DNA from: a bacterium
Lineage (GTDB): Bacteria; Hinthialibacterota; Hinthialibacteria; H5-UNCL2
NCBI GenBank assembly: GCA_015075175.1
Contig: JABTUV010000001.1
Location: 372,001 to 436,000 of the forward strand
Reading direction: 5' to 3'
Length of the DNA stretch: 64,000 bases
In this document: positions 1 to 64,000 of the stretch, in pieces
Layout: every line of letters starts with the position of its first letter
How positions within the stretch are numbered: the first letter of the stretch is position 1
The notes under the pieces: generated by a model
The model's input: only the letters and a program-made list of their open reading frames with translations
Told to the model about the DNA's origin: nothing
Databases searched by the model: none
Translations under genes and position numbers: made by a program

Positions 1-1
1 G

Positions 2-322
2 CAACAGTTGGGGACGGCGCCGTTTGATCGTTACGCGGGCCTCCTGGCGCTGAAGATGGCGGCGGGCCTGGCCAGTCTTTTCGGGATCGCGCTGTGGAAC
101 AGCCGCGGCGCGGGCAAGCTGAGGCTGTTTCGCGCGCTTCTCTTCGGCGACATCGCCGCGGGCTTGGCGCTGCTCGCTTTCGCCCGCATGTACGACGAGG
201 TCGGCCCCATCGGCTATTTCAAGATGCTGACTTACGTGTCGGTGGGATTGATTCTGGTATGGGCGGGAGCAGGGCTGTGGAGCGGCGCCAAGCGGCGGCC
301 CAGCTCCGCCGGCGGGAGCTGA
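2..322 (+). CDS. Small membrane protein, N-terminus outside the window
   Basis: The frame is open to the left edge of the window, so the true start is not visible; a TTG at 8 is possible but nothing marks it as the start. The roughly 105 visible residues hold about three hydrophobic segments and end in a basic tail (AKRR), which suggests a small inner-membrane protein. The stop lies 3 nt before the next start, so it is probably co-transcribed with the DUF2325-like gene and mtnA. I do not recognise the family and infer no function. Confidence 0.55.
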   Translation, partial: QQLGTAPFDRYAGLLALKMAAGLASLFGIALWNSRGAGKLRLFRALLFGDIAAGLALLAFARMYDEVGPIGYFKMLTYVSVGLILVWAGAGLWSGAKRRPSSAGGS

Positions 323-325
323 TCC

Positions 326-1522
326 ATGGTCGGTCGCCCTTACATTGCGACTCACGTGGACCCCCTGGAGGTGGCTCCGCTCCTGGCGCGCGTGTTGCCG
401 AAGGCCGGTCTCTCGGTGGCCGAAACCGCCGTGCGCGACCATCCGGAGCTCTTGCGCGGCGCCGGGCCGCATCCCGCCGCCGAGGTCCTGGTCGCCCAGG
501 CGCTGGGCGGTTCCGATCCCACGGCCGGCGCCGTGCTCTTCGCGCTCCAACATGAACTGCGCCCCGTCATGGAGGAACTGGCCGCCGCCACTCCCGAAGA
601 GCTGGCGGAGGAGCTGTCGGTGTGCGAGCTCATGGAGCGCCGCCAGCCCGCGCACATCGTGCTGGCCCTGCTCCTGGACGGACGCCCGCAGGTGAACTCG
701 CTGGGGACGGCCCTCCTGGACGAATATTCCCGGTTGCGCGAGACGGTCGAGGAGAAGGTCTCAACCTCCGACGACTGGCTGGAGCTGGCGCCGCTGGGAG
801 AGACCGTGCTTGCGTCCGCCACCGACGATCGGGCGCCGTCCCAGCCGCCGGGGGGCGAGGGCGATGTCATGGCGCTCCTCTCACGCGAACTGGAGGCGAT
901 GAAGGAAGAGAACCGCGCCCTGCTGACGCGCATTGCGCAGTTGGAGGAGAAGATCGCCGGTCTCCTGGCCGTTGCTCCCGCTTCCGGCCCGCCCGTGGAG
1001 GAAGCGGTGGGCGAAGAGCCGGTCGAGGCGCCGACGGCGCCGGAGCCGGTCGTGAGGGAGAATTCCGAGGACGCACTGGAGGACGCGCTGACCCGAGTGG
1101 TGCAGGCCCTGGAGACTCCGTCGCCTCCGCCGGCCATGGAGGCGCCGGCGCAGACGGCGGAGCTTCCGCCCCTTCCGGCAGCCGAACCGGAACGCGCGGA
1201 GAGACTGCTTTCGGGAGAGCATATCCTGCTTCTGGGCGGCGATCCCTTGCGCAAGCGGGAATACGAGGCGATGCTGCGGGGGATCGGCGCCCGCCCCATG
1301 GTCGTACCCGAGGTCGATGCCTGGGACGACTTGCAGATTCGCACTCTGGTCTCCGAGGCCGATTACGTGGTGGCGCTGGGCAACACCATCCTGGACGTGA
1401 ACGTGGCGCGCATCCTGAGGGCCGCCGACGAACGCGGCGTGCGATGCTTCCGCTATCATTCCACCGCCGTCGCCGGCGCGCGCCACTTCCTCCTCTCGCT
1501 GGCCGCGGAAGGGTTGATCTGA
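326..1522 (+). CDS. DUF2325-like protein with internal coiled coil
   Basis: The protein has 398 residues. The first 170 look helical and match nothing I can name. Residues about 185-220 are a heptad-like coiled coil, followed by a Pro/Glu/Ala-rich acidic linker to about residue 290. The last 100 residues resemble the small Rossmann-like DUF2325 domain: ILLLGGDPLRKREYE, then DYVVALGNTILDVN, then VRCFRYHSTAVAGA. Function in that family is unknown. The ATG at 326 has an upstream GGCGGGAG and starts 3 nt after the previous stop. The stop overlaps the next start by one base (TGATG), so translation of mtnA is probably coupled. There is no signal peptide, so it is likely cytoplasmic. Confidence 0.7.
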   Translation: MVGRPYIATHVDPLEVAPLLARVLPKAGLSVAETAVRDHPELLRGAGPHPAAEVLVAQALGGSDPTAGAVLFALQHELRPVMEELAAATPEELAEELSVCELMERRQPAHIVLALLLDGRPQVNSLGTALLDEYSRLRETVEEKVSTSDDWLELAPLGETVLASATDDRAPSQPPGGEGDVMALLSRELEAMKEENRALLTRIAQLEEKIAGLLAVAPASGPPVEEAVGEEPVEAPTAPEPVVRENSEDALEDALTRVVQALETPSPPPAMEAPAQTAELPPLPAAEPERAERLLSGEHILLLGGDPLRKREYEAMLRGIGARPMVVPEVDAWDDLQIRTLVSEADYVVALGNTILDVNVARILRAADERGVRCFRYHSTAVAGARHFLLSLAAEGLI

Positions 1523-2552
1523 TGCCCGACGGATTTCGCACCCTGTGGTGGAACAGCGATCGACTCCATCTCCTGGACCAGACGCGCCTGCCGGAGAAGA
1601 AGTCGTCTTGGAATGCCGCACCAAGGAGGTGTGGGATGCAATCAAGCGGCTGGCGGTACGAGGAGCTCCCGCGATCGGCGTGGCGGCGGCGTATGGGGTC
1701 GTCTTGGGCGTCATGCAGGAGGAAGGCCGGCGCCGGCCCGACGCCGCGCTGGTGAAGGAGGTCTGCGACTATCTGGCGACTTCGCGTCCGACCGCCGTCA
1801 ATCTCTTCTGGGCCTTGAACCGCATGAGGGCCGTATCCGCGCCGCGGGGCGACTGGAAGGCGGCGCTCCTGGCCGAGGCGCGGAGCATCGAGGCGGAGGA
1901 TCAGGAAGTCTGTCGTCGCATCGGCCAGCACGGCGCCAAGTTGCTTTCCAGCGGCGACGTGGTTCTCACCCACTGCAACGCCGGCGCCCTGGCGACCGCG
2001 GGTATGGGAACCGCGCTGGCGGTGGTGTATGCGGCGGTCGCCGAGGGCAAACAGATCACCGTCTACGCCGACGAGACGCGCCCGCTGCTGCAAGGCTCGC
2101 GCCTGACCGCCTGGGAACTGTCGCGCTCCGGCGTGCCGGTCACCGTCATCTGCGACAACGTGGCCGCCAGTGTGATGCGCGACAAGGGCGTGTCGCTGGT
2201 CATCACCGGCGCGGATCGCATCGCCGCCAACGGCGACGCCGCCAACAAGATCGGCACTTACGGGTTGGCGATCCTGGCCCGCGAGCACGGCATTCCCTTT
2301 TACGTGGCAGCACCCACCTCCACGCTGGACCTTTCGCTGGCGCACGGCGGGCTGATTCCCATCGAGGAGCGGGAGGCGCTTGAGGTTTCGCACGGCTTGG
2401 GCCGCCGTACTGCTCCACCGGGAGTGGCGATCTACAATCCTGCCTTTGACGTGACGCCCGCGCGTTATATCACCGGGATCATAACCGAGCATGGAATTGC
2501 GGCTCCGCCGTATGAGGTCTCGCTGCGGCGGCTGGCCCAAACTATGTGTTAA
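1522..2552 (+). CDS. mtnA: S-methyl-5-thioribose-1-phosphate isomerase, frameshifted near 1597
   Basis: MtnA isomerises 5-methylthioribose-1-phosphate to the ribulose-1-phosphate form in the methionine salvage pathway (cytoplasm). The 5' part (1522-1596) reads MPDGFRTLWWNSDRLHLLDQ and then TRLPE, which is the usual MtnA N-terminus. From about 1599 the family continues in another frame with EEVVLECRTKEVWDAIKRL and RGAPAIGVAAAYG. Other hallmarks are LTHCNAGALAT (catalytic Cys), DETRPLLQGSRLTAWEL and ITGADRIAANGDAANKIGTYG (catalytic Asp). The slip is within CCGGAGAAGAAG; it needs one base added or two removed. Total length would be about 343 residues, normal for the family. Whether the break is a sequencing error or a mutation cannot be told here. 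The start overlaps the previous stop. Confidence 0.9.
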
Positions 2553-2664
2553 TCGCAATCTTAATCTTGATCGTGCTCTCAATCGGACTCGTCATTTTGG
2601 TGACACCGCCGCTGACGAGCGGGACGCAGGCAGGAAGGCCTGGGCCACCCACAACGGGCGGTAG
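2553..2664. repeat. Short degenerate AATC/ATCG-rich intergenic stretch
   Basis: After the mtnA stop the DNA reads as loosely repeated hexamer-like units (AATCGC, AATCTT, AATCTTGATCGTG, AATCGG) to about 2600. It resembles the longer low-complexity stretch at 8113-8262. I see no gene or clear promoter; the rest of the gap leads into the next start. Confidence 0.4.
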
Positions 2665-4299
2665 GTGGAGATCGACGTGAGTGATGGTTTTCAGAAGCCG
2701 TTGGTGCGCTGGGAGGCGTGGTTGGCGGGCGCGATCGCCGCACTTGTGACGCTGCCGCGCGTGATGACCAGCGTGCCCTGGGGCGACAGCGCCGAGTTCA
2801 TCTCAGCCGCCCACGTGCTGGGAATCCCCCATCCCAGCGGCTATCCGCTGTACACCATGATTGCGCACCTTTTCACTTACCTTCCGTTCGGCAGCGTGGC
2901 GTTTCGGGTCAATCTTGTGTCGGCGGTATCCTGGATCGCGGCCTGCGGGTTGGCGACGCATTTGGTTCGCCGTCCGCTGGAGGTCATGGGGCTTCGCGTC
3001 GCCTGGACTCCCCTTGCCGCGGGAACCCTTCTTGCTCTCTCGCCGACGCTGTCCTCGCAGGCGTGGATCGCGGAGGTTTATACGCTGTACGCGCTGCTTC
3101 TGCTGCTCTTGGCCTGGGCGGCGCTGCGATGGGTGGAGCAGCCGACGGCGGCGCGCGCATTCGTGTTGGGATTGCTCACCACGCTGGCCGTCGGCCATCA
3201 TGCGATGGCCGCGCTGGCGGTTCCGTCGCTCTTTTGGCTGGTCGCGGCGGGCCGGCGCAGGCTCGACTTCACGCTCTCCGTGCTGGCGGCGCTTGTGCTG
3301 GGGCTGCTCGTCGGCCTGCTCCCGATTGTCTATCTCTATGTGCGGGGGCGCGCCGAGCCTCTTGTTTCATGGGGAGACCTCTCCAGTTGGCGGGGAGTTT
3401 GGGAACACCTCACGCTGGCGGACTTCCGCCGTCGCAGCGCCGCGCTCACCGCGGCCGGTTTGCCCGCCTCCGCGTTGACGAATCCTGTCTCACTGTTGCT
3501 CAGGCAACTTTGGCTCGATGTGGGATGGCTGCTTTTGCCGTCGCTGGTCGGCGTCATAGTCCTCAAGCGACGCAGGCACGCGCTTGGTTCCGCGCTTCTC
3601 GCGCTCTTCCTGGCGGGATATTTTTTTCATCGCCAGAGCGCCGCGGACTATCCCGTGTTCCTGTCGCCCATGGTCCTGGTCGCGCTGGCGTTGGCCGGGC
3701 TGGGCCTGGCCTTTCTGGAGCAGAAATTGCGGGCGCGCGGGCGATACGGGCCGGCCCTTTGCTTGATGCTGTTCTGCGTCGCCTACGCCGCCGGCAAGTA
3801 CGCTCTTTATACTCCCATGTATCCGCAGGACGACTCGGCGGAAGTCTACGGTCGCAGATTGATCGAGGCGGTTCCCGAGGGCGCAGTGCTCCTGACGGGA
3901 TTGCGTTATAATACCGCCGACAACGAGTACGGGATGCTGCGCTATCAACAGGTAGTACATGGGCGCGGAGAGGGCGTCACGATCCTGCCCACGAATTTCC
4001 TGGTCGAGCCGTGGTTCGTGGCGCGCCTGCGCCGACAAGGGATCGAGTACGGCGGAAGGCCCGAGTTGCAGGTGGTGTACTCAGACTCAATCTATGAGAG
4101 GCAACTGGTGCTCTATCTGATTGATCCCTTGCTGGATAGGAGGCGCGTTTTCTCGACCGTGGGACCCATTTCGGATCTGCCGGTGCGCGCCGTGATTGCA
4201 CCGGAGCCGCTGCCGGAAGAGTGGCGCGGGCATCTTTTGGCGCCCGCGATCCCCCAGGTGAAATTGTATGAGATTCTGCCGCTGGGGAGGAGGCCGTGA
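2665..4299 (+). CDS. DUF2723-family membrane protein (probable glycosyltransferase)
   Basis: This is a 544-residue polytopic inner-membrane protein with about ten hydrophobic segments. The N-terminal region carries the DUF2723 signature: VPWGDSAEFISAAHVLGI followed by HPSGYPLYTMIAHLF, where an acidic WGD/E motif faces the periplasm as in lipid-linked-sugar-dependent transferases. The C-terminal 130 residues are soluble and lie outside the core domain. A GTG at 2665 is taken as the start; a GTG at 2677 is an alternative. The stop overlaps the next GTG start (GTGA). Its neighbours are a polysaccharide ligase/polymerase-like protein and, further on, Wzz-like and GT39-like proteins, which supports a role in envelope glycan or glycoprotein synthesis. 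The acceptor cannot be inferred. Confidence 0.8.
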   Translation: MEIDVSDGFQKPLVRWEAWLAGAIAALVTLPRVMTSVPWGDSAEFISAAHVLGIPHPSGYPLYTMIAHLFTYLPFGSVAFRVNLVSAVSWIAACGLATHLVRRPLEVMGLRVAWTPLAAGTLLALSPTLSSQAWIAEVYTLYALLLLLLAWAALRWVEQPTAARAFVLGLLTTLAVGHHAMAALAVPSLFWLVAAGRRRLDFTLSVLAALVLGLLVGLLPIVYLYVRGRAEPLVSWGDLSSWRGVWEHLTLADFRRRSAALTAAGLPASALTNPVSLLLRQLWLDVGWLLLPSLVGVIVLKRRRHALGSALLALFLAGYFFHRQSAADYPVFLSPMVLVALALAGLGLAFLEQKLRARGRYGPALCLMLFCVAYAAGKYALYTPMYPQDDSAEVYGRRLIEAVPEGAVLLTGLRYNTADNEYGMLRYQQVVHGRGEGVTILPTNFLVEPWFVARLRRQGIEYGGRPELQVVYSDSIYERQLVLYLIDPLLDRRRVFSTVGPISDLPVRAVIAPEPLPEEWRGHLLAPAIPQVKLYEILPLGRRP

Positions 4300-6401
4300 C
4301 GGCAGACGAGGAGATGATTTCTCCCTACGGTCGAAATGACAGGACCGGTCGAAATGACAGGACCGGTCGAAATGACAGCGGCGGTGGGCGTGACGCAGAA
4401 TCCCCCCTAGCCCCCCTTGTTAAGGGGGGAGGAGAATCCCCTGCGATCCCCCATATAAAGGGGGGAGCGGACGGAGGGATCGCGGCGTTGGATGCGTTGT
4501 TGGTAAAGTCAGTGTTGATCGTGCCCATCATAGTTTGGCCCGGGTGCAGGGATGGTTACGTGGCGCCGAAGGAGTCGCTGTTTGCGTGTGTCGCTTGGAT
4601 TCTGTTGCTGACGTGGTTGTGGCGGCACATGGCGGACGGCGACCTTGGAGCGGGTTGGCGTCGTTTGCGGAGGCGGCCCGTCGCCTTGCCGCTTGCGGCG
4701 TATGTCCTTACTTCAGTGGCGTCGCTGGGCTTGGGTTCCGTCGAGTACGTCCCGTTGCGCGCGTGTGTGTTGGGCGCGGCATCGCTGGTCTTTCTGTTTA
4801 TTCTGCTGGAGCGGCTGGAGGACAACGAGGCGTTGGCCGGCTGGATCGCCGGCGCTTATCTTCTGGCCATGACGATCGCGGCCGGGATCGTCCTGTGGCA
4901 GGACCGGCATCCGGATGCGGCGGCGCTTGAAGGGATGCGGGCATCACTGACGGGAGCGCGACCGGACTGGCGCTTCGGGCTTGTGGGAACGGCAGGAAAC
5001 CCCAACTTCGCGGCGAGCGGCTTCATCATCGCCCTGCCGCTGGCGCTGATGGGCGGGGTGCTGGCGGTGCGTCGACGCTGGGTCTTTGTTATCGTTAGTC
5101 TCGTAGTTGCGGCGGCGCTTCTGGCGACCTTTTCGACCGCCGGCATGGCGGGCGCGGCGCTGGCCGTGGTTGCACTGGGCTTCTGGCTCCGACGCGCGCG
5201 CGTCCCGTATACGCGCGTTCTGCCCGCCGCGCTCGGGCTGCTTGCGGTCGTCGCCTTTTACCTGGCCCCCAATCCCGCCAACGCGCGCGGCGAGTCGTAC
5301 CTCTCCGCCGCGATGAGAAGCCCGCTCTGGAAACACGGCTATCAGCCGCGACTCTTCATCTGGCGCACCAGTGCGTTTATGATCGTGGAGCATCCGATAT
5401 GCGGCGTGGGATACGGCGGATATTTTCCCGAACATCAGAAGTACCAGGGGTTGCACTACCGCTTGCGAGGGACGCCGCATGAGCTGCCGCGCGTGGGGCT
5501 GGTGGATTACGCCCACTCCGTACCGATACAGCGAGCCGCCGAGACGGGACTGTTGGGCCTGGTCGCGCTGACTTGGGTGGTGTTGGTCGTGGGGCGGCGA
5601 TGGGCGGCGACGTGGCGCGCAGATGAGATCAAGCGCGTTTCAGGAGGACGGGCAGGTACGCGCCGTCCTCTCGATACGCGGCCCGAAGTTACAACTCGGT
5701 GCAATGCAGGCAACGCCTCGGGCCGCTATTCGAGGACTCGGTTTTTCTCTTTTCGCGATTACTTTCTCGAAGGCGGCAGCAGCTGGTTGCGTGCAGGCGC
5801 AGGGTGCGGACTGTTGGCGGCGGGCGTGCAGGCGTTGCCCGACTCGCCATTTTATACGTTGGTGGGCCGGATGGGGATGCTCGTATGCGCGGCGCTCGTG
5901 CTGTATGAACCGGAGCGCGCGCCTCGTCGGTTCGCGCCGCAGGCGTGGTCTTTCGGGCTGCGCGCGGCGCTGCTGCTCGTGTGGATCGCCGCCGGCATTG
6001 TTGGAACCTATCGACTCGCGTATCCGATTCTGGCGGAACGGGCGGCGGCACGGTTGGATTACGCCGCGGCGGTTCGGTACGCCCGGCAAGAGCCGTTTTT
6101 CCGTTACGGGTATGCAGGCGTTCTGGCCGCGCGCGGGCAATGGGCGCGCGCGCGCGGGGAACTGCAGTATGCCTACCGGCTGCTCCCCGACGCGGAGTTC
6201 GCCGCCGCCTGGGAGCGCGCCAGCCTGGCGATGGGCGACACGGGCGGCGCCATCGCCGCGCGCCGCGCCATGCTGGCCGTCAATCCGTGCTACGGCCCGT
6301 GGTATCTTCCTCTGGCCGAGCTCTTGGAGGCGAGTGGAGACCTCTCCGGCGCAGGGGAGGCCCGCCGACTGGCGCACCGCTTCACCCTGCCGTCGCCTTG
6401 A
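4296..6401 (+). CDS. O-antigen ligase/polymerase-like membrane protein with in-frame repeat insertions
   Basis: The protein has 701 residues with about ten or more membrane segments and a C-terminal TPR-like helical tail (about 590-695). A central Wzy_C/WaaL-type region contains GLVGTAGNPNFAASGFI and a periplasmic loop with RLFIWRTSAFMIVEHPICG and GVGYGGYFPEHQKYQGLH, typical of O-antigen ligase/polymerase proteins. The GTG start overlaps the previous stop and has GGAGGAGG just upstream. Two stretches look foreign: residues about 7-60 encode the 18-bp tandem repeat and a hairpin repeat (4329-4436), and about residues 445-495 encode another dispersed repeat (5630-5775). Both keep the frame open. 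A shorter protein starting after residue 60 is possible. The role is attachment or polymerisation of a surface glycan. Confidence 0.75.
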   Translation: MTADEEMISPYGRNDRTGRNDRTGRNDSGGGRDAESPLAPLVKGGGESPAIPHIKGGADGGIAALDALLVKSVLIVPIIVWPGCRDGYVAPKESLFACVAWILLLTWLWRHMADGDLGAGWRRLRRRPVALPLAAYVLTSVASLGLGSVEYVPLRACVLGAASLVFLFILLERLEDNEALAGWIAGAYLLAMTIAAGIVLWQDRHPDAAALEGMRASLTGARPDWRFGLVGTAGNPNFAASGFIIALPLALMGGVLAVRRRWVFVIVSLVVAAALLATFSTAGMAGAALAVVALGFWLRRARVPYTRVLPAALGLLAVVAFYLAPNPANARGESYLSAAMRSPLWKHGYQPRLFIWRTSAFMIVEHPICGVGYGGYFPEHQKYQGLHYRLRGTPHELPRVGLVDYAHSVPIQRAAETGLLGLVALTWVVLVVGRRWAATWRADEIKRVSGGRAGTRRPLDTRPEVTTRCNAGNASGRYSRTRFFSFRDYFLEGGSSWLRAGAGCGLLAAGVQALPDSPFYTLVGRMGMLVCAALVLYEPERAPRRFAPQAWSFGLRAALLLVWIAAGIVGTYRLAYPILAERAAARLDYAAAVRYARQEPFFRYGYAGVLAARGQWARARGELQYAYRLLPDAEFAAAWERASLAMGDTGGAIAARRAMLAVNPCYGPWYLPLAELLEASGDLSGAGEARRLAHRFTLPSP
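4329..4382 (+). repeat. 18-bp tandem repeat, three units, inside coding sequence
   Basis: Units start at 4329, 4347 and 4365 and read GGTCGAAATGACAGGACC; the third diverges at its last bases. They encode RNDRTG-like hexapeptides in the ligase-like gene. The preceding bases plus the first unit (ATTTCTCCCTACGGTCGAAATGAC) match one arm of the inverted repeat at 15088-15171, so this is the same dispersed family. Confidence 0.85.
4404..4470. repeat. CCCCCTAG...TTAAGGGGGG hairpin repeat pair inside coding sequence
   Basis: CCCCCCTAGCCCCCCTTG is followed by TTAAGGGGGGA, and a second shorter CCCCCATATAAAGGGGGG hairpin follows. The same family recurs at 10181-10201 and 10293-10317 between genes. Here it is translated (LAPLVKGG, then IPHIKGG) near the N-terminus of the ligase-like protein. 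Confidence 0.75.
5630..5775. repeat. Dispersed CTCTCGATACG/CGAGGACTCGG repeat, in frame in coding sequence
   Basis: CCTCTCGATACGCGGCCCGA with a following AGTTAC, and about 60 bp later GCTATTCGAGGACTCGGTTT, match CCTCTCGATACGGCCCCGA with TGTTAC (about 23045) and CCTACTCGAGGACACGGCTT (about 23104) in the intergenic block at 22986-23351. The inserted segment leaves the ligase-like frame open and is rich in Arg, Thr and Ser, unlike the membrane sequence on both sides. Confidence 0.65.
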
Positions 6402-6464
6402 CGCGCCGCCCGCGACAGGCTAAGCTTCCGATCCATCGAGAATAAGAAATCCGGGGAGCGTTTC

Positions 6465-7355
6465 ATGCGTCGTCCGTTGATTCACCTCGTTTCAATGCTT
6501 GCGTTGAGCTGTCTCTCCGCAACGCCGCAGTCGTTCGGCGAGGACGGCGTGCTGCTCAAGAACCGCTTCTCGCCCGGAGAACGCGCGGAGATGACGCTGG
6601 TGTCGGAGGTGACCGGCACACTTTCCGGCCAGCCGATTCACTATGACTTCAATCTCGTGCTCGAGCTATCCACGGAGCGCCTCTTGCCGGACGGAGGTGC
6701 GGAGGTCGCGGTTGAACTGAAGTCGCTGTCGATGAAGGGCGAGGCCCAGGGACAGCCCATCGACCAAAACTGGGACGTGGGCCGACTGGAGTCGTTGGGG
6801 ATGAAGCGTTCCCCCTTGCGCGCGACCGTCTCGGCATCCGGTCGGGTGCTTTCCGTTACCGGCGACGAGCAGATTTCGCAGAAGATTCTGGAGTGGGTGG
6901 ATTTTAGCAAGTACCTGGTCGAAGGCTAGCTCTTGTTCGCGGCGCTGCCCGAGCGTCCCGTCAAGGTGGGCGAGACCTGGCGCATGGCGGGGGAGGTCGG
7001 CATTCCCTTCGCGCGCGGCAAGCTGCCGGCGGAGATCGAGCGGACGCTGGTGGAAGTGAAAGAAATCGGCGGGGCACGGCGGGCGCTGCTGACTTCCATT
7101 TCGCGCGCGGAGAGCAATGCGCCGCCCGCTCCCGATCCCAACACTACGGCGGGCGTGCAACTGCGGCGCTGCAAGCAGGAGACGAATACCCAGCTGGTAT
7201 TCGACGTGGACGCGGGGCGCGTCCTGGAGACGCGCCAGCGCGGAAGCTTCACGGCTACCCTCGTGCCCATCCAGCCGGAGGGCCTCAAACTCGCCCCCTC
7301 CGAGACCCACGCCGACATGCAGGTGAGAATAGAAACCAGAACGAACTATGAATAG
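6465..7355 (+). CDS. Secreted protein of unknown function, interrupted by in-frame TAG
   Basis: Two pieces in the same frame (6465-6929 and 6930-7355) are separated only by a TAG at 6927-6929, with no frame change. The joined protein would be about 296 residues. The first 25 residues form a signal peptide (SMLALSCLSATPQSFG). The rest is predicted beta-rich: FSPGERAEMTLVSEVTG, then VKVGETWRMAGEVGIPF, then TNTQLVFDVDAGRVLETRQ. The pattern of a surfactant/DUF6263-like protein that measures one quantity in two domains is possible but unproven. A CAG-to-TAG change (Gln) would explain the stop. It follows the ligase-like gene on the same strand; an exported role is inferred from the leader only. 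Confidence 0.6.
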
Positions 7356-7392
7356 GGCGCGCCCTGCATCATACTTATGTCGTTCCGAGTAG

Positions 7393-7460
7393 AGCTCGTA
7401 GGGTGGGTTTTACCCACCGCGCGGCGCTGAAAATGGTGGGTAAAACCCACCCTACGAGCT
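7393..7460. repeat. Perfect 26-bp inverted repeat, possible bidirectional terminator
   Basis: Arms 7393-7418 and 7435-7460 are perfectly complementary around a 16-nt loop. The core of each arm is GTAGGGTGGGTTTTACCCACC and its complement. It sits between the convergent ends of the secreted-protein gene and the carbonic anhydrase gene, where a bidirectional terminator would be expected, although there is no long T tract. A related half (GGTGGGTGGAAACCACC) lies at 8277-8293. Confidence 0.85.
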
Positions 7461-7468
7461 GTACTCCG

Positions 7469-8107
7469 TCACTTGTCGGGCTCCACGCGGTAAATATCCG
7501 GCAGAGCTGCCGGGGCCGCGACCGACACCCCCAGGTCGCGGATGATCCCGTCGGAGAGACGATAAATCCATCCGTGCACGACCAGTTCCCGTCCCGCCTT
7601 CCAGGCGTTCTGCACGACCGTGGTATGGCAGACGTTGGCGACCTGCTGCTTGACGGACAATTCGCACAGCCGGTCGGCCCGCTCGGAGAGATCGGGCAGA
7701 AAGTCCAGGACGTTGCGATGGCGGAAATAGACGTCCTTGATGTGGCGCAGCCAGTTGTCGATCAGCCCGTGCTCGCGCCCGTCGATGGCCGCCAGCACGC
7801 CCCCGCAGCCGTAATGCCCGCAAACGATGATGTGCTCCACGCCCAGCACCTCGACGGCGTACTGGATGACGGACAGGCAGTTGAGGTCCGTGTGTACGAC
7901 CACGTTGGCCACGTTGCGATGCACGAACAGCTCGCCCGGCGGCAGGTCCACGATCACGTTGGCGGGAACCCGGCTGTCCGAGCAGCCGATCCAGAGGTAA
8001 TGCGGCTTCTGCTGGCGCACGAGGCGATGAAAGTGTTCGGGGTCCTTTTGAACGAGGCCCTCCGCCCAGCGGCGGTTCTTCTCCAGCAGATGATGCAGCT
8101 TGCGCAT
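7469..8107 (-). CDS. can: Beta-class carbonic anhydrase
   Basis: The enzyme interconverts CO2 and bicarbonate with a zinc ion in the cytoplasm. The 212-residue length is normal. Zinc ligands are in place: C42 in GCSDSRVPAN (with the D44/R46 dyad) and H98/C101 in VCGHYGCGGV. FVHRNVANVV and the family NWLRHIKDV region are also present. The gene follows the methyltransferase gene on the same strand but is 186 nt away, across a low-complexity stretch, so it may have its own promoter. Its 3' end abuts a perfect inverted repeat. Nothing else in the neighbourhood ties it to a particular CO2-using pathway. Confidence 0.93.
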   Translation of the reverse strand: MRKLHHLLEKNRRWAEGLVQKDPEHFHRLVRQQKPHYLWIGCSDSRVPANVIVDLPPGELFVHRNVANVVVHTDLNCLSVIQYAVEVLGVEHIIVCGHYGCGGVLAAIDGREHGLIDNWLRHIKDVYFRHRNVLDFLPDLSERADRLCELSVKQQVANVCHTTVVQNAWKAGRELVVHGWIYRLSDGIIRDLGVSVAAPAALPDIYRVEPDK

Positions 8108-8112
8108 GGCGC

Positions 8113-8262
8113 AGATGGTCCTAAACGTAATCGTGCTCGTAATTCTAATCGTGATCTTGCTCGTACTCGTAAACGAGCACGGGCACGAGCAAGATTACGA
8201 ATCGTCGTCGATTACGATCACGATGACGATTGCGATTGCGAAATCGTGATCGCAACACGCGC
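8113..8262. repeat. Degenerate TCGTNN/ATTACG low-complexity tract
   Basis: The gap upstream of the carbonic anhydrase is built of loosely repeated 6-nt units (AATCGTGCTCGTAATTC, TCGTACTCGTAAACG, CGATTACGATCACG). It has both orientations and therefore hairpin potential. No RNA gene or ORF is convincing in it. The stretch at 2553-2600 is similar. Confidence 0.7.
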
Positions 8263-8293
8263 GGGCCGCGGCAGTCGGTGGGTGGAAACCACC

Positions 8294-9094
8294 CTACGGA
8301 TTAACCACCGTGGCGATCAGCGCGTGCTCGAAGACGTGAATCTTGTTCTTCTGTCGCACCGGCTCCAATTGGCTGAGCTCCTCGTCGATGACGAAGCCCA
8401 GCCGGGACAGAAGGAACCGCACTTCGTCGGCGGTGTGCATGCGACAGCGGGTGGGGATGTTGGTCCCGGCTCCGTCGCAGTGGTGCTTGCGGGTCGCCTC
8501 GAAGATGGCCCAACCGTCGGGATGCATGAGGTTGTGAAATTGAAAGTAAGCCCGGCCGCCGGGTCGCAGCACGCGCTTGGTCTCCTCCATGTAGCGAAAG
8601 CTGTCCTCCTTGTCCATGTGCATGAGGACGGCCTCGAAGAGCACGCCGTCCAGGCTGGCATCGGGGAAGGGGGAGAGATCGCAGCGGGCCAGCACGCAGT
8701 AGCGCACGTTGGAGAGATGGGCGAGGGCGCGCTTTTGATGCTCGATCATGGTGGCGGAGATGTCGGCGGCGGTGAAGCTCTTGCACAGGGGGGCGATATG
8801 GACGGCCATGGCGCCCATGCCGCCGCCGACTTCCAAAACATCCTTGTCCGGCCCGGCCGCAATGCAGCGCGCCATACTCTCGGCCAGGCCCTTGCAGAGC
8901 GCGAATTGATCCGGGTCGCTCATCACGCGCTCGCGCGTGATGAGACAGGCGCCCTGCCGGTCGGCGGCGACCCGGGTCCAGAAGTCTTTATAGGTCTTGC
9001 CCCAGGCGACGCTCCACACGTCGCGGCCGTCCGAGGTCTTGGCGGGCGTGCGCAGGTCCATCAGCTTGGGCCAGAAGCGCGAGAAGAAACTCAT
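8294..9094 (-). CDS. Class I SAM-dependent methyltransferase (Methyltransf_11 type)
   Basis: This is a 266-residue cytoplasmic protein. Motif I is DVLEVGGGMGAMAVHI (residues about 85-100), followed by FTAADISATMIEHQKR and, after the acidic loop, LDGVLFEAVLMHM and RVLRPGGRAYFQFHN, the standard order of a Rossmann methyltransferase. The ATG at 9094 overlaps the hypB stop (ATGA), so translation is coupled and this start is preferred to the longer frame. The substrate cannot be read from sequence; the link to hypA-hypB suggests a nickel or hydrogenase context or simple co-transcription. Confidence 0.85.
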   Translation of the reverse strand: MSFFSRFWPKLMDLRTPAKTSDGRDVWSVAWGKTYKDFWTRVAADRQGACLITRERVMSDPDQFALCKGLAESMARCIAAGPDKDVLEVGGGMGAMAVHIAPLCKSFTAADISATMIEHQKRALAHLSNVRYCVLARCDLSPFPDASLDGVLFEAVLMHMDKEDSFRYMEETKRVLRPGGRAYFQFHNLMHPDGWAIFEATRKHHCDGAGTNIPTRCRMHTADEVRFLLSRLGFVIDEELSQLEPVRQKNKIHVFEHALIATVVNP

Positions 9095-9756
9095 GCCGCC
9101 GCTCCCAGCCTGGTCCGCTCCGACCGCAGCCACCCCGCCACCTCTTCAAACCCGCCTTCCTGGCGCAGCGAGGTCTGGATGATGGTCATACCCGGATGCA
9201 CCGCTTCGACGTTCTGCTTGAACCGCGCGATGGAAAAATCGGTGTACGGAACCAGGTCGATCTTGGTCAGGACGCACAGGGCGCTGGTCTGGAACACCAG
9301 CGGATACTTGAGCGGCTTGTCGTCTCCCTCGGGTACGGACAAGACCACGATCTTGGCGTGTTCACCGATGTCGAACTCCGCCGGGCAGACCAGATTGCCG
9401 ACGTTCTCAACCAGCAGGTATTTCCTGCCGGAAAGGTCGCATTGCGCGAGCGAACGCTTGATGAGATGGGCGGCGATGTGGCAGGCGTTGCCGGTGGTAA
9501 TCTGAACCGCCTCGATGCCGCCGGCGGCGATGCGTTCGGCGTCGCGGGTGGTGGCGATGTCGCCCTCCAGCACCAGCATCTCGGAGAGCGGCGCCAGCTT
9601 CGGCAGGACGCGCTCCAGGAGCGTGGTCTTGCCCGAGCCGGGCGAGCCGATCAGGTTGACGGCGAAGACTCCCCGCTCGGCCAAGAGGGCGCGAACCTCG
9701 GCGGCGACCGAGTCGTTCAGCTTCATGATGTTTTCAACCACTTTGATCTCGGTCAT
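9091..9756 (-). CDS. hypB: Hydrogenase/urease nickel incorporation GTPase HypB
   Basis: HypB is a SIMIBI GTPase that, with HypA, delivers nickel to [NiFe]-hydrogenase. The 221 residues start at an ATG overlapping the hypA stop (ATGA). The P-loop is GSPGSGKTTLLE (residues 37-48). The G-domain metal site is intact: C92-H93 in GNACHIAAH and C124 in GNLVCPAEFD. The N-terminal CxxCGC high-affinity site and a His-rich stretch found in some HypB proteins are absent, so this is the short form. The TKIDLVPYTDFS region provides guanine specificity. No hydrogenase structural or other hyp genes are in the window. Confidence 0.95.
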   Translation of the reverse strand: MTEIKVVENIMKLNDSVAAEVRALLAERGVFAVNLIGSPGSGKTTLLERVLPKLAPLSEMLVLEGDIATTRDAERIAAGGIEAVQITTGNACHIAAHLIKRSLAQCDLSGRKYLLVENVGNLVCPAEFDIGEHAKIVVLSVPEGDDKPLKYPLVFQTSALCVLTKIDLVPYTDFSIARFKQNVEAVHPGMTIIQTSLRQEGGFEEVAGWLRSERTRLGAAA

Positions 9757-10094
9757 TCCGCCTCCAGTGAAACGAACGTCAGTTCCTTGCCCGCGACGAT
9801 CTCGGCCGGTCCCATGCACCGGGGGCAGTGGAGCGCCCAGACCTCCGGCGCTTCCGCCACCATGCCGCAGGCGGGGCAGGAGAGCCGGATGGGAACCTCG
9901 TCGACCTCCAGCTTCGCCCCGGCGGCGGCGGTTCCCTCCAGGAGCAGGCCGAGAAACATGGAGAGATTCTCGACCACGACGCCGCGCAGGCGCCCGATGC
10001 GCAGCCGCACGACCGAGACGCGGCGCAGGCGATGCAGCTCGATCTGTTCCCGAACGCGGTCCGCCAGCGCCGCGGCGATGGAGTACTCGTGCAT
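9753..10094 (-). CDS. hypA: Hydrogenase nickel metallochaperone HypA
   Basis: HypA binds nickel through its N-terminal MHE (His2) and hands it to HypB. The 113-residue protein begins MHEYSIAAALADRV and has the zinc-binding pair CPAC (C73, C76) and CPRC (C90, C93). It is the first gene of a three-gene minus-strand set hypA-hypB-methyltransferase, each overlapping the next by ATGA. The repeats at 10181-10317 lie upstream, so the promoter must be close to the ATG or within the repeat block. Confidence 0.95.
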   Translation of the reverse strand: MHEYSIAAALADRVREQIELHRLRRVSVVRLRIGRLRGVVVENLSMFLGLLLEGTAAAGAKLEVDEVPIRLSCPACGMVAEAPEVWALHCPRCMGPAEIVAGKELTFVSLEAE

Positions 10095-10180
10095 CCTGGG
10101 GCAAGCCTAGAGGTTGCCTTGGGGAGTGTCAAGCGAGCCTGGTTGCGCGGGCCGGGGCGCACCACGCGGCATCCCCCCAG

Positions 10181-10317
10181 CCCCCCTTATCGAGGGGGGA
10201 GCCGATAGCAGGGGACAGTCGCCGATTTTCCGCGCTCGCCCCGCGGTCCATGCGACCGCCGGCTTGAAAATCGGCGCCTGTCCCGTGCCCCCCAGTCCCC
10301 CTCTTATCAAGGGGGGA
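10181..10317. repeat. Cluster of three dispersed palindromic repeats in a divergent intergenic region
   Basis: Two CCCCC...GGGGG hairpins (10181-10201 and 10293-10317) flank a GGGGACAGTCGCCGATTTT element whose other arm is GAAAATCGGCGCCTGTCCC (10211-10285). The central element is related to the one at 17584-17660. The block lies between divergent hypA and the lipoprotein gene at 10406; no promoter stands out. Confidence 0.8.
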
Positions 10318-10405
10318 GCGTGGCGGATTTTCTCTTTAAACCATCGTTTTCCCCGCTATGATACGGGCCTGGATCGACTGCCCATGACTGGATGGAGGCG
10401 ATGGC

Positions 10406-11533
10406 TTGAAACGCGCCCGGTGGAAACACGTGTGGAGCGCGGCTCTGTGCGCGCTGCTTGCGTCCGGCTGCGGGCCGGGCGGAACGCCGGCCTCAGTTCC
10501 CTTAACCACGCCGACGGCGGCGCCGGCGGCCCGGCCCACGCCCACGCGCCCGCCCGATGACGTTCCCGACGATCCCATCGTCGGCCAGGCCGGCGGCCAA
10601 CTGGTGCGACTCTCGCGCATTCTCGAATTGGAGCGCCAGTTTCAATTCGTCGCTCCGCCCTCCGGGCGCAACTGGCGCGAGGTGGTATTGGAGTTTCGCA
10701 CCGCCAAGCTGGAGGAGATTCTACTCGGCCAGGCCATCCTGTGGAAAATGGACGAGGCCGGCCTGCGCCCGCGCGTCGAATCCATGGTCGCCCGCATGGT
10801 CGCCACCCAGGGTGAAGACGGCTTGAAACAGTCCGGCCTCACGTTGGAAAAGCTCACCATCCAGTTCGCCAAGTCGCTCTTGCAGGAGCCTGAAATCAAG
10901 CAGTTGAGCCAGGTCTCCGATAGCGAGATGCGGGCGTTTTACGAAGCGCACAAGACCGACATGTTTCTGACGCCGGAGGCGCTGTCGGTGCGGCGCATCC
11001 AGCGCTTTCCCAAGCCCGGCCAGAATAGGGAGGACCTGCGCGGGCAGATGGAACAACTGCGCGCGGAGATCGAGGCGAAGCTGGTGACGACCACGGACGT
11101 CGGCGAGCAGGCGCGCATCGTCTCGACCTTCGCCAAGCAGTATCACGAACGCGAGGATCGGGCCAACGGCGGCTGGATTCGCCACTATCGTCCCGCTCCG
11201 ACCCATGAGAGCCAGGCTTATCTGGACGCGGTGTACGCCGCGGAGCTGTACAAACTGTCGCCCGTGCTGGAGGTGGACGGCGGATTCCTCCTCGTTTATC
11301 CCGACTATCACTACGGTCGCCGGCAGAAGCCCTACGAAGAGAGCCGCGCCGAAATCCTGCCCATGCTGGTCAAGAAGCGGCAGGAGACCTACCAGGACGA
11401 CTGGAAGCGGCGCATCCTGGGGGAGGCGGGGGCGGCGATGTATCTGGAGTACCTGGGAGCGCATCTGCCGCCCGAGCCGCGCACCGAGATTCCCGCGGCG
11501 CGTGCCTCGCCCGCGACCCCCGGAGGCGGATGA
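10406..11533 (+). CDS. Lipoprotein with parvulin-like peptidyl-prolyl isomerase region
   Basis: The TTG start at 10406 has GGAGG 8 nt upstream. The leader ends in the lipobox LLASGC (Cys about residue 23), followed by a Pro/Thr-rich stretch to about residue 50. The rest is SurA/PpiC-like: an N-terminal helical region with repeated 'lergqila' type helices, then FLTPEALSVRRIQRF, then a parvulin core with GGWIRHYRP and LYKLSPVLEVDGGFLL. The typical family core residues are only partly visible, so catalysis is uncertain; the chaperone part may matter more. It precedes the Wzz-like gene by 3 nt and is probably in that operon, where such lipoproteins assist export of envelope proteins. Confidence 0.75.
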   Translation: MKRARWKHVWSAALCALLASGCGPGGTPASVPLTTPTAAPAARPTPTRPPDDVPDDPIVGQAGGQLVRLSRILELERQFQFVAPPSGRNWREVVLEFRTAKLEEILLGQAILWKMDEAGLRPRVESMVARMVATQGEDGLKQSGLTLEKLTIQFAKSLLQEPEIKQLSQVSDSEMRAFYEAHKTDMFLTPEALSVRRIQRFPKPGQNREDLRGQMEQLRAEIEAKLVTTTDVGEQARIVSTFAKQYHEREDRANGGWIRHYRPAPTHESQAYLDAVYAAELYKLSPVLEVDGGFLLVYPDYHYGRRQKPYEESRAEILPMLVKKRQETYQDDWKRRILGEAGAAMYLEYLGAHLPPEPRTEIPAARASPATPGGG

Positions 11534-11536
11534 GCC

Positions 11537-12778
11537 ATGCCCGTGCAACGTGAGATCGACCTTCGCCACGTCCTGGAGACGGTCCTGGCGCAATGGCGCC
11601 TGGTCGCCGCCGCGACGCTCCTGGCCATGCTGGCGGCGGGGATCGTCGCCTGGGGACTTCTTAAGTCCCAGTATACGAGCGAAATGCTCCTGCAATTCTC
11701 CAAGTCCCGCATGGGCACGCGCACGACCCAGGAGGACCTGACGGGGCTGGCGCCGGACACGTTCATCTACTACATCCTCAACAACACGTCGCTGCAGCGC
11801 GCCTTTGACGAATTGGGGCTGGGCGCGGCGCCGCACAACCTGACCTTCGAGCGCTTCCGCAGCTGCCTATCCGCCAGTCACATTCGCAACACCAACCTGA
11901 TCCGGCTGTCGGTCACGCTGCCGGACCCGGAATTGGCGCAGCGGGTCGCCGGCTTTCTCGGTAGGGAGGGCGTAGAGCGCAACCAGCGGATGATGGAGGA
12001 GGAGATCGAGCGTTCCCAGGCGTATCTCAAGAACTCCGTCGCCGACGCCAGCGACCAGTTTTTGCGCGCCTACCATGCCCATCTGAATCAGAAGCTGGCC
12101 AACGAACTGGAGCGGCGCGAAAACGAGGTGCGGCAGAACTCCGAGGTCATCAAGCAGATTCAGCTGGACTACACGGAGGCGTTTCATTCCTACCAGGAGA
12201 ACTTGGCGCGCAAACACGCGCTGGAGTCCTACATGACGGGGGAGGGCGCGCTGGAGAAGATCGACACGGTGACTCAGACCATCGCGCAGAGCTCCGTGCT
12301 CAAGGACATCGTGAAAGAGCGGACGGGCGCGCGAGAGAGTCAGGTGCTGCCCATCTCCATGCAGTCGGAGCTGATCAACTACGTCTACAACGACACGCTG
12401 ACCAAGCTGATCCAGGCCGACTCCGACCTGGCGGGCATGAAGGCCAAAATGGAGGCCAAGCGGGAGGAGCTGGCGCGCATGGAGGAGGCGCAGCGGGTGG
12501 CGATGGAGAAGCTGGCGCGGGCGCGCGCCGACGAGGAACGGTTTTACGGCGAGTTCACCATCGCGCGCGACACTCTGGGTAGTTTGCAGCCGCGCCTCCT
12601 GGAGGCGGCGGCGCGCGTGATCGAGGAGCGCCAGGACCTTGGGCCGGTGGATAGTCCCCGCCTGCCCGAGCGTCCCTCCGGCCCGCCGCGCCTTCTCTAC
12701 GTGCTTGTCGCCGGCGTTCTCGGATTCGGCGTTTCCTGCACGCTGCTCGTGTTGCGCCAGATTTATCTCTCGGCCTGA
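11537..12778 (+). CDS. Wzz-like polysaccharide co-polymerase / chain-length determinant
   Basis: This 413-residue protein has one membrane segment at each end (residues about 22-43 and 385-407) and a long periplasmic coiled-coil-rich part between them, the topology of PCP/Wzz proteins that set chain length in Wzy-dependent polymerisation. The N-terminus REIDLRHVLETVLAQWRLV is typical, as is the ISMQSELIN... helical hairpin region and a Pro-rich stretch (PERPSGPPR) just before the second membrane segment. No tyrosine-kinase domain is fused. It starts 3 nt after the lipoprotein stop and is followed 5 nt later by the GT39-like gene. Confidence 0.8.
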   Translation: MPVQREIDLRHVLETVLAQWRLVAAATLLAMLAAGIVAWGLLKSQYTSEMLLQFSKSRMGTRTTQEDLTGLAPDTFIYYILNNTSLQRAFDELGLGAAPHNLTFERFRSCLSASHIRNTNLIRLSVTLPDPELAQRVAGFLGREGVERNQRMMEEEIERSQAYLKNSVADASDQFLRAYHAHLNQKLANELERRENEVRQNSEVIKQIQLDYTEAFHSYQENLARKHALESYMTGEGALEKIDTVTQTIAQSSVLKDIVKERTGARESQVLPISMQSELINYVYNDTLTKLIQADSDLAGMKAKMEAKREELARMEEAQRVAMEKLARARADEERFYGEFTIARDTLGSLQPRLLEAAARVIEERQDLGPVDSPRLPERPSGPPRLLYVLVAGVLGFGVSCTLLVLRQIYLSA

Positions 12779-12783
12779 CCGCC

Positions 12784-14969
12784 GTGCGCACCGCCCTGCC
12801 CGAGCTCTTTGTTTTTTTTGCGTTGCACAACCTGGTCTTTCTTTCGTTTTACGGGCGGCCGCCGCATTACGACCCGGCGTACCAGGTCACGCTGTCGCTG
12901 GATATGGCCGACGTGTTGGCGCAGCGGCCGCCGCCGACGCTGGACCGGATTCTGGACGTCTCGGGATTCTATCCGCCGCTTCTCTATCTTTACACCGCCC
13001 CCTTGTACCTGCTGGCGGGCCGGTCGCTTTTCGTGGCGCGCGCCGGCCAACTGGGTTTTCTTTTGATCCTGCTCTGGTCGGTGTACGCGCTGGGACGGCG
13101 GCTGGCGGGAGAGAGAGTAGGACTGCTTGCCGCCGCGCTGTGCGGGCTGTATCCCATCGTCTTCGGCACGAGCCGCCTCTTTACCAACGATTTTCCACTC
13201 ACGGCGCTGGTCGCGCTGGCGCTGGAGCGGCTTTCGGCTTGCGAGGGATTTCGGCGGTTCGGTCCATCCGTGCACTTCGGACTGGCGTGCGCGGCGGGAA
13301 TGCTCGTCAAGTGGACGTTTGTCTGCTTCCTTCTTCCGCCCGTCGTTTACGTGCTGGTCTGGGAGACCTGCGGCCTTTCGCCGGAGCGCTGGCCGGCGCG
13401 GGCCGCGCGCGACGCGACCGCGCGATGGGGACTGTATGCCGCCTTTTTCCTCGCCTGGTGTGCGCTTCTCTATGGAGCGGCGCGCGCGATCGCGATCGAC
13501 GGGGCGGCCATGTGGGCCTGGACGGTGGTCACAGCGGGCATCGTGCTGGTCATGTCCGCCATCGCGCACCGCATCCGCGATGGCTTCCCGCCTGACCGCC
13601 GGCCGCCGGCGCCGCGTCCACGCGAGGCGGTGGGCGTCAACCTGCTCTTCGCGTTTCTGGCGGCATTGATTCCTTGCTGGCCCTGGTACGTCCGCCACTC
13701 GGATTACGTACTCGGCGTCGCGGCCACGGTCGTGGAGGACATGTCGGTCCTGCGCGGGATGCCGGCGCTCACGCAACCGGCGGCGTGGAGCTGTTACCTT
13801 GAAACGCTCCTGTCGCATCAACTGCATCTACTGTTCTTCATGCTTGCGGGGTGGCGCTGGCCTGGACGCTGTGGCAGGGCGGATGGCCCCGCGTGCTGGC
13901 CGCGCTGTTTCTGGCTCAGTACGTAATTGTCTCCGCCATCCGCCACAAGGACCCGCGCTATTTCATGCCCGCTCTGCCGATTCTGGCCGTGCTGTCCGCG
14001 TGGTGGATGCTCGGTTGCCTGCCGCGGCGGGCGCGACTGCCGGTTGTGGCGTGCGTCCTCGTTTGCGGCGTCCTGCAACTGGAGGCGATCAGTTGGGGTT
14101 CCCCCCTGCCGCGCGAAGTCGTCGTCGGGGGAGTGCAGGTATGGAAAGAGCACGGCTACGGCAGCCACGAGGGGTTGGGAGAGCGCTGGCCGCTGGATGA
14201 GATGGTCGCGGTCGCGCGCCGGCACGCTCCCGAGGCCGCGCCGGACCGTCCGGCCGTGATTGCCCTTTTTGCCAACGCCGATTGCCTGCATTACGAGGCC
14301 CTCAACGCCGCCGCCAAGCGGGCGCGCCTGCCGGTGCGAACGGAGTTCGTGGGAGAGATCGATCAACGCCGGCGCGCCGACTATTCGCTCTGGTCGGCGA
14401 TGGCGAAAGACTTCATACTTATGAAAACGGGCTGGCTGGGGCCGGACTACAGCCTGGGGCCGTTGCCGGAGGCGCTGGAGCGACTGGGCGGCGTTGCGGC
14501 TCCGCGTCTGCCCATGCACGATTTCGTCCAGCGTTGGCATCTTCCCGACGGCAGCCAGGCGAGCCTTTACCAGCGCCGCGCGGCGCCCGCGCCGCCGGTG
14601 CGATTCGGCGACGTGGCCGTCCTGGAACGCGCCGAGTTCGTGCGCGACGCCTCCGGCCCACGCCTGTTGGCGTGGTGGAGGCACGTGGACGAACAACACC
14701 TCGACGGCGTACTGGTCTTCGTCCATCTCTTGCGCGAGGACGGCTCGTTCGTCGCGCCCTACAGCTTTTCGTTGCGGCAGGGCGACGGGACGACGGACCT
14801 GGGAGGCGGCACGGCGATCGCGTACCCCATCCCGCTGCCTGCGGACTTGCCGTCCGGGCGCTATCGACTCGCCCTCGGCCTCTGGCGGCCCGCGGTGGAC
14901 GAGCGGCGTATTCCCGCCTCGACGGTAGGCGACAGCGTGGCGGTGGGAGAGGCGTTCGAGGTTCCGTAG
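12784..14969 (+). CDS. GT39/ArnT-like membrane glycosyltransferase, frameshifted near 13849
   Basis: The GTG at 12784 opens a polytopic protein with an N-terminal lumenal acidic loop (PPHYDPAYQ), then many membrane helices, as in the dolichyl/undecaprenyl-phosphate sugar transferase family GT39/PMT. At about 13849 the frame slips in a GGGG run: frame one reads HLLFFMLAG, and the continuation ALAWTLWQGGW, LAALFLAQYVIVSAIRHKD and PRYFMPALPILAVLSAWW is in the next frame. After the membrane part, a soluble C-terminal domain of about 250 residues ends in a beta-sandwich-like region (LPSGRYRLALGLWRPA). Joined length is about 728 residues. It probably adds a sugar to the same envelope polymer handled by the Wzz- and ligase-like proteins. 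Confidence 0.75.
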
Positions 14970-15087
14970 GGCGACGATGGCGGGCTACGGCGGAGTACGA
15001 ACTTCAGTTTGCATTCAGGCAGGCGGAAACCTCTGCTCCGGACGGCGACTGGGTGCAGATGGGGTTTTTGCACTTGACGATGGAGCT

Positions 15088-15171
15088 GTCATTTCGACCG
15101 AAGGGAGAAATCTCCTGCTGCGTACTCAAGCCGCGGCGGCGGGTAGGATTTCTCCCTTCCGTCGAAATGAC
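15088..15171. repeat. 25-bp near-perfect inverted repeat with ATTTCTCCCTTCGGTCGAAATGAC arms
   Basis: Arms 15088-15112 (GTCATTTCGACCGAAGGGAG...) and 15147-15171 pair with one mismatch around a 34-nt loop. One arm recurs in frame within the ligase-like gene at about 4315-4345. The element sits in the 360-nt gap after the GT39-like gene; the rest of that gap has no visible gene. Confidence 0.85.
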
Positions 15172-15331
15172 GGCTCAGACCCGCCGCAACTGCGGCGACC
15201 GCTTGGAGCAGTTCCGCGCGATTTGCGGCCGTAAGTTGTTGCGGCTGCACGCCGGTGATTTTTGTCCTACCTCTCGCCGCCCGCCTGACGTATAATCCGA
15301 ACATTACGGAATTTCCGGGGAGGAGAGAGTC

Positions 15332-15598
15332 ATGCCCCGTGTGTCGCCGGATCAAGTCCGCGAACTGCACGAGATGGTGAAAGACCTGAAGGGACGGCTG
15401 ATCCGCATCAGTCCCAAGCTGCAGGTCATCAAGGACGGCAAGAAGTTCATCATCCTGGGCGTGGAGGGATGGTTCCTTCCGCACGACATCGTCAAGCTCC
15501 ATTCGCGCATCAACTCCTACATCGAGCGCAGCGGCGACGAGGAGGAGATCATGATGATGTATGCGGAGATGTTTCCGTCCACGTCGGACGACAAGTAG
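15332..15598 (+). CDS. Small conserved-looking protein of unknown function (88 aa)
   Basis: The start ATG has GGGGAGGAGAG about 8 nt upstream. The 88-residue protein is charged and soluble with no leader: an N-terminal helix (PDQVRELHEMVKDLK), a beta-hairpin region with KLQVIKDGKKFIILGVEGWF and a C-terminal acidic helix (GDEEEIMMMYAEMF). I do not recognise it. It stands alone between the repeat at 15088 and the broken truA gene, 17 nt ahead of the latter, so the two may be co-transcribed. Confidence 0.65.
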   Translation: MPRVSPDQVRELHEMVKDLKGRLIRISPKLQVIKDGKKFIILGVEGWFLPHDIVKLHSRINSYIERSGDEEEIMMMYAEMFPSTSDDK

Positions 15599-15615
15599 GC
15601 CGCGGCGCGGAATCG

Positions 15616-16425
15616 ATGCGCAACCTGAAGCTGGTGCTGGCTCACGGCGAGCGCGCGCGTCGCCGGCTGGCAGGCGCAAACCGGCCAGCGCACCGTGGCG
15701 GGCACGCTGGAGGCGGCGTTGGCGGAGGCTCTTGGCCGGCCGGTTCCGTTCAACTCCGCCGGTCGCACCGATGCGGGCGTCCACGCCGAAGGGCAGGTCC
15801 GTCAACTTTCGCACCCCGGACCGCCGCAGCGTCGAGACACTGCGCGCCGAAATCAACGCCCATCTGCCCGTGGACGTGACGGTGCGAAGCGCGCGCGAGG
15901 TCGCCATGAACTTCCACGCCCGCCACAGTCCGCTCTCGCGCACCTATCGCTATCAACTGGCGCTCGATTACGATCCCTTTCTGCGCCGATACGCCTGGCG
16001 ACCGGATGAGCCTCCCGCGCAGTCACGCCTGGCGCCTTGGCGGAAGCCCTTCTGGGCGCGCATGACTTTCGTTCCTTCGCCGACGGCAAGATCCGCGGCG
16101 AGAGTCCGGTCGAGAATTCAGAGTGCCGCATCATGCGTGTCGAATGGACCTAGCCGCGCGCCGACCTGTTGTTCTACCACATCACCGCCGATCATTTTCT
16201 CTGGAAGCAGGTGCGGCGGCTGGTGGATCGATGGTCGCCGTGGCGACGAGCGTTGAGCGAAGCGAGGAATGGCGGCGCTGGCTGGTGGCGGCGAGCCGCG
16301 AGTCGGCGCGTTACACCGCGCCGCCGCACGGGCTTTTTCTGGAGAGCGTGAAGTATCCGGCGGCTCTGGAGGGACTCGCAGGGTCTCTCCGACGTAGTAA
16401 GAGATATACGCTTGGGCGCGCTTGA
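15616..16425 (+). pseudogene. truA: tRNA pseudouridine synthase A, broken by several frameshifts and a stop
   Basis: TruA makes pseudouridine 38-40 in tRNA anticodon stems. Family blocks appear in order but in different frames: MRNLKLVLA at 15616; [16 protein letters not shown] and [16 protein letters not shown] (catalytic Asp in RTDAGVHA) from 15665; [19 protein letters not shown] and [16 protein letters not shown] from about 15805; LAEALLGAHDFRSFADGK from 16037; then TAG at 16151 in that frame, followed by DLLFYHITADHFLWKQVRRL; and finally APPHGLFLESVKYP in a third frame to 16425. At least four slips plus one stop are required. All the family blocks survive, so it was recently a full gene or is intact but poorly sequenced. 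Confidence 0.8.
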
Positions 16426-16533
16426 CGGACGGATGAATGGGAACGCCCTTCCAGCGTGAACAAATGCGCCGGCTTGCGCGTCCAAAGCCAGGGGAGTCGT
16501 TCGCCGCGCGCGGCGTTGTTTCGAGGTTGAAGT

Positions 16534-17570
16534 CATGACCAGTTTGCGGTGCGTGCTCGTGAGCCTTCTGCTCCTGGGTGGGGCGCTGGGCTGCCGGGCG
16601 CAGCCGGCGTCCGAGTTTCTTCCGCCCGTCGAGGAGCTTCATCCGTGACGACGGCGAACGCGAGGACATGTTCACGGACCCGGACTGGGGCAGGCCGTGG
16701 ACGCCGCCGGCCGCGCTGCGAGGCGCGCCGCAACGGGCTTGCTCTCGTGGATGCGCGAGACCGGCGTGGACGTGGTGTGCGAGGTGGTTCCCAGCGTACG
16801 GGGCCTGATCGCTTTGAGATGGTCGCCATCTCGTGGGCGCGTCTGTGGACGGCGACTCGTGGGCGAGGCCGTGCGCAGAACGGGCTCTCGTGGCGCAGCC
16901 GGGCACGCCGGTCACGCTTTCGGGCAAGGGCGATCTGCCGGCGACTTTTATCATCAGGGACGCGGAGGGCGGCGCGGGAGTGTTGCAGATTACGCGCCTT
17001 CGACGATCCGCCGCGGGGGCTGCGCATTCGCTACAAGCTGTTGGCGACGGCGGAGCCGCAGATCGAGGGGCGCTGGTGGCGGGCTATGATTCCTGCCGCT
17101 ACGGACGCGGTTTTTCGGCAACTGCGGGACCTTGTCGCTGCGACGGCGGAGCGGACACGCCGGAGGGCGTGCTGGCGGCGGTACACGGCGCGACTGGCGC
17201 TGGCGTCGGCGGAGTATCTTGAGGCGCGCTGCCTGTTTGACGAAGGCGCTCACTGTCGTGGAGTAAGGCCGTTCGGCGGCGGAGTGTCGCAGCGAGGCAC
17301 GCCTGCGCGTGGAGGGAGGCCGCCTTGAGCTGGCGCCGCGTGGGGCGACGTGGCTGCCGCCCGCCGGCGCCTCAGGGAAGCCCGCATCGCCACCGCTGCT
17401 CGCGACCGCGTCAGCCTGCTGGAAGAGCCTGCAACGCGCTGCCGGAGTCTGGTCGCCGCAGGAGGCATGACGAGCGAGGAACTGGAGCCGCTGGAAAAGG
17501 ACCTGGCCGCGGCTGAGAGGCTACTTGAACTGATGCAGGAGATCGCCGCCGTCGCAGCCGCAGGTTGGGG
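16534..17570 (+). pseudogene. Broken lipoprotein gene, frame shifts throughout
   Basis: An ATG at 16534 opens a convincing lipoprotein leader (LLLLGGALGC, Cys about residue 20) that stops at 16646. Coding-like sequence continues in shifting frames: GLLSWMRETGVDVVCEVVPS (16739 on), PGTPVTLSGKGDLPATFIIR, LATAEPQIEGRWW, FRQLRDLVAATAERT, EARLRVEGGRLEL and finally helical GGMTSEELEPLEKDLAAAERL. None of these matches a family I can name; the last part looks coiled. Like truA next door it is either decayed or error-rich. The region is listed so that its coding character is not lost. Confidence 0.5.
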
Positions 17571-17583
17571 CGGCGGGGAGTTT

Positions 17584-17660
17584 CGGGGACAGTCACCCAT
17601 TTCAGTAGAGGATTCCCCTCGCGCGCGGGGCTTTGGCGGCGGAAATCGGTGACTGTCCCG
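17584..17660. repeat. GGGGACAGTCACC...GGTGACTGTCCC palindromic repeat
   Basis: Arms CGGGGACAGTCACCCATTTC (17584-17603) and GAAATCGGTGACTGTCCCG (17642-17660) are nearly complementary around a 38-nt loop. It belongs with the GGGGACAGTCGCC element at 10211-10285. It separates the broken lipoprotein gene from the 3' end of the convergent GH172 gene. Confidence 0.8.
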
Positions 17661-17707
17661 TCCGCCCCTCCCATCCGCGCCGTCCGCACTCTCATCTCCC
17701 CATCCCG

Positions 17708-19912
17708 TCAATCCAGTCCCAATCTGGCGGCATTCGGTGGCTGCACATCCAGTACCGCGATTCGCCCAGGCTCCATGTGGAAGGGATGGCCGGGGAAGAG
17801 TTCGCGCTCGACCGGCACGTGGACGATGCGAATCTCCAGCCGCTTCACGCCCTCGGTGTACTCGCGCGGCAGGAGGAACTCCGACTCCCGCCAGCGGCGG
17901 TTGCCCTCGATCACGTTATGCTCGGCGGGCTTGAGCTCGTAATCGTCGCCGCGCGGATTGCTGTACACGCAGACGTTGCTGCCCGAGTCGTACCACTCGC
18001 CGACGTAGTTCCACTCCGAGGCGCCGTCGGCGCGCACGTACACCTTCGCCTTTTGATTGGGATGGCCGTAGTCGAACTTGCGGCGCAGCATGGCGCCCAG
18101 GTTGACCGGGTCCAGCCGCATCTTGAACGTCGATTCGCCCTTCATGGTGCGAGTCTGGTCCTCTTCGGCGGGAAAATACATGCGGGCGGCCTGATGGTCC
18201 GGACCGAGTTCATAGCGCGACACCAGCGTGTAGGGCGCGCCCGCGGTCGGCGAGACGTACTCGTGCTCGCGCACTTCGTTGTCGGCGCAGGTGAAGAAGT
18301 GATCGCTGAGGACCAGCGACGGACTGTCCACGCCGTACCAGTAGGCCACGCCCGAGTAGTGCTCGGTACTCGAGTTGACGGCGCCGTGCTCCAGTCGAAC
18401 GACGGCGCGGCGGCCGAAGGGAAAATGATCGGCGATGAGAAAGCGATAGGCCGAATTGACGAGGTCTTTCTCATCCTGGATGCGCCGCCGGTCGGTTCCC
18501 ACGGGATAGCCGGCGAAGGGCAGCGTCATGTTCACGCCGCCCCAGTAATCGCCGCCGCCGCCCCATTCTTCCGTGCCCGTGCCCCAACCCTGCGGGGTCT
18601 TGCTGTCGTCCAGGAGGATGCGCGGATCGCCCTCCAACGTTCCCAGGTAGCCCTCGCGCGAGAATATCCAGCTCATGCCCACGAAGGAGCCGCTCCAGGG
18701 GCCGCCGCCTTCGACCTGGCTCGTGTCCAGGAACACGTTGTCCTCACCTTGCACCGGGTAGGGATGGTCCGTGTAGGTAGCATGAAAATAAGCGACGTGA
18801 TTGATCGGACCCTCAAGCGGAACCGAGCGGATCTCCCACGTGACGCCCGCCAGCTTCCGCGCGCTGCGGTTCTCGATCTCGATCCGCGCGTGCCTGAAGA
18901 ACGGCATGGGATAGTAGCAGGCCAACTCGACGACCTCGCTGGCGAAGCGGATGTTCATGGGAAAGCCCTTCACCAGCCACTCGCGGTCGTTGTTGTTGTA
19001 GAGATGGCCCGCGCCGAAGAAGAGCGCGAGGGGCGCGTCGATGCTGGGATGATAGCGCCGGTCCCAGGTGATGCGCAGGCGGCCTTGGCCGAAGTTGTAG
19101 GCGTGTTCCCGCGGTAGGCTGAACTTGAGCGCCCGCAGCGTGGCCGGCGCCGCGTCCAACTCGACCAGGGTCGTCCACTGGCCGGCCTCCAGCGAGAGCG
19201 TGCCGGTTTTCTTCGTGACGCCCGGGCCGGACGGCGCGATGTCCTCGCCCGCCCGCGCCAGGAGCGCCAAAACCGCCGGGTCGGGCGGCGTCCGGTCCCA
19301 GCTCTTGAGCGGCCGGCTGAGGTTTTTCATCCCCGGCGTGTAGAGATGATAGATGTAATACCCCGTCCCATAATGCGTGCGGCTGTAAGCGATGCGCAGG
19401 CTCTTCTCGAATCCCAGCGGGACCCACATCAGGTCCGCGCCCTTGGTCGTGGTCCAGGTCCAGGTGAGCGGATTGGGAAAGAGGTCCTCGGGGATGAAGG
19501 TCGTATGCTTGAGGTTCTTCTTGGCGTTCATGGGATCGGCGGTCGCCGTCTCCTTGACGATCGTGTCGCTGCCGTCCACTTCGTAATGCCAGGGCGAGCC
19601 GTGCCAATGGTTGGTGCGCTTGAAATAGAGACAGCCGGGGCCGACCACGTCCAGCGTGGTGTTCCAGTCCTCGCGCTCCTGGTAGAGAAAGTGGCTGGCA
19701 TCGGCGGCGCGGTTGTTGCCCTCGCGGTCGTAGGTGCTGCGCATGTAGGCGCGCACCCCGATGCGCTGGCAGGGCAGCCGATCCCACATGCGATAGGCAT
19801 CCAGCCCCACGGGGACGATCGGCGGCTCACTGGTCTGCGGCAAGGGTGCCGCGATGAGGGATGCGGTCGACCAAGCCATGATGACGAGGATGCAGGTGAT
19901 TTGCGACGACAC
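17708..19912 (-). CDS. Exported GH172 (DUF2961) glycosidase-like protein
   Basis: The GTG at 19912 has AGGAGG 6-7 nt upstream and opens a signal peptide (ITCILVIMAWSTASLIAA), so it is preferred over a longer frame. The 734-residue protein shows the DUF2961/GH172 pattern: an early MRSTYDREGNNRAADASHFL, then a double jelly-roll with CYYPMPFFRHARIEIEN and GWGTGTEEWGGGGDYWGG, close to the GTGTED loop that holds catalytic acids in this family (hydrolases and transferases acting on fructofuranosyl or arabinofuranosyl linkages). Here the motif is TEE rather than TED, so activity should be checked. It is alone on its strand; a divergent exported protein begins about 300 nt away. The likely role is degradation or remodelling of furanose-containing glycans. 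Confidence 0.8.
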   Translation of the reverse strand: MSSQITCILVIMAWSTASLIAAPLPQTSEPPIVPVGLDAYRMWDRLPCQRIGVRAYMRSTYDREGNNRAADASHFLYQEREDWNTTLDVVGPGCLYFKRTNHWHGSPWHYEVDGSDTIVKETATADPMNAKKNLKHTTFIPEDLFPNPLTWTWTTTKGADLMWVPLGFEKSLRIAYSRTHYGTGYYIYHLYTPGMKNLSRPLKSWDRTPPDPAVLALLARAGEDIAPSGPGVTKKTGTLSLEAGQWTTLVELDAAPATLRALKFSLPREHAYNFGQGRLRITWDRRYHPSIDAPLALFFGAGHLYNNNDREWLVKGFPMNIRFASEVVELACYYPMPFFRHARIEIENRSARKLAGVTWEIRSVPLEGPINHVAYFHATYTDHPYPVQGEDNVFLDTSQVEGGGPWSGSFVGMSWIFSREGYLGTLEGDPRILLDDSKTPQGWGTGTEEWGGGGDYWGGVNMTLPFAGYPVGTDRRRIQDEKDLVNSAYRFLIADHFPFGRRAVVRLEHGAVNSSTEHYSGVAYWYGVDSPSLVLSDHFFTCADNEVREHEYVSPTAGAPYTLVSRYELGPDHQAARMYFPAEEDQTRTMKGESTFKMRLDPVNLGAMLRRKFDYGHPNQKAKVYVRADGASEWNYVGEWYDSGSNVCVYSNPRGDDYELKPAEHNVIEGNRRWRESEFLLPREYTEGVKRLEIRIVHVPVERELFPGHPFHMEPGRIAVLDVQPPNAARLGLD

Positions 19913-20055
19913 GGCGGCCTCCTGAAAAATAAGTGGTATTACCAGCCTAGGAAAACCGCGCCTTCCGTCAAGTCGAAACGTACCCTGTTCGCCCGGATTC
20001 CAAACGACCCCTCTGTACAGGTCGGACGCCGTCGTCCGGGGCTGAGATGTGATAC

Positions 20056-20083
20056 TTGATCTCAATCCCATTTAGAGTAGAAT
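20056..20083 (+). promoter_or_regulatory. Possible sigma-70-type promoter
   Basis: TTGATC (20056-20061), a 16-bp spacer and TAGAAT (20078-20083) lie about 134 nt upstream of the gene at 20217. It is the best-looking -35/-10 pair in the divergent gap between 19912 and 20217, but a weak call. Confidence 0.2.
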
Positions 20084-20216
20084 AGACGGCAACGAAGTTC
20101 CCCTGCCGGCTCTTCGACCATGGTGCGCGTGTGACTTAACATGGTTGGGCGATAGACTCTTCCAGAACGGTCGTTCCCTCGCAGAATTACGCGCGTCGTT
20201 CGCATGAACGGAGGGA

Positions 20217-22142
20217 ATGACGATGAACCGCTGCCTTTCAACCCGAGCCTGCCATGCATGGTATTGCTCCCTTTTGTGGGTTGCTCTGGCATCGCTCCCT
20301 TGGGCGTCGCCGCCGGCGACCATCAACCTTCAGGGGAGTCTGGCCGGCAACGTCGGCCCGGTAACGGGCACGCACACCTTTCAGATCGAATTCTACCCCC
20401 AGGCGGTCGGCGGCGCTCCCTTGCAGCAAGTGACGGGCACGCTGAACATCTCCACGGACGGCCGTTACTCGCTTGCGATCATGCCCAACGCCGCGCTCTT
20501 GGCGGCTCCCGAGGTCTGGTACCAACTGGCGGTCGATACGGACGACAACGGGATTGACACCAACGATGTTTTCCCGCAGCGGGTACGCATCCACTCCGTG
20601 CCCTTTGCCTTGCTGGCGCAGGACAGCGCGGCGCTGGGAGGCACGGACGCGGCCGAGTTTACCACGCTTGCGCAGATGAACGCGGCCTTGTCGGGCAAGG
20701 CGGCGTTGGACCACGAGCATGGAGACCAGTATTGGAAGGTGGGCGGCAACGTGGTAGGCGCAAGCGAGCCGCAACCGCTCGGCACGCTCGATGACAATCC
20801 GTTGCAGTTGTATGCGGGCGGAGTTCCTGTGCTGCAACTGATCCCCGCCGCGACCACGCCCAACCTGGTGGCGGGCTACTTCGCCAACAGCGCCAGCGAA
20901 GGCATCCGAGCTGCGGTGGTCGCGGGGGGCGGCGACCCGGAGCTGGGCATCAACCAGGCGGCGGGAGATTTCGCGGTGGTGGGAGGAGGCGTGGGCAACC
21001 TCTCGGGCAACATCGCCACGACGGTCGCGGGAGGGCGCGTGAACCTTGCCACGGGCGACCATGCGACGGTCGCGGGCGGCTATGCCAATCGCGCCACGGG
21101 CGGCAGCGCCGCGGTGGGCGGCGGCCTCCAGAACTATGCGCGCGGCAATCTTTCCACCATCGGCGGGGGCGCCTTTAACGAGGCGGGAGGCGCGCGCGTC
21201 ATTGTCAGTTACATCGGGATCGGCTACCCGCGGCCCATCTTTGGAGATGTACCCGGATTTGTAGGTGGTGGGCGTTCCAACAAGGCGCTGGGCGCCGGTT
21301 CGGTTGTCGCGGGCGGCTTTCTCAACACGGCCAGCGGCGACTACAGTTTCGCCGCCGGCCGCCGCGCCAAGGCGCTCCGCCGGGGTAGTTTCGTCTGGGC
21401 CGACGCGACGGACGAGGATTTCAACGACGAGGGTGAGGATACTTTCAATGTGCGCGCGAATCGAGGCATGAACGTGTATACCGAGAACTACTATGGCGCG
21501 CGTTTCAGGAATAGCGCCGGAGGGTCCGCAGGCTATTTCTCGGGTAAAACCGGGACGGGAGTCGGTGGCACGTCGGCGCTCGTCGTGATCAATGACGGGA
21601 CTGGGGCGGCGCTTTATGCCAGCAATCTCAACCTAGGGCCGGCCGCCCAGTTCAGCGGCAATGTTCACGTTTTCGGATCTCTTTCCAAGGGTGGCGGCAG
21701 CTTCAAGATCGACCATCCCCTCGATCCCGAGAACAAGTACTTGTCTCACAGTTTCGTCGAGAGTCCCGACATGATGAACATCTACAACGGCAACGTGATA
21801 CTGGATGCATCCGGCGAGGCGACAGTCGAGCTTCCCGGGTGGTTCGGCGCGCTCAATCGCGACTTTCGCTATCAACTCACCTGCATCGGCGGTTTTGCGC
21901 CGGTCCACGTGGCGGAAGAGATCACGGAAAACCGATTCAAGATCGCGGGTGGGACGGCTGGTTTGAAAGTCTCCTGGCAGGTGACGGGCATCCGCCAGGA
22001 CGCTTACGCCAACGCGCACCGCGTCGCGGTGGAAGAAAGTAAGCCGCCCGAGGAGCAGGGAAGGTACCTGCATCCCGAGGCGTTCGGCAAGCCGGCCTCG
22101 ATGGGCATGGCCGCGTTCCATGACGAGCTCGCGGCTCATTAG
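20217..22142 (+). CDS. Exported protein with YadA-head-like repeats
   Basis: ATG 20217 (or 20223) follows GGAGG and opens a signal peptide. Residues about 30-130 form a beta domain, and residues about 235-400 contain YadA/Hia-head-like 14-16-residue repeats with glycine pairs: VAGGRVNLATGDHATVAGG, YANRATGGSAAVGGG, NYARGNLSTIGGG and GFLNTASGDYSFAAG. These fold as left-handed beta rolls in trimeric adhesins. No YadA anchor barrel follows; instead a C-terminal domain of about 150 residues includes HPLDPENKYLSHSFVESPD and EATVELPGWFGALN, reminiscent of phage tail-fibre/intramolecular-chaperone-like ends. It lacks the PT/dockerin-like tail of its neighbours. Secreted structural or adhesive function is inferred. 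Confidence 0.65.
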   Translation: MTMNRCLSTRACHAWYCSLLWVALASLPWASPPATINLQGSLAGNVGPVTGTHTFQIEFYPQAVGGAPLQQVTGTLNISTDGRYSLAIMPNAALLAAPEVWYQLAVDTDDNGIDTNDVFPQRVRIHSVPFALLAQDSAALGGTDAAEFTTLAQMNAALSGKAALDHEHGDQYWKVGGNVVGASEPQPLGTLDDNPLQLYAGGVPVLQLIPAATTPNLVAGYFANSASEGIRAAVVAGGGDPELGINQAAGDFAVVGGGVGNLSGNIATTVAGGRVNLATGDHATVAGGYANRATGGSAAVGGGLQNYARGNLSTIGGGAFNEAGGARVIVSYIGIGYPRPIFGDVPGFVGGGRSNKALGAGSVVAGGFLNTASGDYSFAAGRRAKALRRGSFVWADATDEDFNDEGEDTFNVRANRGMNVYTENYYGARFRNSAGGSAGYFSGKTGTGVGGTSALVVINDGTGAALYASNLNLGPAAQFSGNVHVFGSLSKGGGSFKIDHPLDPENKYLSHSFVESPDMMNIYNGNVILDASGEATVELPGWFGALNRDFRYQLTCIGGFAPVHVAEEITENRFKIAGGTAGLKVSWQVTGIRQDAYANAHRVAVEESKPPEEQGRYLHPEAFGKPASMGMAAFHDELAAH

Positions 22143-22178
22143 TCGCAGGTTGCGTCTCTGCATGGAGGAGTAGAAACT

Positions 22179-22934
22179 GTGACTTGGTCGAGCCGACGCG
22201 CTTCAGCGGAATCTCACGTGGTCTCAAGACTGACGGCGGGATTCATGCTGGTGGGGTTGTGCGCGTTGTGCGCGGCGCAGGAGAACGGTCACGGGGTGCG
22301 CTGGACTTCCAGCTCCGCGGAGACCTGGTCGAGCGGCGCCGATGTCAACGCGCGCGGCCAGCGTTCGCGCCTGGCGGGCGCCTTCGACGCCAGCTTGGAC
22401 GCGGTCAGCGGGAATACGGTCAAGGGATACCTGGGCCTTCTGGAGGCGGTGCAAGGCCTACCGCCGACAGCCACTCCCACTCCTACTTACACCGCGACTC
22501 CCACGCCGACGCCGACGCTCACTCCAACCACGACTCCCACGTTTACGCCGACACCCACGCCTACGGATACCTCCACGACCCCGCCGACCCCGAGCGCCAC
22601 GGCCACCGGCACGCCCACCCCGACGGCTACGGCCACGCCGACTCCCACGTGGACGGCGACGCCCACCGCCTCCCCCACGCCGACGTGGACGTCTATCGAA
22701 ACGCCCACGGAGACGCCGACTGCTACGTCGACGCCGTCACCTTCCGACACTTCAACGCCGACCGAAACGCCGACAGCGACGCCGACCGCGTCCCCGACGC
22801 CCCACCCGCACTACCGGAAGTGGTTCGAGGTCGCGTTGCTCTGGCACTCGCAGACGGGTGGCGGGTCGTACGATCTGGTCACGGACGGGCGGATCGACGA
22901 GAAGGACCTCTTGATGTTGATGGAGGAGTGGTAG
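22179..22934 (+). CDS. Exported Pro/Thr-linker protein with C-terminal dockerin-like calcium loop
   Basis: GTG 22179 has GGAGGAG 8-9 nt upstream; a GTG at 22218 is the other candidate. The leader ([14 protein letters not shown]) is followed by about 60 residues without known family, then about 105 residues of Thr-Pro-rich linker ([15 protein letters not shown] type). The last 40 residues form a module: [15 protein letters not shown], then the 12-residue EF-hand-like loop [12 protein letters not shown], then LLMLMEEW at the very end. The same layout ends the proteins at 23431-25545 and 48029-49021. The stretch is GC- and Pro-codon-biased and its antisense frame is also open, an artefact of the repeat. 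Confidence 0.75.
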
Positions 22935-22985
22935 TCAGGCTGGAGAATATCGCATTGGTCGGGCCCGTCGGTCCGCCGCGGCGCA

Positions 22986-23351
22986 CGTATCGAGGGATAG
23001 CGAGAGGACGGCTTGGATGCGAGCACGTCGGTGGCAAGCCGCCGTGCCTCTCGATACGGCCCCGATGTTACTTCTTGCCTCTCATGAAAGTACCTCGGCG
23101 GGGCCTACTCGAGGACACGGCTTACACTTTCGCGTTCGGGTCCTGAAGAAAAAGTATTCACGTGTAGTTCCGGAAAGAAAAAAACCGAGTCCTCAAGGCG
23201 TGCCCCAACTAGCCCAAAGGGCGTATCGAGGGGTAGCGGCGCGCCGGGCAACACGCCTGAGACGCGGGCTCTGACTTCGCGCCGCGCCTTGTCCCGACTG
23301 GGCTGAAGGCCGTATCGAGGGATAGCGAGAGGACGACATGGACGCGAGCAC
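22986..23351. repeat. Dispersed repeat block with CGTATCGAGGGATAGCGAG direct repeats
   Basis: CGTATCGAGGGATAGCGAGA with GGACG following occurs at 22986 and at 23311, each continuing TGGAYGCGAGCACG, and a diverged copy (CGTATCGAGGGGTAGCGG) lies at 23223. Between them are the CCTCTCGATACG and CTACTCGAGGACACGG parts shared with 5630-5775. The 22935-23430 gap has no gene apart from these repeats; short ORFs there are chance. Confidence 0.75.
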
Positions 23352-23430
23352 GGTGCCTTCCAACTTGCCTCGGTTTTTATCCTCTACGGGTGAGGCGAAG
23401 CCTCGTAAGGGACTGTCCCAACCGCAGGTG

Positions 23431-25545
23431 TTATTGCACCAGGAACCTGTCGAGCACGATTAACAGGTCGTGGGCATCCACCAGGCCGCTGCCGTCCGCG
23501 TCCGAGGATGGGGAAAAACCCGTCTCCTTGAGCCAGTCCAGGCTGAAACGGAGAAGCCCATGCCCCCGCGGCGAGGGAACGGGCGTGGGACTGGCCGTCG
23601 GCGTCGGCGTGGCCGCAGGTGTGAGCGTTTCCGTGGCTGTCGGCGTGGCCGTGGGCGTGGGTGTCGGCGCAGGCGTGGCGTCCCCCACGATGGCCGCAAT
23701 GTCGATCAGGTACATCTGCCGCCCGGTTCCGCCGTGCGGAGAGTCGAAGACGACCTTGGTTCCGTCCGGACTGATGCGTGGATGCGTGTCGCAGCGCCAC
23801 TCGCCGTCATAGCCTGCGGGTGAGGGGAAATGCCCCAGCGGCAACATGCGCCGGGTCGGCACGTGAAACAGATACACGTGCTGAATGCGCCCACTGCCCT
23901 GCGGATACGTGTCCGTGACGATCCACTCGCCGTCGCGGAAATACGTCTGATGTCCATTGGGGGCGTTCCAGAGCACTTCGTAGGCGCCGCTGTTGTCGTC
24001 GGCGAAAAGTCGATAGCTGCTCGTCCATACGAGGATGTGGGCCGGATCGCGCCAATGGTAATGCGAGGGGTTGTAGCAGATGAAGCGGATGTCCGTGCCG
24101 TCGGCTTTGGCGGTCAGCATCCGGCCGGCTCCCCAACCGCGATCCAGAAAGAGAAAGCGCGAGCCGTCCGGACTCCACTGGATGTGGTTGATGTAATGCA
24201 TGTCGCTGTCGCTCTGCCCGGAGTAAGGAATGGCCGCGATGTCCGCCATCGAAAAGAGCATCTTGAACTCGCCCGTGTCCAGATCGAGGGAGTAGACGCC
24301 GAAGTCGTCGGGCGCCTTGATATTACGATTGGGATCGGCGATGCCGTTATAGCCGTAGCCGGCGCGCGCCCAGCCGATGCGGCGGAAATCTGCAGCGAGA
24401 GCGGTCTTGCCGTCAGGACTCACGTGGTCGATGGGCCAATCCAGCGTGCGTTCCGCGCCCGTCCAGACGTTCTTGACGCGCGTGATGTAATGCGTCCCAT
24501 CAGAACTGCGGTCGTTCCAAAGCACCTCGCTGTCCGAACCGGGACGCCATTGCAGCCGGCATCCCTGCTGCCAGCACCACGCGGTCGTTGTGCCCAGCGG
24601 AATCCAGGCGTCGCTCGCCAACAAATCGATCATGCCCACGACGACCACGTCGTCGGCGCGGGGGCTGCGGTTCTCGAACTCGACTTCCATGCCCAGCACA
24701 TAGCGTCCTGAGGGATGGAACTGGGCGATGTCATAGTAAGAGAACCAGTGGTACTTGGGACCACTCGTAATGGCGCGCACAGGTGGGAGCGTCCAATCCG
24801 GTGGATACATGGCTTCCTCGAAGGGGATGGGGTCGGGCGGAGGAGCGTCGCCGAGACCGACGCCCTCCGCCCATGCGCGAATCTCCGTGGCATTGAGCAC
24901 GCGGTCGTAGAAGAGCACGTCGCCGAGGACGGCGTTGGCGTTGGTGCCGCCATCCGAGCGCGCCCCCAGCATGGGGATTTCGCTGCTGTCGGTGATTTTG
25001 GCCGGTATCGACGCGCTGCTTGAGAGGACGAGGCCGCCGTTGATGTACACGCTCATGCGCTGCGAGGGCTGAAAGGTCACGGTCAGCGCGTAATCCTTGC
25101 CGGCTTGCACCTGGAAGGCCGTGTCCAGTTGCTTGGCGGAGCCGGTAAAGTTGCCGTCGGGACTGACTACCCAGTAGAGAACGCCGGTCGGTTGGACGCC
25201 CAGTTCATAGCAGCGCGCGCCGGCGGCGAGGCGATAGCGGGACACGAGCGCCTGCTGGCCGCCGGTAAGCGACTTGACGCGTGCGACCATGCAGATCGTG
25301 AGCGGGCCGGTGAAGCGGAAGTCGGTGGTATCGGTAACGCTGCGCAGGTCCAGTCGCGTACTGGACGGGGAAACAAAATCCAGGCCGAAGCCGTCACGGA
25401 AGGCAACCACGGCAGGGGCGTGGGCGCCGGTCGGCGGCGATTCCGGCGACCATTGCAGATGGACGACGGGCGAGGCGGGTACGCTCGCCTCGGCCAAGAT
25501 CGTGCAGATGAGCGTCAACAAGGTCAATATCTGGAGATACCGCAT
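23431..25545 (-). CDS. Exported LamG + TolB-like propeller protein with PT linker and dockerin-like tail
   Basis: The 704-residue protein starts with a leader (YLQILTLLTLICTILAEASV). Residues about 45-225 look like a concanavalin/LamG domain (GPLTICMVARVKSLTGGQQA, MSVYINGGLVLSSS, GDVLFYDRVLNATEIRAW). Residues about 270-610 form a TolB/WD40-type propeller with recurring ISPDGTKVVF and WSPDGSRFLFLDRG. Then comes a Thr-Pro linker and a final module LLRFSLDWLKETGFSP plus the calcium-type loop DADGSGLVDAHD and LLIVLDRFLVQ. It is alone on its strand and no catalytic residues can be named. A role as a secreted binding or glycan-processing protein is inference. Confidence 0.8.
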   Translation of the reverse strand: MRYLQILTLLTLICTILAEASVPASPVVHLQWSPESPPTGAHAPAVVAFRDGFGLDFVSPSSTRLDLRSVTDTTDFRFTGPLTICMVARVKSLTGGQQALVSRYRLAAGARCYELGVQPTGVLYWVVSPDGNFTGSAKQLDTAFQVQAGKDYALTVTFQPSQRMSVYINGGLVLSSSASIPAKITDSSEIPMLGARSDGGTNANAVLGDVLFYDRVLNATEIRAWAEGVGLGDAPPPDPIPFEEAMYPPDWTLPPVRAITSGPKYHWFSYYDIAQFHPSGRYVLGMEVEFENRSPRADDVVVVGMIDLLASDAWIPLGTTTAWCWQQGCRLQWRPGSDSEVLWNDRSSDGTHYITRVKNVWTGAERTLDWPIDHVSPDGKTALAADFRRIGWARAGYGYNGIADPNRNIKAPDDFGVYSLDLDTGEFKMLFSMADIAAIPYSGQSDSDMHYINHIQWSPDGSRFLFLDRGWGAGRMLTAKADGTDIRFICYNPSHYHWRDPAHILVWTSSYRLFADDNSGAYEVLWNAPNGHQTYFRDGEWIVTDTYPQGSGRIQHVYLFHVPTRRMLPLGHFPSPAGYDGEWRCDTHPRISPDGTKVVFDSPHGGTGRQMYLIDIAAIVGDATPAPTPTPTATPTATETLTPAATPTPTASPTPVPSPRGHGLLRFSLDWLKETGFSPSSDADGSGLVDAHDLLIVLDRFLVQ

Positions 25546-25730
25546 CGAGGGAATTCTCTTTCGTAGTTGTGCAGCGTGCTGCGCCGGCCCCCGGCAATGC
25601 CGATGGTACGGGTCATGTTAACGTTATCAGGAACTTCGTCAAGGTGCTTGAACGCTGTCCGCGGAGCGACTCGCTAGCGGATTCCATAACCCGTTTTGGT
25701 ATATTGGCGGCACTCGGTTAGAAAACGCCC

Positions 25731-25958
25731 ATGACCAAGTCGCTCTTTTCCCCCGACTACGACCGTTTCCGGCGCCTCCTAGTCGACGCCCGCCGGCGGC
25801 GCGGCGTCACGCAGGCCGCGCTGGCGGCGGCCATCGGGCGGCATCAATCGTACGTCTCAAAATATGAGCGCGGGGAACGGCGGCTGGATGTCATCGAGTT
25901 TCTGGAGGTAGCGAAAGCGCTTGAAGTAGATCCCGCCGATATTCTCAGGCGATTGTAA
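25731..25958 (+). CDS. XRE-family HTH protein, likely restriction-modification controller
   Basis: A 75-residue Cro/CI-type DNA-binding protein with the HTH at TQAALAAAIGRHQSYVSKYE and then GERRLDVIEFLEVAKAL. It starts at ATG 25731 and ends 6 nt before the endonuclease gene, the arrangement of C (controller) proteins that delay restriction enzyme expression. An 8-bp palindrome CGCTAGCG (25672-25679) lies about 52 nt upstream and could be an operator, but no classical C-box is visible. An HTH-containing antitoxin or immunity repressor is the alternative. Confidence 0.75.
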   Translation: MTKSLFSPDYDRFRRLLVDARRRRGVTQAALAAAIGRHQSYVSKYERGERRLDVIEFLEVAKALEVDPADILRRL

Positions 25959-25964
25959 GCGCCC

Positions 25965-26558
25965 ATGGACGACTCCATCCTAAAGAAATGGCAAATCACC
26001 GATGAGGAACTCACGCACGTCGTGGAGTCGAGCCCGAGCCTGAGGGGGATCCTTCTTGGGTACATTGCCGAAAAGAAATTCCAGGACATGTTCCTTTCGC
26101 ATCCCCGCATCACGGGCGTGCGCAAGGCGGACGATCACGACCGGACGCACAAGGGCGATCGAACCATCGTTTATCAAGGCATCGAAATCGTAACTGAAGT
26201 AAAATCGCTGCAAACGAACTCGATTCGACTGTTATCCGACGGCAGTTGGATTGGCAAAGCGCAGGTGGATGCCAGCGACCGGCGCGAAGTTACACTACCC
26301 AACGGCGAGCGGCTGACTACCACGTGCCTGGTTGCAGGTGAGTTTGACCTCTTGGCGGTAAACCTTTTTGCCTTCGGCGAGACCTGGAAGTTCGCCTTTG
26401 CCCGCAATGACCAGTTGCCGCGGAGTCGGTGGCGGGGATACACGGAGACGCAGCGCAATTACTTGCTGGCCACGCTGGTGGATGTACGGTGGCCGCCGGT
26501 TCCTCCTTTCTTCGCTGATCCGTTCCCTCTCTTGGACGCAATGGTACGTGAACGGTAG
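25965..26558 (+). CDS. Putative type II restriction endonuclease (PD-(D/E)xK type)
   Basis: The 197-residue soluble protein has a candidate nuclease core: GD at D65 in [12 protein letters not shown] and, 12 residues later, EVK (E78, K80) in [13 protein letters not shown], the spacing expected for a PD-(D/E)xK active site. The rest is not recognised. It is directly downstream of an HTH protein and its last 100 nt overlap the 3' end of a convergent DNA methyltransferase gene, so a restriction-modification pair is the best reading. Target sequence cannot be predicted. ATG 25974 (second Met) is an alternative if the coupling is tighter. Confidence 0.7.
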
Positions 26559-27289
26559 TTGCGAACGGTCTTGCCGCGCGGAATTTTGACGAAAACAAGA
26601 AAATAGCTGTGGTTCTTGCGGGCGTGCACTTGTTGCTTGAGCCGGCTTACGCCGGGGTGGTTGCTGCGAACCAGGACAAACAGATCCTTGGTGTAGAATC
26701 CCAGTCGCTCAAACTCGTGGATGATTTCAACGTGCGTTAAACACTGACGGTTGGCGCTTACCTCGTCTTGGCACTTCACGATCAGTACGCCGTTCTCTTT
26801 CAGGACGCGATAGGCTTCCCGTCCGGCCTGAAAATACAAGTCCAACACGGCCGCGTGCCATTTCGCGTCGCCGGGGCCTTCATCACCGTTGCTGTAATAG
26901 GCTCGAAATGCGTTGTGGGTTCCACTGCCCGCCTTATGCGTCGTGTCGCGCCGGAAAAAGCCCTCCATATAGGGCGGGTCGAGGACCACGGCGTCCAAGG
27001 TGTTGTTGGCGTACGGCAGCGACCTGCAGTCGACGCCCGTGGCGATGTCGGATGTCAGCAGCTCGTACTTACTGGTATCCACGTTGCGCCAAAAGACGCC
27101 GCTGCCGTAGGTGACGTCTGCAATCTTAGAGCCTTCCGGTACATGAAGGGAGAGAATTTGAGGGAACAGATCGGAATTCGATCCCACGTGCGCCGAAACA
27201 ATCACGTCGCTGCAAGGTTCTCCTCCCTGAACGCGCCTCCCAAGGGACGGTTCCTGGGCAAACGGAAGAAGCGGCTGTCGCACGGCCAT
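26459..27289 (-). CDS. DNA adenine/cytosine-N4 methyltransferase of the restriction-modification pair
   Basis: The protein has 276 residues. The SAM-binding motif I is [10 protein letters not shown] (residues about 58-67), and the catalytic motif IV is DPPYMEGFF (residues about 103-111), so it is an amino-methyltransferase of the N6-adenine/N4-cytosine group. Motif I before IV argues against the beta order. A conserved [19 protein letters not shown] region follows. The C-terminal 33 residues (from [13 protein letters not shown]) are encoded in the 100-nt overlap with the endonuclease gene on the other strand. It would protect host DNA from that enzyme. It follows the pseudopilin gene by 81 nt on the same strand but is likely separate. 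Confidence 0.85.
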
Positions 27290-27370
27290 GGTAAAATGAA
27301 TACTACTCCACCCTGCTCTCGTTGTCCAGCAGCAGCGTGCCGTAGGTGTGCCGTAGGCCGGTGGCGACCG

Positions 27371-28012
27371 TCAGATCGCCATCCCCGGTTCTTTCTTGAT
27401 GAAATAATTGCCCGGTCCCAGCATGTAGATGTCGCCGTCGCTGATGATTCCGTTGCTGGGGTCGTAGGTGGGTTCCCGCCACTGAGCCTGGTAGTCCTTG
27501 TCGGGACCGTAGCTGTAGGTGCTATGCCAGAAGGTGACTCCGGAAAAGACCTGCCAACGCCGCTGCCAGGTGTAATCGATATAAATTGTACCGTCGTTCT
27601 GGGCCCAAACCACCAGGTTCTGCCAGAGATACTCCAGCGCGTCACGACGGATTCGGGTCCCATTGGGGCCCAGGTTGGGATCCTGGGAGAAGGGATCTAA
27701 GGGAACGCGGGCGATATAGGCGACGGGGGTGGTGCAAAGATAGAGACGGCGGCCGGCGAAGATGCCGGACGCCGGAGTACCGTCGGGAAGAACGGTCCGG
27801 GACGGTGGATAATGGTCGTAGTCGGCCATGTAGGCTTCTACGGCAATGCCCAGGTTGGCCATGTCGGCAAGCACGGAGGCTACGCGGGCGCGTATCTGCG
27901 CGTGGAGAAAATTGGGCACGGCGATGGCCGCCAGGATGGCGATTATCGGCACCACGATCAGCAGTTCGATCAGGGTGAAGGCCCTGCGAAGGTCCAGCGA
28001 ACGGGGGCGCAT
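27371..28012 (-). CDS. Type II secretion/type IV pseudopilin (GspG-like)
   Basis: ATG 28012 has GGAGAGGAGA upstream and gives a short leader, then RRAFTLIELLIVVPIIAIL, the prepilin N-terminal methylation helix (cleavage after Ala rather than the common Gly, which prepilin peptidase tolerates). The remaining 180 residues form the globular head: QIRARVASVLADMANLGIAVE, then DPFSQDPNLGPNG, then DYTWQRRWQVFSG, then SDGDIYMLGPGNYFIKKEPG. This head resembles GspG-like/DUF1559-type pseudopilins with many such copies in PVC-type bacteria. It is alone; the other secretion genes are elsewhere. It is anchored in the inner membrane with its head in the periplasm. Confidence 0.85.
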   Translation of the reverse strand: MRPRSLDLRRAFTLIELLIVVPIIAILAAIAVPNFLHAQIRARVASVLADMANLGIAVEAYMADYDHYPPSRTVLPDGTPASGIFAGRRLYLCTTPVAYIARVPLDPFSQDPNLGPNGTRIRRDALEYLWQNLVVWAQNDGTIYIDYTWQRRWQVFSGVTFWHSTYSYGPDKDYQAQWREPTYDPSNGIISDGDIYMLGPGNYFIKKEPGMAI

Positions 28013-28394
28013 GAGGGTCTCCTCTCCCGGGGGGATTGGAGTAACGTTAATGCAATGAGGCATAAACAGGTATTGTTAACGTTAGCAGACGTTTCCTACC
28101 ATGTTCCCGACGGCGCTGTCAAGGACAAAACCGCCCCGAAAACCGTCGGGTTGACGCGGGAGGCGGAGGGTACGACGCGGGTGTGAGGTATGGGCTTTTC
28201 GCCGACCACGGGGCCAGCCCTCGGTCGCCCCGCGCCCGCCATCCCGCACGAGCAAGCCGCCCTTGGCGCCGCCAGCGGTTGCGGAACGTCCGCGTCCGGA
28301 CGGGAGTCGTTCTTTCTCTTGCGCTTTGTGGGGGAAAGTGCCAATCTATTGTCGTCGCGCCGCGTTATAAACAGTGCGACGGAACATTACGTTT

Positions 28395-28752
28395 GGGGGT
28401 GAATGGGTTTCGACGGGGTCTTGGCGACCCGAAAGAGCATGCCGCGGTCCCATGCGTCCGCGTCAACAAAGCGTGGAATCGATAGTTGCCGAACCGCAAC
28501 TCGCACTGGCTGCTTAATTAAGTGGCCACGTCTCTCCCGGCTGGGCCGCTTCGGCTGGGATGAGGCGCCAAAACGGAGCGGCTGGCCACGTCCGGCGGGC
28601 CGGTGGTCGGCGGGCGAGAAAGTAACCGGCGGGTCGCACCGAAGGTCCCGGAACGGGGGATGCGGTACGATGCACCCAAACCCGTTCTAAGCATGTAGCG
28701 CTTTCGGCAAACCGGACTTCGGACGGGGGTTCGACTCCCCCCACCTCCACCA
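28395..28752 (+). ncRNA. ssrA: tmRNA (transfer-messenger RNA)
   Basis: The 5' end GGGGGUG pairs with CACCUCC before the encoded ACCA at 28741-28752, and the T-arm GGGGGTTCGACTCCCCC matches tmRNA. The 5' half has TGGGTTTCGACGGGG, the conserved tRNA-like start. The reading frame for the tag begins at GCC 28488 after TAGTT and reads AEPQLALAA, then TAA (28515-28517), giving the usual ALAA end. tmRNA rescues stalled ribosomes and tags the peptide for proteolysis with SmpB. Pseudoknot-rich sequence fills 28520-28680. Length 358 nt is normal; the encoded CCA is intact. Confidence 0.95.
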
Positions 28753-28755
28753 TTT

Positions 28756-29276
28756 TTGACACTATTGCCAGTCAGTGTGAGGGCGCGTCTTTTTCTGCCT
28801 AACACCGCCTCTTGGCTTGACTTAACTTTATCGCTTGAAACAAGGCTCAAGGCCTCCGAGCGACTTTCGGCGGCTCTTCGGGAAGGGGGATCGCTGCCCG
28901 ATCCCGAGGTCTCCGAGAGGCCCCAACGCCGGCACTTCTCCGCGGTCTACAAGGCAAAGATCGTCCAGGCCGCCGACGCTTGCACCGAGCCGGGCCAGGT
29001 CGGCGTGCTGCTGCGTCGCGAAGGCATCTACTCCTCGCATTTGTCCAGCTGGCGCCGCCTGTACCACGCCGGCGCCCTCGCCTGCCTGCGGGACGACAAA
29101 CGCGGCCGCAAGCCGTCGCGCCATCCCCTTGAGGAAGAGAACGAGCGTCTGCGCAAGCAACTGGCGCGTACCGAAAGGCGTCTCCAGCAGGCGGAGAACA
29201 TCATCGACATCCAAAAAAAGTTGCGCAGATGCTGGGCATTCCGCTGAGGAACGTCGAGGACGAAGAGAACGCATGA
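28756..29276 (+). CDS. IS3-like transposase OrfA (helix-turn-helix), -1 frameshift near its end
   Basis: OrfA binds the element ends. An HTH block RRHFSAVYKAKIVQAADA and LLRREGIYSSHLSSWRRLY is followed by RGRKPSRHP and a leucine-zipper-like helix (EEENERLRKQLARTERRLQQ). In the 0 frame it ends at 29247, but the -1 frame after A AAA AAG (29214-29220) reads VAQMLGIPLRNVEDEEN and stops at 29276, which fits the family better. That heptamer is the classic IS3 slippery site, so the junction may be programmed or an indel. The true start is uncertain because the first 45 codons do not match the family. Confidence 0.7.
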
Positions 29277-29605
29277 TCGCCGCGACCCAACAGCTCGCAC
29301 CTACCACCGCCGTTCCGCTCGCACCTGTATGCCAGGCGCTGGCACTCTCGCGTGCCACCGTCTATCGCGTACGGGACGCAGCCGAACACCCCGCGGCGCC
29401 CCAGCCACGCCCCATCCCGGACCGGGCGCTCTCGCCCGATGAACGCCAACACGTCTTGGATGTCCTCCACAGCGAGGACTACCGCGACCAAACAACTACG
29501 ACGGGCTCCTACGCCCCGTCGGCCTATGGGCTGTCTCCTCCTCCATCGCTAAGAGTTCTTTCTACAGACACGCAGACGATTGGGGGCAACCCTTTGTTTT
29601 TGTAG
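29273..29605 (+). pseudogene. IS3-like transposase OrfB, 5' fragment
   Basis: The ATG at 29273 overlaps the OrfA stop (ATGA). The frame reads VCQALALSRATVYRVRD and ALSPDERQHVLDVLHSEDYR, an HTH and linker typical of the start of this OrfB family. From about 29495 the sequence is no longer family-like and no DDE catalytic region exists, so it is a truncated, inactive fragment. Confidence 0.65.
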
Positions 29606-29749
29606 AGCGTGAGCAATGCGGCCTAACCCATCCGTAACAGTAAAGCCTCGGTAAATTAACCGCGAACTCATCCTGAATTCATCGGCAAAGCCTACCAACA
29701 CACCGTCCAATCATACCGGAACATGACACGGCACAAGGAGGTAAGCTTC

Positions 29750-31417
29750 GTGAAGCTCTTGCAGATCGCTCTCTGGTCCGCTGGAATCGCGGGTGTATTG
29801 GCGGGCGCCCAGGCGTCCGCGGCGGAAATCCTCGTGGCGGACGACATCGCCACGTCTACGACCTGGACGGCCGACAACGTCTACAACCTGCAGAAACAGA
29901 TTTTCGTCCTCCCCGGCGCCACGCTGACGGTCTCAGCCGGCACGCTGGTGCGAAGCACCGCCGGCGTCGGCGGGAGCCTGGCGGTGTGCCGCGGCGCGCG
30001 CATCTACGTAAACGGCACCAAGGACAAACCGGTTGTCATGACCTCGTCCGCCGACACCCTGACCGCGTGGCACGAGGGCGCCAACGAGTGGGGCAACCTG
30101 ACCATCATGGGCAATGCCCTTATCTCGGGTTCGCACTATCAAGGCGTGGCCCAGACCTACCAAGACGGCGCGACCGCGCCGGTCCACACCAACACCAAGC
30201 TGCCGGACGGCCTGAACAAGCGGCAGATGGAGGGTTTGGTCGCCGCTTTTCCCGGCGATCCCAAGGTGCTGTACGGCGGCGCCGATGACGACGACGACAG
30301 CGGCTCCATCACCTACGTATCGATACGCTACGGAGGCAAGGTCCTCGGCCTCAATAACGAGTTGAACGGTCTAGCGTTGGGCGGGGTCGGCCGGGAGACC
30401 GACATTCATCACGTGGAAATCATGAACGGAGTGGACGACGGCATCGAAATCTGGGGCGGCACGGTCAACCTGAAGTACGTCAGCATCTGGAACGTGGGGG
30501 ACGACAGCTTCGACATCGATCAGGGCTGGCGCGGCAAGGCGCAGTTCGGCCTGATCGTGCAGGGCTACAGCGCGGATGCGCCGCAGGGCTCGGGCGTGGG
30601 CGACAACTGCTTTGAGACGGACGGGGCGGAGGATTCCGACGCCCAACCGGTGACGACGGCGACGTTCTACAACTTCACCGTCGTCGGCCAGCCGATCGAC
30701 GCCGACCATGGCACGGCCTGGCGCGACAACGCGCGAGTGCAATATCGCAACTGCATCTTCATGGAGCTGGGCGAGCGGCTGGTCGGTTTCGACAACTCCG
30801 ACGGCGACGGCGGGAGCGGCTACGGCTACAACGGAACGCTCTCCTGGGCCGAGACGTGGCGGACCGACTACACCCACACCTCCCCCGTCAACGCGGGGAA
30901 CTGGACGCCGGGCGCCTTCAACGATCCCGCGCGGATGTACACGGTGCAGACCTCGGGCAAGCTGGCCGAGATTACCGACAGCGTGTTCTACGACAACCGC
31001 CACGCGCAGGCCTATACCGAGGCGATCGCGCGCGGAGTCTTGGCGGCCACCGCCCACAACGTCATCGCCGCCACGCGCCCCATCCAGGGGTTGACCCGTG
31101 GGGCGCAGGTCACTCGGGGCGGAAAGCGGATGCTGCCCGTCACCTTCCTCAATCCCTGCGCGGCCGGCGAAGCCCTCGTCAGCGTGGGCAAGGCCCCCGA
31201 CGACGGTTTCTTCACACCCGTCGCCTATCGCGGCGCCTTCAGCCCCCACTACAACTGGCTGGAGGGTTGGACGGCCGTGGATGCCTACGGCATGACCGAC
31301 ACCTCGATGAACGGCGCCAGCCCGGTCGCCGGCCTGACCAGCGACCTCAACGGCGACAGCGCCGTCGACCACGAAGACGCTTTGATCTTCATGAACCACT
31401 GGCATCTGGGAAAGTAG
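29750..31417 (+). CDS. Exported beta-structure protein with C-terminal dockerin-like loop
   Basis: GTG 29750 has AAGGAGG 9 nt upstream and opens a signal peptide (LLQIALWSAGIAGVLAGAQA), so it is preferred to ATG 29723. The 555-residue protein is glycine- and aspartate-rich and reads as a parallel beta-helix-like fold with repeated segments: YVSIRYGGKVLGLNNELNG, HHVEIMNGVDDGIEIWGG, LKYVSIWNVGDDSFDIDQG. Such proteins occur beside TonB-dependent receptors in many lineages. The end is DLNGDSAVDHEDALIFMNHW, a single dockerin/EF-hand-like loop with no Thr-Pro linker here. It is the first gene before the receptor-TonB set and may be its surface partner or cargo. Confidence 0.75.
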   Translation: MKLLQIALWSAGIAGVLAGAQASAAEILVADDIATSTTWTADNVYNLQKQIFVLPGATLTVSAGTLVRSTAGVGGSLAVCRGARIYVNGTKDKPVVMTSSADTLTAWHEGANEWGNLTIMGNALISGSHYQGVAQTYQDGATAPVHTNTKLPDGLNKRQMEGLVAAFPGDPKVLYGGADDDDDSGSITYVSIRYGGKVLGLNNELNGLALGGVGRETDIHHVEIMNGVDDGIEIWGGTVNLKYVSIWNVGDDSFDIDQGWRGKAQFGLIVQGYSADAPQGSGVGDNCFETDGAEDSDAQPVTTATFYNFTVVGQPIDADHGTAWRDNARVQYRNCIFMELGERLVGFDNSDGDGGSGYGYNGTLSWAETWRTDYTHTSPVNAGNWTPGAFNDPARMYTVQTSGKLAEITDSVFYDNRHAQAYTEAIARGVLAATAHNVIAATRPIQGLTRGAQVTRGGKRMLPVTFLNPCAAGEALVSVGKAPDDGFFTPVAYRGAFSPHYNWLEGWTAVDAYGMTDTSMNGASPVAGLTSDLNGDSAVDHEDALIFMNHWHLGK

Positions 31418-31527
31418 GCACGGCGTGACAAGAGGACAAGAGACGCGGCGGCGAAGGAACGATGTGCGCAGGTCGGTCCACGAGCAGGGCGCCTGCGCAA
31501 GGACGACAGGTTGAGAGCGTGATTGAC

Positions 31528-32725
31528 ATGCGGTGTTTCGTGCCGGTCCTGGCGGTGTTGGCGCCGATGTTTGTGGTCTCCGGCTGCGAACGCCCGGCGG
31601 CCCGCGCCGACGTGGCGGCCGGCCGGGCGCTGCCCGAGCGGTCGGTAGCGGCGTTCCGGCTGGAGCTGCTCGAGCTGGCCTTTGAGGCCGCCTCCTCAAT
31701 TCCGCAGGAGCCGCACGTCAAGGACCGTTCGCGGGTGCAGCAGGGGGTGGTCGAAGCGTACCTCGTGCTCGATCAGCCCAGCCGCGCCCTGGCCGCCGCG
31801 GGCCGGATCGAGAATTGGCGCCGCAACCTGTGCTACGCCAGTCTGGCGTGCTATTGGGCCGAGCGGGGCGCCGAGCTGGAGGCGCGGCGCTGCCTGGCGC
31901 TGGTCGGCCCGTTGGACCGAGAGGACCAGCAATGGCGGCGCGACCGCGTCTTGGCGCGCATGGCGCAGGCGCGGGCTAGGCTCGACGATGCTGGCCGGAC
32001 CGGCGAGTCGGCGTCCGCAGACAGTTCCGGGAGAGGGGCGCGAACTCCAATCGAAGGCCCGTTGGACGCGAATCAGGCCGCCTGGGACGCACCGCCCGCC
32101 GGCGGCGACTTCGAGCTGCTGAACTCTGCGCTGCGCGGCGCCACGCAGCTCTGCGATCAGGTTTATGATGATCCCGACCGGCGCGCTGCGGTGCAGGAGA
32201 GAATCCGGGCGTCGTGGGGGAGGCTCCCCGTGATCATGCGGTTGGAGCTTCTTTTCGAGTTGGCCCGGATCGCGCGGGATCATGGCGACCTGGCGGCCTC
32301 GCTGACGCTTATCCATGAAGCTCGCGCCCTATTTGACGGGTGCGCCTGGTCGCTGGAGGACCGCCTGCCGCCGGCGGCGCGGCTGGTCGTTCTGCGGGGC
32401 CAAGCGGGCGAGCGCGAGGCGGCGCTGGCGGAGGCCGACGCCCTCTTCAGGCTCTTCGCGCAGAACCGCCGTGAAATCCCGGACATCTACCGCGCGCGGG
32501 CGTTGCGGCCGCTGGCCGAGGCGTACTTCTTACTGGGCGCGACCGACGCCGCTCTGCTCGTGTTTCGACACGCGATTGAGGAGGAGCGGCCAATCCAACG
32601 CGAGGCCGCGCGCCGAGGACCTGGCGGCCACCTGTACCGCCATGGCGCGGCTCGGCGTCGAACCCGACGGCCGGCTCTGGGCGCGCATCAGGCAAATTCG
32701 GAGCGAACTGCGTCAGCCATGGTAG
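31528..32725 (+). CDS. TPR-type lipoprotein, frameshifted near 32600
   Basis: ATG 31528 opens a lipoprotein leader ending VVSGC (Cys about residue 18). The 400-residue protein is built of helix pairs (AFRLELLELAFEAASSIP, VQQGVVEAYLVLDQPSRALAA, ARKALARI-like), resembling TPR repeats that coordinate protein complexes. The frame runs without stop into the TonB-dependent receptor gene, giving an apparent 1421-residue fusion. A slip between about 32590 and 32615 places the true C-terminus AEDLAATCTAMARLGVEPDG and RIRQIRSELRQPW in the +1 frame, stopping at 32725, 7 nt inside the receptor gene start (ATGGTAG). It is therefore a separate gene. Confidence 0.65.
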
Positions 32726-35700
32726 GACGGCGCCGGGCTGTACTTGCGCTTGCCGTGACCGTCTGTTGCACAATAGGTGCGGCATCCGCCCAAGAAGCCG
32801 GAGGCATCCGCGGCACGGTTTACGACAAGGACTTCGATGCGCCTTTGCCCGGTGCGGAGGTCGCCATCGTGGAGACAGGGAACAAGGTGAGTGCGAACGA
32901 CCAGGGTCAGTATAGTTTTGGCGATCTGCCCGCCGGAACCTACACCCTGATCTTCTCCAAAGGGGGTTACACGCGGCAGGTGCGGGCGGGCGTGGTCGTC
33001 TCCCCCGGCCGGGTAGCCGAGGTGGACGTGCGGCTGGCCGGCGATATTACCGAGATGGACGAGTTCATCGTGGAGGAGGTCCGATTTGACGGCAGCACCG
33101 AAGCGGGCCTCATGCAATTGCGGTTGGACAGCCCGGCCCTCGTGGACTTCATCAGCGCCGACCTCTTGAGCCGGGCGGGCGCCGGCGATGCCGCCGGGGC
33201 GCTTCGCCACGTGGCCGGCGCCAGCATCCAGGACGGCAAGTACGCGGTCATCCGGGGGTTGCCCGACCGTTACGTCAACTCCCAGATGAACGGCGTGCGC
33301 CTTCCCACCGCGGACGCCGACAAGCGCGCCGTCCAGCTCGACCAGTTCCCCGCCGCCGTCATCGAGAGTATCCGCGTCACCAAAACCTTCACGCCCGACC
33401 AGCAGGGCGACGCCTCCGGCGGGGCGGTTGACATCGTCCTGAAGGGCGTTCCCGAAGAGACGGTATTCTCGCTCAGCAGCCAGATCGGCATGAATACCCG
33501 CGTGACCGGCAAGAGTGGTTTTCTTTCCTACGACGGGGGAGGCGTGAACTACTGGGGCAGGGAGGAACGCGACATTCCCCACGAGCTCTTGGGCCGGAGC
33601 TGGGACGGGGCGGTAGGCGTTGCCGAGGACGACGCGCCCACCGACTACAAGTGGTCGCTGGCGGCGGGCGGCAAGCGCGAGATCGACGGCCTCTTGGGCC
33701 GGCTGTTCCGGGTCGGCGGCTTCGCCAGCCTTTTCTACGAGCGCGACAGCTCGTTTTTCGAGGAGGGCATGGACGACCAGTACTGGGTCGAGACGCCCGG
33801 CGGCCGCATGACGCCGCAGTATGTTCAGGGCACGCCCAGTTCAGGCGAATTCAAGACGCAGCTCTTCGACGTGACCCAGGGCGGGCAGGAAGTGAAGTGG
33901 GGCGGACTGACGACCGTGGGCCTGGAGACCGATCTCCACCGGCTCGCCCTGCTCTACATGTACACGCGCAGCACCGAAGACGTGGCTACGCTCGCCGAGG
34001 ATACGCGCGGCAAGGCGTTTTACTTCCCCGGCTACAACCCGGCGGACCCCCGTGACCCCGGCAACCAGGAGCGCGACGCCGCCCCCTATCTGCGTACGGA
34101 AACGCTGGCCTACTCCGAGCGCACCACCTCCACGCTGCAACTCTCCGGCCGCCACACGCTGCCCGATCCCAAGCTCAAGCTCGGCGCCTTCATCACCTCG
34201 AGGGAACCCCAGCTTGAGTGGGTGCTGTCGCACAGCGAGTCCGGGCTTTACCAGCCCGACAAGCGCCAGTTCGGCTCGCTGTGGTGGGCGGAGTCGTACG
34301 ATCCGGGGTTTCCTCCCCTCCTGCCGCCATCCACCGACCCTGCCGTGCATCGCCCCTTCAAGCCGGCGGCCAACTTCACGCTGGGCAACGTGCAGCGGGT
34401 CTGGAAGGACATCTTGGAAAAGAGCGACCAGTTTGCGCTCAATGCCCGGCTCCCCTTCGTCCAGTGGAGCGGCGAGGAGGGATTTCTGAAGTCGGGGTTC
34501 TTCCGCGACGAGGTGGTGCGCGCGTACGATCAGGACTCGTTCAGCACCTTCAACGACAACAGCGCGCGCTACGAGGGACCCTGGGAAGACCGCTGGAGCC
34601 GCCATTTCCCCGGGGAACACCAGCCCATCACCGCGGCGGAGATCGACGTCGACTACGAGGGGGAACAGACGCTCACCGCCTGGTACGTGATGGGCGACCT
34701 GCCGCTCACAAGCAAGCTCAAGCTGATCGGCGGAGTCCGCTTCGAGAAGACGCAACTCGGCATCCTCAACGATCCCGAGAGCGAAGTGATCTGGATTCCA
34801 CCCGGCGCGGGCGGGCCGGTGAGTCTGCAACCGGGCGACGCCGACGTGGCCTTCGAGCAGTGCGACGCGCTGCCCTCGTTGGCGCTCGTCTTCACGCCCG
34901 TCCCGCCGGTGAAACTGCGCGCGTCCTACAGCGAGACGGTCGCGCGCCAGACCTTCAAGGAGCTCTCCCCCATCCAGCAGCAGGAGTTTCTGGGGGGCGA
35001 CGTGTTCATCGGCAACCCCGAGCTGGGCATGAGCGCGGTGAAAAACTACGACGTGAGGCTCGACTACGCGCCCTTTGACGGCAGCCTGGCGTCGGTTTCG
35101 TATTTCCGCAAGGAGATCAGGGGTCCCATCGAGTACGTGCAACGCAACGCCGGCTTTACCTACACCACCCCGGTGAACTATCCGGAGGGCAGGCTGGCAG
35201 GCTTTGAGTTCGAGCTGCGGCAGGATTTCGGTCGCCTGTGGGAGACGTTGGACGGGCTATCGCTGGGAGCCAACGCCACGCTGATCGACTCCGAGGTGAC
35301 GCTTCCGGATGAGGAGGCGGCGCAGTTCGACCAGCCCAACATCCGGGCGCCCATGAAGACGCGCGACATGACCAACGCGCCGGACCATCTCTTCAACTTC
35401 TTTGCCACCTGCGACTTGGAGCGCTGGGGGCTCAGGGGCGCGGAGGCCGCCGTGTTCTATTCCATCCGGGGAGACACCCTCGTGGCCGGCGCCGGCCAGT
35501 CGGGCGGGCGCTTCGTGCCCAGCGTGTACGAGACCCAGTACGGCACACTCAACGTGAGCCTGACGCAGAAGCTCGGGGACACCTGGAAATTGAAGTTCCA
35601 GGCCAAGAACCTGACCGATCCCAAGATCGAGACGGTCTACCGCTCCGAATACGTCGGCGACGACGTGCTCAAGACCTCGCACCGCAAGGGCATGGAGTTC

Positions 35701-35727
35701 TCGCTGAGTTTCAGCGCGTCGTTTTGA
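32719..35727 (+). CDS. TonB-dependent outer-membrane receptor
   Basis: This protein (about 1002 residues) imports a ligand across the outer membrane with TonB energy. Signal peptide to about residue 24, then a carboxypeptidase-regulatory-like beta domain (EAGGIRGTVYDKDFDAPLPG), a possible TonB box (DEFIVEEV), a plug domain (LLSRAGAGDAAGALRHVAGA, then IRGLPDRYVNSQMNGVRLP, then DQQGDASGGAVDIVLKG) and a long 22-strand barrel ending in Phe (SLSFSASF). This layout is that of Bacteroidota/PVC-type TonB-dependent transducers for complex carbohydrates, vitamins or metals; the ligand is unknown. It overlaps the TPR lipoprotein gene by 7 nt and heads the TonB operon. Confidence 0.92.
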   Translation: MVGRRRAVLALAVTVCCTIGAASAQEAGGIRGTVYDKDFDAPLPGAEVAIVETGNKVSANDQGQYSFGDLPAGTYTLIFSKGGYTRQVRAGVVVSPGRVAEVDVRLAGDITEMDEFIVEEVRFDGSTEAGLMQLRLDSPALVDFISADLLSRAGAGDAAGALRHVAGASIQDGKYAVIRGLPDRYVNSQMNGVRLPTADADKRAVQLDQFPAAVIESIRVTKTFTPDQQGDASGGAVDIVLKGVPEETVFSLSSQIGMNTRVTGKSGFLSYDGGGVNYWGREERDIPHELLGRSWDGAVGVAEDDAPTDYKWSLAAGGKREIDGLLGRLFRVGGFASLFYERDSSFFEEGMDDQYWVETPGGRMTPQYVQGTPSSGEFKTQLFDVTQGGQEVKWGGLTTVGLETDLHRLALLYMYTRSTEDVATLAEDTRGKAFYFPGYNPADPRDPGNQERDAAPYLRTETLAYSERTTSTLQLSGRHTLPDPKLKLGAFITSREPQLEWVLSHSESGLYQPDKRQFGSLWWAESYDPGFPPLLPPSTDPAVHRPFKPAANFTLGNVQRVWKDILEKSDQFALNARLPFVQWSGEEGFLKSGFFRDEVVRAYDQDSFSTFNDNSARYEGPWEDRWSRHFPGEHQPITAAEIDVDYEGEQTLTAWYVMGDLPLTSKLKLIGGVRFEKTQLGILNDPESEVIWIPPGAGGPVSLQPGDADVAFEQCDALPSLALVFTPVPPVKLRASYSETVARQTFKELSPIQQQEFLGGDVFIGNPELGMSAVKNYDVRLDYAPFDGSLASVSYFRKEIRGPIEYVQRNAGFTYTTPVNYPEGRLAGFEFELRQDFGRLWETLDGLSLGANATLIDSEVTLPDEEAAQFDQPNIRAPMKTRDMTNAPDHLFNFFATCDLERWGLRGAEAAVFYSIRGDTLVAGAGQSGGRFVPSVYETQYGTLNVSLTQKLGDTWKLKFQAKNLTDPKIETVYRSEYVGDDVLKTSHRKGMEFSLSFSASF

Positions 35728-35777
35728 GAGTACGCCGGGGCGCATCCGGTCCCGGCAGGAGGGAGGCGATAAGGAAC

Positions 35778-36566
35778 ATGCGACGTGAATCTGTACTGCG
35801 AACCGCGGGTGGGGCGGCGCTCTTCTTGGCGCTCTGCCTGTGCGGCATGGTCCGGTCCGAGGAGGCCGGGCCGGGGATCGATGAGGTGCGCGCCGCGCTC
35901 CAGCAGTGGGTGGAAACGGAGCGCCTCCTCTCCCGCGAAAAGCGCGATGCGGCGCTCGCCCGGGAGATGCTCAACCAACGGATCACGCTGGTCGAGCGCG
36001 AGATCGAAGTCTGGCGGGAGAAAGTCCGCGAGGCGGACAAGAGCATCGCCGAGACCGACAAGGCGCAAACCGGCATGGCGGCGGAGAACCGCAGGCTGAG
36101 GGAAGCTTCGGTGCGGTTGGAGGGGATCCTACTGGGACTGGAGGCGCGCACGCGGGCGCTTCTGCCGCGCCTGCCGGCGCCCATTCGGGAGCGCCTCCAG
36201 CCGCTCAGTCAGCGGATCCCCGCGGATGCGAGCGCGGAAACCCGGCTCACCTTGGCGGAGCGCTTTCAGAACGTGGTGGGCATCCTCAACGAGCTCAACA
36301 AGGCCGACCGCGACGTCCTCGTCTGCAGCGAGGTGCGCGAGCTGCCGGACGGCAGCGCGGTGCAGGCGACGGTCGTCTACCTGGGTCTCGCGCAGGGATA
36401 TTACGTGGCGGGCGGCGGCGGGATCGCCGGCGTCGGATTCCCCATGCGGGAGGGTTGGCTCTGGAAATCCAAAAACGAGGCCGCCGCCGAGATCGCGCGC
36501 GCCATCGCCATCCTCCAGAACGAACAGGTCGCCTCGTTCGTGCATCTTCCGGTCGAGATCCAGTGA
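35778..36566 (+). CDS. DUF3450-like periplasmic coiled-coil protein of a TonB2-type system
   Basis: ATG 35778 (preceded by a weak AGGAGGG) opens a signal peptide and a 262-residue protein. Residues about 50-130 form a long coiled coil with two helices (RDAALAREMLNQRITLVEREI). The C-terminal half has a beta-alpha region GYYVAGGGGIAGVGFPM. The arrangement matches DUF3450 proteins, which occur beside TtpC-type ExbB proteins in Vibrio TonB2 loci and are needed for full TonB2 activity. It starts 50 nt after the receptor and ends 15 nt before the next gene. Confidence 0.8.
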   Translation: MRRESVLRTAGGAALFLALCLCGMVRSEEAGPGIDEVRAALQQWVETERLLSREKRDAALAREMLNQRITLVEREIEVWREKVREADKSIAETDKAQTGMAAENRRLREASVRLEGILLGLEARTRALLPRLPAPIRERLQPLSQRIPADASAETRLTLAERFQNVVGILNELNKADRDVLVCSEVRELPDGSAVQATVVYLGLAQGYYVAGGGGIAGVGFPMREGWLWKSKNEAAAEIARAIAILQNEQVASFVHLPVEIQ

Positions 36567-36581
36567 CGGAGTGACAGCGTG

Positions 36582-38396
36582 ATGAAGTGCATGAGGACGA
36601 TCCTGGTGGCGGCGGGCGTGCTGATGGGCGCCTTCGTGGCGTACGCGGAGGTCGAATCCGCGACCGGAGCAAGAACCTTCTCCGAGACCTCCCGGTCGAT
36701 TGACCGGCGGCTGCGCGAGAGCGTGGACGCACTGGGCCGCCTGCGCGAAACGGCGGCGGCGGAGCAGATTCCCCTCAGCCGGCTGCTGAGCGAACGCGAG
36801 TCCGAACTGGCCCGCGTGCGGCAGGAATTCCAGGAGAGGTCGCGCTCGCTGGACGGCCGCGCGCTCGAGCTGGCCAACCTCGGCCGGGAGGTCAAGGGAC
36901 GCGAGAGTGAAATCGCCTATCTCGGCAATCTTCTGGGCGAGTACGTGCGTAACTTTGAGTCGCGGCTCCACGTCGCCGAAAGGCAGCATTACCGAGACGC
37001 CCTGGCGGATGCGCGCCTGGCCGCCGAGAACCACGGCCTCTCGGAACAAGAGGTTTTCCAGGCGCAGGCGCGGCTGCTCTTGGTTTCGCTGGATCGGCTC
37101 GAGGACAGCCTGGGCGGAAGCCGCTTCCACGGAACCGCGGTGGATCCCGAAGGGGCGGTGAAGCAGGGAACCTTCGTGCGCGTGGGCCCCACGGCGGTTT
37201 TCCGCTCGCACGACGGAGAGGCCGTCGGCGCGGTGGAAGAGCGATTGGGCAGCGCCGAGCCGTGCCTTGTCCCCTTCGCGCTGCCGGCGGACGCCAGCGC
37301 GGCGGCGCAGCTGATCCTCGACTCCACCGGCCGCCTGCCGTTCGATCCCACGCTCGGCAACGCCCACAAGATCGAGGCGACGCACGACACGTTCCTTACC
37401 CACGTTCGCAAGGGTGGAATCGTGATGATCCCCATCTTCGCGCTGGCCGGCGCGGCGTTGCTGGTCGCGTTCTTCAAGTGGCTTTCCCTTGCGCTGATTC
37501 GCCTCCCCTCCCAGAAACGCATCCATGCGCTCCTCCGGGCGGTGTCCGAACGCGATGAGGCGGCCGCGCGGCGGCAGGCCGGAGCCATGCGGGGTCCCGT
37601 GGGACGTATGCTCCAAGCGGGCGTCGAGCATCTGCGTGAGCCGCGTGAACTGATTGAGGAAGTCATGTACGAGCAGGTGTTGGCGACGCGCCTCGCGCTG
37701 GAACGATTCCTTCCCTTCATTCAGATCAGCGCCGCCTCAGCGCCGCTCCTGGGCCTGCTGGGAACGGTGACGGGCATCATCAACACCTTCAAGCTGATCA
37801 CCGTTTTCGGCTCGGGCGACGTGAAGACGCTTTCGGCCGGCATCTCGGAGGCGTTGATTACCACCGAGTTCGGCCTCGTGGTCGCCATTCCCTCGCTCTT
37901 GATCCACGCCTTTCTCTCGCGCAAGGCGCGCGCGGTCGTCAACCGCATGGAGAAGGCGGCCGTCGCGCTTCTCAACCAGGCCGGCAGGACCCCCTGGGGC
38001 CGCGCCCCCGCCGCCGCAACGCCGCCCGCGGAACCCTGCGCCCAGGACAGCGCCGGCGGCATGATGGACCGCCGCCTGGTCCGTCTCGACCGCGGCGCCA
38101 CCGTGGCCGAGGCCCTCAAGCGCCTGCGAGCCGCCGAGATCGACGCCATCTTCATGGTCGATGGCGACGGCAGGTTCCTCGGGCGCGTGCCGGTGCGCCG
38201 GCTGGTCGGGCAGGCCGGCGAGACTGACCTTGAATCCCTGATCGACGCCTCGCCCGTGATTGTGCGGGTCGATACGAAACCGGATGAGGTCACCCGCCTC
38301 ATCCGTCAACACAATCTCGCCAGCGTGCCGGTGCTGGACGACAGCGGGAAGCTGGTGGGACGCATCGTAAGGAACGGACACGGAGGATTAACATGA
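36582..38396 (+). CDS. TtpC/ExbB-like proton-channel protein with N-terminal coiled coil and C-terminal CBS pair
   Basis: The 604-residue protein has a signal-anchor, a periplasmic coiled-coil domain (about 25-260) as in TtpC, then a MotA/TolQ/ExbB domain with membrane segments at about 285-310, 375-400 and 415-445 (ASAPLLGLLGTVTGIINTF and FGLVVAIPSLLIHAFLSRK). After a short linker, the last 105 residues are two CBS motifs: MDRRLVRLDRGATVAEALKR, IFMVDGDGRFLGRVPVRRL, then IVRVDTKPDEVTRLIRQHN and VPVLDDSGKLVGRIV. CBS pairs usually bind adenine nucleotides or Mg and control transporter domains such as MgtE. I know of no ExbB family with this tail, so gating of a TonB-energising channel by a cytoplasmic ligand is inferred. 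Confidence 0.85.
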   Translation: MKCMRTILVAAGVLMGAFVAYAEVESATGARTFSETSRSIDRRLRESVDALGRLRETAAAEQIPLSRLLSERESELARVRQEFQERSRSLDGRALELANLGREVKGRESEIAYLGNLLGEYVRNFESRLHVAERQHYRDALADARLAAENHGLSEQEVFQAQARLLLVSLDRLEDSLGGSRFHGTAVDPEGAVKQGTFVRVGPTAVFRSHDGEAVGAVEERLGSAEPCLVPFALPADASAAAQLILDSTGRLPFDPTLGNAHKIEATHDTFLTHVRKGGIVMIPIFALAGAALLVAFFKWLSLALIRLPSQKRIHALLRAVSERDEAAARRQAGAMRGPVGRMLQAGVEHLREPRELIEEVMYEQVLATRLALERFLPFIQISAASAPLLGLLGTVTGIINTFKLITVFGSGDVKTLSAGISEALITTEFGLVVAIPSLLIHAFLSRKARAVVNRMEKAAVALLNQAGRTPWGRAPAAATPPAEPCAQDSAGGMMDRRLVRLDRGATVAEALKRLRAAEIDAIFMVDGDGRFLGRVPVRRLVGQAGETDLESLIDASPVIVRVDTKPDEVTRLIRQHNLASVPVLDDSGKLVGRIVRNGHGGLT

Positions 38397-39142
38397 CCTT
38401 GACTCAACAATGGATAGCACTCTGGCGGCAGGCGGTGGAACTCTGGTTTTCGGGCGGGTGGGCCATGATCCCCTTGGCGGGGGTCGCGCTGGCCGTCTTC
38501 GGGATGGGACTGCACGTCCATCTCAAGCTGGTGGGTAAGGCATTTACGCGCGTTCCCGAGAAGAAATGGCGTCGATGGATCAATCATCCCGATGAACGCA
38601 AAGGCCCCGTCGGCCATCTGCTGGATTGCGCCGCCGCCGGCGCGTCTCTCAAGGACAACGCCGTGTCCTTCCAGGAGCTGCGGACGACCGAGGTCGCGCC
38701 GTTCGAGCGCGACCTCGGGGTGATGCGAGTCCTCGTCGGCGCCGCTCCCCTGCTGGGTCTTCTGGGTACCGTGACGGGTATGCTGGCCACCTTCTCGGCG
38801 CTGGCCTCGGGCGCCGGCGGCGAGAAGACCATGGCCATGATCGCCTCGGGCATCTCCGAGGCCCTGATTACGACTGAAACCGGACTGGTGATCGCGCTGC
38901 CGGGTTTGTTTTTCCAGTACCAGCTGACGCGCAGGCTGGCGGCCTTCAAGTCTTTCCTGGCCCACTTGGAGACGGTTTGCACCCAGGAGATTCACCGCAG
39001 GATAGGTAAGGCGGCGAAGTTCCGGCAGCCGATTCCCGCCGGTTCGCCGACCGCCGCGGTCTTGACCGAGCGGACGCCTACCCCGCAGTCGGTCGGCGCC
39101 GCCAATCGGGAGCCGCAATCATGGCCCGCTTTCGCCAGCTAG
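38393..39142 (+). CDS. exbB: ExbB-family proton channel subunit
   Basis: The ATG at 38393 overlaps the previous stop (ATGA). The 249-residue inner-membrane protein has three membrane segments: one after the N-terminus (GWAMIPLAGVALAVFGMG) and a pair formed by VLVGAAPLLGLLGTVTGMLA and ETGLVIALPGLFFQYQLTR. A cytoplasmic helical region lies between and a Pro-rich tail follows. ExbB forms a pentamer around ExbD and harvests the proton gradient for TonB. With the TtpC-like protein it makes the usual two-ExbB TonB2 arrangement. It overlaps exbD by 22 nt. Confidence 0.93.
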   Translation: MTLTQQWIALWRQAVELWFSGGWAMIPLAGVALAVFGMGLHVHLKLVGKAFTRVPEKKWRRWINHPDERKGPVGHLLDCAAAGASLKDNAVSFQELRTTEVAPFERDLGVMRVLVGAAPLLGLLGTVTGMLATFSALASGAGGEKTMAMIASGISEALITTETGLVIALPGLFFQYQLTRRLAAFKSFLAHLETVCTQEIHRRIGKAAKFRQPIPAGSPTAAVLTERTPTPQSVGAANREPQSWPAFAS

Positions 39143-39537
39143 GCGCCGACGACGCCGGCCAGGGCGGGATCGACATATCCCCCCTGATCGATTGCGTCTT
39201 CATTCTGCTGATCTTCTTCATCGTCACCACCACCTTCGTGGAGGAGACCGGCGTCGAGGTCGACCGGCCGCAGGCGGCCTCGGCGGTGCAACTGGAGAAG
39301 ACCAGCATTTTGATCGCCCTCACCGACAAGGGCGCGGTGGTCTACGGGGGTCGAGAGATCGGCGTCGCCGGCATTCAACCGCTGGTCAGGCGCATGCTTC
39401 AGAAGGACGCAAAAACGCCGGTCATCATCCAGGCCGACGATGCGGCGCAATCGGGTCTTCTGGTCCGGATCATCGATGAGGCGAAGCTGGGGGGCGCGGA
39501 GAAGGTCAGCGTGGCCACGCGTCCGTCCCGCTCGTAG
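39121..39537 (+). CDS. exbD: ExbD-family proton channel subunit
   Basis: This 138-residue protein has one membrane segment with the key aspartate: ISPLIDCVFILLIFFIVTTT (D24), then a periplasmic domain ending KVSVATRP. It pairs with ExbB for TonB energisation. The start lies within the last 22 nt of exbB, so the two are translationally coupled. The aspartate and helix are intact. Confidence 0.95.
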   Translation: MARFRQLGADDAGQGGIDISPLIDCVFILLIFFIVTTTFVEETGVEVDRPQAASAVQLEKTSILIALTDKGAVVYGGREIGVAGIQPLVRRMLQKDAKTPVIIQADDAAQSGLLVRIIDEAKLGGAEKVSVATRPSRS

Positions 39538-39550
39538 CCGGTCCGCCAAA

Positions 39551-40228
39551 ATGGTCAAGGTCAAGGGCAAACCGTTTCGGGTGTTTCGCTGTCTCATCCA
39601 TCGCGCGCTGGTGGGAGTGGGCGCCGTCGGGTTGTCGCTGGCGTTGTTTCTGGTGCTGCCGCTGATGCAGACGCTGACGAAGCCGCCCGTGCCCGACCTC
39701 CTGGTGCGCGAGATCGACCGCGCCCAACTGGAGCCTCCCCCTCCGCCTCCGCCGGAGGAGAAGCCCCGGGAACCCGAGCGGGAGGAACCGCCGCCGCCCC
39801 AACTGACGGACGAGGCGCCCCCGCTGGACCTGGCCCAGCTCGAGTTGGCGCTGAATCCGGGCTTCGGCGACGGGCTGCCGGGCGCCGACTTCGGGATCGT
39901 GCTGAAGGCGGCCGTCTCCCACTCCGAAGACGTGGACGCGCTCTTCTCGATCTCCGATCTCGATCAGCCGCCGCGCGTCATCTACCAGCCCAGCCCGATG
40001 CTCACGCGCGAGGCGCGCAAGAAGGCCCCGGCCACGGTCTACATCATCTTCGCGGTCGATCGGCAGGGGCGAGTCGAGGAGCCGCGCGTACAAAAGTCCA
40101 CCGATCCCGTGTTTGAACAGCCGGCGCTGGCCGCTGTCAAACAGTGGAAGTTCGAGCCCGGCAGGCGCAATGGAGAACCCGTGCGCTTCCGTATGCGGGT
40201 CCCCATCAGCTTTCCCAAAGGAAATTGA
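39551..40228 (+). CDS. tonB: TonB-like energy transducer
   Basis: ATG 39551 lies 14 nt after the exbD stop and opens a 225-residue protein: one membrane helix (residues about 18-40), a proline-rich stretch (PPPPPPPEEKPREPER), then a C-terminal TonB domain with VYIIFAVDRQGRVEEPRV, then ALAAVKQWKFEPGRRNG, then MRVPISF. It would touch the receptor box DEFIVEEV. It is the short form without a long Pro-Lys span. The proline tract is shorter than in E. coli TonB. Confidence 0.9.
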   Translation: MVKVKGKPFRVFRCLIHRALVGVGAVGLSLALFLVLPLMQTLTKPPVPDLLVREIDRAQLEPPPPPPPEEKPREPEREEPPPPQLTDEAPPLDLAQLELALNPGFGDGLPGADFGIVLKAAVSHSEDVDALFSISDLDQPPRVIYQPSPMLTREARKKAPATVYIIFAVDRQGRVEEPRVQKSTDPVFEQPALAAVKQWKFEPGRRNGEPVRFRMRVPISFPKGN

Positions 40229-40230
40229 CG

Positions 40231-41652
40231 ATGCATGACCAACGACGTTCCACTTGTTTTGCGATGCTGCTTTGCGCGGCGGGGATCACTCTCGCGTTAC
40301 CGGGATTCGCCGACGGCGAGTCCGGGCCGGCGCCGCGTTCCGGCCCGGGCCTGGCGCCGGCGGCGCTTGAGGTCTGGAACGATCCCCTGTTTCAGAAGCG
40401 GTTCGCCGAAAGCTACCGCGCCGAGACCGAGATCGAACCCACCGTTACCGCCGACGAGCTCAAGAAGATGCAGGAGGCGCTGGACATGATCCGCGCGGAG
40501 AAGCTGGAGCAGGCGGCGGCCTTTCTGCGCAAGGAGCTGGCCCGCAATCCCGCGGCCAGCGCGGTGTTCGACTTCACGCTGGGCAACATCTGCTTTCAGA
40601 TGGAGAAGCTGGACGAGGCCGCCGCAGCTTACGCAAAAGCGGTTGACAAGTACGACAAGTTCCGCCGCGCCTGGAAGAACCTGGCCATGGTGCACGTGCG
40701 CCGGGGAGAGTTCAAGGACGCCCTGCCCGCCCTCACCCGCGTGGTCGAGCTGGGCGGGGGCGACGCGCTCACCTACGGCCTGTTGGGCTTCGCCGGCGCC
40801 TCGGTGGGCGATTACTTGGCCGCCGAGAGCGCCTATCGCATGGCCGTCCTCCTGGACCCCAAGACGCTGGACTGGAGAATGGGCCTGGCCCGCAGCTTCT
40901 TCAAACAGGAGCGGTTCGCCGAGGCGGCCGCCCTGTGCGGCCAATTGATCCGGGACCATCCGGAACGCGCGGACCTGTGGCTGCTGGAGGCCAATGCCTA
41001 CATCGGAATGAACCAACCGCAAAGGGCCGTGGAGAACTACGAGCTGGTGGACCAACTGGGCAGGTCCACGCCGGAGAGCCTCTACATGTTGGGGGATATT
41101 TACGTCAACGAGGAGTTGTACGGGCGGGCGGTGGAGGCGTACGGCCGGGCCATGGAGAAGTCGCCGGAAGCCGGCCCGGCACGCGCCCTGCGGGCCGCGC
41201 GCGTGCTGGCCGCACGCGGCGCGTTGCCGGAACTACGGACGCTCCTGCAGGACATCGACCGGCGCTACGGTAAAGGGCTGTCCGTGCCGGATCGCACACA
41301 GCTGCTCAAACTGCGCGCCCGTCTGGCCGTCGCCGAGGGCAGGGCCGGGGAGGACGTCGCCGTGCTGGAGGAGATCGTGGCGCTGGACCCCATGGACGGC
41401 GAGGCGCTCATCCTCCTGGGGCAAAGCAGCAGCCGCCGCGGAGACGTCGACAAGGCGATTTTCTACTTCGAGCGCGCCGCCGGCCTGGAGAAGTTCGAGG
41501 CGGACGCCCGGCTGCGCCACGCGCAGCTCCTCGTGGCCAGGGGCGACTATGAGGCGGCCCTGCCGCTCCTGCGTCGCGCGCAGCAACTGGAACCGCGTGA
41601 AAACGTGGCCCGCTACCTGGAGCAGGTCGAGCGCTTCGCCCGCTCGCGTTGA
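40231..41652 (+). CDS. Exported TPR-repeat protein of the TonB operon
   Basis: ATG 40231 lies 2 nt after the tonB stop and begins a leader (FAMLLCAAGITLALPGFA). The 473-residue protein is a run of TPR repeats (VFDFTLGNICFQMEKLDEAA, RRAWKNLAMVHVRRGEFKD, AESAYRMAVLLDPKTLDW, ADLWLLEANAYIGMNQPQRA). In Vibrio TonB2 loci a TPR protein likewise follows TonB. It is most likely a periplasmic scaffold. The 90-nt palindromic element starts 11 nt after its stop. Confidence 0.85.
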   Translation: MHDQRRSTCFAMLLCAAGITLALPGFADGESGPAPRSGPGLAPAALEVWNDPLFQKRFAESYRAETEIEPTVTADELKKMQEALDMIRAEKLEQAAAFLRKELARNPAASAVFDFTLGNICFQMEKLDEAAAAYAKAVDKYDKFRRAWKNLAMVHVRRGEFKDALPALTRVVELGGGDALTYGLLGFAGASVGDYLAAESAYRMAVLLDPKTLDWRMGLARSFFKQERFAEAAALCGQLIRDHPERADLWLLEANAYIGMNQPQRAVENYELVDQLGRSTPESLYMLGDIYVNEELYGRAVEAYGRAMEKSPEAGPARALRAARVLAARGALPELRTLLQDIDRRYGKGLSVPDRTQLLKLRARLAVAEGRAGEDVAVLEEIVALDPMDGEALILLGQSSSRRGDVDKAIFYFERAAGLEKFEADARLRHAQLLVARGDYEAALPLLRRAQQLEPRENVARYLEQVERFARSR

Positions 41653-41662
41653 GCCTCCAGGC

Positions 41663-41752
41663 GGAAAACCGCGGTCAGCGCCCGATTTTGCAGGGTAGCT
41701 TGGCCACTTGTGAATAATTTTGCGGCAAAATTAGGCGCTGACCCGGTTTTCC
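41663..41752. repeat. 90-nt palindromic element, copy 1
   Basis: GGAAAACCGCGGTCAGCGCC (41663-41682) and GGCGCTGACCCGGTTTTCC (41734-41752) are the outer arms, with the inner TTTTGC...GCAAAATTA arms and the loop CTTGGCCACTTGTGAATAAT. Copies 2 (58312-58401) and 3 (62206-62292) share the arms CAATTTTGC and GGCGCTG(A/C)CCCC and the TGTGAATAATCTTGCGGCAAAA loop. Confidence 0.9.
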
Positions 41753-41765
41753 CACGGTCCCTCGC

Positions 41766-41870
41766 GGCGCGGTAGAGATGAGACACACTCCGCCCAGGAG
41801 AACCAGAAATCCGCAGACCCTGCTCGAGTACCACTGGCGCCCTTGCTCCGCTCGTTCCGATTCGTTCAGG
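41766..41870 (-). pseudogene. Degraded 3' fragment of a ccdA-like gene
   Basis: The minus strand encodes LNESERAEQGRQWYSSRVCGF and then LVLLGGVCLISTAP, matching the C-terminal end of the intact CcdA at 47193 (LNWNERSRGATLLKQACGV and LVLLGGVWLIYTAP). No upstream part of the gene remains. It probably marks a past second ccdA copy downstream of the TonB operon. The 41653-42214 gap otherwise holds only the palindromic element and an unidentified stretch. Confidence 0.7.
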
Positions 41871-42214
41871 ACCGGCTCCGTGAGGAATGTCCGCGGCTTC
41901 CGGAGAGGAGTAGACTGGGCAACGGCCATGGTATTCAGGACGCGAGGCGCCACACGACCTGGGTCTCGAAAACACTTATTGACTCGTAGCTTGGCTTGGA
42001 TTATATGAAGCTAAGCATTTGATCCCTGACGGATGTCAATACCGGTCGCAGTTTTGGTGGGGTTGTTCGTGTGAGCGAACTCCTGCACTTGAGGGTATGT
42101 GACTGGGGACTGAACCATGCCCAAGCCACCGAGCCACGGCATGTTGCAAGCCGGTTGCGACAAAGTCCCAATGACCGCAGGATGCCGTTCCGCGCGCGAA
42201 GGAGGCTGAATACC

Positions 42215-42841
42215 ATGAACATTCGAGGACGCTTTGGGCGGTCGGCCTCTGCATTCGCGGTCCTCTTGGCGCTAGGACTGTTCCGAGCGGGCAGCAGCGC
42301 GCAGGAGAGGGCGCCCGGATACCCCGACTTCGATGGCGACGGGGTTGTTTCCTCGGAAGACTTGGTCCGGTTCATGATGTACTGGCATTTCCAAGTTATC
42401 CTGGACCACGACGGCGAGCTGCGAGTGCAGCCTCCCGCCACACCCCCGCCCGGCGTGACTCCCACGCCCACCCCGGTCGTCGAGCGCATCGCCGCCATCC
42501 CCATCCACGACGCGACCACGGCGGGCGCCGCTTACGGTCAATGCACCGATTGCCACGGAAGGCGCTACAACGAGATCGCTCCGTTTGTCGGCGACGCCAC
42601 GACGGGTCGCGTGTGGTCGGCTCATTCGTGGATGCTGCACATCTACCCGGGATCCGAAGGCGGGGTCAACGACGCGGTCTGCAAGAGCTGCCATAAGAAC
42701 GTGGATCTGCTCAACAACGGGGGCGGCGCGCTGCGCAAGAAAGTCGCCGTCGATCAGCCCGGCTTTCTCGGGCTCTCCTGTTCCAGCGCGCCCTGTCATG
42801 GCGCCAGTGGCTCAAAGCCGTTTTACCTGATCAACAAGTGA
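42215..42841 (+). CDS. Exported triheme c-type cytochrome with N-terminal dockerin-like loop
   Basis: ATG 42215 has AAGGAGG 9-10 nt upstream. A signal peptide (SAFAVLLALGLFRAGSSAQ) is followed by YPDFDGDGVVSSEDLVRFMM, a single EF-hand-like loop at the N-terminus (DFDGDGVVSSED), then a Pro-rich linker (PPATPPPGVTPTPTP), then the heme region. Hemes: CTDCH, CKSCH, and CSSAPCH, which has four residues between the cysteines (CX4CH) and is atypical. The 208-residue protein is likely periplasmic or cell-surface and probably feeds or receives electrons from the Mo enzyme encoded next, whose start is 17 nt away. No NrfD/PsrC-type membrane subunit follows. Confidence 0.85.
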   Translation: MNIRGRFGRSASAFAVLLALGLFRAGSSAQERAPGYPDFDGDGVVSSEDLVRFMMYWHFQVILDHDGELRVQPPATPPPGVTPTPTPVVERIAAIPIHDATTAGAAYGQCTDCHGRRYNEIAPFVGDATTGRVWSAHSWMLHIYPGSEGGVNDAVCKSCHKNVDLLNNGGGALRKKVAVDQPGFLGLSCSSAPCHGASGSKPFYLINK

Positions 42842-42858
42842 GGACGGAGGACGAGGCC

Positions 42859-45831
42859 ATGCCGGTCGAATCTGGAGTTCCCGCGGGCGGCATCACGCGC
42901 CGCGCGTTTCTGAAGTGGGGGGCGGGCGCGAGCGCGGGACTAGCCGCCGGTTCGCTGTTCTTTGTGCCCAGTCGCAGCCACGCGGCTACTTACGGAAACC
43001 CCGTCCCCGTCGAGACCGACGCGGCGGTCTCCATCAAGTATTCAGTCTGCCTGATGTGCCATTCCAACTGCGGCATCCGCGTCAAGCTCAACGACGTGGG
43101 CCGCGTCGTCAAGATCGACGGCAATCCCTACCATCCCAATGGAACCGACTCGCCGCTGCCGTACTCGACGGACCCACACAGCGAGACGGCCCGCCGGGCG
43201 GCGGGAAGCGTCTGCGCTAAGTCCCAATCGGCGATCGAGACGCTCTATAACCCGTACCGCCTCAAGCATCCGCTCAAGCGGGTCGGGCGCCGGGGTGAAG
43301 GCAAGTGGAAGCGCATCAGCTGGGACGAGGCGATCCGCGAGATCGCCTCGCGGCTGGCGCCCATCCGCGACCTCTCCGCGCCTATCCATCCGCAGGCGCC
43401 GGAGCTGGGCCCCAAGGCCAATGGCCTGGTGTTCACGGGAGGCCGCAACCAGCACGGGCAGAAGGAGTTCACCGATCGGTTTTTCGGCAACTGCTTTGGT
43501 ACCGTCAATAAGCGGCACGACCATACCAGCATCTGTGAAACCAGCCATCACGTGGCCTTCGCCTACATGCTGGACAAAGACAAGAACCATCTCAAACCGG
43601 ACTTGGAACATTGCGAGTACGTCATCTATTTCGGGACCAATCCCTACGAGGCGGGATTTCCGATGGTTCCCCTTGCGCGCAAGACGCAGAACATGCGCAC
43701 GCGCGCGGGCAACCCGGGAATCATGGTGGTGGTGGATCCGCGGCTCTCGCGCACGGCGGGCAAGGCGGACGTATGGCTGCCGATCAAGCCCGGTGCGGAC
43801 GGAGCCTTGGCGCTGGCCCTGGGCCGCCGCATCCTCGAACAGGGGACCTATAATGCGGCTTTTCTCGCCTGGACCTCCACGGCGCACGCCAAGAGCAACG
43901 GCGAGACCATCGGTTCGGATGCCACGTGGCTGGTCAACCTGACTACCGGCTCTTTTTTGTCGCCGGCGCAAGCGGGACTGGGAGGACCGGCGGGCGCGCG
44001 CGTCGTAATCCGGCAGGGAGGCGCCGTCTCCGGAGACGCCACGGCGGACGCCCGCACCAACGACGTCGAGGCTCGCGGGGAACTTTTCGTCGACGCCGTC
44101 GTCAACGGCATTCCCGTCAAGTCCACACTTCAACTCTATCGCGACAGCTGCTTCAGCCACTCGCTTGCGGAATGGGCGGACATCTGTGGATTGGACGAGA
44201 GTCGGATCACGAGCGTGGCCGACGGTTTTGCCGCGCACGGCCGGCGCGCCGCCGCCGAGTTCTACCGCGGAGCCTGCCAGCACACCAACGGCACCTACTC
44301 CGGCATGGCCATCATCGCCCTCAACGGGCTGGTCGGCAACGTCAACTGGAGGGGCGGCATGGCCGGCGGCGGCAGCCACTACCATGAGATGGGCGAGGCC
44401 AAAGCCGGCACGTTCTACGATCTGCGCAGCTCCGTTCGCAACGGCGTCTCTGCCGGCGGCGTCCAGATCACGCGCGTCGGCGCCAGGTATGAAACCAGCA
44501 GTGAATACGCGGGCAAACCCGAGGGAGCGAAGTATCCCGCCGCGCGCCCCTGGTTCCCCTTCGCCAAGTATGGAAACTATCAGGAATTGTTCCCCTCCAT
44601 CGGCGCGCAGTATCCCTATCCCTGCCAGGCGCTGATCCTTTACTGGAACAACGCCGCCTACAGCACCCCCGGCCACCGCGACATTGCACGCCAGGTCCTC
44701 ACCGACGAAAGCAAGCTGCCCTTCTTCGTCGCCATCGACGTGGAGTTCGGTGAAACCTCGTCGTTGGCCGACATCCTGCTTCCCGACGTCACATTCTTGG
44801 AACAGTGGATGACGCCCCACGTGGCGCCGACCATGCTCACCACCATCAGCGGCATCCGGCAGCCGGTGGTGGGAACCATCAATGGCACGCCGGTGCACCA
44901 ACTGGCGGCCATGCCCGCCCACGCCGTCTATCGCAGTATCTATCCCGACTGCCGCCAAATGATCGACATGCTGATCGAAATCGGCAAGGCCCTGGGACTT
45001 CCAGGCGTGGGAGCGGATGCGTTTCCAGAGGAACTCGGCTTTGACGGGACCGACTTCGTGCTCGACAACGCCTGGGATTGGTACAAGCGCATGATCGCCA
45101 ACGTGGCGGGAGAGGCGGGCGCGCTGGTCCCCGGCGGCGCCCAGTTGGAGAAGATCAATTACGTGCTGGCGCGCGGCGGCGTGTTCGATCCCATCACGAG
45201 CGCCTACGACGCCGGCAATCCCAATCTGCTCGCCAAGAAGTTCGACAAGAGCGAGCTGCACTTCTACGTCGAGGATTTCGCAACCGCTCTTGACTCCATG
45301 ACCGGCGCCGGGCTGTCAGGCACGCCCCGATACGAACCCATCAAGACCGCCGGGGACCGACCCCTCGCACACGATCCGTCTTACCCGCTCACGCTGGTAA
45401 CTTACAAGCCGGCTTGGCACGCGCAGGCCAGAACCATCGTGAACAGCCACCTGGTAGCCCTGCAGCCTGAGAACTTCATCGAGATGTCGGCTGAGGACGC
45501 CGCCGCGCGCGGCATCCGCACCGGAGACCTGGTGCGCGTGCGCTCCGGGAGCAGTCCACGCATGGTAGTCGGCCGGGCCCAGGTGTTGGAAGGGATGCGC
45601 CCGGGGGTGGTGGCGATGGCGCACAGCTTCGGACACTGGGAAATGAGTTCCCGGGATCACGTGGTCAACGGGACTCCCACCGGTTACGATCCGGCCCGCG
45701 GGCGCGGCGTACAGGCCAACCTGGTGATGGAGAACGATCCCGACCTGGCCTACAGCGTCTGCCTGCAGGACAAGATCGGCGGAAGCGCCTCGTTTTACGA
45801 CAGCCGCGTCCAAGTCGAGAAAGCCGGTTGA
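42859..45831 (+). CDS. Tat-exported molybdopterin oxidoreductase catalytic subunit (TtrA/PsrA-like)
   Basis: This roughly 990-residue protein carries the twin-arginine leader TRRAFLKWGAGASAG (R14-R15). The [4Fe-4S] motif is CLMCHSNCGIRVKL plus GSVCAKSQ (C64, C67, C71, C119). Bis-MGD-binding blocks include HTSICETSHHVAFAY with candidate Mo ligand C226, IYFGTNPYEAGFP and GIRTGDLVRVRSGSSPRM. The motif pattern is closest to the DMSO-reductase subgroup of tetrathionate, polysulfide and selenate reductases, but the substrate cannot be set from sequence. Downstream lie its ferredoxin subunit and a TorD-type chaperone. An arsenate-type role would fit the nearby ArsR-like gene but is not shown. Confidence 0.88.
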   Translation: MPVESGVPAGGITRRAFLKWGAGASAGLAAGSLFFVPSRSHAATYGNPVPVETDAAVSIKYSVCLMCHSNCGIRVKLNDVGRVVKIDGNPYHPNGTDSPLPYSTDPHSETARRAAGSVCAKSQSAIETLYNPYRLKHPLKRVGRRGEGKWKRISWDEAIREIASRLAPIRDLSAPIHPQAPELGPKANGLVFTGGRNQHGQKEFTDRFFGNCFGTVNKRHDHTSICETSHHVAFAYMLDKDKNHLKPDLEHCEYVIYFGTNPYEAGFPMVPLARKTQNMRTRAGNPGIMVVVDPRLSRTAGKADVWLPIKPGADGALALALGRRILEQGTYNAAFLAWTSTAHAKSNGETIGSDATWLVNLTTGSFLSPAQAGLGGPAGARVVIRQGGAVSGDATADARTNDVEARGELFVDAVVNGIPVKSTLQLYRDSCFSHSLAEWADICGLDESRITSVADGFAAHGRRAAAEFYRGACQHTNGTYSGMAIIALNGLVGNVNWRGGMAGGGSHYHEMGEAKAGTFYDLRSSVRNGVSAGGVQITRVGARYETSSEYAGKPEGAKYPAARPWFPFAKYGNYQELFPSIGAQYPYPCQALILYWNNAAYSTPGHRDIARQVLTDESKLPFFVAIDVEFGETSSLADILLPDVTFLEQWMTPHVAPTMLTTISGIRQPVVGTINGTPVHQLAAMPAHAVYRSIYPDCRQMIDMLIEIGKALGLPGVGADAFPEELGFDGTDFVLDNAWDWYKRMIANVAGEAGALVPGGAQLEKINYVLARGGVFDPITSAYDAGNPNLLAKKFDKSELHFYVEDFATALDSMTGAGLSGTPRYEPIKTAGDRPLAHDPSYPLTLVTYKPAWHAQARTIVNSHLVALQPENFIEMSAEDAAARGIRTGDLVRVRSGSSPRMVVGRAQVLEGMRPGVVAMAHSFGHWEMSSRDHVVNGTPTGYDPARGRGVQANLVMENDPDLAYSVCLQDKIGGSASFYDSRVQVEKAG

Positions 45832-45847
45832 CGAAGGAGAGAACATT

Positions 45848-46396
45848 ATGCCGCAAGTGGGTTGGCGCATGGACCTGCGACGTTGCACCGGCTGCCGGGC
45901 CTGCACCGTCGCCTGCCAGTTTGAAAACCAGACGGGTTCCCAGGTAGCCTTTCGCTTGGTCGTGGACCGCGAGAAGGGCGCTTACCCGCAGGTGCGGCGA
46001 GAGTATATCAGCCTGGCCTGCAACCATTGCGCGCATCCGGCCTGCCGCGCCGCCTGTCCGGTCGGCGCGATCTCCAAGCGCGACGGGGACGGGATCGTCT
46101 TGATCGACCGGGAAAAGTGCATCGGCTGCCGCTCCTGCGAGTGGGCCTGTCCCTACGGCGCCCCCCGCTTCGACCCGGAAGCCCAGAAAATGTCCAAGTG
46201 CACCTTCTGCTTCCACCGCGTTAACGAGGGGCTGCGGCCCGCCTGTGAAATCACGTGCGTGGGCAGAGCCATCCGCGCATTTACTCCCGCCGACCCGGAC
46301 GCCCCCGCCTCGTTCTCGGTCAGCGGGGACTTCCCGGATGATTTCAGCGATGCGCGGCTCACCAACCCGTCGGTCGAGTTTGTGCTGGATTCCTAG
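45848..46396 (+). CDS. Four-cluster [4Fe-4S] electron-transfer subunit
   Basis: The 182-residue protein is a PsrB/DmsB-like subunit. Four cysteine groups are present: CTGCRACTVAC, CNHCAHPACRAACPVG, CIGCRSCEWACPYG and CTFCFHRV...ACEITC, giving 16 cysteines for four clusters. There is no leader, so it would be co-exported with the Tat-carrying catalytic subunit. It lies 17 nt after the catalytic gene and its stop overlaps the next GTG start by one base. A membrane quinol-oxidising partner is not encoded here, so the triheme protein may be the next redox partner. Confidence 0.92.
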   Translation: MPQVGWRMDLRRCTGCRACTVACQFENQTGSQVAFRLVVDREKGAYPQVRREYISLACNHCAHPACRAACPVGAISKRDGDGIVLIDREKCIGCRSCEWACPYGAPRFDPEAQKMSKCTFCFHRVNEGLRPACEITCVGRAIRAFTPADPDAPASFSVSGDFPDDFSDARLTNPSVEFVLDS

Positions 46397-47208
46397 TGCG
46401 CGGCACACCGCGCAACCACGTCCAGGAGCAATCGGCGGAAGGCGCCACGGTACGAGCGATGCGGAGAGACGAACCCCCCGGTTTCCAACCCCGACAGGAT
46501 GTGGCGGCCGTCAGTCTTGCCCGACGGATGGCCCAAGCGCGCGCCCGCTGGTACAGCCTGGCGGGGACCCTGCTCACTTCTCCTCCCACAAGAGAATCGG
46601 TCGAGCAGATGCTTGGCCGAGATTTCCGCCAAGCTGCCGCCGAATGGGCCGGCGCGGACTCTTTGGCGATGCTCGACCAATGGGCGGCGCAGGCGGATTC
46701 GCCGGATGCGCTTTGCGAGGCCTTTGATGAACTTTTCACGGTTCCCGGGCCGAAATACCTGACTCCTTACGAGTCGGTGTTTCGGGATTCCCGCGTGCTG
46801 GAGGATGGCCGGGAGGTTCGCGGCTTGACCTTCGGTCCTTCCACCGACGAGGTGATGCGCTACTATGGTCTGGCTGGAGCGGAGATTTCGGACCGATACG
46901 ACGAGCTGCCGGACCACGTCGGCCTGGAGGTCGAGTTTATGCGCCTCCTTTGCGAGCGGGAGGAGGAGGCGCTCAATCGAGGCGATGTCGCATTAGCCCG
47001 AAGAATCAGGGAAACGCAAGCGGGCTTCCTCAACCGTCACTTGGCGGCCTGGTTGCCGGACCTGGTTGCCCGGGCGAGGGAGCGACTCGCGCACCCGTTT
47101 TACACCTGCCTGTTGGCGCTGCTGCGGGACTTTGCTGACGCCGATCTCCGGTATCTCCAGTCGCTGTGTTCCACGGAGATCGAAGAGGCCGGTCATGGCG
47201 CCGTGTAG
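46396..47208 (+). CDS. TorD/DmsD-family chaperone for the Mo enzyme
   Basis: Cytoplasmic chaperones of this family bind the Tat leader and help insert the Mo cofactor. The protein (up to 270 residues from GTG 46396; ATG 46459 is an alternative) has the family core FDELFTVPGPKYLTPYESVF and the key helix LPDHVGLEVEFMRLLCEREE, then HLAAWLPDLVARARERLAHP. It is the last gene of the Mo-enzyme operon and its stop runs 16 nt into the 3' end of the convergent ccdA gene. Confidence 0.85.
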   Translation: MRGTPRNHVQEQSAEGATVRAMRRDEPPGFQPRQDVAAVSLARRMAQARARWYSLAGTLLTSPPTRESVEQMLGRDFRQAAAEWAGADSLAMLDQWAAQADSPDALCEAFDELFTVPGPKYLTPYESVFRDSRVLEDGREVRGLTFGPSTDEVMRYYGLAGAEISDRYDELPDHVGLEVEFMRLLCEREEEALNRGDVALARRIRETQAGFLNRHLAAWLPDLVARARERLAHPFYTCLLALLRDFADADLRYLQSLCSTEIEEAGHGAV

Positions 47209-47891
47209 ATCAGCCACACTCCGCCCAAGAGCACCAGCACGCCGCACGCCTGCTTGAGCAGCGTCGCCCCCCGGCTGCGCTCGTTCCAGTTCAAGTAGTG
47301 TTGCACTACTTCGGTAAACGTGCCCGCCAAGACGATCACCGAGCAGTGACCCACGCCGTACATCGCCAGGAGCAACACACCGTAGAGGAAGTTACCGGCG
47401 CCCAGCTTGAAGGTAACCGCCAGCATGGGCGCCATGTAGGCGAAGGTGCACGGCCCCAGAGCGATCCCGAACACCAAGCCAAGAATGAACGCCGCCAGCA
47501 TGCCCCGGCGCTTGATGCCGACGTTCCCCGGCCCGGAAAAAGGCATCGGAATCACATCCAGGAGAATCAAACCCACGACAAAGAAGATCACGGCGACGAC
47601 GTAGTTGCCGTAGGTTCCCACGTCGCCCATCATGCGGCCTGCGGCGGCGGTGAGGACGCCGATGGCCGCAATGGTGAGAAGAATCCCGACGGCAAAGAGC
47701 GCACTGATGGAGAACGCGCGTCTGGTCGAAATGCGTCCCTGTTCATCAATGAAACCTACAATCAAGGGAATACTGGCGAGGTGGCAGGGACTTAATAGAA
47801 TGCTCAATACGCCCCAGATAAAAGCCGCCGAGAGCGCAATCAACGGAGAGCCCTCCACGGCGCGCGTCAGGTTGGTGAACAGTTGCTCCAT
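47193..47891 (-). CDS. ccdA: CcdA-type thiol-reducing membrane protein
   Basis: This 232-residue protein has six membrane segments. The two redox cysteines lie in SPCHLASIPLIVG (C36) and GPCTFAYMAPML (C148), the paired Cys-Pro motifs that move reducing power from cytoplasmic thioredoxin to the periplasm, as needed for cytochrome c maturation. Its neighbours (anchored thioredoxin at 49250, small thioredoxin at 50616 and two multiheme proteins) fit that role. It ends 16 nt inside the convergent chaperone gene. A fragment of a second copy lies at 41766-41870. Confidence 0.92.
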   Translation of the reverse strand: MEQLFTNLTRAVEGSPLIALSAAFIWGVLSILLSPCHLASIPLIVGFIDEQGRISTRRAFSISALFAVGILLTIAAIGVLTAAAGRMMGDVGTYGNYVVAVIFFVVGLILLDVIPMPFSGPGNVGIKRRGMLAAFILGLVFGIALGPCTFAYMAPMLAVTFKLGAGNFLYGVLLLAMYGVGHCSVIVLAGTFTEVVQHYLNWNERSRGATLLKQACGVLVLLGGVWLIYTAP

Positions 47892-48028
47892 CGTGTTTCA
47901 ATCCTCTCATCATATCGTGCCGGCGCTGCGAAGCACAACACTTCTCCCTACCGCCCATGATCTCATGTGCGGGACAAACTCGCCGAACTATGCGCGGCGC
48001 CGCTGGGTGGTCTTGACCTTCTTGAGCG
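47892..48028. other. Intergenic gap, no gene seen
   Basis: This stretch between ccdA and the split-Soret-type cytochrome gene shows no ORF or RNA; it must hold the ccdA promoter or a read-through region. Confidence 0.4.
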
Positions 48029-49021
48029 TTACTTGTGCCAGTTCTCGATCAACTTCAAGAGGTCCAGACCGTCGACGCACCCATCGCGATGCAGGTCGCA
48101 CGGACCCGAGTATCCGGTCTTCTGCCAATCCTGGATGAACTCGAACAGCCCCATGTGGTCGTGCGCCAGGGGCGCCGTCGTGGGGGTCGGCGTGGGTGTC
48201 GCCGAAGGCGTCGCGGTCGGCGTCATGGTGACGAAATGCGGCTCGTGACACGAGGTGCAGTTCATCTTGCCCAGCGTGTCATTCATGGCGGTGGAGCCGT
48301 GGCAGCTCATGCAGGACGAAACCACCGGCGCCGGCTGATGCTGAGCGACAAACTGCTGGCGGAAGTAGTCGTTCAGGAGTGCGGTGGCCATGGCGCCGAC
48401 GTCCGCGCAGAGCCGCGCGCAGCGCTCCTTGCGCGCCGCCGAGGTCGCCCCCGCCTGCGCCACCGCACACCAGCGGCTGACCGAGGCGTGGCAAAGCGGC
48501 GAATCGGAGACGCTGGTGGCGATTGCAGTCTGGCCCGACGGCACGTAAATGGGCAACGCCGTCGCCGAGTACCACGCCACCACTTCGTTGATCAGCTTCT
48601 TGGCATCCTCGGTCGGACAGACCAGATTAATGGCGGCGGCGGCGCCGTTCAGCGTTCCGCACACTGATCCCCATCCAGTCACGCCCCCTTCGCCGTAGCG
48701 CATCATGTCCATGGGGAAAACCGTATAAGGAAATCCGTGAACCTCCGCCAGGTTGGCAATGATGGCCTTGAAAGTGCCATAGCAGCAGGCGCCTTCGTAA
48801 AAGCCGGCATGGCCCAGCTGGGCGGAGCGGGCCGCATCCAATTCCGAGTACGGCCAGGGCCAGGGCGGAAGCGTTTCCTCGTGCGGCTGGTCGGCAGCGG
48901 CCCGCAGGCCCGTGCCGGCTACGCCGCCGGTCAGCGCGCTTGCCCCCAACATGCCCAGACTCCGCAGGAAAAGCCGACGCTCTCCCCGCCCCTTGCCTCT
49001 CGGTTCGGGTGTGTCACTCAT
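48029..49021 (-). CDS. Split-Soret-type diheme cytochrome c with PT linker and dockerin-like tail
   Basis: The 330-residue protein has a Tat-type leader (GERRLFLRSLGMLGASALTG). The core resembles split-Soret cytochromes/C_GCAxxG_C_C proteins: GFYEGACCYGTFKAI, FPMDMMRYGEGGVTGWGSVC and GTLNGAAAAINLV. Two hemes are at CMSCH and CTSCH. Then a Thr-Pro linker ([15 protein letters not shown]) and a 40-residue module ending the protein: LFEFIQDWQKTG, the loop DLHRDGCVDGLD, and LLKLIENWHK. It is the third protein with this tail (with 22179 and 23431). It lies on the minus strand with thioredoxins upstream and is probably a periplasmic or surface electron carrier. Confidence 0.8.
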   Translation of the reverse strand: MSDTPEPRGKGRGERRLFLRSLGMLGASALTGGVAGTGLRAAADQPHEETLPPWPWPYSELDAARSAQLGHAGFYEGACCYGTFKAIIANLAEVHGFPYTVFPMDMMRYGEGGVTGWGSVCGTLNGAAAAINLVCPTEDAKKLINEVVAWYSATALPIYVPSGQTAIATSVSDSPLCHASVSRWCAVAQAGATSAARKERCARLCADVGAMATALLNDYFRQQFVAQHQPAPVVSSCMSCHGSTAMNDTLGKMNCTSCHEPHFVTMTPTATPSATPTPTPTTAPLAHDHMGLFEFIQDWQKTGYSGPCDLHRDGCVDGLDLLKLIENWHK

Positions 49022-49107
49022 GATTCTCTGTTCCTCCTTGCAGGTATAGTAGATACTACTTCAGTTTCCCCGTGGAGACTGAAGAACTTCTTTCGTCAAG
49101 CTCCCCC

Positions 49108-49140
49108 TCCCCAGCCCTCTCCCCCAGGGAGAGGGAGCGA
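49108..49140. repeat. CCCTCTCCCCCAGGGAGAGGG hairpin repeat
   Basis: A near-palindromic CCAGCCCTCTCCCCCAGGG / AGAGGG hairpin in the gap between the cytochrome and thioredoxin genes; this motif is a widespread dispersed repeat. Nothing else coding is seen in 49022-49249. Confidence 0.5.
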
Positions 49141-49249
49141 GAGGCAGCGATGCTCATTAACCCCGGGGCGTTTCACGCCCGCAGCGGAGCCATCTCCCCC
49201 TCCTGGCCGCCTCCCTCAGGGAGAGCGAGCGCTCGAAAGCCGTCCTGGG

Positions 49250-49729
49250 TCAGAACGTGTACCCCAGTTCCGCCCACTTCGACAGGATGTCCTCTTTGGA
49301 GTAGAATCCTTCATGACGGAAGATCTCATTGCCGTTCGGATCGAAAAAGATCTGCGTGGGGATCACGCGAATGCCGTAGGTTTCACCAGCGCCGCGGTTT
49401 TCCCACACGTCGATGAAGACCACGTCCAAGCGACCGGCATACTCGTGTTTGAGTTCCTCCAAGATGGGGGCCATCATTTTGCAGGGGATGCACTTGCCCG
49501 CGCCCAGGTCCACCAACTTGGGGAGGGGCGCCGACGCGGGCGAGGCGTCCGCAGGCGGCGCGGAGGGGACAGCCGCAACGCCCGCCGCACCTCCCTTGCC
49601 GGGCGCCTCACCCCCGGCTCTCTCCCCCGACGAGTTCTTCGCATAGATGACGAGTCCAACCACGACCGCGAGAACCACGACGATGATTACCTTCAGCGCT
49701 CCGTCGGGCGCCCGTTTCTCTTGCTGCAT
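49250..49729 (-). CDS. Membrane-anchored thioredoxin-like protein
   Basis: ATG 49729 gives a 159-residue protein: one N-terminal membrane helix (VIIVVVLAVVVGLVIYA), an Ala/Pro-rich linker, then a thioredoxin fold with the active site KCIPCKMM (CxxC), IDVWENRGAGETYGIRVIPT (cis-Pro) and FFDPNGNEIFRHEGF. It resembles CcmG/ResA-type reductases that reduce apocytochrome c. Its position with CcdA and cytochromes fits cytochrome maturation. It sits in the minus-strand metal/thiol operon. Confidence 0.9.
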   Translation of the reverse strand: MQQEKRAPDGALKVIIVVVLAVVVGLVIYAKNSSGERAGGEAPGKGGAAGVAAVPSAPPADASPASAPLPKLVDLGAGKCIPCKMMAPILEELKHEYAGRLDVVFIDVWENRGAGETYGIRVIPTQIFFDPNGNEIFRHEGFYSKEDILSKWAELGYTF

Positions 49730-49787
49730 GATGCCGATCCTCCAATCTCCCAATGTTGCTTAGCTGACTTTGGTTTCTCGCAGCCCA

Positions 49788-50563
49788 CTACGGCCGCAGC
49801 TTCTCCCTCAACGCGGTCAGTTTTGCGCGGTAGGCCGCAACTAGCGCGTCTGCTTCTTCCTGCATCGGCTTGACGGGGATGAGGTCCATGACCTCTTCCT
49901 GCGACAGGCCGGACTCCCGTATCGTCGCCACGGCGCCCCACAGCATCTTGTCCAAGGCCCGCACAGATTCCTGCGGGCTGAGACCGAACTCCTCCCCCAA
50001 GGCCCTCAAGGCATACAACTGGGGCCAGAGTAGGTAGGCCCCATCGCCGCCAGTATCGCGTAAGCCTCCAAATGCTCTTCCGGAACTTCGGGGCAATCGC
50101 CGAGCGGAGCCAGCAGGTGCTCCAAGTCCCGCCTCGCGTCACCGGGCAAGCCCGGGCCGAAGGCCACAGGATTGAAGCCTCGCCCGACCAGCGAGGGAGC
50201 GTTGGGAATCACGCGTGCGATGCGCGCAAAGCCTCCCAGCATCTCCGTCAGCTTGGCGAGGGTCAACTTGGGCGCCAGGGAGACCAGCGTGGACTCCGGC
50301 GCCAGGTGTTGCTTCAAGACAGGCGCTACGTCCTTGATCACCGGCGGATGCACGGCCAGGAACACCACTTCCTGGCGGCAGGCCAGGGACGCTTCAGTAC
50401 TGGCCTCCAGATGGGCGCAGACGGAGCGCAGGGCCTCGCAGGCCGCCGAGTTGATGTCGCAGGCGACCACGCGCCCGGGCAGGGCGCCCGCCCTCGCCCA
50501 TCCATTCAGGAGAATGCGGGCGATCCGCCCCGCGCCGACGAGACCCACATTCGGTAACTCCAT
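49788..50563 (-). CDS. Pyrroline-5-carboxylate reductase-like protein, frameshifted near 50035
   Basis: ATG 50563 opens MELPNVGLVGAGRIARILL, a Rossmann NAD(P) fold like ProC. The protein continues CRQEVVFLAVHPPVIKDVAP and IARVIPNAPSLVGRGFNP. At about 50030-50042 the frame slips after EEHLEAYAILAAMGPTY (the family GPTYFW region); the dimerisation half (LWPQLYALRALGEEFGL, then GLSQEEVMDLIPVKPMQEEA) is in the other frame and ends at 49788. Together they give about 258 residues, normal for ProC-like proteins. In this redox/metal cluster it may reduce another substrate; the reaction is uncertain. Confidence 0.7.
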
Positions 50564-50615
50564 GATGCTGCTCCTTGATTCTTGAATCTCCGTCGTCACG
50601 TCCGGGGGGAAGGTT

Positions 50616-50846
50616 TCAAGCCAAGAGCGACTTCATCTCGCCGGCATCGGGGATACGCCCGGCGACCTTCACCTTCCCGTCCACCGCCAGCCCGGGCGTC
50701 ATCATCACGCCGAACTTCATGATCTCCTGGATGTCGGTGATCTTCTCCAGTTCGTACTCGAGTCCGAGTTCCCTGGCGGCGGCCTCCGCAGCCTCCGCCA
50801 GCCTCTTGCACTTGGGGCACCCGATGCCCAGAATTTGAATCTTCAT
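50616..50846 (-). CDS. Small thioredoxin-like redox protein (redox-active disulfide type)
   Basis: ATG 50846 with AGGAGA upstream gives a 76-residue protein with the mini-thioredoxin pattern: IQILGIGCPKCKRLAEAAEA (CxxC) and VMMTPGLAVDGKVKV (cis-Pro). Such small proteins are found next to permeases and ArsR regulators. The GTG 6 nt upstream is an alternative start. It lies 33 nt downstream of the gene at 50879-51631. Confidence 0.85.
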   Translation of the reverse strand: MKIQILGIGCPKCKRLAEAAEAAARELGLEYELEKITDIQEIMKFGVMMTPGLAVDGKVKVAGRIPDAGEMKSLLA

Positions 50847-50878
50847 TGTCACGATCTCCTTTCGTTGTTCGCGCCTTC

Positions 50879-51631
50879 TCAGAGGGCTAGAGTGTAGGGT
50901 TTGTTTACTCGGGCGACCAATGCCTGCAGGCCGGCCGAGACTTGATCAGCGTCGCCGTCCGACGCGGCAAGTGCCAGGTCGTCGATGGCGCGCGATAGTT
51001 CCAGGACGGCGTCGCGGTAGGCTTGGCTTCTCTCGTCACCTTCGGGCCAGGGCGCCGGCGCAAGCAGGACCTCATCGCGCTGCTGCATGAGCGCCGGCAT
51101 CCACTCGCGGACGCCCGCGATACCGGCGGTCTTCATGACGGATTCGGCGGTCTTGGCGGTCTGACGCAGAGCGAACAGCTTGTCCAGTGCATAGGCCAGC
51201 CCGTTCTCCTGGTGCATTTTGACAAACAGACCGCATCCGAATCCACAAGCCTGAAAGGAGCGTCGCGCTTGTCCCTGGGCCAGATTCCGCTCCATGTCGT
51301 CCAAGGCGTTGTCGATGTCCTTCAAGCGCGCCTTGAACTGGGGATCGCGGGCGTATTCCGCCGGCGGATCGGCGGCGTATCGCGCCTTGATCTGCTGCCA
51401 TTCCCGGCTTGCGCTCCCCAGCAACTCGAGCGCATGTTGCTGCCGCGGCTGGTCCAACTCGGGTTGCTTGGTGATCTCCTGCACGATCGCGCAGTAGTCG
51501 CGGATCAAGCGGCGACAGCGAGCCACGTCCTCATCGAACTGGGCCAGTGCAGGCGCGGCCTGGACTTGAAGACACCAGGCAAAGCAGAAAACCAGCGCTG
51601 CCAGGTAGGCGATCAGTGCCTTCATCCGCAT
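50879..51631 (-). CDS. Exported helical protein of unknown function
   Basis: ATG 51631 has AAGGAGG about 10 nt upstream. The 250-residue protein has a signal peptide (LIAYLAALVFCFAWCLQVQA) and then an all-helical, charged sequence; a CGFGCG motif (SFQACGFGCGLFVKMHQ) is its only distinctive part. The overall length and helix pattern are like four-helix-bundle cytochrome c-prime-type proteins but no CxxCH is present, so heme binding is not supported. Its start lies 10 nt inside the end of the RND pump gene. Metal or thiol binding is a guess from context. Confidence 0.6.
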   Translation of the reverse strand: MRMKALIAYLAALVFCFAWCLQVQAAPALAQFDEDVARCRRLIRDYCAIVQEITKQPELDQPRQQHALELLGSASREWQQIKARYAADPPAEYARDPQFKARLKDIDNALDDMERNLAQGQARRSFQACGFGCGLFVKMHQENGLAYALDKLFALRQTAKTAESVMKTAGIAGVREWMPALMQQRDEVLLAPAPWPEGDERSQAYRDAVLELSRAIDDLALAASDGDADQVSAGLQALVARVNKPYTLAL

Positions 51632-54600
51632 GATGGTAGCACCTCCTTGGATTGAATCTTGCGAGCCGCGATGACGTACAAACACGGCATTAGAAACAGC
51701 GCTACAAGCATCTCCATGAGCAGGCCGCCGATGGCGGCCGCCGCCATGGGTTGAAGCATGTCTCCGCCCTCCTCGATGGCGAGCGCGAGTGGAATAAAGC
51801 CCACCAGCACGCTGACGGTAGTCATGACGCGGGGACGCAGGCGGATTTTGGCCGCCTGAAGGACGGCATCCGCGGCGGATAATCCCTCACGTTCGCGAAG
51901 CTCATTGGCAAAGGTCAGCAGCAGCACGCCGTCGTTGACGGTCGCCGCGACCACGACCAGCACGCCGATCACGACCGTGGCGCCCAGCGGCAGGCCGGTG
52001 GTGAGCATGATGAACACGAGGCCGGCAAGACAGAACGGAACGCTTCCGAGGATGAGGGAGGGAAGGCGCAGACTGTTGAATTGAACCGCGAGCACGATGA
52101 ACGAGAAGAAGATGGCGAAGACCAGAATCGCCAGGACGGTCTGCTTCATCTCCGCCATCATTTGCGCCTGGCCGCCGTAGGTGAAGTCATAGCCCACGGG
52201 GCGCTCCATGTTCGCCATGGACGCCTTCAATTCCTCCAAGGCCTGGCCGACGCTTACGCCCGCCGCATCGCCGCGCACGATGACTTCCTTGACCTGATCC
52301 TCGCGCACGATCTCGACCGGTCCGACCGCCTGTCGGACCTCCGCCACGTCCTTCATGCGCAGGTATCCGCCCTGCGCGCACTTGAGTGGCAGATTCTCCA
52401 CGTCACGGCGCGCGATCATCTTGCTTTCGGGGATCATCACGCGGATGTTGTAATACTCGTCTCCATCGCGAAACCGCGTGGCCACCGCCCCGGTGATCAG
52501 CGAACGCATGGTGTCGGCGATGTCGCCGATGGAGACGCCCAGTTCCGCCGCCCGCGCACGGTCCACCTGAACCTGGTACTCCGGCTTGGTCATGTCCATC
52601 GAGACATAAACATTGGTGAAATGGGCCAACTGGTTCATCGCCCCGGCGGTTTGACGGGCAAGATCGTAGAGACGTTCCATATCCTGTCCCTTGATCTTGA
52701 CTTCGATGTCGGCGTCGCCCAACTTGCGGATGCCCTTGATTTTCATCTGCATGACCATCGCATTGCCGCCGGGAACGGGTATCTTGCCGACGATTGGGCG
52801 AAGGTAGTCGATATACTCCTGGGTACTCATGTCGCGGGCGTGCCGGGGGACCAGCTGAAGATTGAGTTCGCCTTCGTTGGCGACCTCGTAGGTATAAAGC
52901 CCCCAGACCTTCCCGCCGGAAAGGGTGAAGAGGCTTTCGATGCGCTCGTCCTCTCCGATCGCCTTCTCAATTCGGGCCAGCACGGCGTCGGTCTCGGCCA
53001 GGGAAGCGCCGGTCGGAAGTTTCACTTTGACCATGATGCGCCCGTCATCCATCTGCGGCAGGAACTCGGTGCCCAGGCGCCCCGCCAATAGCACGGCCAG
53101 TGCGAGAACGGCCACGAACGCGGGGATCACGACCCAGCGCGCACTGAGCGCCTTCTGGAGCGTCCAGCCGTACGCCGCCGTCACGCGCTCAAAGAACCGC
53201 TCAAAGCGCGAAATCCTACGCTGCCGCTCCGCTTTGCCGAGCACCAGCGCCGTAATCATCGGCGTCACGGTCACGGCCATGCCCAGGCTGATCACGACAA
53301 TGCCCGCAATCACGAGAATCAGCTCGCGAAACAGAAGGCTGACCAGCCCCGGAACCAAGAGAAACGGCACGAACAACGCCAGGAAGGAAAGCGTGGCGGC
53401 CACGATGGCGGGGCCGATCTCGGACGTGGCGTCGACGACCAGCGAGTCGGTGGGATCGTTGGGCCGGTCACGCCGTCTTCGTGTGATGGTCTCGATGACG
53501 ACGATGGAATTGTCCACCAGTACGCCGATCGCGATCACGAGGCCGCCGATGGAGAAGATGTTGAGTGAGAATCCCGCCAGCTTCATCAAGCCGAAGTTCA
53601 GGATCAGCGTCAGCGGCAGCGCCAGCGCGATGACCAGCACCTGCCGCAACGAACCCAGAAAGAGCCAGACGATCAGGATCACGAAAATGGCCGCCTCAAT
53701 GGCGGCGTTGCGCACCCCCGCCAGCGCGGCGCTGACGTAATCGGCCTGGTTTTCCACCATGCCCAGGCGGATACCCTCCGGCAGCACCGGCGCCAGTTCC
53801 GTGAGACGCCGGTTCACGGCCCGAGCGACCTCGACCGTATTCGCGTCGGCCTGCTTGAGCACGGAGAGCTTGACACACGGGTTGCCGTCCAGCCGCGTGA
53901 TGACACGCGCCTCCTCGTGCGAGTCGAGCACCTCGGCCACGTCGCGCACATAGACCTTGGCCTGGCCCTCGCGCGTCAGGAGCACATCGCGAATCTCATC
54001 GAGCGATTTGTATTCGCCCATGGTGCGGGCGATGATCTCCTTCGGCCCGACCGTGACGCGACCGCCGAACTGCTCGACGTTCTCTTCCCGCAGTCGGCGA
54101 AGTACGTCGGCCAGTCCGATGCCATACTTTTCCAGCGCATCTGGATTCAGATGGACACGGATTTCCCGTTTGAGTCCGCCCACGATCTCGGTACCCGCCA
54201 CGCCGGGAACCGCCAGCAGCTGGTCCTGCAGCCATTCGTCGACCCAGGTGCGAATCTGCACGAGGTCCCAGTCGTCGCTGGCGACGGTGAGCTGCACGAT
54301 GGGCAACTGCGAGGGGTCCGCCTTGATGACGACCGGCGGGTCCATGTCTTTGGGCAGTTCGCGCGCCACGCGCGCCATGGCCGCGAGCGCATCCTGATAC
54401 GCCACGTTCACGTCCACGCCGTACTTGAAATTGGCCTGCAGGGTATACATGCCTTCGATGGACGAGGACTCCAGGTAATCCAGGTCGTCCACGGTCGCCA
54501 TCTGGCGTTCGATGGGATCAGCGATGTTCTTGTCGATCTCCTCCGGCGTCGCCCCCCTCCACCAGATATGCAGCTTGATCATCGGGTAGGTGATATTGGG

Positions 54601-54711
54601 AAGAAAATCCACCGGCAGCCGCCAGAGGCCATACACCCCCAGGACCACGAGCGCGACCACAATGGCACTGGTGGCAAGACGGCGATGGACGGCGTAGTGG
54701 GTCAGTTTCAT
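51622..54711 (-). CDS. RND-family efflux permease (AcrB/CusA type)
   Basis: This 1029-residue inner-membrane pump has the RND core: an N-terminal membrane helix (HYAVHRRLATSAIVVALVVL), large periplasmic loops with FLPNITYPMIKLHIWWRGAT, and the membrane motif IGVLVDNSIVVIETITR near residue 400. The VDNSIV motif lacks a VDGAVV-type pattern, so HME- and HAE1-type activities cannot be told apart by eye. It would extrude a substrate with the membrane-fusion protein and TolC-like factor encoded upstream (57027-59851). Its last 10 nt overlap the next gene. Only one RND permease is in the window. Confidence 0.9.
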   Translation of the reverse strand: MKLTHYAVHRRLATSAIVVALVVLGVYGLWRLPVDFLPNITYPMIKLHIWWRGATPEEIDKNIADPIERQMATVDDLDYLESSSIEGMYTLQANFKYGVDVNVAYQDALAAMARVARELPKDMDPPVVIKADPSQLPIVQLTVASDDWDLVQIRTWVDEWLQDQLLAVPGVAGTEIVGGLKREIRVHLNPDALEKYGIGLADVLRRLREENVEQFGGRVTVGPKEIIARTMGEYKSLDEIRDVLLTREGQAKVYVRDVAEVLDSHEEARVITRLDGNPCVKLSVLKQADANTVEVARAVNRRLTELAPVLPEGIRLGMVENQADYVSAALAGVRNAAIEAAIFVILIVWLFLGSLRQVLVIALALPLTLILNFGLMKLAGFSLNIFSIGGLVIAIGVLVDNSIVVIETITRRRRDRPNDPTDSLVVDATSEIGPAIVAATLSFLALFVPFLLVPGLVSLLFRELILVIAGIVVISLGMAVTVTPMITALVLGKAERQRRISRFERFFERVTAAYGWTLQKALSARWVVIPAFVAVLALAVLLAGRLGTEFLPQMDDGRIMVKVKLPTGASLAETDAVLARIEKAIGEDERIESLFTLSGGKVWGLYTYEVANEGELNLQLVPRHARDMSTQEYIDYLRPIVGKIPVPGGNAMVMQMKIKGIRKLGDADIEVKIKGQDMERLYDLARQTAGAMNQLAHFTNVYVSMDMTKPEYQVQVDRARAAELGVSIGDIADTMRSLITGAVATRFRDGDEYYNIRVMIPESKMIARRDVENLPLKCAQGGYLRMKDVAEVRQAVGPVEIVREDQVKEVIVRGDAAGVSVGQALEELKASMANMERPVGYDFTYGGQAQMMAEMKQTVLAILVFAIFFSFIVLAVQFNSLRLPSLILGSVPFCLAGLVFIMLTTGLPLGATVVIGVLVVVAATVNDGVLLLTFANELREREGLSAADAVLQAAKIRLRPRVMTTVSVLVGFIPLALAIEEGGDMLQPMAAAAIGGLLMEMLVALFLMPCLYVIAARKIQSKEVLPSCG

Positions 54712-54930
54712 GGTTATACGTGCTTCCCTTTGTTGAGTACTGTGCTTGGCGCTCCCGCCAGCGCATCAACCCAATGCGACAACATCAGAGGGCCTCCCAG
54801 AATGCTCTTCTTAGCCACGCTGCAATCGTCATGAACGGTTTCTGATCCTTGATCTGCGACGGTTCAGGCTTCATCCGTCGCGAACCAAGCCGCTTCCGAC
54901 CGACTCTTTCCCAGTCGCGTTTCAGCACCC
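54712..54930. other. Gap between pump and TauE gene, no gene seen
   Basis: No ORF in this stretch has family-like sequence; a frame antisense or in-frame to TauE is a shadow. It could carry a promoter for the downstream pump gene. Confidence 0.4.
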
Positions 54931-55674
54931 TCACAGCAGTCCCCACGCCATCTTCACCGCGATGGCAATCAGGATCAGACCGATGAGGAGCTTTACCTGC
55001 CGTCCCTTGAGCTTGTCGGTCATGAGCCACGAACCGAGCACGGCGCCGCCCGCCGAGCCCACCGTCGTCCAGGCGAGCAGGGCGAAGTTGATGCCGGCCA
55101 GCGATACGTGGCCGAGGAATCCCGCCAGCGACGCGAAAATGACAACGAACGACGTCGTTGCCGAAGCCTTTTTCGGGTCCAGACCGAGGACGACGAGTGC
55201 CGGGACAATAATATTGCCGCCGCCGACACCGAGCAGACCGCCGACGAATCCGGCCAAGCTGCCCACTCCCAATCCGACGCCGAGGAGAGGGCCAATGCCG
55301 CTGGTGGTTTCCCGCACACGCGGCGTGTAAAAGAGCATCATCAGCGCCGCGAACACCAGGAAGCCGATGAACAGCCAAAGGAGAACCGTTCGGTCCAGCC
55401 CTTGACTGACCCACGCGCCGAGGGGCGACAGTGCCGAAGCGACAACCAGAATCGGGAATGCGATCTTCCAGACCACCAAGTTCTTGCGAATGAAGTTGAC
55501 CGACGCCACCGACATGGCCACCGCGTTGAGCAACAGCGCAGTGGCCATCGCCGTATGCACTTCAATGCCGAGCGCCAGGAACACCGGGATCAGGATAAAC
55601 GCCGCCCCGACGCCCGCAATCGTCAGCAGCGTCGTGAAGCAAAACGTGATCGCCCCTGCGAACAGAGAAATCAC
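54931..55674 (-). CDS. TauE/SafE-family sulfite or organic anion exporter
   Basis: GTG 55674 follows the previous stop by 2 nt and has GGAGG upstream. The 247-residue protein has eight membrane segments with the family GVGGGNIIVPALVVLGLDPK motif and an earlier LTIAGVGAAFILIPVFLALG. Members export sulfite or organosulfonates, or import various anions. Co-location with thiol, metalloid and respiratory genes is compatible with sulfite export but gives no proof. Confidence 0.85.
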   Translation of the reverse strand: MISLFAGAITFCFTTLLTIAGVGAAFILIPVFLALGIEVHTAMATALLLNAVAMSVASVNFIRKNLVVWKIAFPILVVASALSPLGAWVSQGLDRTVLLWLFIGFLVFAALMMLFYTPRVRETTSGIGPLLGVGLGVGSLAGFVGGLLGVGGGNIIVPALVVLGLDPKKASATTSFVVIFASLAGFLGHVSLAGINFALLAWTTVGSAGGAVLGSWLMTDKLKGRQVKLLIGLILIAIAVKMAWGLL

Positions 55675-55676
55675 CG

Positions 55677-56298
55677 TTATCCTCCCAGCGTCCGCGCGTT
55701 CGCATATCCGGAGCACGGAATACACAAAGGCTTGCCATCCTTCATGCGCACGTAGCGATCAAACACATACTCACCGCACTCACTGCACAGTGTCTTGTTG
55801 AACGATCCTTCTACCGGCGTGAAAACGAAGCCTGGCCTTGATTCGATCTTAAAAAGACTCTCATCGCTTTGGTCGGCCACCCATTGAATGAGGGTCATTA
55901 GTCGTGGTCGCGGGTATCTGCGACGGCTCAAGGCCGCGCTTTCGGTACGCGAAGAATTCGTGTTTACCCAAAGCATCAACAAACGTTGGTTTGAGGGCGA
56001 ACCGAACGGCCTCTCTATCGGGATGGTAGAACGTGGCTGCCAGCTTGCCGAAGAAGGTTTTCTCTATCAGGACCTTTCCGTATGTGGCGCCAGTAGCCAC
56101 CTGAATGCCGTCGATCATGCATGTCTGAGGATGACCTTCACCCAGCTCCGGAAAGACGAAGAAACCGTGGTCTTGTTCTCGCTGGACTCCGAGTTTCTCC
56201 ATTGCCAGCATCCCCATACGATAGCCGATTGGCATGAAGGGACATCGGTGCCCGTGGAAATCGAAAGCCCACTGCGGAGGTACGAATTGCGTTGTCAC
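55677..56298 (-). CDS. FmdE-domain protein, frameshifted near 55905
   Basis: GTG 56298 (AAGGAGAT upstream) opens TTQFVPPQWAFDFHGHRCPF, the HGHxCP metal-binding motif of the FmdE domain. The body runs GEGHPQTCMIDGIQVATGATYG and continues in another frame from about 55905 (ALMTLIQWVADQSDESLF) to a Cys-rich zinc ribbon (LCSECGEYV, LCIPC). The joined length is about 207 residues. The stop is 2 nt before the TauE start. A role in metal delivery is inferred. The paralogue at 56352 is intact. Confidence 0.8.
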
Positions 56299-56351
56299 GG
56301 TAATCTCCTTTCTCTGCATCCGTGTTGAATTCACCTGCGGGAGCACGGCCA

Positions 56352-56972
56352 TTAGTCTACGGATCCGGTCAGTTTCTCGTGGCAAGGAATACAGACCTTT
56401 TTTTCGCCCACGATGCGCGCGTAGCCCTCCACCACCATCTCGTGGCACTCGTCGCATACGAGGCTGGAGAACGAGTGCGGTCGGTGCGCGATCTGGTACT
56501 GAAAGACTTTGCCGACCGACAGGAGATTGTTGTCCGGGGCGCCCATCACGTTCTGCACGAGCGGCTCGACGACCTCGGGGGGAACCTTCGATGCCGGCAC
56601 GCCTTTCTCGCGGTACTCCCGAAAGAACTCCGTCTGCTTGTTGGCGAGCATGGCCTCGGCCTTCGGCGTGACCCGGACGGCGCGCCCTGTCGCCACCTCG
56701 ACCAACGTCACACCCCACTTGCCGTAGTGCAGCTTCTTTATGTTGCCCTTACCGAAGGTGCAGCCTGTGATCGTCTGCACGCCATCGGCGAAGCAGGTGG
56801 CGCAGTGGTCCTCGCCCAGTTCGACCAGCGCGAGGAGTTGGCCGTCCTTGGCACGGTCGACGCCCAGCGCGTTCATTGCTGCCGCGCCCACGCGTAAGCC
56901 CATCGGCATCGCCGGACACTTGTGTCCGTGGAGCGCAAGCCCGTGTTCGTAATAGTCTCTCGGAGTAATCAT
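56352..56972 (-). CDS. FmdE-domain protein with C-terminal zinc ribbon
   Basis: The 206-residue protein starts MITPRDYYEHGLALHGHKCP, with the HGHKCP site at about residues 15-20, then GEDHCATCFADGVQTITGC and TFGKGNIKKLHYGKWG. It ends in a ribbon: VCDECHEMV and CIPCHEKL. FmdE domains occur in formylmethanofuran dehydrogenase operons but also in stand-alone forms binding metals. Two consecutive copies within a metal efflux cluster, next to a Mo enzyme operon, suggest a role in molybdate/tungstate or other metal handling. Confidence 0.88.
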   Translation of the reverse strand: MITPRDYYEHGLALHGHKCPAMPMGLRVGAAAMNALGVDRAKDGQLLALVELGEDHCATCFADGVQTITGCTFGKGNIKKLHYGKWGVTLVEVATGRAVRVTPKAEAMLANKQTEFFREYREKGVPASKVPPEVVEPLVQNVMGAPDNNLLSVGKVFQYQIAHRPHSFSSLVCDECHEMVVEGYARIVGEKKVCIPCHEKLTGSVD

Positions 56973-57026
56973 GATCGTCCTTCCTTCCAGTTATGGCAGT
57001 GCTATGGGCCGCCCCTTTGGGTTTGT

Positions 57027-58424
57027 TCACTTTGCTTTTCCGTTGGTCATCGTCTCTGGTTGTTTCGACGCGGGCGGGCCGGGCAGGCGGATCTCCGCCC
57101 CGTCCTTCAGTTTCTCCTGGCCGGCCGTGATCACTTTCTCACCCGGCTCGATTCCGGAGAGTATCTGGATGCGCCCGCCCTCCTCGATGCCTGTTTGCAC
57201 CTTGCGCTGCACGGCTTTGCCCTCAATGGCGATGAAAACCACCTCCCCGCCAGCGGGCGTGACGACGACCGCCTGCACCGGGACGTTGACGGCATCGTCG
57301 ACCGATTCGACGATCAACCGGACGCGCCCGAACATCCCCGGCGCGAGGTTCGCGTCGTCCTTGACCGCAAGCTCGACGGTTCGCGTTCTCATGCGCGGGT
57401 CGAGTTCGGGGTAGACACGCACCACCCCGGCCGACAGAGTCACGCCGGGAAGGGCATCCAGTCGAATCTCCGCCTGCATCCCTTGCTTCACGGCGCCCGC
57501 CTGCGCTTCGGGGACCGCGCAACGGACCACCAGCGAGTCCAGATCGGCCATTTCCAGGAGCGGCGCTTTCATGGCGGCCATGTCGCCCTTGCGAACCAGA
57601 ACTGCGGTGATGGTTCCGGCGAAGGGCGCGGCGATGGAGCATTCCGCGAGGCGCGCGCGGGCCAGCTCGAGTTTGGCCTCCGCCTCTTTGACCGCCGCCT
57701 CCTGCACCGCGATGGCGGTGCGCGTGAAACCCGACTCCAGCATCTCCAGCTCTTGACGTGCGGCGGAGAGCCTGGCCTCGGCTGACGTGAGTTTGACGCG
57801 CGCCTTCTCCAGCTCCTCCCCCGCCAGCGCTCCCTTGCCGACCAATTGAGCGATGCGCTCAGAGTCGCTCCTTTCGAGCTCGGCGCTCTCCTCGGCTTCA
57901 CGCACGCTCTGGCGCGCCTTCTCGATCTCCTCGGGCCGCGTCCCCGCGCGCAGGTCGGCCAGCTTGGCCTTTGCGACGGCGAGCGCCGCCTCGGACGCCT
58001 TGACTTCGGCCCGGTACATTTCCCGATCGATCTCGATCAGCTTCTCCCCGGCCTCTGCGCGGTCGCCCTCGCGCCAGGGACAGAATCCGATCGGGCCTTC
58101 GACCATGGAACTGATGCGCACGGCGTTGACGGACACGACCTCGGCCGTCAGGTCCAGGGCGCGCGCCATCGTGCTGCGGGTCGCCGCTTCGATGGAGACG
58201 AGCGGCAGCTTCTTCTGCGGGCCCGCGGCTGGCTCGCCGCTCGCCCCGCCGCCGCAGCCCGACAGAAGGAGCAAGGCCAAGGCGCCTGCGAACGCTGCGG
58301 CGGGCGTCCAGGGAAAATTGGGGGCAGCGCCCAATTTTGCGGGTAGCTTGGCCACTTGTGAATAATCTTGCGGCAAAATTAGGCGCTGCCCCCAATTTTC
58401 CTTCGACGGCCATGTGTTGATCAT
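57027..58424 (-). CDS. RND membrane-fusion (periplasmic adaptor) protein
   Basis: The ATG at 58424 overlaps the TolC stop (ATGA), so it is the likely start. The first 32 codons include about 30 translated from the 90-nt palindromic element (58312-58401: NWGQRLILPQDYSQVAKLPA and a following KLGAAPNF), after which a normal lipoprotein leader (AFAGALALLLLSGC) resumes. The body has a HlyD-like coiled-coil hairpin (SEAALAVAKAKLADLRAG) and a C-terminal beta-barrel/membrane-proximal part (GVVRVYPELDPRMRTRTVEL). It would join the RND pump to the outer-membrane factor. The element interrupts the N-terminal leader without frame loss. Confidence 0.85.
   Translation of the reverse strand: MINTWPSKENWGQRLILPQDYSQVAKLPAKLGAAPNFPWTPAAAFAGALALLLLSGCGGGASGEPAAGPQKKLPLVSIEAATRSTMARALDLTAEVVSVNAVRISSMVEGPIGFCPWREGDRAEAGEKLIEIDREMYRAEVKASEAALAVAKAKLADLRAGTRPEEIEKARQSVREAEESAELERSDSERIAQLVGKGALAGEELEKARVKLTSAEARLSAARQELEMLESGFTRTAIAVQEAAVKEAEAKLELARARLAECSIAAPFAGTITAVLVRKGDMAAMKAPLLEMADLDSLVVRCAVPEAQAGAVKQGMQAEIRLDALPGVTLSAGVVRVYPELDPRMRTRTVELAVKDDANLAPGMFGRVRLIVESVDDAVNVPVQAVVVTPAGGEVVFIAIEGKAVQRKVQTGIEEGGRIQILSGIEPGEKVITAGQEKLKDGAEIRLPGPPASKQPETMTNGKAK
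58312..58401. repeat. 90-nt palindromic element, copy 2, translated in the adaptor gene
   Basis: GGAAAATTGGGGGCAGCGCC (58312-58331) and GGCGCTGCCCCCAATTTTCC (58382-58401) are perfect complements around the TGTGAATAATCTTGCGGCAA loop. Its minus-strand frame has no stops and is read through as part of the adaptor protein. Confidence 0.92.
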
Positions 58425-59851
58425 TCCGCTTGCACCCCCATAGCCAGTTCAACCTGCGCCCGGGCCACGGAGAGGTCGGCCAGCGCCTGGTAATAGCTTG
58501 TTTGCGATTCCAAGAGGGCAGCCTGGGCATCGAGTACGTCGACTATCGCGCCCTTGCCAACCGCATATTTCTCCTCTTCGATGCGCAGGCTCTCGCGTGC
58601 CTGATCGATGGACGTGGAGAGCGTCCGCGCGCGTTCCTGGGCGGAGGCGAGATTGGCCAGCGCGGTCTCGACATCGAGGCGGACTTGCAGCTGGAGTTTG
58701 CGCAAACGTTGCTGCGCCGCCCCCAGCCGGGCGCGCTCCTCGTTTACCCGCGCCTGGATGCGTCCGCCGGAATAGAGGGGAATCTCCACGCCGACACCGA
58801 TCTGTCCCACGTCCTCGGAATCGTCACTCCCGGCAGGACGTTCACTCTCGCCCGCCGCCCAACGCCCGCCGTAGCTGCCGAAAAGACTGACCGTCGGCGC
58901 GTGTCCGGCGCGCGCGATATCGACGCGCCGCGCCTGCGCCTCCAGCTCTCTCCTCGCCGCCAGGTAGTCGGGCCGGTTCGCCAAGGCGGTGGTGAGTGCC
59001 GCTTCCAGCGCCGGCGCGGGCGTGGTCGCGGCGTCCAGCTCTCCCTCAATTGTGAAACCTCCGCCGGCCGCTTCGATCCCCATCAGATTGGCGAGAACGC
59101 GATGTTGGACGGCCAGGGTGTTCTCTTCGCGGACCCGCTTCTGCTCCACGTCGGCCAGGCGCACTTCGGTCCGCAGGCTGTCCACCCGGGCGGCTTTTTG
59201 CGCCTCGATCAGGGCGTTGATACGCGAGAGATGGCCGGTCAGCGCCTCGCGGGAAAACCGCAGCGACTCGATCAGCCTCTCTTGGGCCAGGATGCCGTAG
59301 AAGATGCTGCGCACGTTGAAGATGAGTTCGTCCCGCGTGCGCGCCATGCGATGCCGGGCGGACTGGCTCAGGAGCTCGGCCGCCCGCGCCTCGTTGATGA
59401 GCCTGCCGCCCGTGTAGAGGGGCACGCGCAGGATGAGATCGCCGGAGAAGATCGAGACGGTGAAGAGGCCGGGTTCGCCGTTGTAGCGCGCCTGTACCAA
59501 CCGTACATCGTCCAGGTGGCGCGTATACGCGCCCGCGGCGGACAGCTCCGGCAGTCGCGCGCCGGCGGCCGCGTCCCGGCGCGCGCGCGCCGCTTCCGTG
59601 TCGTACTCCGCCGCCGCCAGCTCCGGATTGTTCTCCAGCGCAAGTGCGACGGCTTCTTCCAAACGCATCGGCTGCGAGCCCGGCGACGATGTGGCTGATA
59701 CCGCCTGCGACGCCGACGGCGCGTCGACGTCGGCGGAGAGTGCGACCGGACGGTAAGCCTCGATGGGCGCCAGCGTCACGCAACCGGCCGGCGACAGCGA
59801 GAGTATGAGAAGCGCCAGGCTGAGCATGGGAGATGCAGGCTGCATCGTCAT
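58421..59851 (-). CDS. TolC-type outer-membrane efflux lipoprotein
   Basis: The 476-residue protein has a lipobox LSLSPAGC near residue 24, then two repeated helical modules (MRLEEAVALALENNPELAAA and SLRIEEEKYAVGKGAIVDVL), typical of OMF proteins that form a trimeric outer-membrane channel. The ATG overlaps the previous stop (ATGA). With the adaptor and the RND pump it makes a complete tripartite exporter in the same operon. A second Met at codon 3 is another start option. Confidence 0.9.
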   Translation of the reverse strand: MTMQPASPMLSLALLILSLSPAGCVTLAPIEAYRPVALSADVDAPSASQAVSATSSPGSQPMRLEEAVALALENNPELAAAEYDTEAARARRDAAAGARLPELSAAGAYTRHLDDVRLVQARYNGEPGLFTVSIFSGDLILRVPLYTGGRLINEARAAELLSQSARHRMARTRDELIFNVRSIFYGILAQERLIESLRFSREALTGHLSRINALIEAQKAARVDSLRTEVRLADVEQKRVREENTLAVQHRVLANLMGIEAAGGGFTIEGELDAATTPAPALEAALTTALANRPDYLAARRELEAQARRVDIARAGHAPTVSLFGSYGGRWAAGESERPAGSDDSEDVGQIGVGVEIPLYSGGRIQARVNEERARLGAAQQRLRKLQLQVRLDVETALANLASAQERARTLSTSIDQARESLRIEEEKYAVGKGAIVDVLDAQAALLESQTSYYQALADLSVARAQVELAMGVQAE

Positions 59852-61287
59852 CCCCAGATCGCCCCGAAGGCCATGCCGCTCACCGTCGCCATCACGACCA
59901 CGAGGGAGCAGAAGACGACGGTTTTCTTAGTTCCCATGATGCTGCGGATCACCAGCATGTTGGGCAGGGAGAGAGCAGGGCCGGCCAGGAGCAGCGCCAA
60001 AGCCGGACCCTTACCCATGCCCGCCCCGATCAGCCCTTGCAGGATGGGGACCTCCGTCAAGGTCGCGAAATACATGAGGGCGCCGAACACGCTGGCGAAG
60101 AGATTCGTCCAGATGGGCCAGACCGTGCGCGCGAACGCCTCGAACCCACCTCCCCCAAGGCCGGTGATCGCCAGGAAGGTGTCGGGCCGGTCGCCCACCA
60201 GCATCTCCACGTACTTGCCTGGAATCAGTCCCTCGTGCCCGGGTCGCCCCAGCAGGAAGCCTGCGATGAGGACCCCGAAGAGGAGCAGCGGCATGATCTG
60301 CTTGGCGAAGGTCCACGTGGCGGAAAGCCACTCCCGAGTTTCGCCTTCCTGGCTCGCCACAACCACCGACAAGCCGAGGACGGCCGCGGCGAAGGGCAGA
60401 AGAATCCACAGGCCCGCGGTCGGAAAGAGCAGCGCAAGCAGGGTCGGCGGAATCGCCGCCAGGACCACCTTCCACCAGGCGACGTGCAGCCAGAAAATCA
60501 GGATCAGCCCGAAGGCGGCGCCGAAGAGAGACGTGATCGTCCACTTGTTCTGCCAGAGCGTCGTCCAGGCGCCCTCGACCGGCGTCTGTGAAGCAATGTC
60601 GGCGGCCGGAATCGTGATCTCCGGTCCGCCTTTATGGGGATTGAGCGGCTTGACGGTGTAGGCCGCGCCCGGCGCCGCCGGGTTCTCGGGGACGGAAACG
60701 ACCGCCGCGCGCAAGTGCCGGCCGTCCCGCATCTCGAAGTGAAAGTCGTTGGGGGCGCCTCAGTTGGCGAATACGAGAATCCTGATCATCGCCGCGAAGA
60801 AGGCGGCGTTCTGCCACAGCGGCCGCACCACCTCCGGTTCGGGCAGGTCCGCCTGCCCGTTGGCCCTTTCCAACTCCTCCTTGCGGAAGACGAAGTGCAT
60901 GACGAGGCCGATCACGATGGCGAAGAGGATGGCGCCGACGGCCCTGGCCACGCCCAGCTGCACGCCCAGGATGCGCGCCGTCAGGATGATCGCCAGCACG
61001 TTGATGGCCGGCCCGGAGTAGAGAAACGCGCAGGCCGGGCCCAGCCCCGCGCCCATGCGCCAGATGCCCGCAAACAGCGGCAGCACGGTGCACGAGCAGA
61101 CGGCCAGGATCGACCCGGACACGGAGGCCACGCCGTAGGCAAGCACCTTGTTGGCGCGCGCGCCCAGGTACTTCATCACCGCCGCCTGGCTGATGAAAAC
61201 GCCGATGGCGCCGGCGATGAAGAAGGCGGGGACGAGGCAAAGCAGCACGTGTTCGCGGGCATACCAGCGGGAGAGTTGCAGCCTCAT
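59848..61287 (-). CDS. DUF318/ArsP-like permease with an internal in-frame TGA
   Basis: The frame from ATG 61287 to 59848 is continuous except for TGA at 60762-60760. The N-terminal half (AREHVLLCLVPAFFIAGAIG, then FLYSGPAINVLAIILTARIL) and C-terminal half (FAKQIMPLLLFGVLIAGFLL, then GGGGFEAFARTVWPIWTN) both match DUF318 permeases, which include the ArsP organoarsenical exporter. The stop reads FAN*GAPNDFHFEM; TGG (Trp) to TGA would be a single change. TGA as a real recoded codon is not supported because TGA ends many other genes here. The stop overlaps tolC by ATGA. An ArsR-like pseudogene lies upstream. Confidence 0.75.
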
Positions 61288-61376
61288 GACGCCGCGCCGA
61301 AGTGAACTGCGCGCGATCCACCGGCAGCCAGAACAACAGCAGGGAACACGCCGACTATCAGCGCCAGTTTTTCCAT
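61284..61376 (-). CDS. Possible 30-residue small protein (low confidence)
   Basis: An ATG at 61376 opens a short hydrophobic ORF (MEKLALIVGVFPAVVLAAGG) that ends with a TGA overlapping the permease start (ATGA). Overlap and hydrophobicity support it; a weak GGCGGG lies upstream. The alternative is an N-terminal extension of the permease from ATG 61380 in another frame. Confidence 0.25.
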   Translation of the reverse strand: MEKLALIVGVFPAVVLAAGGSRAVHFGAAS

Positions 61377-61390
61377 TCATCCCGCCAGGC

Positions 61391-61778
61391 TCAAGCTGCA
61401 AGCTCGAACCCCATGCGCGGTTTGCGCATTTCGCCAATCATTACGTCAGAAAAAATGGTCTTATCCAGCGCGCAGGCGCGCTCCTCTGCGTCCGCCGCCA
61501 GCACCGCTTCCACGCAGGAGAAAAGTTCAAGACGCACGGGACGCGCACGGAGTAGAACACCTGCGTGCCGCGCTTGTCGTCAACCACGATCCCCGCGTTT
61601 TCAGGACGGCCAAGTGTCGGGAGACAGTGGAAACGTCATCACCCACCATGGATGCCAGGTCCATCACGCAATGCTCACCCTGGAGAGTTCATCCACCAGA
61701 AAGAGGCGCGTGGGATGGGCCGTGGCCTTAATGATTCTTGCCTTGGCCTCGTCAGCGCCGCTTGACTCGCGGTTCCAT
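61391..61778 (-). pseudogene. arsR: ArsR-family metal/metalloid repressor, several frame slips
   Basis: ATG 61778 has AGGAGGGG just upstream. Family blocks appear in changing frames: DEAKARIIKATAHPTRLFLV, DELSR, then GEHCVMDLASMVGDDVSTVS and RHLAVLKT, then AGIVVDDKRGTQVFYSVRVP, then CVEAVLAADAEERACALDKT, ending at 61391. The winged-helix recognition part and Cys residues (EHC, VPC, FSC) suggest a thiol-ligand sensor, as in As/Sb/Cd sensors. At least three slips separate the blocks. It heads the permease operon, so its product would be the expected repressor. No operator is evident. Sequencing error or real decay cannot be separated. Confidence 0.65.
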
Positions 61779-62448
61779 GCTGTCCCCTCCTTCCACGGCC
61801 TTTATGCTTGTATATTACGCCAAACCATGGTTCGTCAGGCTTTTTGTGCCAGCCGGATTTTCTTCCGGAAGACTCGCTCCTCGAGCCGTAGTGAATATGC
61901 TATCTATCTCTAATATCTAGACTTGGTGTTCGATCCGGCTGTCCGTCCCCGAAACGAGCGGTCGGCGACCTCTCGGAGCCTCCTGGCGGCGCATCCATAT
62001 TCAGCATCGGTTGGTTTATCAAGTGCTCGACGAACTGTCATCGTCAAGGTGCTTCGCATGGGGCTGATGCGAGTAGGATCCCCAAGCCGGTCGCACATTG
62101 CTCCCGCTCCTTGGGGGGTGGGCTGGGGATCGGGGGCGTGTCGAAGGATGATCCGGCGGAAACGATGCGCGCACAGGAGGCAATTCGTGGAACCGGGAAC
62201 AGTCAGGAAAATTGGGGTCAGCGCCCAATTTTGCGGTAATGACCGCTTTGTGACTAATCTTGCGGCAAAATAAGGCGCTGACCCCAATTTCCCCAGTGGT
62301 GCACGAGAACTACAGGCGGGGATTGGTGCGGCGTTTTCCAGTGCGGTCTTCTACGGGTCTTCTACGAGTACGAATAGGGAAGCGTAACCATTTACATTAC
62401 ACGGTGTTTACGCCGCGCAGGATCCTCCCAATGGAGTTAGCGTCTTCG
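61779..62448. other. Intergenic stretch, only a palindromic repeat seen
   Basis: Upstream of the ArsR-like gene I see no gene; ORF 61923-62273 is a chance frame. It contains palindromic copy 3 at 62206-62292. Confidence 0.5.
62206..62292. repeat. 90-nt palindromic element, copy 3
   Basis: GGAAAATTGGGGTCAGCGCC (62206-62225) and GGCGCTGACCCCAATTTCC (62274-62292) are complementary around a TGACTAATCTTGCGGCAA loop. It is intergenic, between the ArsR-like pseudogene and the ABC operon. Confidence 0.9.
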
Positions 62449-63168
62449 TTAGACTGGAGAACCAGGCCGGCTCTTCCGGTGGGCTTCCGCGGCGAGATGC
62501 GCGCCGTTGCTGGAGATTCGCCCCTCGGCCAACCGGAGCGACTTGTGGGCGTAAGCGGAGGCGCGCGGGTCGTGGGTCACCATCAGGATGGTCCGGCCCT
62601 CCCGGTGCAACGACTGAAGGAACTCCAAGATCATGGTGGAGGTCTCCGGGTCGAGATTGCCCGTCGGCTCATCGGCCAGGATGATCTCCGGATCGTTGGC
62701 CAGCATCCGCGCCAGCGCCACGCGCTGCTGCTGCCCGCCGCTGAGTTCGGACGGCTTGTGGTCCAGCCGGTCCGCCAAGCCCACGCGATCCAGGAGTTCC
62801 CCGGCGCGCGCGCGCTGCTTCTCAGCAGGCATCCCCGCCAGCAAAAGCGGGACCTGCACGTTCTCCAGCGCCGTCAGGTACGGAACCAGGTTGTAACTCT
62901 GAAAGAGGAAGCCGAGCCTCTTCCTTCGCAGCTCGGCGCGCTCGCTGAGCGGGAGGTCGTATACCGAGACACCTCCCAAGTGCACCTTGCCCCGACTGGG
63001 GGCGAGCATGCCCCCCAGCACGAGGAGAAACGTGCTCTTGCCGCTGCCGCTCGGCCCCATGATGGAAACGAACTCGCCCTTTTCAATCTCCAGGCTCACA
63101 TTGTCCAAGGCGTTGACCATGCGGCCGCGATGCTTGTAACTCTTGCTGACAGACTCTAATCGGAGCAC
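62449..63168 (-). CDS. ABC transporter ATP-binding protein (MacB/LolD-like)
   Basis: The 239-residue ATPase is complete: Walker A GPSGSGKST, a Q-loop (FLFQSYNLVPYLT), signature LSGGQQQR, Walker B IILADEPTG and a switch His (VTHDPRA). It starts with LRLESVSKSYKHRGRMVNAL as in MacB/LolD ATPases. It overlaps nothing and follows the FtsX-like permease by 3 nt on the minus strand. An adaptor or periplasmic partner is not in the window. Likely export of a lipid, peptide or drug. Confidence 0.93.
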   Translation of the reverse strand: MLRLESVSKSYKHRGRMVNALDNVSLEIEKGEFVSIMGPSGSGKSTFLLVLGGMLAPSRGKVHLGGVSVYDLPLSERAELRRKRLGFLFQSYNLVPYLTALENVQVPLLLAGMPAEKQRARAGELLDRVGLADRLDHKPSELSGGQQQRVALARMLANDPEIILADEPTGNLDPETSTMILEFLQSLHREGRTILMVTHDPRASAYAHKSLRLAEGRISSNGAHLAAEAHRKSRPGSPV

Positions 63169-63171
63169 CGA

Positions 63172-64000
63172 TCACACCTCCTGCAGGGCAATACTGGGAT
63201 CCAGCCGGGCGGCGCGCCGGGCGGGAAAGAAACTGGCGGCCAGCGCAATGGCGACGGCTACAACGAGCGCCCAGAATGCCAGTATAGGCATCGGCAGCAC
63301 GGGTACCCCGGCGATGCGCGGCCCCAACCACAACGCCGCGGTGGATCCCAAAAGGAAGCCCGCCACCCCGCCCGCGACTCCGAGCAGCAACGCCTTGAGC
63401 AGGAAAACCTGAAGCACATGCTTCGGACCCGCCCCGAGCGCCATCAGAGTGCCAATCTCACGCCGCCGCTCGTACACGTTGGCGTACATGTAATTGGCAA
63501 TGCTCGTGCCCCCGACAAGCACCATGATGACAAGGAAAAGCAGCGACAGCCGCGCCATCATGTGGTTGGTCTTGATCTGGGTGGCCACGATCTGCGAGAT
63601 GGTGACCACCTTGGCCTCGGGCAACAGCTGGTTGATCTTCTGCACCAGGCCCTTGGAGATCTGCTCGCAGCAGCCGACGATTTCGATGGCGTTGATGACG
63701 GCGCCGATGCCGGCGAGGGCCTGCACGTGTGCAGATGCGCGAACGCGCGCGCGTCGTCAACCGTTCCGTCATGGGCAGAATCGCCTTCACCTGGAACGCC
63801 TTGCCGAGGACGGTGAACGACTGGCCCTCGGTGATGCCGAGCTCGCCTGCCATGTCGTGGCCCACAAGCAGCTCGGATTCGCCGAGGTCCTCGACGATGC
63901 GCCGCTGCGCCGGTTCTCCGGCGCGGGCGCTACGCCTGCCAGCGGCAGATCCACGACCGTCCCTGGCCCCGGGCGGGCAAAGATGCCCGCCCCTGCCAGA
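63172..64000 (-). CDS. FtsX-like ABC permease, frameshifted and cut by the window edge
   Basis: The visible C-terminal part has KTNHMMARLSLLFLVIMVLV, ANVYERRREIGTLMALGAGP and FLLKALLLGVAGGVAGFLLG, the membrane half of a MacB/FtsX permease. Its periplasmic part shows GITEGQSFTVLGKAFQVKAI in another frame from about 63770 outward, and the linking HLHTVQALAGIGAVINA needs at least two slips between 63720 and 63780. The N-terminus lies beyond 64000. A GGGCGGGCA...TGCCCGCCC hairpin at the edge suggests another repeat. Confidence 0.7.
63971..63992. repeat. GGGCGGGCA/TGCCCGCCC hairpin
   Basis: A perfect 9-bp stem with a 4-nt AAGA loop. It may belong to a further dispersed repeat. It lies in the region that should encode the permease N-terminus. 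Confidence 0.55.

Follow-up and report, generated by a model that had tools for sequence, protein, structure and literature searches.

Five exported proteins in a single window, the term used here for the whole 64,000-nucleotide stretch of DNA analyzed, each carry one calcium-type loop. The locus therefore raises the question of what this small module is, and what it might do on such proteins. An earlier sequence-only reading had proposed that the module is a dockerin-like tag that can be transferred between proteins. All five of the loops on which it drew were found at the positions given, each within an open reading frame.

The first protein, P1 (22179..22934, forward strand), is an exported protein of 251 amino acids made up of a signal, approximately 70 amino acids, a long Thr-Pro linker and a C-terminal one-loop dockerin, with no recognizable domain besides the linker and module. 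Its module (22803..22931) consists of a Trp helix corresponding to helix 1, the calcium loop corresponding to loop 2 (22872-22907) and a helix. P2 (23431..25545, reverse strand) combines LamG-like and propeller-like parts with a Thr-Pro linker and a C-terminal one-loop dockerin. The P2 module (23434..23574) is defined by alignment with P1 and P5, and its loop is DADGSGLVDAHD (23467-23502). P3 (29750..31417, forward strand) is a conserved exported protein with a C-terminal one-loop module at 31334..31414 (loop DLNGDSAVDHED, 31343-31378); a Pfam search with P3 gave no match. P4 (42215..42841, forward strand) is a small c-type cytochrome with two CXXCH motifs and one CX4CH motif. Its one-loop module is N-terminal, directly following the signal peptide and preceding a Pro-Thr linker, and its loop DFDGDGVVSSED (42326-42361) is the weakest member of the set (E=0.004). 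P5 (48029..49021, reverse strand) is a twin-arginine-exported split-Soret cytochrome c, which matches the NCBIfam split-Soret model with E=8.5e-57, yet falls under the curated cut-off. This is followed by a Thr-Pro linker and a C-terminal one-loop dockerin (48032..48166), predicted to form a helix, the loop DLHRDGCVDGLD (48062-48097) and a second helix. The export signals, judged from sequence by eye, are plausible Sec signals for P1 to P4 and a twin-arginine signal for P5. As had been proposed, a Thr-Pro linker lies beside the loop in four of the five proteins, with P3 as the exception. The proposal that the remaining domains are unrelated holds for P2, P4 and P5, while P3 has no Pfam match and P1 no recognizable domain of this kind.

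Two neighboring frames were observed alongside these genes. A protein with repeated head-like motifs (AVVGGGVGNLSGN...), resembling those of trimeric adhesin heads, is encoded at 20217-22142 and stops 37 bases upstream of P1. P1 is almost only linker and module, and could be an adaptor for this protein. Downstream of P3, a single open frame of 1421 amino acids (31462-35727) appears to run from the start of a tetratricopeptide-like lipoprotein into a TonB-dependent receptor with a signal peptide of its own, which begins inside the frame. Either a frameshift in the lipoprotein gene or an assembly error is the probable cause.

P1, P2 and P5 can be aligned along the entire module, which bears out their proposed common layout. 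This runs from the Trp helix through a short turn to the calcium-type loop and a helix, with W, TG, D, G, D and DLL invariant among the three. A signature role for TG was rejected, as it is not conserved across the wider family in alignment A5. In P3 and P4, only the loop and the following helix are present, with no remnant of helix 1. What places these two in the family is thus only the loop and the helix after it.

In alignment A5, helix 1 of the paired dockerins (e.g., DLFELSLHW) lines up with the Trp helix in P1, P2 and P5; these three retain the helix, and loop 1 is deleted. When the A5 profile was compared with the sequences of the PDB, the top matches were cellulosomal dockerins (2y3n, 4.4e-10; 6kg9, 6.7e-9). 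Together, the aligned helix and these best matches indicate a dockerin minus one loop. By homology, then, the window module is a type I dockerin that keeps one of its two calcium loops, the other having been lost, rather than a member of a new EF-hand family. It shares with the type I dockerins of PF00404 the loop-helix repeat and the C-terminal placement after a linker as well as the best PDB matches, and approximately 40 canonical two-loop copies occur in the same genome. Type I dockerins are defined by two calcium-binding loop-helix repeats and the window copies have one loop, for which reason they are named here as a one-loop variant and not as canonical dockerins. The residues of the loop are compatible with a calcium site, as far as sequence alone can tell. 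An AlphaFold2 model of the one-loop module with mediocre scores (pLDDT 71, pTM 0.44) has the loop flanked by helices at residues 28-38 and 54-65, and a Foldseek search of the PDB with this model returned no match.

Standard models capture the family only in part. The Pfam Dockerin_1 model (PF00404) matches 37 of 77 family members scanned and 35 places in the genome. P1 scores 13 bits against it, below the cut-off of 22.9, and for P2 to P5 the Pfam search, run up to E=1, gave no dockerin match. A profile of three window modules (A1) found 95 places in the same genome, many of which are ordinary paired dockerins. A local dockerin profile found 88 reading frames, or approximately 80 once fragments and duplicates were removed. 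This profile was built partly from sequences of the same genome, including P1, P2 and P5, and those three match it by construction; P3 (~5e-6) and P4 (0.002, the weakest) were not part of it and are independent matches.

Counting loops by pattern gave approximately 41 two-loop and 39 one-loop copies in the genome, the split being approximate since a second loop persists in degenerate form in some of the one-loop cases. In a few one-loop cases, it is the second loop that has been lost, with its helix kept. The idea that single loops are peculiar to this window was rejected, given the genome-wide copies and orthologues elsewhere. The single loop had also been put forward as a consistent difference from dockerins, which fails at the genome scale, where about half of the dockerin-like proteins are paired. 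Thr-Pro linkers adjoin many of the modules in the genome. Near-identical dockerin ends were also seen in broken frames or fragments (G000:C48:65577, C2:84229-84640, C7:38876 and C6:62565), and are read as recent duplicates or pseudogenes of tagged genes.

Beyond this genome, the number of dockerin-profile matches is uneven across the class: 47-87 in G000, G002, G005 and G007, 24 in G003 and 5-14 in the other nine genomes, counted with a profile built from G000 that favors that genome. This distribution points to a large expansion in part of the class only.

The behavior of the module across orthologues is that of a discrete unit. P3 has six orthologous copies in five other genomes, at 71-76% identity, and five of these stop before the module; the exception is one of the two G002 copies, which has a one-loop module of its own. 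The nearest relative of P5 (56% identity, G004) ends at the cytochrome domain with no linker or module, as do two more distant relatives, and a scan of contigs with P5 as query found no relative. As orthologues of P3 and P5 are mostly without the module, the tag is acquired or lost whole while the protein body stays conserved, in keeping with the transferable tag first proposed.

A first alternative is that the one-loop modules are decaying dockerins which have lost a repeat and have no binding function. Broken copies do exist in the genome (C48:65577, C2:84229-84640 and C7:38876), the Pfam dockerin model does not recognize P1, P2, P3 or P5 at its cut-off, and the one-loop dockerins of group 2 in Ruminococcus flavefaciens have been called possibly partial and non-functional (PMC2930009). 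Against this, one orthologous protein with FG-GAP repeats, which also has a P-domain where scanned, is shared by three genera of a different family (G001, G004 and G006), and in each of them it still carries a one-loop module at its C-terminus, behind a Thr-Pro linker. These modules are 68-82% identical compared with 40-54% for the proteins overall, and are thus better conserved than the remainder. Synonymous changes are present among the 22 codons compared, a sample too small for a selection test. In two further orthologue groups the retained module is N-terminal and its first loop is reduced, the tagged P3 paralogue in G002 is likewise one-loop, and P1, P2 and P5 retain the loop residues together with both helices. 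The one-loop form is thus stable across genera, which argues against simple decay, and we consider decay an unlikely account of the set. The profile search likewise did not return only paired dockerins or random tails, the outcome that had been named as damaging to the sequence-only reading: about half of the copies are paired, and the one-loop layout is kept across genera.

If the modules are working dockerins, cohesins are the candidate partners. No cohesin (PF00963) was found within the window or near the window genes, as had been noted at the outset, but that statement does not extend to the rest of the genome, where eight cohesin domains exceed the cut-off in seven proteins. Four of these seven proteins also bear a dockerin-like module (C1:748060, C1:1003044, C5:7983 and C34:333724). 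The profile search of related genomes and the search for a co-occurring cohesin gene, both suggested by the earlier reading, were positive throughout: dockerin and cohesin families are both present in 14 of 14 genomes of the class. Among 47 outgroup genomes, treated as independent, cohesins occur in 6 of the 11 that are dockerin-positive versus 3 of the 36 that are dockerin-negative (Fisher p=0.0026). This co-occurrence is an association, and it suggests a candidate partnership.

A locus elsewhere in the genome (L129, G000:C1:994685-997200) contains a cohesin frame followed by a frame with a Thr-Pro linker, a one-loop dockerin and a formylglycine-generating-enzyme-like domain. The two frames are split by a frame change within the Thr-Pro repeat. 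They are possibly a single cohesin-linker-dockerin-enzyme protein, broken by sequencing or by a real frameshift.

It could also be postulated that the module is a calcium-stabilized end cap or spacer, which shields exported proteins that bear linkers and works without a protein partner. Such a cap would tolerate C-terminal, N-terminal and internal positions alike, and the evidence that links dockerins to cohesins comes from sequence. It would also fit the numbers, as approximately 80 dockerins far exceed the eight recognized cohesins. A cap, however, would need no cohesin, whereas cohesins co-occur with dockerins throughout the class, are statistically associated with them in the outgroups and share proteins with them. 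On this evidence, the cap or spacer is judged improbable.

The modules lie near the C-terminus in 60 of the 88 frames, soon after the signal peptide in approximately 10 and internally in the remainder. The C-terminal majority, and the attachment of one tag to unrelated cargo, would be expected of a sorting or secretion signal such as the type IX C-terminal domains or PEP-CTERM tails. The N-terminal and internal copies do not suit such a signal, the sequence is that of a dockerin and not of a known sorting domain, and no exosortase (TIGR02602) was matched in the genome, a result of modest weight given its weak control. A sorting role is very improbable. A search for SprA of the type IX secretion system gave no match in this genome, and none in the control genomes either. 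No S-layer homology anchor (PF00395) was matched in the genome, with the positive controls matching as expected.

That the loops are chance Asp-rich tails is refuted for the set, even with P4 weak on its own (E=0.004). Of 4115 open frames with 100 or more amino acids, 19 contain the loop pattern, versus 0.12 in residue shuffles (11 versus 0.02 for the last 40 amino acids). At E<1e-3 the local profile matches 19 frames, and none in reversed sequences, across 0.81 Mb of the genome taken without bias, the remaining sequence having been taken around profile matches. The module is also conserved in other genomes.

The reading that we favor, and regard as rather likely, is that of dockerin-cohesin assembly outside any cellulosome, in a system where one-loop dockerins are an abundant subtype. 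The evidence for it is dockerin homology, the discrete addition of the module to conserved proteins, some 80 tags, class-wide cohesins and conservation of the one-loop form; from it, we infer docking, a role for calcium, an extracellular location and a cell anchor. Following export, calcium would order the loop and pack the two helices into a plug. This plug would bind the cohesin domain of exported cohesin proteins in a calcium-dependent manner, and the flexible Thr-Pro linker would allow the cargo domain to reach outward. Cohesin proteins with dockerins of their own could chain together, giving multi-protein assemblies. A one-loop dockerin would have a single binding face, the dual binding mode being lost.

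The cargo of the proposed assembly is mixed. Among the 25 commonest Pfam families per set, the 77 tagged proteins include formylglycine-generating-enzyme-like domains (7), beta-helix, FG-GAP and PKD domains, subtilases, one C25 and one M23 peptidase, arylsulfotransferases and cytochromes. The formylglycine-generating-enzyme-like (FGE-sulfatase) domains rank with the most frequently repeated cargo and are also found in another genus (G009, L177). Tagged proteins are mostly non-CAZyme, with few glycoside-hydrolase-like matches among those listed, and so differ, within those same matches, from the mostly plant-polysaccharide enzymes of a cellulosome. A cellulosomal scaffoldin bears many cohesins; here at most two Pfam cohesin domains were seen in any one protein, in an assembly that is 84% complete and with a model that may miss divergent cohesins. 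With c-type cytochromes, peptidases, formylglycine-generating-enzyme-like domains, propellers and beta-helix proteins as cargo, the assembly would not be a cellulosome.

Among the tagged proteins are at least six with no fewer than two CXXCH heme motifs. Besides P4 and P5, the tagged cytochromes are C14:40826 (10 motifs, with an MtrC/MtrF-like domain), C12:201267 (17 motifs), C12:74067 (8 motifs) and C45:130681 (di-heme oxidoreductase family). In the window, P4 and P5 flank an untagged cluster (42838..47208, forward strand) encoding a molybdopterin oxidoreductase, a 4Fe-4S subunit and a TorD-like chaperone. It is tempting to extend the favored reading further, such that the one-loop dockerins would constitute a separate specificity class, binding cohesins through a single face, and in this lineage would clip multiheme cytochromes and the partners of a molybdoenzyme into an extracellular or envelope electron-transfer assembly; this extension is tentative and, at present, more doubtful than probable. 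A contig scan with the molybdoenzyme found distant relatives only (25-43%), in Desulfosporosinus, Balneolales, Bryobacteraceae and others. The related Desulfosporosinus clusters (L091 and L092) have a hydrophobic protein of approximately 390 amino acids, assigned by eye as NrfD-like, between the 4Fe-4S and Mo subunits; no NrfD-type membrane subunit was seen at 42071-47208.

Dockerin and cohesin modules outside cellulosomes were reportedly described in a 2009 study, in all domains of life, and non-cellulosomal dockerin-cohesin systems are an established phenomenon. The planctosome of freshwater Planctomycetes (PMC6461901) and the complex of Ca. Stygibacter (PMC8542988) are genome-inferred examples of such proteins in uncultured bacteria. 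Both were proposed to degrade peptides or polysaccharides with a large anchor or scaffoldin (PMC6461901, PMC8542988), whereas the cargo here is far more mixed, cytochromes included, and no large scaffoldin was seen. Many dockerins and cohesins have also been described in organisms with abundant multiheme cytochromes, namely ANME archaea and the bacteria that partner them (PMC9012536, PMC5244752, PMC10553843), with an adhesion link to cytochromes suggested as a hypothesis (PMC5244752). The available passages of these sources mention binding proteins, S-layer proteins and adhesins rather than dockerin-cytochrome fusions, while six cytochromes are tagged directly here. For the one-loop form, the precedent is group 2 of R. 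flavefaciens FD-1, whose C-terminal dockerins have a single recognizable calcium repeat and were proposed to bind in a single mode (PMC2930009). There, the first repeat is kept, in 5 of 222 dockerins (PMC2930009), whereas here it is mostly the second loop, in about half of the family. A text search of the open literature, in which absence is not proof, found no paper describing dockerin-cytochrome fusions. What is new, as far as these tools reach, is that the one-loop form is abundant and conserved, and that it is fused directly to several cytochromes.

Non-cellulosomal dockerin-cohesin pairs have been noted for years, with their function unsettled. The questions are what such dockerins assemble, and whether one calcium loop suffices for a working dockerin. 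A small one-loop tag could offer a compact alternative for engineered protein assembly. With both families in every genome examined, up to approximately 80 tags in a single genome, a common and conserved one-loop form and cytochromes in the cargo, this class makes a long-standing question testable.
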